DNA of 64,000 nt, from contig NC_087384.1 of the NCBI RefSeq assembly GCF_963675165.1, forward strand, positions 6,559,182-6,623,181. The letters are read 5' to 3'. The stretch comes from Halichondria panicea (Eukaryota; Porifera; Demospongiae; Suberitida; Halichondriidae). The translations under genes and the position numbers were made by a program. Shown here piece by piece: positions 1 through 64,000 of this stretch. Position 1 is the first letter of the stretch, and every line of letters starts with the position of its first letter. The notes under the pieces were generated by a model. It was not told the DNA's origin and searched no databases. It worked only from the letters and a program-made list of their open reading frames with translations.

Positions 1-29
1 CACACACACACACACACACACACACACAG
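1..29. repeat. CA microsatellite at the window edge
   Basis: A run of CA dinucleotides ends in an AG that serves as splice acceptor for the first visible CENPJ exon. Similar CA/CCCACA tracts lie just before the acceptors near 3100-3190, 4676-4696 and 5375-5400 of the same gene, so several of its introns use CA-rich tracts where a pyrimidine tract is usual. Confidence 0.85.
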
Positions 30-3000
30 TCCCCCAACCACCACCCTCCCCACAAGTCCACTGCATCACCTGCCCCTCAATCCTTCCTCAGGAGAGGCCA
101 GGGTATCGCCAGATTCAATATGAAATCTAAGACAAAGAAATCTTCCACAAACATGACCAAATCACTTCATAAAAAGCAAGAACCTCCAACAACACTTCAT
201 ATGCAGCATCAAGACCTCACTAAAATGGACTCTTTATCGTCAACTACACGCCCTGGACCGTGTGGGTCGGAGAATGGGCCACCATACTCTGAGAGGGTGT
301 GTGTGAGGAAGGTGGCTAGAGGAGGGGACCAGTACTGCAGTGTGGAGTCTCTCAGTCAACTACACGTGAGTTGCATGGTTTGTACACTGATACACAGTAT
401 CAAGAATAGAGTGAAATGTTTTATTTCTGAAATCCTACCTTTTAAACTCCGTCATTCAAAGCCCCCCCCCTAGGGGGTCATTCAAAGCTATTTACTAACC
501 TCCTGCCCCCCCCCCACAGGACCTGCCACGAGAGAGCACTCCTACAATGATCAGATGCTCCAGTGAAGACTCGTTCATCGTCAGAAAGACTGAGAGGTCA
601 AAGGTCAGTAGTAGCTTATAGCCGGTAAATATTCGGCCAATATTTTAGTTTAATACTCAGTCCCATGGGATCAATCATGCCATGAAGCATAATCGTCAAA
701 TTACAAATCACCATTACACTGGGTTCTTTTTTCTCGTGCAGTGGGAAGAGGATGAGTTGCGGGAATTTGAGCTACTGGAACAAGCAGCTGCTGAATTATC
801 TCTCCTGTCTCAGACGTCACAGAGTCACACCTCCACACATCACACACCGCCCACACCACAAGCACACAGTTCACAGCAATGGCTACCATCAATGTCACAC
901 CATCACGACCGCCATACATCCGTTTCACAAATCGAAAACGACGATACAGATGATGAAATCGACACTTCCCTTCCATTCACATACCATCCTAGAGATGAGG
1001 ATGACCTTGCAATCAAGAGTGATAATGAACTAGACAATACTCTGAGGGCCTCACCTCCGCCCACCACCTCATCACATTATCCGCCCACTACCTCCTCACA
1101 TTATCTGCCCACCACCTCTTTACATCCGCCCACCACCACCTCACTTGCAGCTGGCATCGATTTCAATGATGAGGAATCTTGGGATAGTTTTAACAAATCA
1201 TCGCCGGAGAAAACATCGTTGCGACCTTTAGACTTTCCCGAAGAGGGGGGACAATATTTGACCTCTGCTGGTGGAAGCACTGAAGATTTATTAGAGAGAG
1301 GTGATTCCAGCTCTACAGTTGCTGGTAATATTGAACACAGATTTGACGATTTTGCTCAGCCAAGAGGGCCTATAATTAGTGGTTCTATTGGGAAAACTAC
1401 TGGCCCAACTATAATACACGCGTCAGCACCTCCTGAAAATCGCTTCTACCCCCAGCCATCGCCACGGAGACACGATTATCCTTGTTCTATCGATCCCTCG
1501 GACAAACCAATACCGCCTCCGTCCGTTCTCATATCGAAACTATTCCCAGCTCTTCGTAAAACAACTGTCAAACCTCCTCCGATCATACAAACACCATCGC
1601 CAGTACAGAGTGTAGATGGGGATAGTGGTAAGGGGTCCTCAGTGACCTCTGTGACCTCTATAATGGGGGACGAGTTGCGACTGAAGCTGGCTCAGTTGGA
1701 GACAGAGATTGATAGGTACAGGTATGAGAATGGCCGCCTCGAGAGACTGAGGAGGGAGAAGGAAGAGGTGGGTACAATAACACTACATGTAACTAGGCTG
1801 TGATGTGTTAATATTACAAGTTTAAATTCTAGTTTTATATAGCATTGTAAGTGTAATATGTACATGTATAGTTATGCAGTAAACCTAATGCTACTGTGTG
1901 ATCAGCACTAGGCTTGTGAGTACAGTACATGTGCGGTAATAGTGTTTCGTCAGCATTGCAAGTGTGTGTGCAGTACTTCTAATGCTATTGTAGCAACAAT
2001 CTAAAACTTATCAACTTAAAGCATAGCGTGCATTATTGAAACAGAATGAATAATGTACATACTTGTATTTGTTGTGGTTAGGGACTGTCCCAGTTCAAGC
2101 AAGAGGTGGGGGAGTTCCAGCGACAGAAAGATGAGGATGTTCGACACTTCGAGGAATACAAGAGAGAGGAAATCAAGAAACTGAAGTGAGACAGTTTTTT
2201 TAGACACTTCTTGTGCTAACTGTCCTCTGTGTATAATCATGTATTCTGCGTTATGGTATGTACACTGACCCCTCCCCCTCCCTATGGCAGGAGAGAGCGT
2301 AAGGTGTTGGAAACCCACCAGCAGGAGGCCAAGACAGCACGAGACAAGAGGGACAAGGAGGAGATACAGCTACTCAAGAAACAAGTAAATGATGTGCATT
2401 CTCTGTAGTATCTACAAGCCAATGTTGATACATGTATGCCCCTAATAGAATCTCAGCAGCTTGCAATGTTCTTAGAAATCAAGTACATGCATGCTTGTAA
2501 CTATGTAGTAGCCGTTCGTTTATCATACCCCCCCCCCCCACCGCCCCAGCTCTCCAGTGCCAGGGAGGAGCTAGAGAAGAGGGAGTCACGGTGGAGCTCT
2601 ACCCTGGCCCGCCATCGCAAGAGAATGGAGGGACTAGAGGCTCGGAACAAAGAGCTACAAGACGATCTGAGAGTCATGGAGCAGGAGAGACTGTCATGGT
2701 GGCAGGAACAGGTGTGTGTGTGTGGGGAGGGGGTGGCAGGAACAGGTGTGTGTGTGTGGAGAGGGGGGGGGGGTTGAATACAAGGCTTGTGTAGTCTGAG
2801 CTACATTGTAGTGTGGTGTATTATGTGTAGGCTAATACATTGGGCGTGTACTTTGTAATTATGGGTACGGTGTGTGTTTCAGCTGCTGCATCCATTACTG
2901 TACATGTATGGGATTGTTGGTACACTATTGTTAATGTTTTGCAGATGGAAGAGAAAGAAAACAACAGAAGAACTAAAGTCAAGAATCAAAGTAAGTCTAT

Positions 3001-5538
3001 TAGATATCTGATTCTCTTACTCATCCTATATCGTAACAGTAGGTAATACATGTACAGGTGTGTGTTGTTTCTACCAGGTCTATTGCTATTGTCCATTCCT
3101 AAACACACACACACCCACACCCACACACACCCACACATAAACACATACATGTACACACATACACACCCACACATAAACACACACACACTAGGTCCTAGGG
3201 CTAAGACTACACTGAGAGAAACCAACACTACCACAAACACTCAACAAGCACCTCCTAAAACCAACTTCTCTAAATCTAAACTGAAAGTTCCTCCTCCTAA
3301 AATAAAAACAAATTCTCCTATGAAACAGATGACATTTGCCACAAGAAACACTCTCAAAGAAAGTCCAACAAAGCCTCAGATATCTGACAATAGTGAGTAT
3401 TCGCTCGGCTCTGGCAGTAAAGGACAAAAGAATGAAGTAGAGGAGTCATGTGATTCGTCAGAGCTGGAGATTGTGGATGTGATTAGCAGTGATTATGACA
3501 GGGGCAGGAGTGATAGTCCTCGTTACAGTGGCTACCAGTCAGACAGTGAGTTGTCAATGATGGCCGACGATATTGTGAGTGATGTGATGAGTGTGGAGGG
3601 GGTGGTCCACACACAGAGACAGAGACACTGGTCCTCACCAATCCTTGCTGCAACACCCACTCATAATATTATCAAGTGAGTCTAAAAAATTTCTCGTATG
3701 TTCAATTATTTTGGCTTTTTTGTAGAACTGCTAAAGCTGTCACCATCTCACCTCAACAATCTATGCCTGATGATGTCACTAGAATGAGCTCACCTGCTGC
3801 CAATGATGGAGTAATGGTGCGTGTGTGTGTGTTGTGTGTGTGCTTACGGTTCCTAAGCTATGTCTTAAGCTATGTAAGTACAGTAGTGTTCTTACTCAGC
3901 AATCATGACATGCCGAATGTGACAAATTCAAAGTCACTTTAGACTATTTTCATGAGGGCCAGTTTATTTCCCAGCCTAATTTGAGGCCAGAGAGGCCAGA
4001 GGCAAATTGTGTAAGTAACTTGTGTATTTACGTAGCTTGTATGGGATAATTAGATAAGATAAGATAATCTACTCACTCATCCATGCTGTACAAACAAGCA
4101 TTGCTAGAACTCCTTTTTTTTACTAACTTGATAGCCCCGTTTTCTATGTTTCTAGACCGAGACCACTCAGGCAGACGGGTCAAAGGTCATTCAGTTCAGC
4201 AACGGCACACGGAAGGTCCTGAGCTCTGATAGTAAATCTCTGTCCGTCTATTTCTTCAATGGAGACATCAAACACGTGAAGTCTGACCAAACAATAGTGA
4301 GTACTTTATATGTGTGGATTATGTTAGGACCTTGCTAATGATAATTGTGGCATAAATAATTCAATAGTGGTCCTTATTATAATTATATAGGCTGAGCAAT
4401 TGGTTGTGATATGTATTCATGGGTACAAGATATTGCCTCGGGGTGATTATCAAAGCTCTTCAATTACTCCAGGTATATTACTATGCCGACACTCGGACCA
4501 CTCACACCACTCACACTGATGGCCTGCAAGTACTGGACTTCCCAAAGTGAGTGGAAGAGTCACTTTGGGCCTGAACTGTTAGATTTGTACTTTTTCTTTT
4601 CTGCACTGCCGGCCTGATCACTGTAGTTGTAATGCAAGTAAAGTTTTGACAAATCTTTAAGTATTTTTTACCCCCCCCACACACACACACACACAGCCAT
4701 CAGACTGAGAAACACTACCCTGATGGCATCAAAGAGATCACTTTCCCAGACAAGACGGTCAAGATCATCCACCCCTCAGGAGAGGAGGAAAGCCTCTTCA
4801 CCGACGGCAACACTCAGCGGCTCTATCCAAACGGGGACCTTGTGATACAGTTCGCTAATGGACAGAGAGAGCTACACACTAAGGAATATAAGGTGGATCA
4901 TTGGCAGTGCAATTACTTCTGTATGACAACTACTTCTGTGTGATATTTTAAAATTTCTCATTTCAGGGGATCAAGTTTACACAACTTGTTATGAAGCTGT
5001 GCATTGGGGAATTCCCCTTTGCATTCTACAAATAGGGGAAATCCCATTGCCTGCAGCTCTCCTGTACAATATTGCACATGCACACAACATTATTAGTTTT
5101 GTGTGAACTCTCTATAAGACAGTCACAATTACTTCTGTAATGTAAGTAGTCTAATTATGTGCATTAGGGGTGCAAGATCGTCTTAAGGCCACCCCATTAA
5201 ATTGGACGTGCTGCCAATGGACCTAGTAGCCCAAGAATCAAATCTGCTCATTCTCACCTAACACTTCGAATTTTTAACTCTGAAAATTTGTGCTTAACAT
5301 GTTTACTACACTTCTACCTTTTGCTCATAAAGAGACGGTCCTGCAAAAAAAAAGACAGTCACATGACCCCCCCCCCCCACACACACACACACACGCACAG
5401 AGGAGAGAGTACCCTGATGGTACCATAAAGACAGTGTACCCCAACGGGAAACAGGAGACAAGATACTCATCGGGCAGAGTGAGGATTAAGGACAAGACTG
5501 GGAGAGTGGTCGTGGAGAAGTTGGAACTCAACACTTGA
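30..5538 (+). CDS. CENPJ: CENPJ/CPAP/SAS-4 centriole assembly protein, 3' 13 exons
   Basis: This scaffold protein controls centriole length and recruits pericentriolar material. Exons: 30-365, 520-603, 742-1767, 2082-2185, 2291-2384, 2550-2711, 2945-2990, 3192-3675, 3726-3816, 4156-4296, 4473-4546, 4697-4892, 5401-5538. They join in frame as 991 codons plus stop. The first exon carries an [11 protein letters not shown] motif typical, as I recall, of the CPAP family. A low-complexity Ser/Thr/Pro region follows, then a charged coiled coil (end of the third exon to 2990), then a second acidic linker. The C-terminus is the TCP10_C or G-box beta-repeat domain, recognisable from repeated YPDG/YPNG/SSGR turns and [21 protein letters not shown]; in known homologues this domain binds STIL/Ana2. 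The N-terminal part (tubulin-binding region) lies outside the window. The gene converges on R1, with about 300 bp between stop codons. Confidence 0.92.
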
Positions 5539-5834
5539 ACATTTGATTAATAATTATAGGCAGCTGTTGTAGCACTTTTACTTAAGAAGATTTATTTGTG
5601 TTTTACATTTCCATGGAGAAATATTTCATCATTATCTTGCTCAGCTTCAAAGTAACGTAGTTTATAATTATACGTGCATTATACACTGCAATCAGCAATA
5701 TGTATAATTTTATGGCATACATGTTTACGTTGAGTAAAAAAACATTTTAAAAGTATAGCTATGACAGCTAGGAAGCATTGCACGTTACAGTAAATTCTTG
5801 TAATACAGAGTCATATAATTATATAGTTCAGTTC
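5539..5834. other. Convergent 3' flanks of CENPJ and R1
   Basis: There is no gene here. AT-rich sequence separates the two stop codons. On the minus strand an AATAAA (5591-5596) lies about 240 bp past the R1 stop and is a candidate poly(A) signal. Much of the block is repeated at about 31915-32200 in front of R8, and its receptor-proximal part is repeated near 21140-21250 and 51940-52060, so it travels with the 3' ends of receptor copies. Confidence 0.55.
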
Positions 5835-8712
5835 TCATGTACGGGTGGTGATGGTTTGAATAGTTTCGTAAGTGTTGTCATCCTCCCTCTGGAAGCTCAG
5901 CGGCTGGTACGCCCCCTCCTCCTGAGATGCCCCATCCCCTCCAAACGGCAGGAACTCGTACTGATCTTCCTCATCATTCTTCCTGATTGGCTCGTACTGT
6001 CCCTCTGAATTATTAGCCACGTCTGTCCCAGCGTCTCTTGTCTCAAAGGCCAGGTCTTGGTAGGCTGAGACTTCTTGTTCTTTGTAAGTCTTGGGGGGGA
6101 TCAATGGATGGTAGATCTTCTCATTGCTTTGCTGGCCAGGTTGAGTGATGGGTGGAGTAGCTATCAGCATCATTGGCTTCTTCTCTCGCTGTTTTTTGTT
6201 CATTGCAATCCCTCTCGAAGCAAGCATTGGTTTCTCATATCGTATATCCACCTCTTCTTTGTACACGTGTCTGTGTGATGTGTCGTTGTTTTGTGGAGCA
6301 CTTTTCAATGTACTGCTTTTCTCTTTGAGCTCTATACCTTCAGGAACATCGTACACTGGATCTGCAGTGCTGCAGTGAGTAAATCAAGACAGGCAATCGT
6401 ATTAACGTTATGAATACCACCCACATACACAGTGAAAAAGGTTACCTTTCAGGACTGTATGCACTCAATCAATACTAAAAATAATGGTGTTAAAGTTTGC
6501 AGTGGGTATTACCTTTGTTGACCTTGAGGAGTCACTTGTTTACTTCTCCTCTTGTAACAACAGCAACAGGAAATGCATGTTATTACAATTCCCAAAAGTA
6601 GCAACACTGCTAGCAGTGCTCCAGCAGATACAACTGTCACCAGGTTACTCCCAGTTTGTGTTAACGTTGATAAAGGTAGTTCTATAGTAGAAAAAAGTTA
6701 TAATAAAAATACCCGTTACATTGTCAATGCACGTTTATCTACTCCTGACAGTACCTATGGCTGTCACAACAATGATACATTGATGTAGTCCAACGCCCAC
6801 TGAGTTCCCTGCTGAAACACAGCAACTGTAGTTGGTATTGGCAATAAGACCAAACACTTCCACAGAGGTATTGTATGCTCGTTGTATCTCCACGTCGTGG
6901 TGTGCTGATGTGCAGTGGATACTGTAGAACAGGATAGCTTGTCCATAGCTCTCAGCTGGCTCTGTCCAAGTCAGCCTGATGCCGTTAGTGTAGGCCGAAA
7001 CTGTAGCAACTTCTTGTGGTTCAGTAGGAGAACCTGTATGAAAGATCAATAGCTTGTTCATGCTGTATCAACATACCTCGCTCTGTCCTTGCATCCACAC
7101 AAGTTTTATTTCCTTCACCAGCTTCATTAGTAGCAGAGATGCAGCAAGTGTAGTTGGTCAATTCTCGGAGGTTGCTCACAGTTTCTAGTCCGTCAGCAGT
7201 GGTATTCAAGCTCACAATAGTTCCATCAGCTGGCAGGCATGTAATCGTGTAGTGGGAGATGATACCACCATTGATAGGTTGTGGTCTAGACCACTCTAGT
7301 TGAATGGACTTGTATGTGATGTCAGTGATGTTGACCAAAAGAGGTGTAGTAGGGAGACCTGAATGGGTGCTAGCATACATTACGACAATTGAAATCATAC
7401 CTGGAGGAGTAGTCGCATTCACGCAACTTGGGACACTACGATACCAGGCAACATTCACTGTGACACAGCATTCGTATCTTGTGAACACACTCAGTCCAGT
7501 CAAGTTAACAGCAGTTTCTGTGATGCTGTATATACGTCTAGAGCTGACCCAAGGTCTAGTCTGTGTCCCACACACCACATAATATTCACCGTATCGTTCA
7601 TAGATTTGTTTTGGCTCCAGCCACTCAATTAGCAGTGACGTTTGTCCTGAAGGCTTGACTGTCACGTTTCTTGGAGGGCTGGGGGTAGCTGTAATTTAAT
7701 AATAATAAAAAGGAATCTCACAAGAAATAAAGAGCACTCACGTCCATACACATAGCTAGCAGGACCTACTCCAGCACTGTTGTTACCAGAAACACGGCAA
7801 TAGAAGATGCAAGAATTGAAATTATCATCATCATAAGGATCATGGAATGTCACATTTGATGAATGACTTGGAGTCTCTTCCATGAAATAATAAGACCTAT
7901 AACATGATATATAGTCAGAACAGATAATCCTGTATCCATCCACATCGGTACAGTTGCCCATGTCTGGAGGTAACCAGGACACTTGAATGGAGGAAGAGTT
8001 AATGAAAGTGATCTCCACATTTGTTGGCCTTTTAGGGGCTAATACATGGAAATTATTATGATGAGATTTGGGTTCATGGATGTATATTGACTTACTTGAA
8101 TAACAAGACACTCCGGCCCCAACGTCGCTGCCACAGTTACTTGAATACCTAGTCACAGAACACCCGCTCAGTGTAGCTTCATCTCCAGTGCAGTCGACTT
8201 CATTGATACGTCTTGGAATATAGTCCTGATAACTCTGACCTGTTACAAAGCGTCCTAGAATGGAAAAACGGCAAGAGATTTTACGATCTATTGCAGTTGT
8301 AAATTTATACAACATACAAATCTATAGCGTATCAATGCAACCTACCATCATGCCAACATACCTCCTTGCTGACAAAATCCCAGTTCTCGACACACCACTC
8401 GAGTCTCTTCAATCCCCCAGTTGTCTTGACACGGAGTGTACCAATATCTACCGTCACAAATATCCACTCTCCCCTCTCTAGAGCTTGGTCCGTCTGCTAA
8501 CCTGATCTCTCCTTCTACGGAACATCTAGTATGACCTCCTCTGTGATAGCAATGCAATCGTATCTGTACAAGATATCTAGAGAGTTATTTATTCTTGCAT
8601 ATCTAGATATAGATACAAATTACAAAGCATAAAAGAGTCAGGCTTACTTCACTTGACAGATACCAGCTACGAGCAAGATTGAAATTGTGTAAAGTTGCTG
8701 TCTCTTAGCCAT
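5835..8712 (-). CDS. R1: class B receptor, SRCR + 4 FN3 + TM + multi-YxxL tail
   Basis: Minus-strand exons: signal peptide 8648-8712 (MAKRQQLYTISILLVAG), SRCR halves 8362-8525 and about 8097-8255, FN3 7742-8038, 7401-7688, 7077-7358 and 6755-7033, TM 6513-6681, tail 5835-6369. The SRCR has the GEIRLADG start and CRELGFCQQGG and CTGDEATLSGC blocks. The FN3 exons checked join in phase 1. The TM is followed by CCCCYKRR, a likely palmitoylated stop-transfer. The tail has YDVP and six Yxx(L/I) motifs; one usual YEPL is YEFL here. No break was seen. A secreted scavenger-like ectodomain signalling through SH2 proteins is inferred from the motifs; the ligand is unknown. Confidence 0.85.
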
Positions 8713-8890
8713 AGTTGATGATTCCTTGTGTTGCAAGGTTTGTAACTTCGTTTTTATGAGGATATGGATTGTTTACTATACTTAGCTCAGAGCATGAATA
8801 TCATTAAGTTCCACCGTATACGGGTACATGGGTGGGGCTGACTTCTGTCTGCTAGTTCATGTAAGCCAATAACTATGCAACCAATAAACT
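8713..8890 (-). promoter_or_regulatory. R1 upstream region
   Basis: This shares with the R2, R8 and R10 upstream regions an AGAGCATGAAT-like stretch and a GGTGGGGCTGAC box (plus-strand spelling, about 8830-8842). R1 is class B while those three are class A, so the promoter block has been exchanged between classes. Regulatory function is inferred from conservation only. Confidence 0.4.
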
Positions 8891-8935
8891 GTGCACAAAA
8901 CACACAAAGTTAAGAGTTTAGTACAAGTCATAGTT

Positions 8936-9070
8936 CATTTCTCATGTACGGGTGGTGGTGGTTTGAATAGTTTCGTAAGTGTTGTCATCCTGCGTCTGGA
9001 AGCTCAGTGGTTGGTACGCCCCCTCCTCCTGAGATACCCCACCCCCTCCAAACGACAGAAACTCGTACTA
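8936..9070 (-). pseudogene. Truncated receptor tail-exon relic
   Basis: The last 45 or so codons of a type-1 tail (final YETI and YQPL motifs plus the glycine run) are recognisable on the minus strand. They break off at the YEPL-equivalent and run into the shared upstream block beginning near 9075. No TM or ectodomain accompanies it. It is the 3' stump of a deleted receptor between R2 and R1. Confidence 0.8.
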
Positions 9071-9074
9071 CTTA

Positions 9075-9380
9075 TAGACCGATCATTGTATTGTATGTGT
9101 ACATAATATCGTAAAAACATCAAACATAATTATATAGTTTCACAAGCTCGTCTTGAAGCCCCTCCTTAAGATACACCACCTCCAAATTACAGTGGCTCAT
9201 ACTGCCCTTTTCTGGCAGTTTCTGTATACTGATCCTCGAAGCCTTTATTTTGATAACGTACTTCTCTAGTGTGGTATGATCTAGTTACTTGCAGGGGATA
9301 GAGAATATTGTGGACATATTATAGTCCCAGGTTTTATAGTGTAAGTCAGATACACCCACTAATCAATAAAGCACATACAT
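9075..9380 (-). pseudogene. Shared upstream block with older tail-exon scrap (copy 1)
   Basis: This block recurs upstream of R3 (17190-17495), R9 (39940-40150), R11 (47960-48255) and R13 (55625-55945). It holds a degenerate YEPLSFGGG-like tail piece (about 9130-9235 here) and ends with an ACACCCACTAATCAATAAA stretch. The piece is non-coding now. Conservation of the whole block may reflect duplication or a retained promoter function; the sequence cannot separate these. Confidence 0.6.
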
Positions 9381-9577
9381 TGTCAAAGACTTCACTGACA
9401 TCATGGCAGTTTGTGATCTTATTGGTTTACAGTTGTGGCATCAAAATACAGCAAACCAACACATGTGGAAAATAAAAGAGTGTACAAAAAAACACCACTC
9501 AAGCATCAATGCAACACACAACATACACAGAACAAATATTCATATTAATACAGTCAACAAAAGTCATAGTTCATTTC
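9381..9577. other. R2 3' flank
   Basis: AT-rich 3' flank of R2. A near-copy (including ATGGCAGTTTGTGATC, plus spelling) follows R4 (about 17535-17725), R12 (about 48270-48457) and R14 (about 55978-56161), so it is part of the duplicated unit. I see no gene in it. Confidence 0.5.
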
Positions 9578-12500
9578 TCATGTACGGGTGGTGGTAGTTT
9601 CGTAAGTGTTGTCGTCCTCCCTCTGGAAGCTCAGTGGTTGGTATGCCCCCTCCTCCTGAGATGCCCCACCCCCTCCAAACGACAGGGGCTCGTACTGATC
9701 GTCCTCATCATTCTTCTTGATTGGCTCGTACTGTCCCTCTGAATTATTAGCCACGTCTGTCCCAGCGTCTCTTATCTCAAAGGCCAGGTCTTGATAGGCC
9801 GAGACTTCTTGTTGTTCTTTGTAAGTCTTGGGAGGGATCAATGGCTGGTAGATCTTCTCACTGCTTTGCTGGCCAGATTGAATGATGGGTGGAGTAGCTA
9901 TCGGCATCATTGGCTTCTTCTCTCTCTGTTTTTTGTTCGTTGCAATCCCTCTCGAAGCAAGCACAGGTTTCTCATATCGTATATCCACCTCTTCTTTGTA
10001 CACGTGTCTGTGTGATGTTGTGTCGTTGTTTTGTGGATCACTTCTCAACGTACTGCCTTTCTCTTTGAGCTCTATATCTTCAGGAACATCGTACACTGGA
10101 TCTGCAGTGCTGCAGCAAGTACAAGCAATTACATTGTTATGGATACCGTTGGAGTACATCAATGGGAATGAAAAAGGTTACCTTTCAGTACTATATAGGA
10201 CTGTATACACAATCAAAAATAATGGTGGAACACTGTGTTTGTAAGCGGGTATTACCTTTGTTGACCTTGAAGAGTCACTTGTTTGCTCGTTCTTCTCTTG
10301 TAACAACAACAACAGGTTATGCATGTTATCACAATACACAGAAGTAGCAACACTGCTAGCAGTACTCCAGCAGACACAGCTGTCACTAGGTTACTGCCAG
10401 ATTGTGGTTGTTCTGTATAGTGAATAATAACTATAATATCCTTTCAATGCATATACATATCGTACCAGTACTTATAGCAGTCATGACAACGATACATTGA
10501 TGTAGTCCAACGGCCACCACTGAGTTCCCTGCTGCTGAAACACAGCAAGTGTAGTTGGTGTTGGCATTAAGACCAGACACTTCCACAGAGGTATTGTATG
10601 CTCGTTGTATCTCTGCATCGTGGTGTGCTGATGTGCAGTTGATACTGTAGAACAGGATAGCTTGTCCATAGCTCTCAGCTGGCTCAGTCCAAGTCAGCGT
10701 GATGCTGGTGGTATTGGAAATCACGTTAAGGTCTTCTGGTTCAGTTGGAGGAGCTGTGTTATTGTGCATGCATGCATGGCAATTGCAATTGACATAATCC
10801 TAATAATACACTAAAAAGGTATCTGTTCATGCAGCACATACCTGCATTTGTTTATGCATCAGAGCATGCGCTTCTTCCTTCACCAGCTTGATTAGTAGCT
10901 GAGTATAGCCTCGATTCAAGGCCGATTAAAATACAGCCTGGTACCTATTGCAGGGGTGATAGTGCGCATGCGCTTCAAATTACCCAGAATATGGGTAATC
11001 GTACTACGAACGTAAAACCTTAGTAAATTACACAGGAAATTAGTCCGTTTACTAAAAATATGTTCCGTAATACTTTATCTCTACGACTGAGTTCTGTAAA
11101 GCTGTGGCTTATACCGTCTATTGCGTTGGTCTAGAAGGCTTGAACACTAGTTTTAAGACAGAAGAGGCTCTCATCTACGTCTAGGATGGTCCTATAGCCG
11201 GGTTGTCTTCGCAAGTAGCAGTTTGAGGCACCATACACTTCCCATAGCCTGTACAGATCCAAGGTAAGACATCCTGACCATACAACCGTCATAGAGGTAG
11301 ATGAGAGCCTCTTCTGGCTTCAGACTAGTATAAAAGCCTTCTGGAACAACGCAATAGAGAGCTAAGCTGATGCACAAAGATAGAAAATAGATGAGAGAAA
11401 GAAAAAGGGGATTCCCCAGATTCTGGAGAATAAACTAACGCATGCGCACTATCACCCCTGCAATAGGTACCAGGCCGTATTTTAATCGGCCTGGAATCGA
11501 GGCTAGTAGCTGAGATACAACACGTGTAGTCAGTGAATGGTCGGAGGTTGCTCACATCCACACTACTGTTAACAGTTGTGCTGATCCAGACATTGTTGAG
11601 GTTCTGTATGCATGTTATCTGGTAGTACAGTAGTGTTCCATAAATGTGTAACGGTTTTGACCATTCCAGTTTAAAGGATGTGCTGGTTATTTTAGTTATA
11701 CCAACATCAACTGGCTTCATTGATGGTGCTGTATGGAGCATTACCAATTAAGTATTATTTAAAAGCACACACACACACACACAGTCGTCACCTGATAAAG
11801 TAGAGATATTCAGTTCTTTTGAGCATTCACTTTCCTGATTTAAGCCAACTGCTGTCACACAGCATCCATACTCTGTGTATGGTGGCAGTCCGGTGACTGT
11901 AGCTGTGGTACTTGATGTAGTTACAGTATGCACAGCTGGTAGATGAGAGCAATAGGGACAGCTGGTGTGATAGCAGTACACATTGAAATGGTTCACTTCA
12001 TCACTGTGTGTATTTGTCCAACTTAGCTGAAGTGACATCTGAAATACTTGGGTGACTATCAGCTGTGTGGGACTGCTAGCAAGTGCCCCTATTTCATCAC
12101 CTGTGTAACGAATGTGGGATTATAAATGGTTATGAGATGTCAGTATACACGTACACAATATACTCAACATCTACTTGATAGACAAACAGCCCAGGTCTTC
12201 CCACATTGGACAAACTCTCCATGTACTGTGTAGCACCAGTCAGTCCACCAGGTACAGTGAATGATCTGTTCCCATCTCCTGCATTAAACCCAATCTGCGC
12301 ATGTGGACCCCACTGAATCCTTGAATACAACAAGCAAACATATGACTTCTGGCCATCAGTCATTAGAACCACCTGATACGTGTTGCTAGGTCCATTCAAT
12401 CCATTTCGCGGAACTTGATTCCATGTTGCAATAAAAATCGATATAGGATTGATATTTGGAGATAAAAGAAAGCGTGCCAATGTCATTGTTTGACTTTCCC

Positions 12501-13378
12501 TGCTGCTTACTTCACGGTAGAAGATTTGGCCTCTACTTGTAATATCGGTATCACTCCAAAAGAGCAAAATAAGTGGCACAGTGTTGTTAATTGGTAGAGG
12601 TTGTTGAGAATATTCTATATATGCAGACCGAAACGATAAAAGTCCATGGGTGACCACCTATTGTAAAAAATTAAGCTTGAAGAACCTAAAGCTACTTCAA
12701 ACTCCACATGCAGTAGAAGTTAGTTGTACATTGTTTAATTAAATATTCACTTACGAAAATAGTAGATTCTTCAGATCCAAAAAATGGGAAGTTTTGAGTT
12801 AGATTTATTGGACCAGAAGAAGTATCAAGCATAGAGGGTACTCGGAGATCACCAACACTCTCTCCATAAGGTAGCAAGCTGACTGGGGCTGGACAGAACA
12901 TGCATTGGACGTTTATGCACATGGTGGAATTCCCATTTAAAGAACAATTTGAACTGTTTTCAATATCACAGCTAGTTAGGTTAGCCTCGTGCCCTGAGCA
13001 TTGAAACTTGAATCGATGTTCAGGGCAAAGACTTCCCGCCTCTGCATGTCCTACTCCACAACCATTCTGCCGACAAGCCACTGCAGCTGTTTGGTTAATG
13101 GAATCTCCATCCTCATCATCGCAGACTCCATTCCATCTCCCGGCAACACACACCTCCATAGTACCCTGGTAGGCACCTACCACATTTACTAGTCTGATCT
13201 CACCATGGCTACAAGATCTGTTAGGGATAATTAAATATATTGTAATACCCAAAAAGAGTATAGACAATTAATGTGTAACTACATTTCAGTATCTAAATGT
13301 TACTTACTTAATTTGACGAATAATAAAGAGCAAGGTTAAAGCTAATGTAATGCAGTAAAATAGCACACTTTTAGCCAT
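9578..13378 (-). pseudogene. R2: class A receptor (SRCR-NIDO-3 FN3-TM-tail), disrupted by a transposon
   Basis: Exons: signal peptide about 13306-13378 (MAKSVLFYCITLALTLLF), one exon for SRCR plus NIDO N-part 12755-13218, NIDO C-part about 12166-12658, FN3 about 11792-12101, a second FN3 split between about 11515-11730 and 10843-10903, third FN3 about 10467-10754, TM about 10258-10416, tail 9578-10114. The NIDO domain shows FPFFGSEES, LFWSDTDI, TWNQVP, VVLMTDGQ, IGFNAGDG and SNVGRPGLFVYQVD. A 602-bp inverted-repeat element sits inside the middle FN3 exon and would add stops, so I call it a pseudogene unless the element is spliced out. All other exons are open, so the damage is recent. Confidence 0.82.
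10904..11505. mobile_element. Non-autonomous inverted-repeat transposon inside the R2 FN3 exon
   Basis: Terminal inverted repeats of about 66 bp (about 10906-10971 and 11440-11505, only a few mismatches) begin TAGCCTCGATT. A second, inner inverted repeat (TCTATTGCGTT near 11117 against AACGCAATAGA near 11346) makes a long nested palindrome. The flanks carry a 9-bp direct repeat, GTAGCTGAG, at 10895-10903 and 11506-11514; uninterrupted paralogues have one copy. Long TIRs with a 9-bp duplication fit the Mutator-like superfamily. No transposase ORF is present. Confidence 0.88.
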
Positions 13379-13648
13379 TGCTGTGTTACTCTCTGTAAGT
13401 ATAGTATAGTACTTAGCTAGCTAGAACTACCAGGAAACAGAGATTACTACTCTTGGCTACACACAGCCTCAGGTTTATACTCAAGCCAGCTAGCTACAAC
13501 TGTGTTCAGAGCATGAATCTCATTAGTGGACATTCCCTGCTGTAACATAAGGTGGGTGGGGCTGACTACTGCATAGCAGTAGACCAATAATTAAAAACGT
13601 ATACACAAAACACTCAGGCATATATACAGCCAGTAAGTAAGTCATAGT
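13379..13648 (-). promoter_or_regulatory. R2 promoter region with TATA-like box
   Basis: On the minus strand TATAAAC (13473-13479) lies about 95 bp before the R2 start, at the same place as in R8 (36570-36576) and R10 (43684-43690). Further up are the shared AGAGCATGAATCTCATTAG-like stretch (about 13507-13525, plus spelling) and the GGTGGGTGGGGCTGAC box (about 13551-13566). Conservation among three genes supports core-promoter function. Confidence 0.55.
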
Positions 13649-16600
13649 TCAGTTTTCATTTACGGGCGGTTGAATAGTTTCGTAAGTGTTGTCGTCCTCC
13701 CTCTGGAAGCTCAGTTGGTATGCCCCTTCCTGAGATGTCCCACCCCCTCCAAATGACAGCAACTCGTACTGATTGTCCTCATCGTTATTCCTGATGGGCT
13801 CGTACTGTCCCTCTGAATTATTAGCCACGTCTGTCCCAGCGTCTCTTGTTGCAAAGGCCAGGTCTTGGTAGGCTGAGACTTCTTGTTTTTTGTAAGTCTT
13901 GGGGGGGATCAATGGTTGGTAGATCTTCTCACTATTTTGCTGCCCAGGTTGAGTGATGGGTGGAGTAGCTATCGGCATCATTGGCTTCTTCTCTCTCTGT
14001 TTTTTGTTTGCTGAATTCTCATATCGTATATCCACCTCTTCTTTGTACTGCACATGTCTGTGTGATGTGTTGTTGCTTTGTGGACTGCCTTTCTCTTTGA
14101 GCTCTATATCTTCAGGAACATCGTACACAGGATCTACAGTGCTGCAGCAAGTACATTAAGACAGGCAATCATTCATGATGTTATGGATACCACTATAGCT
14201 ATGGAAATACCTACATGCAAACAGTTTGAAAGAGTTGCCTTTCAGTACTAGGACTATAATTATCAGTAGAGTACCTTTGTTGACCTTGAAGAGTCACTTG
14301 TTTGCTTGTTCTCCTCTTGTAACAACAACAACAGGTTATGCATGTTATCACAAGAGCCAGGACTACCAGAAATGCTGATAGTGCTCCAGCCGACAAAGCA
14401 ATTACAAAGTTGATTTGACTGCTGGAAACTTGGAGATCAGCTAGATCTATATAGCATTATAGATATTATCAGGAGCCCATAAATAAGAGAAGGAGCGGCT
14501 GACTACGGGGATCACGTTACGTAAGTGGTTATGACCGCATTTCCATATATGCAGAGTCACTTAAGTGGTTGAATCCCTACACGTGTTATACACAATACAG
14601 GGCTGCGGTTTGCAAGAACTTAGTCGCTTCCAAACAAGGAAGTGCAGTTTCACCGGCAATTACGAGACGTGATCCCCGAGTATACGTTGAAGTTAGCCGC
14701 TCCTTCTCTTATTTATGGGCTCCTGATATTATTTTGGCTACCATTACACCAATACAATCTTTCCATCCAGATCCTACAAATTCTACACACCCTATTAAGC
14801 ACCTGTTCTTGCATCAGAGCATGCGCTTCTTCCTTCACCAGCTTGATTAGTAGCTGAGATACAACACGTGTAGTTAGTGAATGGTTGGAGGTTGCTCACA
14901 TCCACACTACTGTTCAAGGTTGTGCTGAGCCAGACATTGTTGAGGTTCTGTAAGCATCTTATCTGGTAGTACAGTAGTGTTCCATCTATATGCAATGGTC
15001 TTGACCATTCCAGTTTAAAGGATATGCTTGTTATTTCATTGATACCAACATCAACTGGCCTTGTTGGTGGTACTGTAAGGATCGAGACACATCAAGAGTA
15101 AGTACATTTTAACACACACTGAGTCAGTCACCTGGTAATAATAAAGTAGAGATATTCAGTTCTTCTGAGCAGTTACTTTCCTGGTTTAAGTTAACTGCTG
15201 TCACACAACATCCATACTCTGTGTATGGTGTCATCCCGGTGACTGTAGCTGTGGTACTTGATGTAGTTACAGTGTGCACAGCTGGTAGATGAGAGCAATA
15301 GGGACAGCTGGTGTGATAGCAGTACACATTGAAATGATTCACTTCATCATCGTGTGTATTTGTCCAACGTAGCTGAAGTGACATCTGAAATACTTGGGTG
15401 ACTATCAGCTGTGTGGGACTGCTAGCAGGTGCCCCTATTTCATCACCTGTGTAATATACGGTTATGCATGAGATGCATATATACACATAATATATTTACC
15501 ATCTACTTGATACACAAACAGCCCAGGTCTTCCCACATTTGACAAACTCTCCATGTGCAGTGTAGCACCAGTCAGTCCACCAGGTACAGTGAATGATCTG
15601 TTCCCATCTCCTGCATTGAACCCGATCTGTGCGCCTGGCCCCCATTGGATATCTTCGTATAAAAAGCAAGCAAAAGAATCCTGTCCATTCGTCATCAGAA
15701 CTACTTGAAATGTATTCTGTTGATGCATACCACTAGAGCAAGGGTACAGATAAACTTGATGCCATGTAGCGATAAATATGGATGTTGGGAAGAACCTAGT
15801 TTCTCTGTATACGTAGTCGTTCACCAGTAGGCTCGCTTGGTAGGATCCGGACCCATTTACTGCTCTATAGTAAATTTCACCACTACCGTTGCAACTTATA
15901 TGGATATCTCTCAAGAAAGGTATAATCAGTGGTGTCACATCAGTAAATGGTAGGGGTCTTGGACTATAGTATATGTATCCTTCATGAAAAGACAAAACTC
16001 CGTTCGTGTTTACCTATATATTATAAAAGTTCAATTAACAATGAGTTAACATTTTGGGAACTTACAAATAGCTTGCTCTGATTTTCTCCAAAGAATGGAA
16101 ACGGTTGTATCACAACTGCCTCAGACGAACCATCATCTAGCATAGGCACTTGCTGATCATAATCCGGACTTCCATAAGCCAATAAATCTGTTAAACAGAT
16201 ACACAATTATTAAGATATTAGGGATCAACTGAAATAGTTTTAATTTGTATACCTAATTGTGCCTGACATGAAGTGCACAGAGTGACAATGCACATATCTT
16301 CTCCTGTTGAGCAGTCAGCACCATCCAAAATAGAACAACCAGTTAAATTTGACTCTCCTCCTCTGCATTGAAACTTGAGTGTACTGTTGTGACATTGTCT
16401 TTGATTGTCTACGTATCCTAATATAAGTATACACTATAGTTATCATTTGCAACCAGCTTCTTAGCAAGAAATAGTTTTAGTTGTTTGCTTTACTCACCAT
16501 GTCCACAGCCCAGCTGTTTGCACACTATTGCAGCTGCTTGGTTCATAGCGGATATGTCAGCACAGACTCCACTCCATCTCCCAGCAACACACACCTCGGG

Positions 16601-16840
16601 AGTTCCATTGAAAGCACCTGTAACTTCCACCAATCGGATCTCTCCGTGGCTGCAGGACCTACATAACGTTTTAGTAAGCTTAAGATACTATGATGTAGAC
16701 TCTAAACATAGTCTATGTAGCTATATGGTAATTTGGTACACATTGTAGCATGTATGATCAACTTACTTCACTGGACCACAAACAAATAAGAGGAATGTTG
16801 TAATTGTGAGGATGAAGCAGAGCAGCAGACTTTTAGCCAT
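13649..16840 (-). CDS. R3: class A receptor, SRCR (two exons)-NIDO-2 FN3-TM-tail
   Basis: Exons: signal peptide about 16766-16840 (MAKSLLLCFILTITTFLLF; an in-frame ATG two codons upstream, at 16846, is possible), SRCR about 16497-16658 and 16250-16424, NIDO about 16067-16188 and 15500-16016, FN3 about 15132-15447 and 14810-15075, TM about 14276-14440, tail 13649-14143. The SRCR is split by an intron after CKQLGCGH, unlike R2, R8 and R10. The tail lacks part of the membrane-proximal segment but keeps YDVP, YQPL, YQDL, YEPI and YETI; one YEPL is YELL and the last YQPL is reduced to YQL. The FN3-TM intron carries an inverted-repeat element. All exons are open. Confidence 0.84.
14462..14734. mobile_element. 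Palindromic MITE in the R3 FN3-TM intron (copy 1)
   Basis: The ends are long inverted repeats: AGGAGCCCATAAATAAGAGA near 14471 and its complement near 14704-14723, continuing through GGAGCGGCT and GGGGATCACGT. There is no ORF of its own. Copies occupy the same intron position in R10, R11 and R13, while R9 has the empty site (about 37575-37592). One insertion in an ancestor, followed by duplication, explains the pattern. Confidence 0.85.
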
Positions 16841-16846
16841 AGGCAT

Positions 16847-17189
16847 ACTGATAGTGGTGGCCTTCTTTGTGTAGAGTTCAGATCTAAATTTGTAATTTGA
16901 ACGGGAAGTGACCTTTTTAAAAGGCTTTTATTACTATCTATGGTTTTATGTGGCTATGCATGTGACTGTAGTGGTAGACATGTAATTCCAGTACCTCCCT
17001 ATTTAGCATAGTGATAATTATTCATAGCTTAATTGTACTGTGGTTTTGCTAGGGACAACTGTTGTGCAAACACAGCACTGCACTGTCCTCAGGCTATATA
17101 GACCTCAGTACTAGTATACCTTTCAGTTTGCTAAGATTACAACGACTTAGTAGATTTACAGCTGCGATAGGCCCTAGCTTGCCTAGACT
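16847..17189 (-). promoter_or_regulatory. R3 upstream region
   Basis: This is nearly identical to the regions upstream of R11 (47535-47960) and R13 (55275-55625). An AATAAAAG stretch on the minus strand (16925-16932) sits about 85 bp before the start and could serve as a weak TATA element. No gene was found. Confidence 0.4.
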
Positions 17190-17495
17190 GAGACTGATCA
17201 TTGTATTGTGCATGTGTACATAATATCGTAAAAACATCAAACATAATTAATATAGTTTCGTCTCATCTTGAAGCCCCTCTTTAAGATACACCATGCACCA
17301 CCTCCAAATGACAGTGGCTCGTATACTGCCCTTTCTGACAGTTTCTGCACTGATCCTTGAAGTTTCTTTTGGTAACGTACTTCTAGCTCTATAGGGTGGT
17401 GATCTAGTTACTTGCAGGGGATAGAGAATATTTTGGACATAGCCCCAGGATTTATAGCATAAGTCAGATACACCCACTAATCAATAAAGCACATA
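17190..17495 (-). pseudogene. Shared upstream block with tail-exon scrap (copy 2)
   Basis: A minus-strand piece near 17255-17350 resembles the YEPLSFGGG portion of the tail and then diverges. The block ends with the ACACCCACTAATCAATAAA stretch at about 17471-17489. It sits about 400-650 bp upstream of R3. Confidence 0.6.
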
Positions 17496-17725
17496 ATTAT
17501 AATACAGACAGTCACATTATAAAAGTTCACTGACATCATGGCAGTTTGTGATCTTATTGGTTTACAGTTGTGGCAATCAAAATACAGCAAACCAACGCAT
17601 GTGGAACAATAAAAGAGTGTACAAAAAAAACACCACTCAAGCATATGCAACACACACACACAGAAAAAATATTCATATAGTAATAATAATTATTATTATA
17701 GCCAACAAAAGTCATAGTTCATTTC

Positions 17726-20641
17726 TCATGTACGAGTGGTGGTGGTTTGAATAGTTTCGTAAGTGTTGTCGTCCTCCCTCTGGAAGCTCAGTGGTTGGTA
17801 CGCCCCCTCCTGAGATGCCCCACCCCCTCCAAACGACAGGGGCTCGTACTGATCGTCCTCATCATTCTTCTTGATTGGCTCGTACTGTCCCTCTGAATTA
17901 TTAGCCATGTCTGTTCCAGCGTCTCTTGTCTCAAAGGCCAGGTCTTGGTAGGCTGAGACTTCTTGTTCTTTGTAAGTCTTGGGAGGGATCAATGGCTGGT
18001 AGATCTTCTCACTGCTTTGCTGGCCAGGTTGAGTGATGGATGGACTAGCTATCAGCATCATTGGCTTCTTCTCTCTCTGTTTTTTGTTCGTTGCAGTCCC
18101 TCCACTCGAAGCAAGCACTGGTTTCTCATATCTTAGCTCCACCTCTTCTTTGTACACGTGTCTGCGTGATGTATCGTTGTTTTGTCGACCACTTCTCAAT
18201 GTACTACTGCCTTTCTCTTTGAGCTCTATATCTTCAGGAACATCGTACACAGGATCTGCAGTGCTGCAGTGAGTACAAGCAATTACAATGTTATGCATGG
18301 ATACCATGCACTAGCTATGGAAATGAAAACGGTTACCTTTCAGTAATATATAGGACTGCATGTATACAAAATCAACAAATCACAAACGAAAATAATGGTG
18401 GAACACTGTGTTTGTAAGCGGGTATTACCTTTGTTGACCTTGAAGAGTCACTTGTTTGCTCGTTCTCCTCTTGTAACAACAACAACAGGAAATGCATGTT
18501 ATCACAATACACAGAAGTAACAACACTGCTAGCAGTGCTCCAGCAGACACAGCTGTCACGAGGTTACTGCCAGTTTGTGCTGGTGGTTGTCCTGTAGTGA
18601 ACAATATAATGCATTGACATAATTATATCATACCAGTATATACCTATGGCTGTCATGACAATGATGCATCGATGTAGTCCAACGCCCACTGAATTCCTTG
18701 CTGAAACACAGCAAGTGTAGTTGGTGTTGGCAATAAGACCATACACAGTCACAGAGGTAGTGTATGCTTGTTGTATCTCTGCATCGTGGTGTGCTGATGT
18801 ACAGTTGATACTGTAGAACAAGATAGCTTGTCCATATCTCTCAGCTGGCTCTGTCCAAGTCAGTGTGATACCGTTAGCATAATAGACCAAAACTATGGCA
18901 ACTAATTCTTGCGGTTCAGTAGGAGAACCTGTATAGAAAGATAAATTAGCTTGTTCACACTGTGTCAACATACCTCGCTCTGTCCTTGCATCCACACAAG
19001 TGTCATTTCCTTTGCCAACTTGATTAGTGGCAGAGATGCAGCAAGTGTAGTTGGTCAATTCTCGGAGGTTGCTCACAGTATCTAGTCCATCAGCAGTGGT
19101 ATTCAAGCTCATAATAGTTCCATCAGCTAATTGCAGGCATGTTGTGGTGTAGTAGGAGATGATGCCATTGATAGGTTGTGGTCGAGACCACTCCAGTTGG
19201 ATGGACTTATATGTGATGCCAGTGATGTTGACAGCTAGAGGGGTAGTAGGGAGATCTGAGATTAATGTATTGGAACGGATTATGTGGTTATACACAAGGC
19301 AACAAGGCATATACCTGGAGCAGTAGTGACATTCAGACAATTTGGGATACTATTAAGAAAGTAGACATTCATTGTGACACAGCATTCGTATCTCGTGAAC
19401 ACACTCAGTCCAGTAATGTTAACAGCTGTTTCTGTGATGCTGTGCGTATATGCACCCTGTGTCCCACACACCACATAATAAGTATCGAACTCCCCATAGA
19501 CTTGCTCTGGCTCCATCCACTCAATCAGCAGTGTCGTTTGTGACGGCTGGACTGTCAAATTTCGTGGAGGGGTGGGGATAGCTGTATAAAAATGAAAATT
19601 TGATTGCATATACATGACGTTATAATACACTCACGTCCCTCCACACAGTTTTGAGGACCTTGTCCAGCATTGTTGTTGCCCGAAACACAGCAAGAAAAGG
19701 TGCACGAATCGAAAATACCATACTTAGAAGTGTATTGTATTGTTGCATTTAAAGAGTGAACTATTATTTCCGTGAGGTAGAAAAAGCAATGATCATAACA
19801 GACAATTCTGTATCTATCCACATCAGTGCAGTTGCTCATGTCTGGAGGTGACCAGGTCACTTGAATGGAGTACGGATTAAGATTAACGCCAGTGATCTCC
19901 ACATTTGTTGGGATGTTTGGAACTAATGGAAAAGGAACATGATAAGATTTGGGTTCATGATGTATTTTAACACACGACTTACTTGAATAACAAGACACTC
20001 CGGCCCCCACGAAAGTATCACAGTTACTTGACGGGTAGATCACAGAACAGTTGCTCAGTGTAGCTTCATCTCCAGTGCAGTTGACTTCATTGACATCCCA
20101 TGGAATATAGCGCTGATAGCTCTGACCTGTTACTAAGCTTCCTGTGTAATGCAAGTGCAAGATATAAAATCTATATGTAATAATCGTGTACACCAGAATT
20201 CAATGCTCATAAATCTATAGCAATGGACGTATCAATTCAACCATAATTATGATTGTCATACCAACACACCTCCTTGCTGACAAAACCCCAGCTCTCGACA
20301 CACCACTCGAGTCTCTTCAATCTCCCAGTTGTCTTGACATGGAGTGTACCAGCGTCTATTCACACAAATGTCCACTCTCCCCTCTCTGGAGCTGGGTCCA
20401 TCTGCTAACCTAACTTCTCCTTCTCTTCCAAAGCAATAGTATCCCCTGTGATGATGCAGATATGCAAAGCTGACGTAAACTACATAAGGAGGAGGATCGA
20501 TCATATATTATTTGCTCACTATAGATCTAGCTATTGATAGCCTATGATTCTAGCGTACCTCACTACTGGACAGCAAGCAAATTGTATGACTATGAGGAAG
20601 GTAGTAACTGTAATACAGCAAGGCAGTATCCTCCCAGCCAT
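17726..20641 (-). CDS. R4: class B receptor, SRCR + 4 FN3 + TM + multi-YxxL tail
   Basis: Exons: signal peptide about 20561-20641 (MAGRILPCCITVTTFLIV), SRCR about 20269-20462 and 19983-20141, FN3 about 19636-19924, 19314-19581, 18975-19257 and 18645-18928, TM about 18430-18592, tail 17726-18265. The SRCR shows GEVRLADGPSSREG, CRELGFCQQGG and CTGDEATLSNC. The tail has YDVP and six YxxL/I sites, with YEPI-x8-YEPL at ITAM spacing, and ends TTTRT. No frameshift or stop was seen. The distal FN3 differs strongly from R1 and R12, while the membrane-proximal FN3 and tail are nearly the same. Confidence 0.86.
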
Positions 20642-20873
20642 GGTTGTTGGCTTTGTGCAAGATGTATAACTAGACTATATAATGGGATTATGACTAGCTA
20701 ATGATATAACTCTTTGAATGCAACCACTTTATATAGGCCAAAGTACCACAACAAAATGAATATCGTTAACATCATACCGCTTGTAACTTACATAACCACA
20801 ATAATGAATATCATTAACAGTACATACAATACACCCACTATCATATATATCACACTACATTGTACACTACTGA
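20642..20873 (-). promoter_or_regulatory. R4 promoter region with TATATAAAG
   Basis: On the minus strand TATATAAAG (20727-20735) lies 86 bp upstream of the start, followed by GTGGTTGCA. The same pair occurs upstream of R12 (51555-51563) and, as TATAAAG, of R14 (59213-59219). R5 keeps the GTGGTTGCA part but has lost the TATA. Confidence 0.6.
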
Positions 20874-20916
20874 GTCTCCATGCAATGTCAATGACTCATT
20901 GACATTGCATGGAGAC
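20874..20916. repeat. Perfect 21-bp inverted repeat with 1-bp spacer
   Basis: Arms 20874-20894 and 20896-20916 are exact reverse complements around base 20895. The arm sequence is the end of a type-2 tail exon (compare 51672 and 59330), so a tail end has been copied back on itself. It lies between R4 and the type-2 tail relic. Confidence 0.9.
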
Positions 20917-20924
20917 ACAGATTG

Positions 20925-21062
20925 ACTGGTAAGTGTTCTCCTTTTGCTTCCTCACCAATGCTTGATAGTGGCATTACTGCACTGCTCGTTAAAGTCTGTC
21001 CAAGACTAATACATATAGATTTAGATATCGGCTGATAATCGCTGGGCTCTTCACGCTTCATC
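20925..21062 (-). pseudogene. Type-2 tail-exon relic, C-terminal part
   Basis: Minus-strand sequence matches the C-terminal part of the R15 tail (KREEPSDYQPIS and HYQALVRKQ-like blocks) with internal losses. It lies 3' of the R5 type-1 tail, while the N-terminal start of the same tail type survives at 22340-22423 on the other side. A shred of SRCR exon (GAAACTTGAATC on the plus strand, about 21085-21128) follows, as also at 51872-51925. Confidence 0.75.
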
Positions 21063-21256
21063 ACTACACTAAAATAATGTCCTGAAACTTGAATCAGTGT
21101 TCAGAATAGAGAGGCTTCATATCCTACTCATATTAATACAGCAATCAGAAATATGGCATGTTTACATGTACATTGACTAAAAAAACATTGTACATTGAGT
21201 AAAAAATAGACATAACAAAGCATGACAGGAAGCAATACATATAACAATCATTCAGT
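21063..21256. other. R5 3' flank with SRCR shred
   Basis: This contains a fragment of a class A SRCR exon (about 21085-21128), then sequence shared with the flanks at 5680-5780 and 32040-32160 (GGCATGTTTACAT-like and GAGTAAAAAA stretches). No gene. Confidence 0.5.
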
Positions 21257-24200
21257 TTATGTACGAATGGTGGTTTGAATAGTTTCGTAAGTGTTGTCGT
21301 CCTCCGTCTGGAAGCTCAGTGGTTGGTACGCCCCCTCTTGAGATGTTCCACCCCCTCCAAACGACAGGGGCTCGTACTGATTGTCCTCATCATTCTTCCT
21401 GATGGGCTCGTACTGTCCCTCTGAATTATTAGCCACGTCTGTCCCAGCGTCTCTTGTCTCAAAGGCCAGATCTTGATAGGCTGAGACTTCTTGTTCTTTG
21501 TAGGTCTTGGGGGGGATCAATGGCTGGTAGATCTTCTCACTGCTTTGCTGGCCAGGTTGAGTGATGGGTGGACTAGCTATTGGCTTTTGTTTTTTGTTTG
21601 TTGCTGACCCTCCACTCGAAGCAAGCACTGGTTTCTTATATCTTATCTCCACCTCTTCTTTGTACTGCACGTGTCTGTGTGATGTTGTGTCGTTGTTTTG
21701 TGGACCACTTTTCAATGTACTATCTTTCTCTTGGAGCTCTATATCTTCAGGAACTTCGTACACTGGATCTGCAGTGCTGCAGTGAGTACATTCAGACAGG
21801 CCATCAATGGATACCACTTATGGAAATATCCACAGTCACTGAAACAGTTTGAAAAGGTTAATTTTCAGTACTAGGACTGTATACCCCTTTACTGGTCAAA
21901 TTGTTGTAAATTTTACAACAACAATCTGGGAGGGAGCGTGCTATCAACTTGTGAATGTTGCATGATATTGGATTCTGTGGCAGATTGGATAGTATCATGA
22001 ATGCGATTATCCTTTGAAGTTCTGCTGAGCTGTTCAATTAGGACACTTAAAAAAAAAAGTTTAAAACAAGCTATACAGCATGTAGGACTGAGTAGTATCC
22101 ATTGGTAGACCCTCTGGACTATCTTGGTAGCCATAGAATATTTTCGAAGAGGAAGCAGCAAGCCATTTGTGTACACAGGCACTTCACAAGTGGACACAAG
22201 CTCTACAATAGTCTACATGCTTGCTAAGCAGCTTAGTTGACCAGAGTGCAGCTTTTAAAGGCCACACATACTTCCATCGAGGCAGCAGCAAGGCATAAAA
22301 TCGATGGTTAGTTTGTACACAGCCATTGACCCACGCCCATCTCTACAAGCCATTGTGAGGAGATTTGCTCCTGGCAGTGTGTTGATGCTCGTTTTTAGTA
22401 TGAGAGTGATTCCTGCCGCTATGAAAATAGCAAAATGATAATGGATAGTTATTGGAAAGCACTATAGGGCTGTATACACAAGACAATGTTTCACACTGAT
22501 AGCCAATTAATATACTGCAGTGGGTATTACCTTTGAGAACTTTTAAGAGTCACTTGTTTGTTCATTTTCCTCGTGTAACAACAGCAACAGGTTATGCATG
22601 TTATCACAATTCCCAGAAGTAGCAACACTGCTACTAGTGTTCCAGCAGATACAATTGTCACCAGGTTGCCTTGGCTGTTGTCAGATGGTGGTTGTTGTTC
22701 TGTAGTAAATAATCATATAAATAGCTACTACAATGCATTTTATATCGTACCAGTGTTTATAGTTGTCATGACAACGATACATCGATGTAGTCCAACGCCC
22801 ACGGAATTCTCTGCTGAAACACAGCAAGTGTAGTTGGTGTTGGCAATAAGACCAGACACATTCACAGAGGTATTGTATGCTCGTTGTATCTCTGCATTGT
22901 GGTGTGCTGATGTACAGTTAATACTGTAGAACAGGATAGCTTGTCCATAGCTTTTAGCTGGCTCTGTCCAAGTCAGCGTGATGCCGTTAGTGTAGGCCGA
23001 AACTGTAGCAACTTCTTGTGGTTCAGTAGGAGGACCTGCATGTATAGAAAGATCACAATAGCTTGTTCATACTGTGTCAACATGCCTCGCTTTGTCCTTG
23101 CATCCACACAAGTGTCATTTCCTTCGCCAACTTGATTAGTAGCAGAGATGCAGCAAGTGTAGTTGGTCAGAGGTTGGAGGTTGCTCACAGTCTCTAGTCC
23201 ATCAGCAGTGGTATTCAAGCTCACAATAGTTCCATTAGCTTGCAGGCATGTTATGGTGTAGTGTGAGATGATGCCATTGATGGGTTGTGGTCTGGACCAC
23301 TCCAGTTGGATGGACTTAAACGTGAGCTCAGTGATGTTGACAGCCAATGGGACAGTTGGGATATCTGAATGTATATAATTATGTACCAGCAAGTATATAA
23401 TAGTAATAGCACACAACATAGTTATACCTGGAGCGGTGGTGGCGTTAGCACAATTTGGGGTACTGCGAACGATAGAATAGTAAACATTCATTGTGACACA
23501 GCATTCGTATCTCGTGAACACACTCAGTCCAGTAATGTTAATAGCTGTTTCTGTGATGCTGTGCGTATATGCACCCTGTGTCCCACACACCACATAATAA
23601 GCATCGAACTCCCCATAGACTTGCTCTGGCTCCATCCACTCAATTAGCAGTGACGTTTGTGATGGCTGGACTGTCACGTTTCTTGGAGGGGCGGGGATAG
23701 CTGTACATTAAATAATAACAGGAATGTCACAATAATTACAAGCACTCACGTCCATACACACAGTTTTGAAGACCTTCTCCAGCATTGTTATTGCCTGATA
23801 CACAGCAATAGAAAGGGCACGATTCAAAGGAGTTATAACCATTGCGATCGTGGAACATCACATTCAATGAATAACGTGGAATCTCTTCCATTAAATAATA
23901 ATAACCGCAAAAAAAATAGTCATGGCACGTAATTCTGTACTCATTAACATCAGTGCAGTTGCTCATGTCTGGGGGTAACCAAGAAACTTGAATGGAGGAC
24001 GAGTTAATGCCAGTGATCTCCACATTTGTTGGCCTGTTAGGAGCTAGAAAACCTGGATTCATGGATGTATTCTAACACATGACTTACTTGAATAACAAGA
24101 CACTCCGGCCCCAACGCCGCTGCCACAGTTACTTGTCACAGAACACCCCCTCAGTGTAGCTTCATCTCCAGTGCAGTTGACTTTATTGATACCTCCTGGA

Positions 24201-24756
24201 ATATAGTCCTGATAGCTCTGACCTGTTACTAAGCTTCCTGTGTAACGCAAGTACAAAATATAAAATCTATGTAATAATCGTGTACACCAGAATTCAATGC
24301 TCATAAATTTATAGCAATGGACGTATTAATTCGACCATAATTATGATTGTCATAATTATGATTGTCATGCCAACACACCTCCTTGCTGACAAAACCCCAG
24401 TTCTCGACACACCACTCGAGTCTCTTCAATCCCCCAGGAATCTTGACATGGAGTAAACCAGATTCCATCCACACAAATATCCACTCTACCCTCTCTGGAG
24501 CTGGGTCCATCTGCTAACCTAACCTCGCCTTCTCTTCCAAAGCAATAGAATGCCCTGTAATGATGCAGATATGCAAAGCTGACGTAAACTACATAAGGAT
24601 TGTGATAGAGGATCGATCATCTATTATTTACTTACTATAGATATACTAGACTAGGTAGCCTATGATTCCAGCTTACCTCACTACTGGACAGCAAGCAAAT
24701 AGTATGACTATGAGGAAGGTTGTAATTATAATACAGCAAGGCACCATCCCAGCCAT
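21257..24756 (-). CDS. R5: class B receptor with a swapped tail
   Basis: Exons: signal peptide about 24677-24756 (MAGMVPCCIIITTFLIV), SRCR about 24380-24555 and 24088-24238, FN3 about 23750-24043, 23430-23700, 23087-23363 and 22751-23037, TM about 22532-22700, tail 21257-21780. The TM exon ends TLKSSQR like R15, the type-2 version, but the open tail downstream is type-1 (YEVP, YQPL, YQDL, YEPI, YEPL, YQPL, YETI). Type-2 tail relics lie on both sides of it. The TM-tail intron is about 750 bp, the longest in the array. I see no break in the ectodomain. Whether the type-1 tail is spliced on is inferred from its intact acceptor. Confidence 0.82.
21850..22531 (-). other. Long R5 TM-tail intron with unclassified insert and type-2 tail start
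   Basis: At 22340-22423 the minus strand still encodes the start of a type-2 tail (SGRNHS, then KNEHQH) that stops being homologous after about 25 codons. Between about 21890 and 22330 lies sequence with no match elsewhere in the window, including a small palindrome (TTGTTGTAAATTTTACAACAA near 21903). Confidence 0.6.
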
Positions 24757-24919
24757 GGTTGTTGCTTTGTGCAAGACGTGTAACTCTTGTTTATAGGAAT
24801 GCATGGTTTATGACACAAAACCCAGCTATTATTACACTCTTTGATTATGCAACCACTTGCAATAACAAATGAATATCATTAACAGCACTAATACAATACA
24901 CCCACACACTAATCACATG
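24757..24919 (-). promoter_or_regulatory. R5 upstream region
   Basis: A class B upstream region with the GTGGTTGCA stretch (about 24848-24856, as complement) but no TATATAAAG. The AATGAATATCATTAACA block shared with R4, R12 and R14 is present near 24870. Confidence 0.4.
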
Positions 24920-27023
24920 CTACACTACTGTGTCTCTATGGGCTGCCACAGTCCAGCTGTACCTATAGTGTGGGTGTAGGGATAACTCCAAGGTTATTGC
25001 AGTTGCATTGTGCTCCTCGCACTGTCCCTCCGGTTCAATCTGACACACCCTCACTTCATAGTAACGAATGATTCCATTCCTCTGCTGGTATGGAAGTTCA
25101 GTCCAGGAAAGCATTATGGCAGTGGGGTTAAGTACTCGATGATGGAGATTTACAGGAAACCCATATATATGTAAAAATTATGTTTGGTTGATAACATTTT
25201 ATTACAATTAGAAAAAATTTGCATATTCAAGCTTTGAAGTGGCCACTGCTAATGAGGTGTCTATCCAACTAAGAAACCTGCTAGCAGGGCTCTAACTAGT
25301 ACCCACAAAAATGCATTTTCTAAGCGAGATAGACCATGTGTAGTAGTACGGCTTCTTAGCTGGATAGTATCCAGCTAAGAAACCTACTACACATGGTCTA
25401 ACTAATACTAAAAATGTACTCACCTATTTCCATGGTATCCGTAACAATGCAAGTAGTGCTTTCCCCAGCATTGTTCGCAGCTGACACACAACATTGATAC
25501 GTAGCATCTGGCTGCAAAGAACTAACAGTGTATGACACACTATTTAAGTTCAGTGTTGCTATTAGTTGTGCTCCAGTGTTGCTGTAGGAGGTCTCGTCGC
25601 AGCTGATAGTGAAACTGTATGGTTGATTGTACGTGCTGCGAGGTCTGTTCCAGTTCAAAGTAAAAGAGGTAGGGCTCGGATTTGTTGCAAGCAGCCATGG
25701 TGGAGCACTAGGGGGAGCTGTATATAATTATAGAAACATTAAGGGTTGTGAAGAGAATGTATACTCACTGAGAGGTTTGAAGGCTTACCTACGGTTATAG
25801 TGATGGAACTGCTTGGATTCGAATCAACTACACTTTTAGCTATCACGCTGAAAGTGTACCTTGTGCTGGGTACCAGATTATTTATATTTAAATTTCTAGA
25901 TGTAGCACCATTTACGTCCATATATAATAATGTACAAAATGGGCAATTTCTGTAGGAAACCCTATATCCAGTGATGTATTGGTAGTTTGACAATGGGGGT
26001 AACCACGATATTTGGACTGACTGTGAGCTCTGGATAATTCCCCGCACAGAATTGGGTCTACCTGGAACAGCTGCAGTGTAGAGAATAAGAGTGCTGATTA
26101 AAATGCACTGACATGATACAACCACAGTATTTCTTACGCAGAGAGATGCATGTTGAAGAGTTACTTCCAGCATTGTTGTAGCTTTGGATGCAGCATCGAT
26201 AGTTGCAGCTAGTAACACCATCAGCAGAATTAAAGGTGAGAGTGGTTTGTGTTGTTGACCCACTCAAACTAGAACACCCAAAAGCTGTACAATTAACTCT
26301 ATAGCCATCGATCACATTTCTGCATTCGTATGAGCTCTGATTCTGACCCCACACGAGTGTGAATGAGGTTGCACTATCAATAGTTATTGAAGGGAGTGAT
26401 GGAGAAGGTGGAACTGTAATACAATTCCATATACAATTTAACACAATACTATTAATAAATTATAATATCACTGAACAAACCTTTAGGTCCACCACAATCA
26501 ACATAAACAATACATGAACAGGGATAGTCATAAAAATAGCAATCACTCAACAGTTCTTTATGTCCAAGGCAATCAACTTCCAAAGATGACGATGATGACG
26601 ATTGAAAAACAATCCAGGCATCTGAGCAATAGATATAGTGGAGTATTAATTAAGAGTTATGATCAAGACTGACCTCCTCCATCGCAGAAGCTCAATTGTC
26701 TGCATACGGTATCACCTATATTATAGAAGTCATGAACAGGGCAAATGGTGGACCATGTCCCTCGATACACACCTCTATCCTCCCAGACCTAGCTGAAAGT
26801 GAATCTTGTAGTCTGACATCATATTCGGTAGTGCAGGCCCTGGAGCTTCTGCAGTAGATCGTGGGCATCATTATTATTGACTGTATGCATGACTGTATAT
26901 CTACACTAGTAAAGTTACATATATTACCATGTATTCCCAGTTTATCATGCATTCTTAGTCAACTGACCTTAGTAGCCACAAAAGCAATGGTAGGAGAACA
27001 GTCACAATCTTTTTAACCTGCAT
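24920..27023 (-). pseudogene. R6: divergent SRCR-FN3 receptor remnant lacking TM and tail
   Basis: A signal peptide exon (about 26970-27023, MQVKKIVTVLLPLLLWLL) is followed by SRCR pieces (about 26690-26860 with YDVRLQDS and GRIEVC; about 26480-26640), then FN3 exons (about 26130-26413, 25790-26080, 25430-25720) and a partial FN3 at 24920-25130. The last FN3 runs from NPTAIMLSWTELPY to a stop reached through HRDTVV, which is the end of a type-2 tail. The 3' end is therefore a fusion of FN3 with a tail stub, with no TM left. It could make a secreted SRCR-FN3 protein, but loss of the exon 5' side of the last FN3 argues for decay. Confidence 0.7.
25331..25400. repeat. Imperfect hairpin in the R6 intron
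   Basis: AGACCATGTGTAGTAG at 25331 is complementary to the arm ending near 25399, and CTTCTTAGCTGG pairs with CCAGCTAAGAA. A bulge of about five bases interrupts the stem. A direct repeat of CTAAGAAACCT also flanks it (about 25279 and 25376). Confidence 0.8.
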
Positions 27024-27979
27024 TAGTAACTCCAACATGCATCAATTCTATATGGACTAGTATATACAAATTCTTAGCAGAATTATAGACACAACTGAAA
27101 AATTCTATAGTTACTCTATATATATAGCTAGTATATCCATGCATGACATAAAATAATTATGATGCATGCATGCAGCTATCAAGCACAGGAAAAAATAATA
27201 TGTTAAAGTTCGCACAGTATCTAGATACAGCAATGTTGCTTTAATGTTGGGGTTCAGCAAAATAACAACAACTGAACTGCAATAACACAAAATAATTTTT
27301 TTTTTGTGGTGCAGCTATCAAACACAATGTCATGTAAAACAAAACATAAATGTTTATGCTATATGGTTCGCATTGATACTGTGCAAACCATATAGCATAA
27401 ACATTAACGTCAATTTCTATTATATACGGCTCTTAGGCCTTGGCAGATTACTCCTGAGCATTGAGAATAATACTGATGGGAAAAATAGGTACATTTTCTG
27501 ACTTTGATGAGAAAAATAGGCACGAGTGAGAAGATATATATAAGTTTCAAACTGTCAGCAGTTTGTTTTCTCAACAGCTGGCTATACACAATCGTCGAAA
27601 AGAAGATACTATAATGATGTAAAAACTATACATAACTTGGTTCTGTGTGTATATCTTCCTGAAATCCTAAATGTATTTTTGACATTCAATTAGACTCCTA
27701 TGTGTAATTTATTTCAGAATCAATACAGCAGCAACATAATTGAGAAAAACAGGTGGATGAAAAGGAGAATAACTAGAATAGGTAAACCAATTAAGCATAA
27801 TCCGCCAAGGCCTATATAACGGCTCTATAGCAGCTTCAAAGTTGTAGGCTTGCCCCCCTCAGGCTTGGCTGTGGTACATCGCTCCTTGTCATCATGTAAA
27901 CATCGCTTCTCTCTTGTGGGACAGCATATCCAACTGATGGACCAAGTTGTTGGTAGTCCATATTATTCTTAATTACCAA
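27024..27979. other. Intergenic AT-rich stretch with an inverted repeat
   Basis: No supported gene. It holds a 24-bp inverted repeat with one mismatch (arms 27349-27372 and 27382-27405, core TTTATGCTATATGGTT) and AT-rich sequence. The minus-strand ORF starting in the R7 relic is the only coding-like signal nearby. Confidence 0.6.
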
Positions 27980-28265
27980 CATAGACCTACCTCCTTGCTG
28001 ATAAAACTCCAGCTCTCGACACACCACCCTCTCCTCTCTAGAGCTGCACCAGTAGAACTGTTCCCTTTGGTTCATTGCAGTGTGATGCCCTGATTGAAGT
28101 AATGCACACGCTTATTATAATTATACACAACATTCGCACAAGGTTATCCCATGGTTATTCACTGTTGCAATATATTTAGCGAAATAATTTGTTTCACTTT
28201 CAACTTACCTCACTGAACACCAAGAAACTAAATTGCAATTGTAATACACTGGATTGTTCAGCCAT
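27980..28265 (-). pseudogene. R7: relic of a class B receptor 5' end
   Basis: The minus strand shows a signal-peptide-like start at 28265 (MAEQSSVLQLQFSF) and a shortened SRCR half (SSREERVVCRELEFYQQGG, about 27990-28065) whose middle is deleted. It is closest to R14, sharing the NQREQF reading in an alternative frame. A second start-codon relic lies at about 28500-28545 (MAERLLLYCMS), again R14-like. Nothing else of either gene remains. Confidence 0.75.
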
Positions 28266-28613
28266 CCTACCTTGTCGTACACATTGGATTGTTCAGCCAT
28301 CATTGGACGATATCTCAGGAACCACTTTGGTTTACACAACTTGCATGCTACTTATGTTACATAATCATTCATAATCATAATTACGATGCAGTATCTTTTG
28401 TTCATCATATTTAAGTGTATTGTTCATCATGAGATTAATATGATTGTAAACATGTATGTAATATGGCTGTAATACAGCCCTTATTAATTTTATCGATAAT
28501 GGTTGCTCAGTGGACATACAGTAAAGCAGTAGCCTCTCAGCCATACTTGCAAATTGTAGATCTAAATGTAGCATGTAATAACTAATTTGTTGCCTTGAAA
28601 AGCATATAGAAAC

Positions 28614-28949
28614 CTAGTCTGGGGGCCAGACCTAATAGCTCGGGGCAAAATCAAGAGAGAGGATTAGTGGCCAGAGCCAATGAAATGCATATCCTATGTC
28701 ATGTGATTTTTAACCCAATGAAATGCAAGTATTGCCTCTGAGGAATTTGGATTACAGCCAATGGAATTTGGATACATGCAGCCAATGAAATGAGAGTATT
28801 GCTACATCTACTCCTTCTTTATAACCTCCAATATCACAGTCTCCGCCATATTGACATTCCAAGAGCACACGAAGTGCTGCAAGAGTCTCTAGACCTCTTT
28901 CTCTCTTCCCCCTCCCCCCTCTTGAGAAAAGGTCTGGCCCCCAGACTAG
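28614..28949. mobile_element. 336-bp foldback element with 20-bp TIRs
   Basis: CTAGTCTGGGGGCCAGACCT at 28614-28633 is the exact complement of 28930-28949. The interior has three spaced CCAATG(A/G)AAT motifs and no ORF of its own. I could not identify a clear target-site duplication. Confidence 0.75.
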
Positions 28950-29950
28950 TGTGGGATCAGCAACAGCTTTTATTGAAAATGACTGGAAATTTGTGTAAAG
29001 AGTGTTACCTATAATCCAGATAAAAGTTACAATCATAACTTTAGGCGTTAAAGTTAGCTAATTACCTTAGTTCCGTACACAATATATTATATATAGGTAT
29101 ATTTATTGCATGGACTGTCTAGTGTATGTACAGAAATAATGTGCATGTTTACTAACTCCTAAAACGATCTGAATGGAAATATTTAGTCCTTGGGATTTGG
29201 ACGATAGATGTATTTTGTCTACTGAGCTCCGACCCATATATGCACAACCAGCGTTAGTTACCATACTTGCAAATAAAGCAAAACTTATAATTCCGAGCGA
29301 AGTGAAGTTATGTTTGAGTCCTATCGAGATTTTCCGTGGCGGTGGTGGTGGCGGTGGTGGTTGACGTCGAGGCAAAAGGACTTCTGGTTGAACATGTAGG
29401 CTTTGATACTTGGCGTGGAGTCTTGGCAGATGCTGAGGGACATCGGCTCACAGTCTTAGACCTCAGCAACATCCAGGAGTGGCTAAACCGAAGCCTGGAC
29501 GGTCGAACTTAAATCTAGCTTTCTTGTGGGTTCGACCATTAGACGTCTTTACCAGATTGAATGCACATAGACCTAGCTTTCTTATGTGGAAATTAATTAG
29601 GTCCAGATTTACTTTGACTCTTACTCTGAGCGAGGATTTATTGCATTTAATGTACCCCTAGTAATTATACGAAAAAGGCCAACTTACTGTAAGATGCATT
29701 TTGTCTCTACTGAGCGTTAGTTTTCGTACTTTATGTACAAAACAGGCCTCAATGCATACAATCAGCAATGCTATACCATGAATAGCTAACAACAATTGTA
29801 CAAGCAAATGATGTAGACCTGTGCATGCATCAATAGATGAACTGGAACTTACTGCAAGTTATTTTGACAGTTGCAGACTGCTAACAACATGAACAGAAGA
29901 GCTGCAGTGCCTCTCATTGCGGTACAGTCTGCGTGGCTTTTATCTTACTG
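28950..29950. other. Unassigned stretch
   Basis: I recognise no gene. It contains a GGTGGC-type trinucleotide tract (about 29335-29362) and a loose repeat of an AGATG(T/C)ATTTTGTCT stretch near 29205 and 29692. ORFs on both strands are short and lack family features. Confidence 0.4.
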
Positions 29951-30640
29951 AATTATTGGGGCGAGCGAAGCTACCTTGTCATGGAGGAGGACCGGTAATT
30001 TTCTTTTGGACGTCATGATCCTTACCAACACAATGATTTTCTTTTGGACGTCATGATCCTTACCAACTTGTATCAAGACATAAAGAAGCTTACAAGATGA
30101 ATCGAGACAACAGTGAAATACATACGACCAAATCAGTGACTCCGAAGTTGCAGGAGTACTATCATTTGACAATTTCCTGATCTGCTTTGTCTGTAACAGC
30201 AAAGTCCAACCAACAAATGACACATCTGGAACCTGCACAACTTGCTGTTTAGTTAAAAAAATCACCCTCTGCAAGAGACAAGTACGAGCTAAACTTCTAC
30301 TTACCCGCCCCGGAGGACACTATATCACACTAAGTGTTTTCGGTGATCATCTAAAGGAAATTTGTCTACAACAACCAATAACTACAGATGCACTTCTGCA
30401 AGCCTCTCCTTTTAATTTTACATACAACCACCAGATTAGCTCGACTCCAGCCCCTTGAATAGCGGCTTGGAATCGAGGCTACCACCAGATTATCAACACT
30501 GTATATCTCGGAATTAACTATTTCCCAGAATTAACTGTGCTAATTCCATACTTTACTAATTCACTGTTTCAATTTACAATTCATTGAAATGTTAACAATT
30601 TATTGTAATTCACTCACTCGCCCCAAACATGCCCTGCATG
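29951..30640. repeat. Possible element bounded by TTGGGGCGAG inverted ends
   Basis: TTGGGGCGAGCGA near 29957 faces CACTCGCCCCAA near 30612-30627 in inverted orientation. Inside are two tandem copies of a block of about 33 bp (GGACGTCATGATCCTTACCA at about 30008 and 30045). A minus-strand ORF of 109 codons (29945-30274) has no family I know. Calling it a mobile element rests on the inverted ends only. Confidence 0.4.
30438..30480. mobile_element. Tiny 43-bp derivative of the TAGCCTCGATT element
   Basis: The insert starts AGCTCGACTCC and ends GGAATCGAGGCT, matching the terminal sequence of the element in R2. It is flanked by a direct repeat, ACCACCAGATT(A), at 30427 and 30481. Only the two ends remain. 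The 11-bp-scale duplication resembles the 9-bp one in R2. Confidence 0.7.
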
Positions 30641-30869
30641 CTCCTAGTAATATAGCATTTTTATACAGAATAGTGTGCATGCTGCTTGTGGTAGAATTTA
30701 GCTCGTTTACTGAGCATGCGCACACAGATCAATTAATATAGACTACGCAAAGACAACAACATCACGTGTAGATAATGGGAGGGGGGGATACAATGATAAC
30801 ATACTAGGACACAAAAGAGAGAAATAATTATTTTTTATATCACTTGGGGATTATACAGGGGGTACTTCT

Positions 30870-32202
30870 TCAACCTACTAGTGTCCTGATAATAAAGTTT
30901 GCAAGTAAAGTTCTTTAAGTATTTTGACCCCTCCCCCCGCCGTCCCCCACACACACTTGTACAGCCGATGTGTGCACACGAGATCAACTTTCATGAGATC
31001 AACTCCCACAAGATCAATTCTTACCAGAGCAACTTTGCATGAGGTCAATTGTTAGTAGATCAACTCCCATAGAATCAACTTTTCATAGAATAAATTTTTC
31101 ATAGGATCAACTTCATGTGATCAACTCAGTTTTACAAAAAAACGTCACACTTCCAAATTTTTCAATGAAGATGCTTGATAGCTGGTAAAATAAATATACT
31201 CTTCAGAGTCATGCCTCAGTCATGTGTTGAAGCAGTCAAACAGTGTTTGTATGGATTCTTCTCTTTTATTTTGTGTCGAGATGTAGCTACAAACATGCAT
31301 GTATAGCTCTGAATCTTTGTTTTGGTTGGATGTACTCAATCCATATTAATTAATCGGATGCCTGTTGGTTGAATTTTTGCAGCTGCCATTATACTGTTCG
31401 GTACTACAGGCTGTACGGCTGGATGGGTAAGAATTTGAAACAGCACCTTTAAAGTGTGGGCCATTGACTTGAGTGGGTGTTGGTTATTAGAGGGCCTATA
31501 GGATTACATACTATAGTGGTAAGAATTGATCTTGTGGGAGTTGATCTCATGAAAGTTGATCTCATGTGAGGCAATCGTACAGCCACCAGACTGTGGCATT
31601 AAAGAGCAAACAAGACGGTCAAGATCATCCACCCTTCAGGAGAGGAGGAAAGCCTCTTCACTGATGGCAACACTCAGCGGCTCTATCCAAACGGGGACCT
31701 TGTGATACAGTTCGCTAATGGACAGAGAGAGCTACACACTAAGGAATATAAGGTGAATCATTGGCAGTGTACAAGTACTTTTGTATGTTGTTGAACATCT
31801 CATTTCCTGCAGCTCCTGTGTTAGCCTCCTTCAATGGCCTCCCCTTCGAGGAAGTGCGGCCTGGGATCAGAGGCTATACTCCTGGGTAATACCTCTACTG
31901 TGAATACACAACTACAATGTATTAGTTTTGCTGTTGTAACACTTTTAGAGAATTATATCTTTGGAGGAATATTTCATCATTATCTTGCTCAGCTTCAAAG
32001 TAACTATTTTTAAATGTAGTTTAAATTATACGTGCATTATACAGCAATCAGAAATATGGCATATGCACCCCATGTTTACATTGAGTAAAAGAACATTAAT
32101 TTTGAATATATATACATGTAATAGAGTAGCTATGACAGGAAGCATTGCACGTAACAGTAAATTCTTGTATATACAGAGTCATATAATTATATAGTTCATT
32201 TC
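30870..32202 (+). pseudogene. CENPJ: Decayed duplicate of the CENPJ 3' end
   Basis: 31581-31752 copies the CENPJ exon 4697-4892: [13 protein letters not shown] through [10 protein letters not shown] is preserved with few changes, but the first part carries deletions. The intron end before it (about 30885-30966) and the 3' flank after the last CENPJ exon (about 31915-32200, compare 5565-5830) are also copied. The final exon is missing and a transposon sits at the acceptor. It abuts R8 exactly as the real gene abuts R1. Confidence 0.9.
30967..31576. mobile_element. 610-bp hAT-like MITE with AGATCAACT repeats
   Basis: An 8-bp direct repeat, GTACAGCC, flanks it (30959-30966 and 31577-31584). The inverted ends match over about 55 bp, built from repeated AGATCAACTTTCATG and AGATCAACTCCCAC units near 30980-31020, with complements near 31520-31565. 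Further degenerate copies run inward to about 31130. An 8-bp duplication points to the hAT superfamily. No transposase. Confidence 0.82.
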
Positions 32203-35200
32203 TCATGTACGGGTAGTGGTGGTGGTTTGAATATTTTCGTAAGTGTTGTCGTCCTCCCTCTGGAAGCTCAGTGGTTGGTACACCCCCTCCTCCTGAGATC
32301 CCCCACCCCCTCCAAATGACAGTGGCTCGTACTGATTGTCCTCATTGTTCTTCCTGATAGGCTCATACTGACCCTCTGAATGATTAGCCATGTCTGTCCC
32401 AGCGTCTCTTGTCTCAAAGGCCAGGTTTTGATAGGCTGAGACTTCTTGTTCTTTGTAGGTCTTGGGAGGGATTAATGGCTGGTAGATCTTCTCACTGCTT
32501 TGCTGCCCAGGTTGAGTGATGGGTGGAGTAGCTATCGGCATCATTGGCTTCTTCTCTCTCTGTTTTTTGTTCGCTGCAGTCCCTCCACTCGAAGCAAGCA
32601 CTGGTCTCTCATATCGTATATCCACCTCTTCTTTGTACACGTGTCTGTGTGATGTGTTGTTACTTTGTGGATCACTTCTCAATGTGCTGCCTTTCTCTTT
32701 GAGCTCTATAATGTCAGCAGGAACCTCGTACACAGGATCTGCAATTCTATATAATTATAGGAAAAAATAATGTCAGAATTATAATCCGTCAAGAGAATTG
32801 GGCTGTTTTAGACACTTACATGCAAAACAGAAAATGGATATTGATATTTTAGTGTCTATGGCATTTACTGTTGATGGATTTGAAGAGTTGCTTGTTTGCT
32901 CATTCTTCTCTTGCAGCAACAGCAACAGGAAATGCATGTTATCACAATACACAGAAGTAACAACACTGCTACTAGTGCTCCAGCAGATACAGCTGTAACT
33001 AGGATGCCTTGGCTGTTGTCAGATGGTGATGGTTGTTCTATATAGTGAAAAAAATAAGTACCATATTTATTTAATTAAGCGCCCGGGCGTTTATTTCATA
33101 TCAAAGTCTTGAAAGGGGGCGTTTAAACGAGATGGGTGCTTATTCGAACAAGCGTTTATTGGTCATGTTTACTCCAAACTCTTGCTCATCAGCAGTTATT
33201 ATGCTCTTTTTGGCTGCTGCCACAGCTCTCAGCTTAAATCTTAAGTCATAGGAGTGGTGTTTCTCCCTCTGTGTTAGTGTCTCTCTCTAGCTCTGCCACC
33301 ATAAAAAGTATCTATATTCTATGCTGCCATGCTTACAACTGTGCTAGTTTAGCTTCACCCACAGTGCCATGCCCACACATGGGCGATTATTTAAGATGGT
33401 CGTTTATTGACAAAGACAAAGCTTTTACTATGGGTGTTAAACAAGATGGGCGTTTAATCAAGGAGGGTGTTTAATCAAGTAAATACGGTAACTAAAGTGA
33501 ATATACCTTTGGCTGTCATAGCAACGATACATTGATGTAGCCCAACGCCCACAGAAATCCCTGCTGAAACACAGCAAGTGTAGTTGGTGTTGGCAATAAG
33601 ACCAGACACTTCCACAGAGGTAGTGTATGATCGTTGTATCTCCACATCGTGGTGTGCTGATGTACAGTTGATACTGTAGAACAGGATAGCTTGTCCATAG
33701 CTCTCAGCTGGCTCTGTCCAAGTCAGCAAAAGGCTAGTGGTGTTGGAAATCACGTTAAGGTCTTCTGGTTCAGTTGGAGGAGCTGTGTGCAATGTGCATG
33801 GCAATTTTATATAAGATATATTATATACCTGCGAGCAAAAGGATAAAATGGATAACCTGTATACCTTTGGCTGTTATAGCAACGATACATTCCTGTAGTC
33901 CAACGCCCACAGAGTTCCCTGCTGAAACACAGCAAGTGTAGTTGGTATTGGCAATAAGACCAAACACATCCACAGAGGTAGTGTATGATCGTTGTATCTC
34001 CACATCGTGGTGTGTTGATGTGCAGTTGATACTGTAGAACAGGATAGCTTGTCCATAGCTTTCAGCTGGCTCTGTCCAGGTCAGCGTGATGCTGGTGATA
34101 TTGGAAATCACCTTAAGGTCTTCTGGTTCAGTCGGAGGAGCTATGTACAATGTGCATGGTAATTGGAGGACATATTATATATACATTTGAGTAAAAGGAT
34201 AAAAGAGGATAACCTGCGGATAGTTTTATATACCATTGTCTGTCACAGCAACGATACATTGATGTAGTCCAACGCCCACAGAATTCCTTGCTGAAACACA
34301 GCAAGTGTAGTTGGTGTTGGCAATAAGACCAGACACTTCCACAGAGGTATTGTATGTTCGTTGTATCTCTGCATTGTGGTGTGCTGATGTACAGTTAATA
34401 CTATAGAACAGGATAGCTTGTCCATAGCTCTCAGCTGGCTCTGTCCAAATCAGCACAAGGCTAGCGGTGTTTGAAATCACGTTAAGGTCTTCTGGCTCAG
34501 TTGGAGGAGCTGTGTACAATGAGCAATGCATGGCAATTGCAAGGGATATAATCTAATGAATAACGAAGGGTTTATGCACATACCTGCATTTGTTCTTGCA
34601 TCAGAGCATGCACTGCTTCCTTCACCAGCTTGATTAATAGCTGAGATACAACACGTGTAGTTAGTGAATGGTTGGAGGTTGCTCACATCCACACTACTGT
34701 TCACGGTTGTGCTGAACCAGACATTGTTGAGGTTCTGTGAACATGCTATCTGGTAGTTCAGTAGTGTTCCATAAATGTGTAACGGTCTTGACCATTCCAG
34801 TTTAAAGGATGTGCTGGTTATTTTAGTTATACCAACATCAACTGGCTTCATTGATGGTGCTGTATGGAGCATTACCAATTAAGTATCAGTATTATAAAAG
34901 CACACAAACACACACACACACACACACAGTCGTCACCTGGTAAAGTAGATATATTTAGTTCTTCTGAGCAGTAACTTTCCTGGTTTAAGTCAACTGCTGT
35001 CACACAACATTCATACTCTGTGTATGGTGTCAGCCCGGTGACCGTAGCTATGGTACTTGATGTAGTTACAGTGTGCACAGCTGGTAGATGAGAGCAATAG
35101 GGACAGCTGGTGTGATAGCAGTACACATTGAAATGGTTCACTTCATCACTGTGTGTATTTGTCCAACGTAGCTGAAGTGAAGTCTGAAATGCTTGGATGA

Positions 35201-36475
35201 CTATCAGTTGTGTGGGACTGCTAACAGATGCCCCTATTTCATCACCTGTGTAACGAATGTGGGATTATAAATGGTTATGAGATGTATACACACAATATAT
35301 TCACCATCTACTTGATACACAAACAGCCCGGGTCTTCCCACATTGGACAAACTCTCCATGTGCAGTGTAGCACCAGTCAGTCCACCAGGTACTGTGAATG
35401 ATCTGTTCCCATCTCCTGCATTGAACCCAATCTGTGCACTTGGACCCCACTGGATCCTCGAATACAACAAGCAAATATACGACCTCTGGCCATCAGTCAT
35501 TAGAACCACCTGATATGTGTTGTTACGTCCATCCAACCCACTTGTTTGTGGAACTTGATTCCACGTTGCAATAAAAATAGATATAGGATTGAAGTTATTA
35601 ACATTTGGAGGTAGAAGATAACGTGCCAATGTCATTGTTTGACTTTCAATGCTGCTTACTTCACGGTAGAAGATTTGGCCCTCATCTCTAATATCAGTAT
35701 CACGCCAAAACAGCAAAATAAGTGGCACAGTGTTGTCAATTGGTAGAGATCGTGGAGAAAAGCGTATATACGCAGACTGAAACGATAAAAGTCCATGGGT
35801 GACCACCTATAATAATATTGTCAATATTCAAGTTTGAAGAACAAAAATTCACTTACAAAAATAGTAGATTCTTCAGATCCAAAGAATGAGAAGTTTTGAG
35901 CCAGATTTATTGGACCAGAAGAGGTATCCAGACGAGAGGGTACTCGGAGATCACCAACACTCTCTCCATAAGGTAGCAAGCTGACTGGGGCTAGACAGAA
36001 CAAGCATTGGACGTTCATGCACATGGTGGAATTGTCATTTAAAGAACAATTTAAACTGCTTTCAACATCACAGCTAGTTAGGTTAGCCTCGTGTCCTGAG
36101 CATTGAAACTTGAATCGATGTTCAGAGCAAAGACTTCCGGCCTCTGCAAATCCTATTCCACAACCATTCTGCCGACAAGCCACTGCAGCTGTTTGGTTCA
36201 TGGAATCTCCATCCTCATCAGTACAGACTCCATTCCATCTCCCAGCAACACACACCTCCAGAGTACCCTGGTAGGCACCTACCACATTTACTAGTCTGAT
36301 CTCACCATGGCTACAAGATCTGTTAGGGATAATTAAATATATTGTAATACCCAAAAGAGTATAGACAATGTGTAACTACATTTCAGTATCTAAATGTTAC
36401 TTACTTAACTTGACGAAAAATAAAGAGCAAGTTTAAAGCTAATGTAATGCAGTAAAATAGCACACTTTTAGCCAT
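32203..36475 (-). CDS. R8: class A receptor with five FN3 domains
   Basis: Exons: signal peptide about 36402-36475, SRCR plus NIDO N-part about 35857-36320, NIDO C-part about 35307-35806, FN3 about 34937-35247, 34584-34862, 34234-34512, 33880-34141 and 33507-33782, TM about 32855-33038, tail 32203-32755. The three membrane-proximal FN3 exons are near-identical (LTWTEPAESYGQAILFYS in two of them, LIWTEPAESYGQ in the third), giving five FN3 where other class A genes have two or three. The tail starts YEVPAD and has YEPI-x8-YEPL. The TM exon is the most diverged of the type-1 set (TLQIHQQ before the junction) but still splices in phase. Confidence 0.84.
33059..33490. mobile_element. MITE with TACCATATTTATT ends in the R8 intron
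   Basis: The left end TACCATATTTATTTAATTAA and the right end (complement of TTAATCAAGTAAATACGGTA) are inverted repeats, followed inward by GGGCGTTTA and TGGGCGTTT(A/G) motifs on the same strand. The flanks suggest a TA target. Elements with ACCGTATTTACT ends are familiar in animal genomes, so it is probably a known type. No ORF of its own. Confidence 0.75.
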
Positions 36476-36770
36476 TGCTGTGTTACTCTCTGTAAGTATA
36501 GTATAGTACTTAGCTAGCTAGAACTACCAGGAAACAGAGATTACTACTCTTGGCTACACACAGCCTCAGGTTTATAGTCAAGTTGTCAAGCCAGCTAGCT
36601 ACACACTGTGCTCAGAGCATGAATCTCATTAGTGGGCATTCCCTGCTTGTAATAATTATACCATAAGGTGGGTGGGGCTGACTACTGCATAACAGTAGAC
36701 CACTAATTAAAAATGTATACACAAAACACTCAGGCATACAAAATAATACAGCCAGTAAGTAAGTCATAGT
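36476..36770 (-). promoter_or_regulatory. R8 promoter and R9 3' flank
   Basis: TATAAAC on the minus strand at 36570-36576, about 95 bp upstream of the start, and the GGTGGGTGGGGCTGAC box (about 36667-36682) match R2 and R10. The part nearest 36770 is the 3' flank of R9. Confidence 0.55.
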
Positions 36771-39677
36771 TCAGTTTTCATGTACGGGTGGTTGAATAGT
36801 TTCGTAAGTGTTGGCATCCTTCGTCTGGAAGCTCAGTGGTTGGTACGCCCCCTCCTGCGATGCCCCACCCCCTCCAAACGACAGCGGCTCGTACTGGTTG
36901 TCCTCATCATTCTTCCTGATGGGCTCGTACTGTCCCCCTGAATTATTAGCCACGTCTGTCCCAGCGTCTCTTGTCTCAAAGGCCAGGTCTTGGTAGGCTG
37001 AGACTTCTTGTTCTTTGTAAGTCTTGGGAGGGATCAACGGTTGGTAGATCTTCTCACTGCTTTGCTGGCCAGGTTGAGTGATGGGTGGAGTAGCTATCGG
37101 CATCATTGGCTTCTTCTCTCTCTGTTTTTTGTTCTCATATCGTATATCCACCTCTTCTTTGTACTGCACGTGTCTGTGTGATGTGTTGTTGCTTTGTGGA
37201 CCACTTTTCAACGTGCTGCCTTTCTCTTTGAGCTCTATATCTTCAGGAACATCGTACACGGGATCTGCAGTGCTGCATGCAGCAAGTACATTAAGACAGG
37301 CAATCATTCATGATGTTATGAATACCACTATAGATATAGAAATACCTACACGCAAACAGTTTGAAAGAGTTGCCTTTCAGTACTATAGGACTATAATTAT
37401 CAGTAGTACCTTTGTTGACCTTGAAGAGTCACTTGTTTGCTTGTTTTTCTCTTGTAACAACAACAACAGGTTATGCATGTTGTCACAAGAGCCAGGACTA
37501 CCAGAAATGCTGATAGTGCTCCAGCCGACAAAGCAATTACAAAGTTGATTTGACTCCTAGCAACTTGGAGATCAGCTATAGCATTAGATTGGTTACCATT
37601 ACACCAATACAATCTTTCCGCCCAGATCCTACAAATGTCTACACACCCTATTAAGTATACCTGTTCTTGCATCAGAGCATGCGCTGCTTCCTTCACCAGC
37701 TTGATTAGTAGCTGAGATACAACACGTGTAGTTAGTGAATGGTTGGAGGTTGCTCACATCCACACTACTATTCACGGTTGTGCCGAGCCAGATATTGTTG
37801 AGGTTCTGTAAACATGTTATCTGATAGTACAGTAGTGTTCCATCTATATGCAATGGTCTTGACCATTCCAGTTTAAACGATGTGCTGGTTAATTCAGTGA
37901 TACGAACATCAACTGGCCTCGTTGGGAGTACTGTAAGGAGCATTACAACCTTTAAATGGCACGTATAAATGCATGCAGTCACCTGGTAAAGTAGATATAT
38001 TTAGTTCTTCTGAGCAGTCACTTTCCTGGTTTAAGTTAATTGCTGTCACACAACATCCATACTCTGTGAATGGTGTCAGTCTGGTGACTGTAGCTGTGGT
38101 ACTTGATGTAGTTACAGTGTCCACAGCTGGTAGATGAGAGCAATAGGGACAGCTGGTGTGATAGCAGTACACATTGAAATGGTTCACTCCTTCACTGTGT
38201 GTATTTGTCCAACGTAGCTGAAGTGACATCTGAAATACTTGGGTGACTATCAGTTGTGTGGGACTGCTAACAGGTGCCCCTATTTCATCACCTGTGTAAC
38301 GAATGTGGGATTATAAATGGTTATGAGATGCATACACTCAATATATTCACCATCTACTTGATACACAAACAGCCCGGGTCTTCCCACATTGGACAAACTC
38401 TCCATGTGCAGTGTAGCACCAGTCAGTCCACCAGGTACTGTGAATGATCTGTTCCCATCTCCTGCATTGAATCCAATCTGTGCGCGTGGCCCCCACTGGA
38501 TATCTTCGTATAAAAAGCAAGCAAAAGAATCCTGTCCATTCGTCATCAGAACTACTTGAAATGTATTCCGTTGATGATTATTAGATCTAAAGCAAGGGTA
38601 CGGATAAACTTGATGCCATGTAGCGATAAATACGGATGTTGGGAAGAACCTAGTTTCTCTGTATACGTAGTCGTTCACCAGTAGGCTCGCTTGGTAGGAT
38701 CCCGACCCATTTACTGCTCTATAGTAAATTTCACCGCTACCGTTACAACGTATATCGATATCTCTCGCGAAAGGTATAATCATTGGTGTCATATCATAAC
38801 TAAATGGTAAGGATCTTGAAAGAATGAATGGGTACCGTTGATAAAAAGACAAAACTCCATTCGTGTTTACCTGTATAATATTGATACAACTTCATAATAG
38901 TTTACCGATTTTGGAAACTTACAAATAACTTGCTCTGATTTTCTCTCCAAAAAATGAAAGGGTTGTATCGCAACTGCTTTAGATGAGCCATCATCTATCA
39001 TAGGCACTTGCTGATCATCACCACTTCCATAAGCCAATAAATCTGTTAAACAGACACACGATTATTAGGGATCAACTGAAATAGTTCTTCTTAGTACCTA
39101 ATTGTGCCTGATATGCAGTGCACTGAGTGACAATGCACATATCTTCTCCTGTTGAGCAGTCAGCACCATCCAAAATAGAACAACCAGTTAAATTTAACTC
39201 TCCTCCTCTGCATTGAAACTTGAGTACACTGTTGGAACATTGTCTTTGATCGTCTACGTATCCTATACAAGTATATATAGACACACACTATAGTTATCAT
39301 TTGCAACCAGCTTCTTAGCTAGAAATAATTTTAGTTGCTTGCATTAGGCTGACCATGTCCACAGCCCAGCTGTTTGCACAGTACTGCAGCTGCTTGGTTC
39401 ATAGCGGATAGGTCAGCACAGACTCCATTCCATCTCCCAGCAACACACACCTCGGGAGTCCCTTTGAAATCACCCGTAACTTCCACCAATCTGATATCTC
39501 CGTGGCTGCAGAACCTACAGCATAACATTTAGCATTATTGTAAACTGTAACGTAATAATAATTTGGTAAACATTTTAGCTATAGATCTAATGAATCAGCT
39601 TACTTCACTGGACCACAAACAAATAAGAGGAATGTTGTAATTGTGAGGATGAAGTAGAGTAGCAAACTTTTAGCCAT
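36771..39677 (-). CDS. R9: class A receptor, SRCR (two exons)-NIDO-2 FN3-TM-tail
   Basis: Exons: signal peptide about 39604-39677, SRCR about 39353-39514 and 39101-39260, NIDO about 38925-39042 and 38358-38870, FN3 about 37983-38296 and 37665-37932, TM about 37411-37576, tail 36771-37273. It lacks the intron MITE of its relatives and so shows the empty site. The tail has a short internal deletion before KKQREKKPM but all six YxxL/I motifs, and ends PPVHEN. The SRCR intron donor reads GTCAGC rather than the GTGAGT of R3, R11 and R13, which may weaken splicing. Otherwise open throughout. Confidence 0.83.
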
Positions 39678-39940
39678 AATCATTATAATGGCCTTCTTTG
39701 TGTAGAGTGCAGATCTATGGGAAAGACCTTTATATACTGACTATGCATGTGACTGAATGATACTATAGCTACACCCACAAGTCCTAACCTCAGATTGTTT
39801 TTGTATGTTGCTAAGACCACAACAACTCCCACTGCAACATTTTACACACACCATGCAGACTGAGACTGAAAGTGTGTGTATTTTGCATGTATCACATGCA
39901 TGTGTACATACACATATCGTAAAACTCACACAATATAGTT
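39678..39940 (-). promoter_or_regulatory. R9 promoter region with TATATAAAG
   Basis: TATATAAAG on the minus strand (39728-39736) lies about 50 bp upstream of the R9 start. The rest has no recognised content. Confidence 0.5.
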
Positions 39941-40389
39941 TTAAATATCCACCATCACTTCCAGTAGTTCGTACTGATTGTTTTCTCTTCTGGCAGTTTC
40001 TGCCCTTAGGTTTGAATTGATCCTCGAAGTTATCTTGATAACCTCTCTAGTGTGATGATCTATAGTCAATTGCAGGATAGAGATTATTGTGGAGGTAATT
40101 ATATAGCCTCAAAATTAAATTCAGATACACCCACTAATCAATAAAAGCACACTTGTCATAGATAAGTCACATTACCAAGAGTTTCATTGACATTACAAAC
40201 ACTGTCATTTGTGATTCTACATGCAATTGTGATTAAAATACATATACACAGCAAACCAACACGTGCATAATTATTATTACTGTAGAACAATAGGAGTGCA
40301 TGAACAGAAGAGACTAGTGTACAAAACCACTGGAAACCATGCATGCAACACACAGAACACACAAAACAAGTGTTTGAAGTCAGTATAGT
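39941..40389 (-). pseudogene. Shared upstream block with tail-exon scrap (copy 3) and R10 3' flank
   Basis: A diverged copy of the block seen at 9075 and 17190, with the tail scrap about 39945-40055 and the ACACCCACTAATCAATAAA stretch near 40128. From about 40160 to 40389 is the 3' flank of R10 with no gene. Confidence 0.5.
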
Positions 40390-43300
40390 TCAGTTCTCAT
40401 GTACAGGTGCAGTGGTTGTTTGAATAGTTTCGTAAGTGTTGTCGTCCTTCGTCTGGAAGCTCAGTGGTTGGTACGCCCCCTCCTGAGATGCCCCACCCCC
40501 TCCAAACGGCAACGGCTCGTACTGATTGTCCTCATCATTTTTCCTGATGGGCTCGTACTGTCCCTCTGAATTATTAGCCATGTCTGTCCCAGCGTCTCTT
40601 GTCTCAAAGGCCAGGTCTTGGTAGGCTGAGACTTTTTGTTCTTTGTAAGTCTTGGGGGGGATCAATGGCTGGTAGATCTTCTCACCGCTTTGCTGGCTGG
40701 GTTGAGTGATGGGTGGAGTAGCTATCAGCATCATTGGCTTCTTCTCTCTCTGTTTTTTGTTCGTTGCAGTCCCTCCACTCGAAGCAAGCACTGGTTTCTC
40801 ATATCGTATCTCCACCTCTTCTTTGTTCTCATGTCTGTGTGATGGTGTGTCGTTGCTTTGTGCCCTACTTCTCAACGTGTTGCATTTTTCTTTGAGCTCT
40901 ATATCTTCAGGAACATCGTACACAGGATCTGCAGTGCTGAAGTAAGTACATTAAGACAGGCAATCATTCATGATGTTATGGATACCACTATAGCTATGGA
41001 AATATCCACAACATGCAAACAGTTTGAAAGAGTTGCCTTTCAGTACTAGGACTATAATTATCAGTAGTACCTTTGTTGACCTTGAAGAGTCACTTGTTTG
41101 CTTGTTCTTCTCTTGTAACAACAACAACAGGTTATGCATGTTATCACAAGAGCCAGGACTACCAGAAATGCTGATAGTGCTCCAGCCGACAAAGCAATTA
41201 CAAAGTTGATTTGACTGCTGGAAACTTGGAGATCAGCTAGATCTATATAGCATTATAGATATTATCAGGAGCCCATAAATAAGAGAAGGAGCGGCTGACT
41301 ACGGGGATCACGTTACGTAAGTGGTTATGACCGCATTTCCATATATGCAGAGTCACTTAAGTGGTTGAATCCCTACACGTGTTATAATACATTATATATT
41401 ATATTATATATTATATATTATATTATATATTATATTATATATTATATTATTATATATATTATATTATATATGTTATATTACAATACAGGGCTGCGGTTTG
41501 CAAGCACTTAGTTGCTTCCAAACAAGGAAGTGCGGTTTCACCGGCAATTACGAGACGTGATCCCCGAGTGTACGTTGAAGTTAGCCGCTCCTTCTCTTAT
41601 TTATGGGCTCCTGATATTATTTTGGCTACCATTACACCAATACAATCTTTCCACCCAGATCCTATAAATTCTACACACCCTATTAAGCACCTGTTCTTGC
41701 ATCAGAGCACGCGCTTCTTCCTTCACCAGCTTGATTAGTAGCTGAGATACAACACGTGTAGTTAGTGAATGGTTGGAGGTTGCTCACATCCACACTACTG
41801 TTCATGGTTGTGCTGAGCCAGACATTGTTGAGGTTCTGTAAGCATGTTATCTGGTAGTACAGTAGCGTTCCATCTATATGCAATGGTTTTGACCATTCCA
41901 GTTTAAATGATGTGCTTGTTAATTCAGTGATACCAACATCAACTGGCCTTGTTGGTGGTACTGTAAGGACACACATCAAGCTAGAGTAAGTATACATTTT
42001 AACACACAGTCAATTACCTGGTAATAATAAAGTAGATATATTCAGTTCTTTCGAGCAGTCACTTTCCTGGTTTAAGTCAACTGCTGTCACACAACATCCA
42101 TACTCTGTGTATGGTGTCAGTCTGGTGACTGTAGCTGTGGTACTTGATGCGGTTACAGTGTGCACAGCTGGTAGATGAGAGCAATAGGGACAGCTGGTGT
42201 GATAGCAGTACACATTGAAATGGTCCACTCCTTCACTGTGTGTATTTGTCCAACGTAGCTGAAGTGAATTCTGAAATACTCGTATGACTATCAGCTGTGT
42301 GGGACTGCTAGCAGGTGCCCCTATTTCATCACCTGTGTAACAAATGTGGGATTATAAATGGTTATGAGATGCATATATATACACACAATATATTTACCAT
42401 CTACTTGATAGACAAACAGCCCAGGTCTTCCCACATTGGACAAACTCTCCATGTATCGTGTAGCACGAGTCAGTCCACCAGGTACTGTGAATGATCTGTT
42501 CCCATCTCCTGCATTGAACCCAATCTGTGCACCTGGACCCCACTGGATACTCGAATACAACAAGCAAACATACGACCTCCGACCATCAGTCATTAGAACC
42601 ACCTGATATGTGTTGTTAGTTTCCCGATCAGCTTCAAATGAGAAAACTGTCTGTGGAACTTGATTCCATGTTGTAATAAAAGTTGACGTAGGATTGAAGT
42701 TATTATTTTGGGGTAGCAGAAAACGTGCAAATGTTATTATTTTACTTTCACTGTCATTTATCTCACGGTAGAAGATTTGGCCGCCGCCCATTCTTCTTGA
42801 AATATCGGTATCACTCCAAAAGAGCAAAATAAGTGGCACAGTGTTGTCAATTGGTAGAGGTTGTTGAGAATGATCTATATATGCAGACTGAAACGATAAA
42901 AGTCCATGGGTGACCACCTATAATAATATTGTCAATATTAAGTTTGAAGAACAAAAATTCACTTACAAAAATGGTAGATTTTTCAGATCCAAAAAATGAG
43001 AAGTTTTGAGCCAGATTTATTGGACCAGAAGAGGTATCCAGAATAGAGGGTACTCGAAGATCACCAACACTCTCTCCATAAGGTAGCAAGCTGACTGGGG
43101 CTGGACAGAACATGCAGTGAACGTTCATGCACATGGTGGAATTGCCATTTAAAGAACAATTTGAACTGTTTTCAATATCACAGCTAGTTAGGTTAGCCTC
43201 GTGTCCTGAGCATTGAAACTTGAATCGATGTTCAGAGCAAAGACTTCCCGCCTCTGCAAATCCTACTCCACAACCATTCTGCCGACAAGCCACTGCAGCT

Positions 43301-43585
43301 GTTTGGTTCATGGAATCTCCATCATCATCATCGCAGACTCCATTCCATCTCCCGGCAACACACACCTCCAGAGAACCCTGGTAGGCACCTACCACATTCA
43401 CTATTCTGATCTCACCATGGCTACAAGATCTGTTAGGGATAATTAAATATATTGTAATACCCAAAAGAGTATAGACAATGTGTAACTACATTTCAGTAAC
43501 TAAATGTTACTTACTTAACTTGACGAAAAATAAAGAGCAAGGTTGAAGCTAATGTAATGCAGTAAAATAGCACACTTTTAGCCAT
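40390..43585 (-). CDS. R10: mosaic class A receptor, R2/R8-type front and R3-type rear
   Basis: Exons: signal peptide about 43510-43585, single SRCR plus NIDO N-part exon about 42964-43430, NIDO C-part about 42400-42917, FN3 about 42017-42333 and 41693-41962, TM about 41070-41236, tail 40390-40936. The undivided SRCR exon and its promoter match R2 and R8. The two-FN3 rear with the intron MITE matches R3, R11 and R13. The tail keeps YDVP and six YxxL/I motifs (YEPI-x8-YEPL) and ends TTTAPVHEN. All exons are open. The join between the two halves lies around the NIDO/FN3 boundary. Confidence 0.84.
41258..41620. mobile_element. Palindromic MITE in R10 (copy 2) with a TA-rich expansion
   Basis: The same element and intron position as in R3. 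A run of TATAT/ATTATA repeats (about 41385-41475) has expanded inside it, adding about 90 bp over copy 1. Confidence 0.85.
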
Positions 43586-43888
43586 TGCTGTGTTACTCTC
43601 TGTGTAAGTATAGTATAGTACTTAGCTAGCTAGAACTACCAGGAAACAGAGAGATTACTACTCTTGGCTACACAGAGCCTCAGGTTTATAGCAAGTTGTC
43701 AAGCCAGCTAGCTAGCTATACAACTGTTCTCAGAGCATGAATCTCATTATATTAGTGGGCATTCTCTGCTTGTAATAATTATACCATAAGGTGGGTGGGG
43801 CTGACTACTGCATAACAGTAAGACCAATAATTAAAAACATATACACAAAACACTCAGGCATATATACAGCCAGTAAGTAAGTCATAGT
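43586..43888 (-). promoter_or_regulatory. R10 promoter and R11 3' flank
   Basis: TATAAAC on the minus strand at 43684-43690 and the GGTGGGTGGGGCTGAC box (about 43790-43805), matching R2 and R8. Confidence 0.55.
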
Positions 43889-44697
43889 TCAGTTTTCATG
43901 TACGGGCGGTTGAATAGTTTCGTAAGTGTTGGCATCCTCCCTCTGGAAGCTCAGTTGGTATGCCCCTTCCTGAGATGTCCCACCCCCTCCAAATGACAGC
44001 GACTCGTACTGATTGTCCTCATCGTTCTTCCTGATTGGCTCGTACTGTCCCTCTGAATTATTAGCCATGTCTGTCCCAGCGTCTCTTGTCTCAAAGGCCA
44101 GGTCTTGGTAGGCTGAGACTTCTTGTTCTTTGTAGGTCTTGGGAGGGATCAATGGCTGGTAGATCTTCTCACTGCTTTGCTGCCCAGGTTGAGTGATGGG
44201 TGGAGTAGCTATCGGTATCATTGGCTTCTTCTCTCTCTGTTTTTTGTTCGCTGAATTCTCATATCGTATATCCACCTCTTCTTTGTACTGCACATGTCTG
44301 TGTGATGTGTTGTTGCTTTGTGGACTGCCTTTCTCTTTGAGCTCTATATCTTCAGGAACATCGTACACAGGATCTGCAGTGCTGCAGCAAGTACATTAAG
44401 ACAGGAAATCATTCATGATGTTATGGTATATAGCTATGGAAATACCTAGTACATGCAAACAGTTTGAAAGAGTTGCCTTTCAGTACTAGGACTATAATTA
44501 TCAGTAGTACCTTTGTTGATCTTGAAGAGTCACTTGTTTGCTTGTTCTTCTCTTGTAACAACAACAACAGGTTATGCATGTTATCACAAGAGCCAGGACT
44601 ACCAGAAATGCTGATAGTGCTCCAGCCGACAAAGCAATTACAAAGTTGATTTGACTGCTGGAAACTTGGAGATCAGCTAGATCTATATAGCATTATA

Positions 44698-44930
44698 GAT
44701 ATTATCAGGAGCCCATAAATAAGAGAAGGAGCATTTCCATATATGCAGAGTCACTTAAGTGGTTGAATCCCTACACGTGTTATACACAATACAGGGCTGC
44801 GGTTTGCAAGCACTTAGTCGCTTCCAAACAAGGAAGTGCGGTTTCACCGGCAATTACGAGACGTGATCCCCGAGTGTACGTTGAAGTTAGCCGCTCCTTC
44901 TCTTATTTATGGGCTCCTGATATTATTTTG
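44698..44930. mobile_element. Palindromic MITE in R11 (copy 3), internally deleted
   Basis: The same element as in R3. About 40 bp of the left arm after AAGGAGC is missing, so the fold is shorter. Confidence 0.83.
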
Positions 44931-46382
44931 GCTACCATTACACCAATACAATCTTTCCACCCAGATCCTCCAAATTCTACACACCCTATTAAGCACCTGT
45001 TCTTGCATCAGAGCACGCGCTTCTTCCTTCACCAGCTTGATTAGTAGCTGAGATACAACACGTGTAGTTAGTGAATGGTTGGAGGTTGCTCACATCCACA
45101 CTACTGTTCATGGTTGTGCTGAGCCAGACATTGTTGAGGTTCTGTAAGCATGTTATCTGGTAGTACAGTAGTGTTCCATCAATGTTTAATGGTCTAGACC
45201 ATTCCAGTTTAAAGGATGTGCTGGTTGTTTCAGTGATACCAACATCAACTGGCCTTGTGGTGGTACTGTAAGGAGACACATCAAGCTAGAGTAAGTACAT
45301 TTTAACACACAGTCAGTTACCTGGTATTAATAAAGTAGATATATTCAGTTCTTCTGAGCAGTCGCTTTCCTGGTTTAAGTAAACTGCTGTCACACAACAT
45401 CCATACTCTGTGTATGGTGTCAGTCCGGTGACTGTAGCTATGGTAATTGATGTAGTTACAGTGTGCACAGCTGGTAGATCAGAGCAATAGGGACAGCTGG
45501 TGTGATAGCAGTACACATTGAAATGGTCCACTCCATCACTGTGTGTATTTGTCCAACGTAGCTGAAGTGACATCTGAAATACTTGGGTGACTATCAGCTG
45601 TGTGGGACTGCTAACAGGTGCCCCTATTTCATCACCTGTGTAATATATACGGTTATGAGATGCATACACTCAATATATTTACCATCTACTTGATACACAA
45701 ACAGCCCAGGTCTTCCCACATTGGACAAACTCTCCATGTGCAGTGTAGCACCAGTCAGTCCAACAGGTACTGTGAATGATCTATTCCCATCTCCTGCATT
45801 GAACCCGATCTGTGCGCCTGGTCCCCATTGGATATCTTCGTATAAAAAGCAAACAAAAGAATCCTGTCCATTTGTCATCAGAACTACTTGAAATGTATTC
45901 TGACGCATTGCATTATTGCAAAGGAAAGGATACACTTGATGCCATGTGGCGATAAGTATGGATGTTGGAAAGAACCTAGTTTCTCTGTATACATAGTCGT
46001 TCACCAGCAGGCTCACTTGCCATAAAGTGTAGGATCCCGACCCATTTACTGCTCTATAGTAAATTTCACCGCTACCGTTACAACGTATATCGATATCTTT
46101 CCAGAAAGGTATAATCAGTGGTGTCACATCAGTAAATGGTAGGGGTCTTGGACTGAAGGATGTGTATCCTTCATGAAAAGACAAAACTCCGTTCGTGTTT
46201 ACCTATATATTATAAAAGTTCAATTAACAATGAGTTAACATTTTGGGAACTTACAAATAGCTCGCTCTGATTTTCTCCAAAGAATGGAAACGGTTGTATC
46301 ACAACTGCCTTAGACGAACCATCATCTAGCATAGGCACTTGCTGATCATCACCACTTCCATAAGCCAATAAATCTGTTAAAC

Positions 46383-46887
46383 CATAGATTAAAGAGTTAG
46401 AGGGATAGGAAACGGAGTGGTGCACGAGATGATTTTACATTGAATCTGCAGTGGAGCCTCGAAAAATATCCGCGTTACGAGGCTATTAAGCACATTTTTG
46501 TCGGGTAACTCCCAAAGCTGTGTTTCCTCGAGACATCATCTCTTTCAGCAATTTATAACACGCCTAGTCCATGAGCCACGTGTAGTACTTGCTAATGTCT
46601 GACCACACCCAGTAAAAAGAGACTTTCCAATAAAGTTATATGTTCCCAAGGCTGTTTCAAAGCTATTGGAACATATAACGTGTAAGCGTGCTGGTTATGA
46701 CTACTACAATAGGTATAGACCTTGAAATATAAGTGAGTTGCACGGACTAAGCACAGTTACTTGTAGTTTATTATGCACTGAGTGTAGAAATAGATATTGT
46801 TATGATGGCCTCGATTAAACCGCAGCGTAGCGCGGATGTTACTCAAGATACAAACCGTTTCCTATCCCTCTAACTCTTCAATCTATG
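46383..46887. mobile_element. 505-bp inverted-repeat element in the R11 SRCR-NIDO intron
   Basis: The ends CATAGATTAAAGAGTTAGAG and the complement of CTCTAACTCTTCAATCTATG form TIRs of about 33 bp with two mismatches. GTTAAAC is duplicated on both sides (46376-46382 and 46888-46894); intact paralogues have one. Inside is a smaller hairpin (TTATATGTTCC near 46635 against GGAACATATAA near 46668). No ORF. A 7-8 bp duplication gives no firm superfamily. Confidence 0.85.
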
Positions 46888-47534
46888 GTTAAACAGATAT
46901 ACAAGATATTAGGGATCAACTGAAATAGTTCTTTGTATACCTAATTGTGCCTGACATGCAGTGCACTGAGTGACAATGCACATATCTTCTCCTGTTGAGC
47001 AGTCAGCACCATCCAAAATAGAACAACCAGTTAAATTTGACTCTCCTCCTCTGCATTGAAACTTGAGTGTACTGTTGTGACATTGTCTTTGATTGTCTAC
47101 GTATCCTAATATAAGTATACACTATAGTTATTATTTGCAACCAGCTTCTTAGCAAGAAATAGTTTTAGTAGTTTGCTTTACTCACCATGTCCACAGCCCA
47201 GCTGTTTGCACACTATTGCAGCTGCTTGGTTCATAGCGGATATGTCAACACAGACTCCACTCCATCTCCCAGCAACACACACCTCGGGAGTCCCATTGAA
47301 AGCACCTGTAACTTCCACCAATCGGATCTCTCCGTGGCTGCAGGACCTACATAACGTTTTAGTAAGCTTAAGATACTATGATGTAGACTCTAAACATAGT
47401 CTATGTAGCTATATGGTAATTTGGTACACATTGTAGCATGTATGATCAACTTAATTCACTGGACAACAAACAAATAAGAGGAATGTTGTAATTGTGAGGA
47501 TGAAGCAGAGCAACAGACTTTTAGCCATAGGCAT

Positions 47535-47960
47535 ACTGATAGTGGTGGCCTTCTTTGTGTAGAGTTCAGATCTAAATTTGTAATTTGAACGGGAAGTGAC
47601 CTTTTTAAAAGGCTTTTATTTACTATCTATGGTTTTATGTGGCTATGCATGTGACTGTAGTGGTAGACATGCCCCCATTTAGCATAGTGATAATTATTCA
47701 TAGCTTAATTGTACTGTGGTTTTGCTAGGGACAACTGTTGCATGTGCAAGCACAGCACTGTACCATAGATAGTAAACCTTTACTATCTATGACTGTACAC
47801 AAAACAATACTAGTAAATCAAACTAATCACAGTTTTCACTGCAACTGTCCCCAGGCTATATAGACCTCAGTACTAGTATACCTTTCAGTTTGCTAAGAAT
47901 CACAACAACTAGTACAGCTGCGATACGCCATTACCTAGACTGAGGCCGATCATTGTAGCT
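47535..47960 (-). promoter_or_regulatory. R11 upstream region
   Basis: A near-copy of the R3 and R13 upstream regions with an insertion around 47765-47840 that repeats ACTATCTATG-like sequence. No gene. Confidence 0.4.
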
Positions 47961-48255
47961 ATTGTGCATGTGTACATAATATCGTAAAAACATCAAACAT
48001 AATTATATACTTTCACAAGCTCGTCTTAAAGCCCCTCCTCAAAATACACCACCACCTCCAAATGACAGTGGCTCGTACTGCCCTTTTCTGACAGTTTCTG
48101 CACTGATCCTTGAAGTTTATTTTGGTAACGTACTTCTAGCTCTATAGGGTGGTGATCTAGTTACTTGCAGGGGATAGAGAATATTGTGGACACAGCCCCA
48201 GGATTTATAGTATAAGTCAGTTACACCCACTAATCAATAAAGCACATACATTGTC
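47961..48255 (-). pseudogene. Shared upstream block with tail-exon scrap (copy 4)
   Basis: Tail scrap about 48015-48115, ending with the ACACCCACTAATCAATAAA stretch near 48223-48241. Confidence 0.6.
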
Positions 48256-48457
48256 AAAGAGTTCACTGACATCATGGCAGTTTGTGATCTTATTGGTTTA
48301 CAGTTGTGGCATCAAAATACAGCAAACCAACGCATGTGGAACAATAAAAGAGTGTACAAAAAAAACACCACTCAAGCATATGCAACACACACACACAGAA
48401 CAAATATTCATATAGTAATAATAATTAATATAGTCAACAAAAGTCATAGTTCATTTC

Positions 48458-51400
48458 TCATGTACGGGTGGTGGTGGTTTGAATGGTTTCGTAAGTGTTG
48501 TCGTCCTCCCTCTGGAAGCTCAGTGGTTGGTACGCCCCCTCCTCCTGAGATGCCACACCCCCTCCAAACGACAGTGGCTCGTACTGATTGTTCTCATCAT
48601 TCTTCCTGATTGGCTCGTACTGTCCCTCTGAATTATTAGCCACGTCTGTCCCAGCGTCTCTTGTCTCAAAGGCCAGGTCTTGATAGGCTGAGACTTCTTG
48701 TTCTTTGTAGGTCTTGGGAGGGATCAATGGCTGGTAGATCTTCTCACTGCTTTGCTGCCCAGGTTGAGTGATGGATGGACTAGCTATCAACATCATTGGC
48801 TTTTCCTCTTTTTGTTTTTTGTTCGTTGCAGTCCCTCCACTCGAAGCAAGCACTGGTTTCTCATATCTTAGCTCCACCTCTTCTTTGTACACGTGTCTGT
48901 GTGATGTGTCGTTGTTTTGTGGAGCAGTTTTCAATGTACTGCCTTTCTCTTTGAGCTCTATATCTTCAGGAACCTCGTACACTGGATCTGCAGTGCTGCA
49001 GCGCAATTTACAATGTTAAGCTACATATCTTAGGTAAAACGATGAGTACATGTAACTCTAGTACTCGTAATTGCTCCCCTCATGGAAATGAAAAAGGTTA
49101 TACCTTTCGTACTATAGGGCTGTATACACAATCACTCAACTAAAATAATGGTGGATCAAAGTTTGCAATGGGTATTACCTTTGTTGACCTTGAAGAGTCA
49201 CTTGTTTGCTCGTTCTTCTCTTGTAACAACAACAACAGGTTATGCATGTTATCACAATACACAGAAGTAGCAACACTGCTAGCAGTGCTCCAGCAGACAC
49301 TGCTGTCACCAGGTTGCTTCCAGATTGTGGTTGTTCTGTATAGTGAATAATAACTATAATCAATGTATCGTTGTCATGACTGCTATAAATACTGGTACGA
49401 TATGTACCCTTTTAATCATTATACATATCGTACCAGTATTTATAGCAGTCATGACAACGATACATTGATGTAGTCCAACGCCCACAGAGTTCCCTGCTGA
49501 AACACAGCAAGTGTAGTTGGTGTTGGCATTAAGACCAGACACTTCCACAGAGGTATTGTATGCTCGTTGTATCTCTGCATTGTGGTGTGCTGATGTGCAG
49601 TTGATACTGTAGAACAGGATAGCTTGCCCATAGCTCTCAGCTGGCTCTGTCCAAGTCAGCGTGATACCGTTAGTGTAGGCCGAAACTATGGCAACTTCTT
49701 GTGGTTCAGTAGGAGAACCTGTATAGAAAGATAAATTAGCTTGTTCACACTGTATCAACATACCTCGCTCTGTCCTTGCATCCACACAAGTTTGATTTCC
49801 TTCACCAGCTTCATTAGTAGCAGAGATGCAGCAAGTGTAGTTGGTCAATTCTTGGAGGTTGCTCACAGTCTCTAGTCCATCAGCAGTGGTATTCAAGCTC
49901 ACAATAGTTCCATTAGCTTGCAGGCATGATATGGTGTAGTGGGAGATAGTGCCATTGGCTGGTTGTGGCGGGGACCACTCCAGTTGGATGGACTTATATG
50001 TGACTTCAATGACGTTGACAGCCAGAGGGGCAGTAGGGAGATCTGGGATTATTATAGTGTACCAACAATTATTGCATAATGTTAGAACACATGGAATACC
50101 TGGAGCAGTTGTAGCATTCACGCAACTTGGGAAACTACTATACCAGCTGGCGACGTTCACTGTGACACAGCATTCGTATCTTGTGAACACACTCAGTCCA
50201 GTAATGTTAACAGCTGTTTCTGTGATGCTGTATATATATCTAGAGCTGACTCTAGGTCTAGTCTGTGTCCCACACACCACATAATATTCACCGTATCGTT
50301 CATAGATTTGTTTTGGCTCCAGCCACTCAATTAGCAGTGACGTTTGTCCTGAAGGCTTGACTGTCACGTTTCTTGGAGGGCTGGGGGTAGCTGTAATTTA
50401 ATAATAATAAAAAGGAATCTCACAAGAAATAAAGAGCACTCACGTCCATAAACATAGCTAGCAGGACCTACTCCAGCACTGTTGTTACCAGAAACAAGGC
50501 AATAGAAGAAGCAAGAATTGAAATTATCATTATCATAAGGATCGTGGAATGTCACATTCAATGAATGACTTGGAGTCTCTTCCACAAAAGAATAAGGCCT
50601 ATTACACGATATATCATCAGAACAGATAATTCGGTATCCATCCACATTGGTGCAGTTGCCCATGTCTGGAGGTAACCAGGACACTTGAATGGAGGACGAG
50701 TCAATGAAAGTGATCTCGACATTTGTTGGCCTTTTAGGGGCTAATGGAAAAGAAACATAATTTTTGGGTCCATGGGATGTATTCAACACATGACTTACTT
50801 GAATAACAAGACACTCCGGCCCCAACGTAGTTGCCACAGTTACTTGAATAGTATAATGTCACAGAACAGTTGCTCAGTGTAGCTTCATCTCCAGTGCAGT
50901 TGACTTCATTGATATCAAATAGAATATACTCCTGATAACTATGGCCTGTTACTAAGCGTCCTGTGTAATGCAAGGGAAAGATATTTTAGCCGAGATCTAA
51001 TGCTAGAAAACTGAGTTCAATGCTTAATCACTGACATCAACTAGATTTATAGCAATGGACGTATCAGTTGATAATCCTACCAACATACCTCCTTGCTGAC
51101 AAAACCCCAGCTCTCGACACACCACTCGAGTCTCTTCAATTCCCCAGGTGTCTTGACATGGAGTGCGCCAGTATCTACCATCACAAATATCCACTCTCCC
51201 CTCTCTGGAGCTGGGTCCATCTGCTAACCTAACCTCTCCTTCTCTTCCAAAGCAATAGATTGCCCTGTAATGATGCAGATAGACCTATGTAAAGCTGACG
51301 TAAACTACATAAGAATTGATGGAGGATCGATCATCTATTATTTGCTCACTAGTCTAGATCTACTAGACTAGGTACGTAGCCTATGATTCTAGCTTACCTC

Positions 51401-51480
51401 ACTACTGGACAGCAAGCAAATAGTATGACTATGAGGAAGGTTGTAACTGTAATACAGCAAGGCAGCACCCTCCCAGCCAT
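48458..51480 (-). CDS. R12: class B receptor, SRCR + 4 FN3 + TM + tail
   Basis: Exons: signal peptide about 51398-51480, SRCR about 51090-51265 and 50798-50962, FN3 about 50444-50742, 50101-50391, 49764-50043 and 49436-49720, TM about 49178-49337, tail 48458-48998. The ectodomain is closest to R1 (the LLIEWLEPKQIYERYGEYYV stretch is shared), while the tail is closest to R14. The tail carries YEVP, YQPL, YQDL, YEPI, YEPL, YQPL and YETI. A perfect inverted duplication of the last FN3 exon end lies in the FN3-TM intron. No break in coding sequence was seen. Confidence 0.86.
49361..49467. repeat. Perfect 46-bp inverted repeat at the R12 FN3-TM junction
   Basis: Arms 49361-49406 and 49422-49467 are exact complements with a 15-bp spacer. 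The right arm contains the last bases of the FN3 exon and its splice donor, so the left arm is a back-copied exon end inside the intron. A transcript could fold over the donor. Confidence 0.93.
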
Positions 51481-51666
51481 GGTTGTTGCTTTGTGCTAGA
51501 TGTGTAACTAGACTATTGATGGGATTATGACCAGCTAATGATAGAATGCAACCACTTTATATAGGCCAAAGTACCATAACAAAATGAATATCGTTATTAA
51601 ATATTCATAACCACAATAATGAATATCATTAACAGTACATACAATACACCCACCACTATCACTACA
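51481..51666 (-). promoter_or_regulatory. R12 promoter region
   Basis: TATATAAAG on the minus strand at 51555-51563, 75 bp upstream of the start, followed by GTGGTTGCA; matches R4. Confidence 0.6.
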
Positions 51667-51859
51667 TTATTACTGTGTCTCCATACAATGTCAATGACTG
51701 GTAAGGGTTCTCCTCCTGCTTCCTCACCAATGCTTGATAGTGGCCCTCCTCTGAGGTACTCTCTGACTGCACTACTGCACTGCTCGTTAAAGTTTGTCCA
51801 GGACCACTAATGCACGTAGATATCGGCTGATAATCGCTGGGCTCTTCACGCTTCATCAC
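51667..51859 (-). pseudogene. Type-2 tail-exon relic between R13 and R12
   Basis: Open on the minus strand for 65 codons (KREEPSDYQPIS, then HYQALVRKQEENPYQSL, ending in a stop). It is the C-terminal part of an R15-like tail with two of its YxxL/I pairs. It lies 3' of the complete type-1 tail of R13 and has no TM. A short SRCR shred (51872-51925) follows. Confidence 0.8.
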
Positions 51860-52076
51860 TACACTATAATTATGTCCTGAAACTTGAATCAGTGTTCAGA
51901 ACAGAGCGGCTTCATATCCTACTCATATTATTATGTATTACTACAGTAATCAGAAATATGGCATGTTTACATGTACACTGAGTAAAAAAAACATTCCGAG
52001 TAGATCATAACAAAGCATGACAGGAAGCAATACATATAACATAACAGTCATGCAATTCTTATGTACAAAGAGTCAT

Positions 52077-55000
52077 TCAATTCTCATGTACGGGCGGTTG
52101 AATAGTTTCATAAGGGTTGTCGTCCTCCCTCTGGAAGCTCAGTGGTTGGTACGCCCCTTCCTGAGATGTCCCACCCCCTCCAAATGACAGCAACTCGTAC
52201 TGATTGTCCTCATCGTTATTCCTGATGGGCTCGTACTGTCCCTCTGAATTATTAGCCATGTCTGTCCCAGCGTCTCTTGTTGCAAAGGCCAGGTCTTGGT
52301 AGGCTGAGACTTCTTGTTTTTTGTAAGTCTTGGGGGGGATCAATGGTTGGTAGATCTTCTCACTATTTTGCTGCCCAGGTTGAGTGATGGGTGGAGTAGC
52401 TATCGGCATCATTGGCTTCTTCTCTCTCTGTTTTTTGTTTGCTGAATTCTCATATCGTATATCCACCTCTTCTTTGTACTGCACATGTCTGTGTGATGTG
52501 TTGTTGCTTTGTGGACTGCCTTTCTCTTTGAGCTCTATATCTTCAGGAACATCGTACACAGGATCTACAGTGCTGCAGCAAGTACATTAAGACAGGCAAT
52601 CATTCATGATGTTATGGATACCACTATAGCTATGGAAATACCTACATGCAAACAGTTTGAAAGAGTTGCCTTTCAGTACTAGGATTATAATTATCAGTAG
52701 TACCTTTGTTGACCTTGAAGAGTCACTTGTTTGCTTGTTCTTCTCTTGTAACAACAACAACAGGTTATGCATGTTATCACAAGAGCCAGGACTACCAGAA
52801 ATGCTGATAGTGCTCCAGCCGACAAAGCAATTACAAAGTTGATTTGACTGCTGGAAACTTGGAGATCAGCTAGATCTATATAGCATTAGATATTATCAGG
52901 AGCCCATAAATAAGAGAAGGAGCGGCTGACTACGGGGATCACGTTACGTAAGTGGTTACGACCGCATTTCCATATATGCAGATCACTTAAGTGGTTGAAT
53001 CCCTACACGTGTTATACACAATACAGGGCTGCGGTTTGCAAGCACTTAGTCGCTTCCAAACAAGGAAGTGCGGTTTCACCGGCAATTACGAGACATGATC
53101 CCCGAGTATACGTTGAAATTAGCCGCTCCTTCTCTTATTTATGGGCTCCTGATATTATTTTGGCTACTATTACACCAATACAATCTTTCCACCCAGATCC
53201 TACAAATTCTACACACCCTATTAAGCACCTGTTCTTGCATCAGAGCACGCGCTTCTTCCTTCACCAGCTTGATTAGTAGCTGAGATACAACACGTGTAGT
53301 TAGTGAATGGTTGGAGGTTGCTCACATCCACACTACTGTTCATGGTTGTGCTGAGCCAGACATTGTTGAGGTTCTGTAAGCATGTTATCTGGTAGTACAG
53401 TAGTGTTCCATCAATGTGTAATGGTCTAGACCATTCCAGTTTAAATGATGTGCTGGTTGTTTCAGTGATACCAACATCAACTGGCCTTGTTGGTGGTACT
53501 GTAAGGAGACACATCAAGCTAGAGTAAGTACATTTTAACACACAGTCAGTTACCTGGTATTAATAAAGTAGATATATTCAGTTCTTCTGAGCAGTCGCTT
53601 TCCTGGTTTAAGTAAACTGCTGTCACACAACATTCATACTCTGTGTATGGTGTCAGTCCGGTGACCGTAGCTATGGTACTTGATGTAGTTACAGTGTGCA
53701 CAGCTGGTAGATGAGAGCAATAGGGACAGCTGGTGTGATAGCAGTACACATTGAAATGGTCCACTCCATCACTGTGTGTATTTGTCCAACGTAGCTGAAG
53801 TGACATCTGAAATACTTGTGTGACTATCAGCTGTGTGGGACTGCTAGCAAGTGCCCCTATTTCATCACCTGTGTAACGAATGTGGGATTATAAATGGTTA
53901 TGAGATGTCAGTATACACGTACACAATATACTTACCGTCTACTTGATACACAAACAGCCCGGGTCTTCCCACATTGGACAAACTCTCCATGTACAGTGTA
54001 GCACCAGTCAGTCCACCAGGTACAGTGAATGATCTGTTCCCATCTCCTGCATTGAATCCAATCTGTGCGCCTGGCCCCCATTGAATATCTTCATATAAAA
54101 AGCAAGCAAAAGAATCTTGTCCATTCGTCATCAAAACTACTTGAAATGTATTCTGTTGATGCATTGCATTATAGCAATTGAAAGGATAAACTTGATGCCA
54201 TGTAGCGATAAATATGGATGTTGGAAAGAACCTAGTTTCTCTGTATACGTAGTCGTTCACCAGTAGGCTTGCTTGGTAGGATCCGGACACATTTACTGCT
54301 CTATAGTAAATTTCACCGCTACCGTTACAACTTATATGGATATCTCTCCAGAAAGGTATAATCAGTGGTGTCACACCAGTAAATGGTAGGGGTCTTGGAC
54401 TGAAGGATCTGTATCCTTCATGAAAAGACAAAACTCCATTCGTGTTTACCTATAATATTTTTAAAAGTTCAATTAACAATGAGTTAACATTTTGGGAACT
54501 TACAAATAGCTCGCTCTGATTTTCTCCAAAGAATGGAAACGGTTGTATCACAACTGCCTCAGACGAACCATCATCTAGCATAGGCACTTGCTGATCACGA
54601 TCATCACCACTTCCATAAGCCAATAAATCTGTTAAACAGATATATACATGCAAGATATTAGGGATCAACTGAAATAGTTCTTCTTAGTACCTAATTGTGC
54701 CTGACATGAAGTGCACTGAGTGACAATACACATATCTTCTCCTGTTGAGCAGTCAGCACCATTCAAAATAGAACAACCAGTTAAATTTGACTCTCCTCCT
54801 CTGCATTGAAACTTGAGTGTACTGTTGTGACATTGTCTTTGATCGTCTACGTATCCTATACACTATAGTTATTATTTGCAACCAGCTTCTTAGCAAGAAA
54901 TAGTTTTAGTTGTTTGCTTTACTCACCATGTCCACAGCCCAGCTGTTTGCACACTATTGCAGCTGCTTGGTTCATAGCAGACATGTCAGCACAGACTCCA

Positions 55001-55268
55001 CTCCATCTCCCAGCAACACACACCTCGGGAGTCCCATTGAAAGCACCTGTAACTTCCACCAATTGGATCTCTCCGTGGCTGCAGGACCTACATAACGTTT
55101 TAGTAAGCTTAAGATACTATGATGTAGACTCTAAACAAGTCTATGTAGCTATATGGTAATTTGGTACACATTGTAGCATGCATGATCAACTTACTTCACT
55201 GGACAACAAACAAATAAGAGGAATGTTGTAATTGTGAGGATGAAGCAGAGCAGCAGACTTTTAGCCAT
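52077..55268 (-). CDS. R13: class A receptor, SRCR (two exons)-NIDO-2 FN3-TM-tail
   Basis: Exons: signal peptide about 55195-55268 (an in-frame ATG at 55274 is possible), SRCR about 54928-55087 and 54690-54857, NIDO about 54505-54631 and 53937-54449, FN3 about 53553-53871 and 53230-53505, TM about 52705-52872, tail 52077-52575. The first intron donor, lost in R11, is intact here. The NIDO domain shows PFPFFGENQS, IIPFWRDI, IFIATWHQVY, VVLMTNGQ and IGFNAGDG. The tail ends PPVHEN with YELL in place of one YEPL. Open throughout. Confidence 0.85.
52888..53160. mobile_element. Palindromic MITE in R13 (copy 4)
   Basis: The same element and intron position as in R3, with nearly full arms. Confidence 0.85.
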
Positions 55269-55274
55269 AGGCAT

Positions 55275-55624
55275 ACTGATAGTGGTGGCCTTCTTTGTGT
55301 GTAGAGTTCAGATCTAAATTTGTAATTTGAACGGGAAGTGACCTTTTTAAAAGGCTTTTATTTACTATCTATGGCTTTATGTGGCTATGCATGTGACTGT
55401 AGTGGTAGACATGTAATTCCAGTACCTCCCTATTTAGCATAGTGATAATTATTCATAGCTTAATTGTACTGTGGTTTTGCTAGGGACAACTGTTGTGCAA
55501 ACACAGCACTGTACTGTCCTCAGGCTATATAGACCTCAGTACTAGTATACCTTTCACTTTGCTAAGATTACAACGACTTAGTAGATTTACAGCTGCGATA
55601 GGCCCTAGCTTGCCTAGACTGAGA
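55275..55624 (-). promoter_or_regulatory. R13 upstream region
   Basis: Nearly identical to the R3 upstream region, including the AATAAAAG stretch about 85 bp before the start. No gene. Confidence 0.4.
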
Positions 55625-55945
55625 CTGATCATTGTATTGTGCATGTGTACATGTACATAATATCTTAAAAACATCAAACATAATAAATTTATTATATAGT
55701 TTTGTCTCATCTTGAAGCCCCTCTTTAAGATACACCATGCACCACCTCCAAATGACAGTGGCTCGTATACTGCCCTTTCTGACAGTTTCTGCACTGATCC
55801 TTGAAGTTTATTTTGGTAACGTACTTCTAGCTCTATAGGGTGGTGATCTAGTTACTTGCAGGGGATAGAGAATATTGTAGACATAGCCCAAGTTTTATAG
55901 CATAAGTCAGATACACCCACTAATCAATAAAGCACATAATTATAA
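55625..55945 (-). pseudogene. Shared upstream block with tail-exon scrap (copy 5)
   Basis: The minus strand still reads AVYEPLSFGGGAW before diverging (about 55690-55790), the clearest proof that this block derives from a tail exon. It ends with the ACACCCACTAATCAATAAA stretch near 55913-55931. Confidence 0.65.
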
Positions 55946-56161
55946 TATAGACAGTCACATTATAAGAGTTCACTGACATCATGGCAGTTTGTGATCCTAT
56001 TGGTTTACAGTTGTGGCATCAAAATCCAGCAAACCAACACATGTGGAACAATAAAAGAGTGTACACACAAAAAAACACCACTCAAACATCAATGCAACAC
56101 ACACACACAGAACAAATTTTCATATAGTATTATTATTATAGTCAAAGTCATAGTTCATTTC

Positions 56162-59101
56162 TCATGTACGGGTGGTGGTGGTTTGAATAGTTTCGTAAGT
56201 GTTGTCGTCCTCCCTCTGGAAGCTCAGTGGTTGATACGCCCCCTCCTCCTGAGATGTCCCACCCCCTCCAAACGACAGGGGCTCGTACTGATCGTCCTCA
56301 TCATTCTTCCTGATTGGCTCGTACTGTCCCTCTGAATTATTAGCCACGTCTGTCCCAGCGTCTCTTGTCTCAAAGGCCAGGTCTTGGTAGGCTGAGACTT
56401 CTTGTTCTTTGTAAGTCTTGGGAGGGATCAATGGCTGGTAGATCTTCTCACTACTTTGCTGCCCAGGTTGAGTGATGGATGGACTAGCTATCAGCATCAT
56501 TGGCTTTTCCTCTTTTTGTTTTTTGTTCGTTGCAGTCCCTCCACTCGAAGCAAGCACTGGTTTCTCATATCTTATCTCCACCTCTTCTTTGTACACGTGT
56601 CTGCGTGATGTGTCGTTGTTTTGTGGACCACTTCTCAATGTACTACTGCCTTTCTCTTTGAGCTCTATATCTTCAGGAACATCGTACACTGGATCTGCAC
56701 TGCTGCAACAAGTATAAGCAATTGGATACCATCAGGAGTACATTAATGGAAATAAAAAACGTTACCTTTCAGTCTATAGGACTGTATACACAATCAAAAA
56801 TAATGGTGGATCAGTGTTTGCAATGGGTATTACCTTTGTTGACCTTGTTTGCTCGTTTTTCTCTTGTAACAACAACAACAGGTTATGCATGTTATCACAA
56901 TACACAGAAGTAGCAACACTGCTAGCAGTACTCCAGCAGACACAGCTGTCACCAGCTGGTTGCTGTCAGTTTGTGGTTGTTGTGGTTGTTCTGTATAGTG
57001 AATAATAACTATAATATCCTTTCAATGCATTACATATCGTACCAGTATATACTAGCAGTTTGGCTGTCATGACAATAATACATTGATGGAGTCCAACGCC
57101 CACAGAGTTCCCTGCTGAAACACAGCAAGTGTAGTTGGTGTTGGCATCAAGAACAGACACATTCACAGAGGTAATGTATGCTCGTTGTATCTCCACATTG
57201 TGGTGTGTTGATGTGCAGTTGATACTGTAGAACAGGATAGCTTGTCCATAGCTCTCAGCTGGCTCTGTCCAAGTCAGCGTGATGCCGTTAGTGTAGGCCG
57301 AAACTATGGCAACTAATTCTTGTGGTTCAGTAGGAGAACCTGTATAGAAAAATAAATTAGCTTGTTCACACTGTGTCAACATGCCTCGCTCTGTCCTTGC
57401 ATCCACACAAGTGTTATTTCCTTTGCCAACTTGATTAGTGGCAGAGATGCAGCAAGTGTAGTTGGTCAATGGTCGGAGGTTGCTCACAGTCTCTAGTCCA
57501 TCAGCAGTGGTATTCAACCTCACAATAGTTCCATTAGCTTGCAGGCATGTAATGGTGTAGTGGGAGATGATGCCATTGATGGGTTGAGGTCTGGACCACT
57601 TCAGTTGAATGGACTTATATGTGATGCCAGGGATGTTGAGAGCCAGGGGGGCAGTAGGGAGATCTGTATCATACATTCTTTATTGTCTATTACCCATTTA
57701 CACATTTGGTACCTTATAAGACTATATATACTAGGTACATGTACCTGCAGCAGTAGTAGCATTAACACAGCTTGGCGAACTGCTGAAGGTAGTATAATCA
57801 TAATAGTTAAATGCTTGTGCTGTGACACAGCATTCGTATCTTGTGAACACACTCAGTCCAGTCATGTTAACAGCTGTTTCTGTGATGCTGTATATATTTC
57901 TGGTATTGTTTCCACATACCACTGAGTATAGATCAAAGTCGCCATTGATTTGTTCTGGTTCTATCCATTCTATTTGTAGCAAAGTTGGTTGGATCGATGA
58001 AACTGTCACATTTCTTGGAGGGGTAGGACGGGCTATAATTATAGTGAGACAAAAATTAAGTATAATTATATCGATCATGAAAACTCACGTTTTAAAGCAC
58101 ACTCTTGAGGACTTTCTCCAGCACTGTTGCTGCCTGAAACACAGCAGGTGTAGTTGCAACGATAAAAATAATAATCATGTAGGAATGTAGTTATTGAAGT
58201 TGTCTGTCGAGTATTTGTGTAAGAACACGGGTAAGAAAAATTACAGCTTATCCTGTACTCATCAATATCAGTGCAGTTGCTCATGTCTGGAGGTGACCAG
58301 GTCAATTGAATGGAGAACAGGTCAATTACTTCGATTTCCATGTTTGTTGGTTTGTGTGGGACTGAAAAGAAGAATTAGTCAGTGGTCCATACTTCAATCA
58401 ATAGCAAGAGTAGATAAAAGTACTCTTATCTCTACTCTTGTCAATAGCTATAATTATAGGTGTTAATAATTATTGGTGCTTGCAGGATCATTATAGCTAT
58501 GATTGTGACTAACTTTGAGCATGACAAGCCACTCCAGCCGACCGATAATTGTCACAGTAATCTAATGTGTTCAGGGAACAGTTGCTCAGTGTAGCTTCAT
58601 TTCCAGTGCAGTTTACATGGAACTCGTTTATGGGATAATAGTACTCATCTGATACTGATCCTGTGCAACGGATTAGGGTAAGAGCTTTAAAATCGTTAGC
58701 GTAGGTTACAGCTTCAAGTTAAATTGACTTATTATTTAAGCAAACCTCCTTGCTGGCAAAACCCCAGTTGTCGACACACCACTCGTGTCTCTTCAAGCCC
58801 CCATGTTTCTTGACAAGGGGTGTGCCGGCGTCCTTCCACACAAACCTCCACTCTCCCCTCTCTAGAGCTGGGTCCATTAACCAGTCGAACTGTTCCCTCT
58901 GGTTCATCGCAATGTGATGCCCTGATTGAAATATTGCAAAGAGGCTTATATAGAGATCTATAGTACATTGTACAAAGTTACTGGTTCAATTTATAGATCT
59001 AGCAAATAATTTGTGTCACTTTCAACTTACCTCACTGGACAGCAAGCAAATATAAACAAGATTGCAATTGTAATACAGTAAAGCAGTAGCCTCTCAGCCA
59101 T
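56162..59101 (-). CDS. R14: divergent class B receptor, SRCR + 4 FN3 + TM + tail
   Basis: Exons: signal peptide about 59031-59101 (MAERLLLYCITIAILFIF), SRCR about 58746-58921 and 58514-58664, FN3 about 58088-58362, 57748-58033, 57382-57663 and 57064-57342, TM about 56834-56991, tail 56162-56705. The SRCR (GTVRLVNGPSSREGRVEVC, CRQLGFCQQGG, CTGNEATLSNC) and the two distal FN3 are the most different among intact class B genes. The two membrane-proximal FN3 and the tail (YDVP, YEPI-x8-YEPL, YETI) are almost the same as R4 and R12. No break was seen. Confidence 0.86.
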
Positions 59102-59315
59102 GGTTCATCAACTTAATTGTGTTGCAAGATGTTTGCAACTTTGTTTTATTATAGTAGAATGAGGAAACTGGTTTATGACGCAGACCCAGCTATGATTATG
59201 ATTGTGCAACCACTTTATACCATAACAAATGACGTCGTACAGCTCTTGAACGTAATAACCACAATAATGAATATCATTAACACCACTATTATACAACCCA
59301 CACGCTAATCACATG
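59102..59315 (-). promoter_or_regulatory. R14 promoter region and R15 3' flank
   Basis: TATAAAG on the minus strand at 59213-59219, followed by GTGGTTGCA, at the same relative position as R4 and R12 but about 110 bp from the start. No gene. Confidence 0.5.
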
Positions 59316-62300
59316 CTACACTACTGTAACTCTATGCAATGTTAATGACTGGTAAGTGTTCTCCTCCTGCTTCCTCACCAATGCTTGATAATGGCCCTCC
59401 TCCGAGTTACTCTCTGACTGCATTATTGCACTGCTCGTTAAAGTTTGTCCAGGATCACTAATGCATGTAGATATCGTCTGATAATCGCTAGGCTCTTCAC
59501 GCTTCTTCAATGGCTGGTAGTGGCCTTCAGAATTGTTAGGAACAGGATCAATATTCTTATTCTCACCATCTTTGCTAGCACTGACTGTCACCATCTCGTA
59601 CACACTTTGTTCTGCTCTCTTCACCAACGGTTGGTAATGGTTCTCAGAATCTGTGGCAAATCGTATCTCTCTAGTTTTAAATGCCATTTTCCTAGAGTCT
59701 CTATATTTGAAATGAGAGCTTGATGAACATCGGAGACGTCTTTATCGTAACGTCTTGGTGTGATTAACGGCTGATAAATCTTCTTATCTTCGTCCCCTAA
59801 GTCCGGTGCGTCTTTCCCACTCACCTCGGCTACAAACGCCTCGAGGCCTTGTACAAATGCGTTGTCCAGCAGTTGCGCGTGAGGTGGGACTACAGGCTCA
59901 TCATCGCTCCTTTGTGGGCCTGCACTGACCTGACCCATGATGGCGGTGGCTCTTGAGGGAATGGTTGGTTGATAATTGAAATTCTCAACCATGAAGTCAT
60001 CATCTTCAATATGGTGACTGGTAGGAATAGGAGGAGTTTCTGTGTTCTTTGTAAATTTGAACACATTCTTCTCCTCCTTTGGTAGGGTAGAAATCTTTTT
60101 TGGCTTGTCTGCGTACAATACTGCTGATGTGTTCACTTTCTGTTTTTGTTCGAATGTGTTCACTTTTTGTTCGCTTGTAGTGTCAGGAGATTTGCTCCTG
60201 GTAGTGTGTTGATGCTTGTTTTTAGTACGAGAGTGATTTCTGCCACTATGAAAAATAGCAAGTGATAATGGATGGAAAAAACAGGGCTGTATACACAAAA
60301 CAATTTTTTCACACTGATAGCAATTACTAATAATTATATACTAGTGTTTTTGCAGTGGGTATTACCTTTGAGGACTTTTAAGAGTCACTTGTTTGTTCAT
60401 TTTCCTTGTGTAACAACAGCAACATGTTATGCATGCTATCACAATTCCCAGAAGTAGCAACACTGCAGTTACTACTGCTAGAGCAGATACAACTGTCACC
60501 AGGTTGCCTTGGCTGTTGTCAGATGGTGGTTGTTGTTCTGTAGTGAATAATTATATAACTACAATGCATTTTATATCGTACCAGTGTTTATAGTTGTCAT
60601 GACAATGATACATTGATGGAGTCCAACGCCCACTGAATTCCCTGCTGAAACACAGCAAGTGTAGTTGGTGTTGGCATTAAGACCAGACACTTCCACAGAG
60701 GTAGTGTATGCTCGTGGTATCTCCACACTGCGGTGTGCTGATGTGCAGTTGATACTATAGAACAAGATAGCTTGTCCATAGCTCTCAGCTGGCTCTGTCC
60801 AAGTCAGTGTGATACTGTTAGTGTAGGTCAAAACTGTAGCAACTTCTTGTGGTTCAGTAGGAGGACCTGCATGTATAGAAAGATAAAGATATCACAATAA
60901 CTTATTCATACTGTATCAACATACCTCGCTCTGTCCTTGCATCCATGCACACAAGTGTCATTTCCTTCGCCAGCTTCATTAGTGGCAGAGATACAGCAAG
61001 TGTAGTTGGTCAATGGTTGGAGGTTGCTCACAGTCTCTAGTCCATCAGCAGTGGTATTCAACCTCACAATAGTTCCATCAGCTGGCAGGCATGTAATGGT
61101 GTAGTGGGAGATGGCGCCATTGATGGGTTGTGGTCGGGACCACTCCAGTTGGATGGACTTATATGTGATCTCAGTAACGTTGACAGCCAGAGTGGCAACA
61201 GGGAGATCTGAATTAGTTCATATAAAAATATATTACATAATGTTAGCACACAAAGAATACCTGGAGCAGTTGTAGCATTCACGCAGCTTGGGACACTACG
61301 ATACCAGAGAAATATCACTGTGACACAGCATTCGTATCTTGTGAACAAACTCAGTCCAGTAATGTTAACAGCTGTTTCTGTGATGCTGAGTATATATCTA
61401 GAGCTGACTCTAGGTCTAGTCTGTGTCCCACACACCACATAATATTGACTGTATCGTTCATAGATTTGTTCTGGCTCCAGCCACTCAATCAGCATTGATG
61501 TTTGTGAAGGCTGGACTGTCACGTTTCTTGGAGGGCCGGGCCGAGCTGTACATTTGATAATAATTAGGAACGTAAGAATAATTACGAGTTACTCACGTCC
61601 CTCCACATAGACAGCAGGACCTACTCCAGCACTGTTGTTACCAGAAACACGGCAATAGAAGAAGCAAGAATTGAAATACTCATTATCATAAGGATCATGG
61701 AGTGTCACACTCAATGAATGACTTGAAGTCTCTTCCATGAAATAATAAGACCTATAACACAATAAATCATCGTAACAGGTAATTCTGTAGCCATCCACAT
61801 CGGTACAGTTGCCCATGTCTGGAGGTGACCAGGTTACTTGAATGGAGGAAGAGTTAATCCGAGTGATCTCCACATTTGTTGGCCTTTTAGGGGCTAATAG
61901 AAAAAGGAACATGGTGAGATTTGGGTTAATGCATGTATTCAACACATGACTTACTTGAATAACAAGACACTCCGGCCCCTACGCCGCTGCCACAGTTACT
62001 TGAATAGTATGTCACAGAACACCCGCTCAGTGTAGCTTTATCTCCAGTGCAGTTGACTTCACTGATATCGTATGGAATATAGTCCTGATAACTCTGGTAT
62101 AGTTCTGATAACTCCTGTTACAAAGCGTCCTGTGTAAAGGGAAAGATATTTTAGTTGAGATCTATAGCAAATTATATAGAACTGAGTTCAATGCTTAATC
62201 ACTCACATCAACTAGATTTATAGCAATGGACGTATCAGTTGATAATCCTATACCAACATACCTCCTTGCTGACAAAATCCCAGCTCTCGACACACCACTC

Positions 62301-62638
62301 GAGTCTCTTCAATCCCCCAGGTATCTTGACACGAAGTGTACCACACTGATTCAAAGCAAATGTTCACTCTCCCCTCTCTGGAGTTGGGTCCATCTGCTAA
62401 CCTAACCTCTCCTTCTCTTCCAAAGCAAAAGATTGCCCTGTAATGATGCAGATATGCAAAGCTGACGTAGACTACAGAAGGATTGATGGAGGATCGATCG
62501 TCTACTATTTACTTACTAGATCTACTAGACTAGGTAGCCTATGATTCCAGCTTACCTCACTACTGGACAGCAAGCAAATAGTATGACTATGAAGAAGGTT
62601 GTAATTGTAATACAGCAAGGCAGCACCCTCCCAGCCAT
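59316..62638 (-). pseudogene. R15: class B receptor with the full type-2, triple-ITAM tail, frameshifted
   Basis: Signal peptide about 62557-62638, SRCR about 62262-62425 and 61965-62130, FN3 about 61600-61890, 61262-61547, 60940-61207 and 60600-60868, TM about 60366-60538, tail 59316 to about 60246. The tail is twice the usual length and holds HYQPL-x8-YEMV, HYQPL-x8-YQTI and HYQAL-x8-YQSL, plus FNYQPT and KIYQPL upstream. Breaks: a 16-bp partial duplication in the second SRCR exon (about 62095-62117) brings a stop into frame; a 4-bp ATGC insertion near the end of the third FN3 exon (about 60943); and a frame change in the tail near 59690. The promoter is replaced by a palindrome junction. 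It is the only near-complete example of this tail here. Confidence 0.82.
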
Positions 62639-62709
62639 GGTTGTTGCTTTGTGGTAGATGTGTAACTTACACATCTACCACAAAGCAACAACCATGGCTG
62701 GGAGGGTGC
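62623..62709. repeat. Perfect 43-bp palindrome over the R15 start codon
   Basis: Arms 62623-62665 and 62667-62709 are exact complements around base 62666. The left arm is the R15 start region; the right arm is its mirror image, which places a copy of the start codon on the plus strand at 62694 and then joins directly to truncated R16. R15 thus keeps only 28 bp of its own upstream sequence. Confidence 0.95.
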
Positions 62710-62710
62710 C

Positions 62711-64000
62711 AGTTGCTAGGGCTACCCCACCTCAAAATAAATGAGGTAGGGCTCAGGTTTGTTGCAGACAGCCATGGTGGAGCACTAGGGGGAGCTGTGT
62801 AGACAAGAATTAAGGAAATATACTAGCCCTTTACACTCGGGGTTTGAAGGCTTACCTATGGTCACAGTGGTAGAACTGTTTAATTTGAGCTCCGACCAGC
62901 CACACTGTTAGCGCTCACATAGAAAGTGTATGTTGTGAGTGTCAAGCCATTGATTGTTAAACTTGTCGATGTAGTTTGCATTTCCTGGTTATTGTAGGAT
63001 ACCCGATATCCAGTTATATAGTAGTAGTTCGTTGATGGGTGTGACCACGATATTTGAACTGATTGTGGACTCTGAATAGTTCCCCGCACAGAATTAGGTC
63101 TACCTGGAACAGCTGCAGTGTGGAGAATAAGAGTTGGATTACTGACCTGATACAATGTAATCTCCTTACACAAAGAAGTGCATCTTGAAGAGCTACTTCC
63201 AGCACTGTTGTAGCTTCAGATGCAGCATCGATAGTTGCAGCTAGTAACATCAGCAGCAGAATAAATAGTGAAATTGGTTTGTATTAAACCAGGACACCCA
63301 GGAGCTGTACAGGTGACTCTATATAGCCATCGATATTTCTGCAGCTGCTTGTACTTGGATAAGACCACGTGAGACTAAATAAGATAGAACTGAGAATACT
63401 TATTGAAGGGTTTGATAGAGAATTTGGAGCTGTGCATAGAGTATGAAATGAATTTATGATTACAGCTCTGTATAGCATGGGAACATCTAGCTAGTGAAGA
63501 CTCACTATTAACATATCGACATCCAACACAACAGCTTGTGAGCATGAACCAATAAGGGACATAACACTGCAAGAACTCAGATCACTCTCATGTCCAGTAT
63601 ACAGTCAACTTCCTTGAAATAGCTAGAATTGTACGGAGTAGATGTGATATCTGCAAACATGTAATATTATAATAAAACCGCATTAATTAACCTATATAGT
63701 CTAACTGACAACTGGGTCCACAGTAATCCAATTGTCTGCATACAACATAAGCCAGGCCTATCGAGCGGGTACAAATGCTGTACCACGTCTCAGCTCCGTT
63801 GCATACCTCTACCCTCCCAGTTGTAGGCCAGGTGTTGTCTTTTAATCTGACGTCATTTATCGTACACCCTTTGCAACTTCTAAAAAAGAAACTATGCAAA
63901 CTCAACACGAAGACAGTACAATATGCTATAGATACACTGTAACTAAGTGCATTTTACCATTAACTTAATCACCGTTTCTCTACCACGCTGAAACTAGAAC
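62711..64000 (-). pseudogene. R16: truncated relative of R6, running off the window
   Basis: SRCR pieces (about 63695-63880 with INDVRLKDN, GRVEVC and CRQLDYC; about 63485-63650) are followed by FN3 exons about 63170-63425 and 62880-63110, then a scrap of the next FN3 (about 62740-62800) that matches R6 near 25660-25725 and stops at the palindrome. The FN3 at 62880-63110 runs into a stop after NSVAGRSSN, and frame breaks occur near 63240-63330. No TM or tail remains. The signal peptide would lie past 64000. Confidence 0.72.

What the first reader, a model, noticed from the sequence alone, without database searches (positions are those of the whole stretch)
5835..64000. Tandem array of SRCR/NIDO/FN3 receptors with ITAM-like tails
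Fifteen genes and pseudogenes (plus one relic) on one strand combine scavenger-receptor, NIDO and fibronectin-III ectodomains with one TM/tail module rich in YxxL/I motifs. SRCR and FN3 are common in animal surface proteins, and ITAM signalling is best known with immunoglobulin-type receptors; I do not know a described family with SRCR-NIDO-FN3 fused to multi-ITAM tails. If this is an early-branching animal, it is a candidate innate or allorecognition receptor locus.
Basis: partly seen in the sequence, partly recalled or inferred. Interest (0 to 1): 0.9.

Follow-up and report, generated by a model that had tools for sequence, protein, structure and literature searches.

The report
Sponge scavenger-receptor array with ITAM tails
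A breadcrumb sponge carries a tandem cluster of cell-surface receptor genes whose outer parts differ widely but whose inner tails are nearly the same and bear the tyrosine motif that vertebrate immune receptors use, which makes them candidate triggers for the sponge's Syk-type kinases.

Summary
The window lies in the breadcrumb sponge Halichondria panicea. The array is real. On the minus strand I model 13 receptor units: 7 of type A (SRCR-NIDO-FN3-TM-tail) and 6 of type B (SRCR-FN3x4-TM-tail). Nine read open, three are broken (u5, u7, u13), u1 is unresolved. NCBI's protein for u12 joins SRCR, NIDO, FN3, TM and tail.

The tails meet the strict ITAM consensus in 12 of 13 tail-1 copies (12 in the window, 1 beside it), and the diverged tail of u1 meets it twice. 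Motif tyrosines and their +3 residues hardly vary. The genome also encodes Src-family, Syk-like, Shark-like and SHP-like proteins. Between types A and B the SRCR is 31% identical, the tail 87%: variable ectodomains on a constant tail.

I read it as a lineage-specific family of ITAM-type activating receptors, probably for microbe or particle recognition. Expression, ligands and phosphorylation are untested. SRCR receptors with ITAM-like tails exist already (CD5), so this is a new variant of a known kind. Nothing here tests allorecognition.

The parts
5838..8712 (-). u14, type B: SP, SRCR (2 exons), 4 FN3, TM, tail-1 (tail exon about 5838-6369); no frameshift or stop; spliced by eye and used as template
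8945..9300 (-). relic tail-1 end 3' of u13, with stops
9581..13378 (-). u13, type A1, broken: altered donor after the NIDO exon, an internal stop, irregular FN3 region; tail-1 frame open
13652..16840 (-). u12, type A2: SP, SRCR, linker, NIDO, 2 FN3, TM, tail-1; identical over 761 aa to NCBI LOC135340507 isoform X2 (P0001)
17729..20641 (-). u11, type B, tail-1; no frameshift or stop
20942..21085 (-). relic of a tail-2 exon 3' of u10
21260..24756 (-). u10, type B, tail-1; a GC-AG intron between FN3c and FN3d, otherwise open
25401..26459 (-). FN3 exons (fragment unit; two of three ORFs over the Pfam cut-off), no TM or tail assigned
27839..28111 (-). fragment with SRCR-like and tail-3-like pieces (by eye; no Pfam match)
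32206..36475 (-). u8, type A1: SP 36405-36475, SRCR 35857-36319, NIDO 35305-35806, 5 FN3 33507-35245, TM 32869-33037, tail-1 32206-32746; open; spliced by eye and used as template
36774..39677 (-). u7, type A2, broken by a frameshift near 38956; tail-1 frame open but the acidic -3 residue of the ITAM is lost
40393..43585 (-). u6, type A1 with 2 FN3, tail-1; no frameshift or stop; exon(s) just before TM uncertain in my model
43892..47528 (-). u5, type A2, broken by a frameshift at the start of the second FN3 (near 45257); tail exon 43892-44381 open and used in NCBI's P0004 behind the u4 ectodomain
48461..51480 (-). u4, type B, tail-1; no frameshift or stop
51668..51874 (-). relic of a tail-2 exon 3' of u3
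52080..55268 (-). u3, type A2, tail-1; no frameshift or stop
55528..55851 (-). relic of a tail 3' of u2 (contains one YEPL)
56165..59101 (-). u2, type B with the most diverged ectodomain, tail-1; one GC-AG intron that my aligner reads through; NCBI P0005
59319..62638 (-). u1, type B ectodomain with tail-2 (two strict ITAMs in the model); intactness unresolved
62883..63215 (-). FN3 exon, probably of the next upstream unit

Best explanation
The array encodes type I membrane receptors of one lineage-specific family. Shown from sequence: signal peptide, SRCR, optional NIDO, two to five FN3, one uncharged TM with a CCCC juxtamembrane cluster, and a tail of 163-180 residues with a canonical ITAM (ExxYEPI-x8-YEPL in most copies) plus further YxxL/I motifs. 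Inferred: the ectodomain binds a microbial, particulate or matrix ligand; clustering lets a Src-family kinase phosphorylate the tail; the paired phosphotyrosines dock the tandem SH2 domains of the sponge's Syk-like or Shark-like kinase; this drives phagocytosis or activation, and an SHP-type phosphatase ends it. The locus keeps one signalling tail nearly uniform, by purifying selection and possibly exon-confined gene conversion, while the N-terminal ligand-binding parts diverge: many inputs, one output.
For: Architecture by Pfam on spliced models and on NCBI's P0001. Strict ITAM in 12 of 13 tail-1 copies and two in u1's diverged tail-2; pairs at 6-8 spacing also in the two other tail-2 units tested (2 and 3). 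Yxx[LI] excess over shuffled tails. In tail-1, motif Tyr and +3 columns average 0.08 non-consensus residues against 1.43 for the rest, permutation p 0.002; the four core ITAM columns have none in 13 copies. Tail dN/dS 0.21 (A2), 0.39 (A1), 0.41 (B), Z -3.6, -2.9, -3.0. Signalling kit in the same genome: Src-family SH2-kinase (E 9e-160 to Src), Syk-like second SH2 with inter-SH2 stretch (E 2e-39 to SYK), SH2-ankyrin-SH2-kinase exons as in Shark, SH2-SH2-phosphatase exons. SRCR 31% and tail 87% identical between types A and B (42 pairs each). Tail dS below N-terminal ectodomain dS in 15 of 15 B pairs, the two distances uncorrelated (Mantel r -0.16, p 0.62).
Against: No expression, phosphorylation or ligand evidence. 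YxxL/I is also the YxxPhi endocytosis signal (recalled). Other tail tyrosines, outside YxxL/I, are conserved too. In type B the tail's dN/dS (0.41) is no lower than that of FN3c and FN3d (0.40, 0.42), so its constraint is not special there. Mean ectodomain dN/dS is below 1 in nearly all segments; no positive selection shown. The dS gradient holds in type B but not in A2 (SRCR dS 0.04, tail 0.12), and in four B genes the intron before the tail and the 250 bases after it are not homogenised (identity 0.73 and 0.57). The upstream tail-3 has six Yxx[LI] but no pair at 6-8 spacing. A kinome study lists Syk as emerging in Chordata (PMC8662651, passages), against the Syk reading of C4. Paralogues are not independent; 3 of 13 units are broken. 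The AlphaFold model of P0001 is too poor (mean pLDDT 46) to support the SRCR or NIDO folds.
Confidence: 0.55

Rival explanations
1. Endocytic scavenger receptors: the repeated YxxL/I motifs are AP-2 sorting signals that carry food particles or matrix debris to lysosomes, without ITAM signalling.
For: Every ITAM half is also a YxxPhi signal (recalled consensus); SRCR receptors are often endocytic (recalled); sponges live by particle uptake. Five or six motifs per tail-1. Tail-3 has six motifs but no ITAM spacing.
Against: Paired spacing of 8 with an acidic residue at -3 recurs in 12 of 13 tail-1 copies and in the diverged tail-2; sorting needs neither. In the sampled C11 and C2 SRCR clusters four ORFs passed the motif-density threshold and I judged all four non-coding by eye.
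Confidence: 0.2
2. Adhesion or matrix receptors: NIDO and FN3 bind extracellular matrix or aggregation factor and the tyrosines recruit SH2 or PTB adaptors for adhesion control, with no immune role.
For: NIDO is shared with nidogen, mesh, SUSD2 and tectorin proteins; FN3 arrays resemble LAR/PTPRQ ectodomains, whence probably NCBI's names.
Against: Tandem amplification, diverged SRCR ends and broken copies fit recognition families better than single-function adhesion genes (inference); NCBI's phosphatase names are not backed by a phosphatase domain in the four proteins that bear them.
Confidence: 0.17
3. Allorecognition locus: the receptors distinguish self from non-self tissue.
For: Dense tandem array with diverged ectodomains and activating-type tails.
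Against: No polymorphism data; no segment with significant dN>dS apart from one 24-codon signal-peptide value with dS 0; no linked ligand was looked for.
Confidence: 0.05

Closest known systems
CD5 (group B SRCR lymphocyte receptor)
   Different: three SRCR (same paper), no NIDO or FN3 (recalled); first half of the motif is off consensus; inhibitory role; here an array
WC1 family of ruminant gamma-delta T cells
   Same: multigene SRCR co-receptor family, 13 genes in cattle, proposed as a pattern-recognition array (PMC3511184, abstract and passages)
   Different: several SRCR per protein, no NIDO or FN3; tail tyrosine signalling (all recalled); vertebrate lineage
Draper / CED-1 / MEGF10 engulfment receptors
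   Same: non-Ig receptor with its own tail ITAM signalling through Src kinase and Shark (PMC4503800, passages); Shark-like and SHP-like exons are in this genome
   Different: EMI and EGF-like ectodomain and longer ITAM spacing (recalled)
Sponge SRCR-FN3 proteins (Geodia cydonium multiadhesive protein; Stylissa and Amphimedon SRCR expansions)
   Same: SRCR combined with FN3 in sponges is known (PMC4772301, passages; Pahler 1998 seen only as a reference in PMC10855680)
   Different: no NIDO or ITAM in the passages I read
H. panicea SRCR transcripts (PMC8242945)
   Same: over 600 SRCR transcripts, some with FN3; the legend of its Figure 1 lists NIDO among the domains
   Different: no locus or tail analysis in the passages and the one section read; 'ITAM' occurs 0 times in its main text
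Nidogen / mesh / SUSD2 / tectorin
   Same: NIDO domain; 29-39% identity over the matched part for the named hits
   Different: by the Pfam column, P0001 alone of the hits has both SRCR and NIDO

Membership tests
SRCR superfamily (Pfam PF00530) | SRCR domain above the curated cut-off | tested here: met
   27.9, 33.5 and 57.8 bits against 26.1 in u8, u12, u14; weak in type A
ITAM receptor | [DE]xxYxx[LI]x(6-8)Yxx[LI] in a cytoplasmic tail | tested here: met
   12 of 13 tail-1 copies, two in u1; consensus recalled
ITAM receptor | tail follows a TM segment in the same reading frame | tested here: met
   phase-2 junction in 12 of 12 tail-1 units of the window and in NCBI P0001, P0003, P0005
ITAM receptor | dual phosphorylation by Src-family kinase and docking of a tandem-SH2 kinase | not testable with these tools
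   exons for both kinase types present; binding untested
CD5/CD6/WC1 SRCR receptors | ectodomain of several SRCR domains (recalled) | tested here: not met
   one SRCR stretch per unit, with FN3 and in type A NIDO (the two-unit fusion P0002 has two)
Draper/CED-1 family | EMI/EGF-like ectodomain (recalled) | tested here: not met
   no EGF or EMI match at E 0.001 in 3 models and 6 NCBI proteins
receptor tyrosine phosphatase (LAR/PTPRQ, NCBI names) | tyrosine phosphatase domain | tested here: not met
   no Y_phosphatase in P0002, P0004, P0005, P0026
allorecognition locus | extreme allelic polymorphism and control of fusion | not testable with these tools
   one assembly held

The most novel reading that the evidence does not exclude
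A sponge has its own ITAM receptor repertoire built on SRCR-NIDO-FN3 modules, in which one conserved signalling exon is shared among many diverged ectodomains and may even be exchanged by splicing across units (NCBI's u4-ectodomain to u5-tail model). It would be the receptor side that sponge Syk and Shark serve, showing that Src-ITAM-Syk recognition can be built without Ig-type receptors at the base of the animals.
Probability: 0.25. Interest if true: 0.85.

Novelty: new variant of a known kind. Interest (0 to 1): 0.62.

Why it matters
Syk-family kinases have been compiled from sponges to primates, with the Amphimedon sequence as outgroup (PMC9601881, passages; another study lists Syk as emerging in Chordata, PMC8662651, passages). 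I met no described sponge receptor with an ITAM in the listings of five paper searches (20 listed of 266, 1,031 and 101; 6 of 6 and 2 of 2). This locus supplies concrete candidates in a genome that also holds Src, Syk, Shark and SHP-type exons, in a sponge already used for phagocytosis work (PMC12345144, abstract start and one passage). It makes the question of what ITAM signalling did before lymphocytes directly testable.

Tried and rejected

Tail as a genome-wide sponge module: not seen at the sensitivity used; both tail searches hit only C8. In the sampled C11 and C2 SRCR clusters (15 pieces) four ORFs passed the density threshold and were judged non-coding by eye; loose YxxL pairs occurred 19 times and the strict pattern once in their ORFs. 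SRCR clusters on C3, C4, C5 and C16 were not read.

Apparent frameshifts in u10 and uO: rejected, they are GC-AG introns.

Wide conversion tracts: not supported, flanks of the tail exon are not homogenised in four B genes.

Rows dropped: the models u15, uP, u0 and u9 are forced alignments and were dropped; uP and uO of that call overlap. u1 was left out of the tail-1 and six-gene B counts and appears only in the three-gene B comparison. The piece called u1_tail2 was an upstream frame only and showed 1 motif and no pair; u1's ITAMs come from the model. In one search only the four nine-exon B genes (uO, u4, u11, u14) entered the exon and intron identities.

Structure: the AlphaFold job for P0001 (alignment of 13 proteins) came back after 13 earlier collecting calls. 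Mean pLDDT is 46 and most of the SRCR part is under 50; only a helix at 554-580, where the TM lies, and FN3-like strands near 460-540 are usable. I ran no fold search with it.
Full report
WHERE IT IS. Protein searches tie the window to Halichondria panicea: the best hits are NCBI proteins of that sponge on a contig of 7,091,591 bases, the length of contig C8 in which the window lies. The window is C8:6559182-6623181.

CHECKING THE GENES. I wrote a protein-to-genome aligner with splice sites and modelled each unit. It admits GT-AG introns only. The templates came from u8 and u14, spliced by eye, so those two models are circular. The second round also used NCBI's proteins as templates, so the final agreement of u12 with NCBI (761 aa) is not independent; but the first round, from the u8 template, already gave the same SRCR, NIDO, FN3 and tail for u12, differing just before the TM and at the last residues. 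In the window there are 13 units. Type A (SRCR-NIDO-FN3): u3, u5, u6, u7, u8, u12, u13; the Pfam NIDO model found the same 7 places in the window. Type B (SRCR-4 FN3): u1, u2, u4, u10, u11, u14. Nine show no frameshift or stop once GC-AG introns are allowed; u5, u7 and u13 are broken; u1 is unresolved. Pfam puts the domains above cut-off in the three models I gave it, 3 of 13 units. SRCR in type A is near the cut-off (27.9 and 33.5 against 26.1 bits).

EXTENT. The tail-1 search of the whole genome returned 15 rows: 13 tails (12 in the window, one outside), one partial, and one weak match to a tail-2 unit, all on C8. The tail-2 search returned 20 rows at E up to 1, all on C8. Further upstream lies a gene of many FN3 exons with a third tail. 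From the first tail-1 to the last tail-2 is about 83 kb.

TWO HISTORIES IN ONE GENE. Between types A and B the SRCR is 31% identical and the tail 87% (42 pairs each: 7 A by 6 B, uO included, u1 not). Among six type B genes, mean synonymous divergence is 0.36 in SRCR, 0.66, 0.42, 0.21 and 0.15 in the four FN3, 0.25 in the TM exon and 0.11 in the tail; tail dS is below N-terminal ectodomain dS in 15 of 15 pairs and the two distances are uncorrelated. Against a simple conversion story: type A2 shows no such gradient, and the intron before the tail and the sequence after it are not homogenised. Exon-confined conversion or synonymous constraint remain open.

THE SIGNALLING KIT. SH2 search of the genome: 71 matches. 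I read four regions. C2 has a Src-family kinase (SH2 and kinase in one frame, E 9e-160 to Src; its SH3 was not looked at). C4 has two SH2 matches; the second, with the stretch before it, matches SYK at 2e-39 and ZAP-70 next; only the start of a kinase domain, by eye, is in the piece I hold. C9 has SH2-ankyrin, ankyrin, SH2 and kinase exons, the layout of Shark; C3 has two SH2 and a tyrosine phosphatase, the layout of SHP/Corkscrew (8 of 10 ORFs matched; the names are recalled). Exons were not joined into full genes. In Drosophila the Src42A-Draper-Shark axis is an ITAM pathway and Corkscrew dampens it (PMC4503800, passages).

RELATIVES. Three protein searches: full u8 (11 hits), an alignment of three type A proteins (15 hits), and the TM-tail of P0003 (6 hits). 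By the Pfam column only P0001 combines SRCR with NIDO, and all 6 tail hits are from this contig. The search needs shared five-residue words, so distant relatives could be missed. NCBI's names LAR-like and PTPRQ-like rest on FN3; no phosphatase domain is present.

LITERATURE. SRCR expansion and SRCR-FN3 combinations in sponges are known (PMC10855680 and PMC4772301, passages; PMC8242945, passages and one section). PMC8242945's figure legend lists NIDO among its domains, so an SRCR-NIDO transcript may already have been drawn. The search for sponge with SRCR and ITAM returned 2 papers; in one I read passages, which describe no such receptor; the other I saw only in the listing. CD5 shows that an SRCR receptor with an x8-spaced pseudo-ITAM is not unprecedented (PMC5983667, passages). 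On the age of Syk the papers differ: PMC9601881 compiles it from sponges, PMC8662651 lists it as emerging in Chordata (passages).

STRUCTURE. The AlphaFold model of P0001 is poor (mean pLDDT 46). It shows a helix at 554-580 where the TM lies and low-confidence tails; it neither supports nor refutes the SRCR and NIDO folds.

VERDICT. The anatomy is solid; the ITAM reading is well supported by sequence and by the presence of its likely readers; the biological role is inferred. Immune or particle recognition is my preferred role, endocytosis and adhesion are live rivals, and allorecognition is unsupported. The corrections made on re-checking did not require a change of odds.

Noticed in passing
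window 43892-44381 and 49179-51480: NCBI protein P0004 joins u4's ectodomain and TM exons to the tail exon of the next unit u5, skipping u4's own tail; cross-unit splicing or an annotation artefact around the broken u5.
   Followed up: partly
window 17729-24756: NCBI protein P0002 fuses u10 (with TM) to u11, giving two TM segments; probably a read-through or a merged model.
   Followed up: partly
window 51668-51874, 20942-21085; C8:6633494-6633665: Partial tail-2 exons lie just 3' of three tail-1 genes (u3, u10, uO), as if tail-1 had been placed before an older tail-2.
   Followed up: partly
L019 8639-9511 and L035 882-8222: Next upstream gene: a long series of FN3-like ORFs with a third Tyr-rich tail; a candidate for the ancestral neighbour of the array.
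   Followed up: partly
window near 23090-23036 and 57393-57340; uO near 75900-75859: GC-AG introns between the third and fourth FN3 exons of u10, u2 and uO.
   Followed up: yes
window 33502-34525: Three FN3 exons of u8 form a 358-base tandem repeat, 86% matches.
   Followed up: no
G000 C11:1.99-2.08 Mb, C2:6.95-7.01 Mb: Other SRCR arrays with NIDO matches nearby; no convincing YxxL-dense tail among the ORFs scanned.
   Followed up: partly
window 649-1803, 2409-2777, 3047-3679: Plus-strand ORFs beyond the end of the array with no Pfam match.
   Followed up: no
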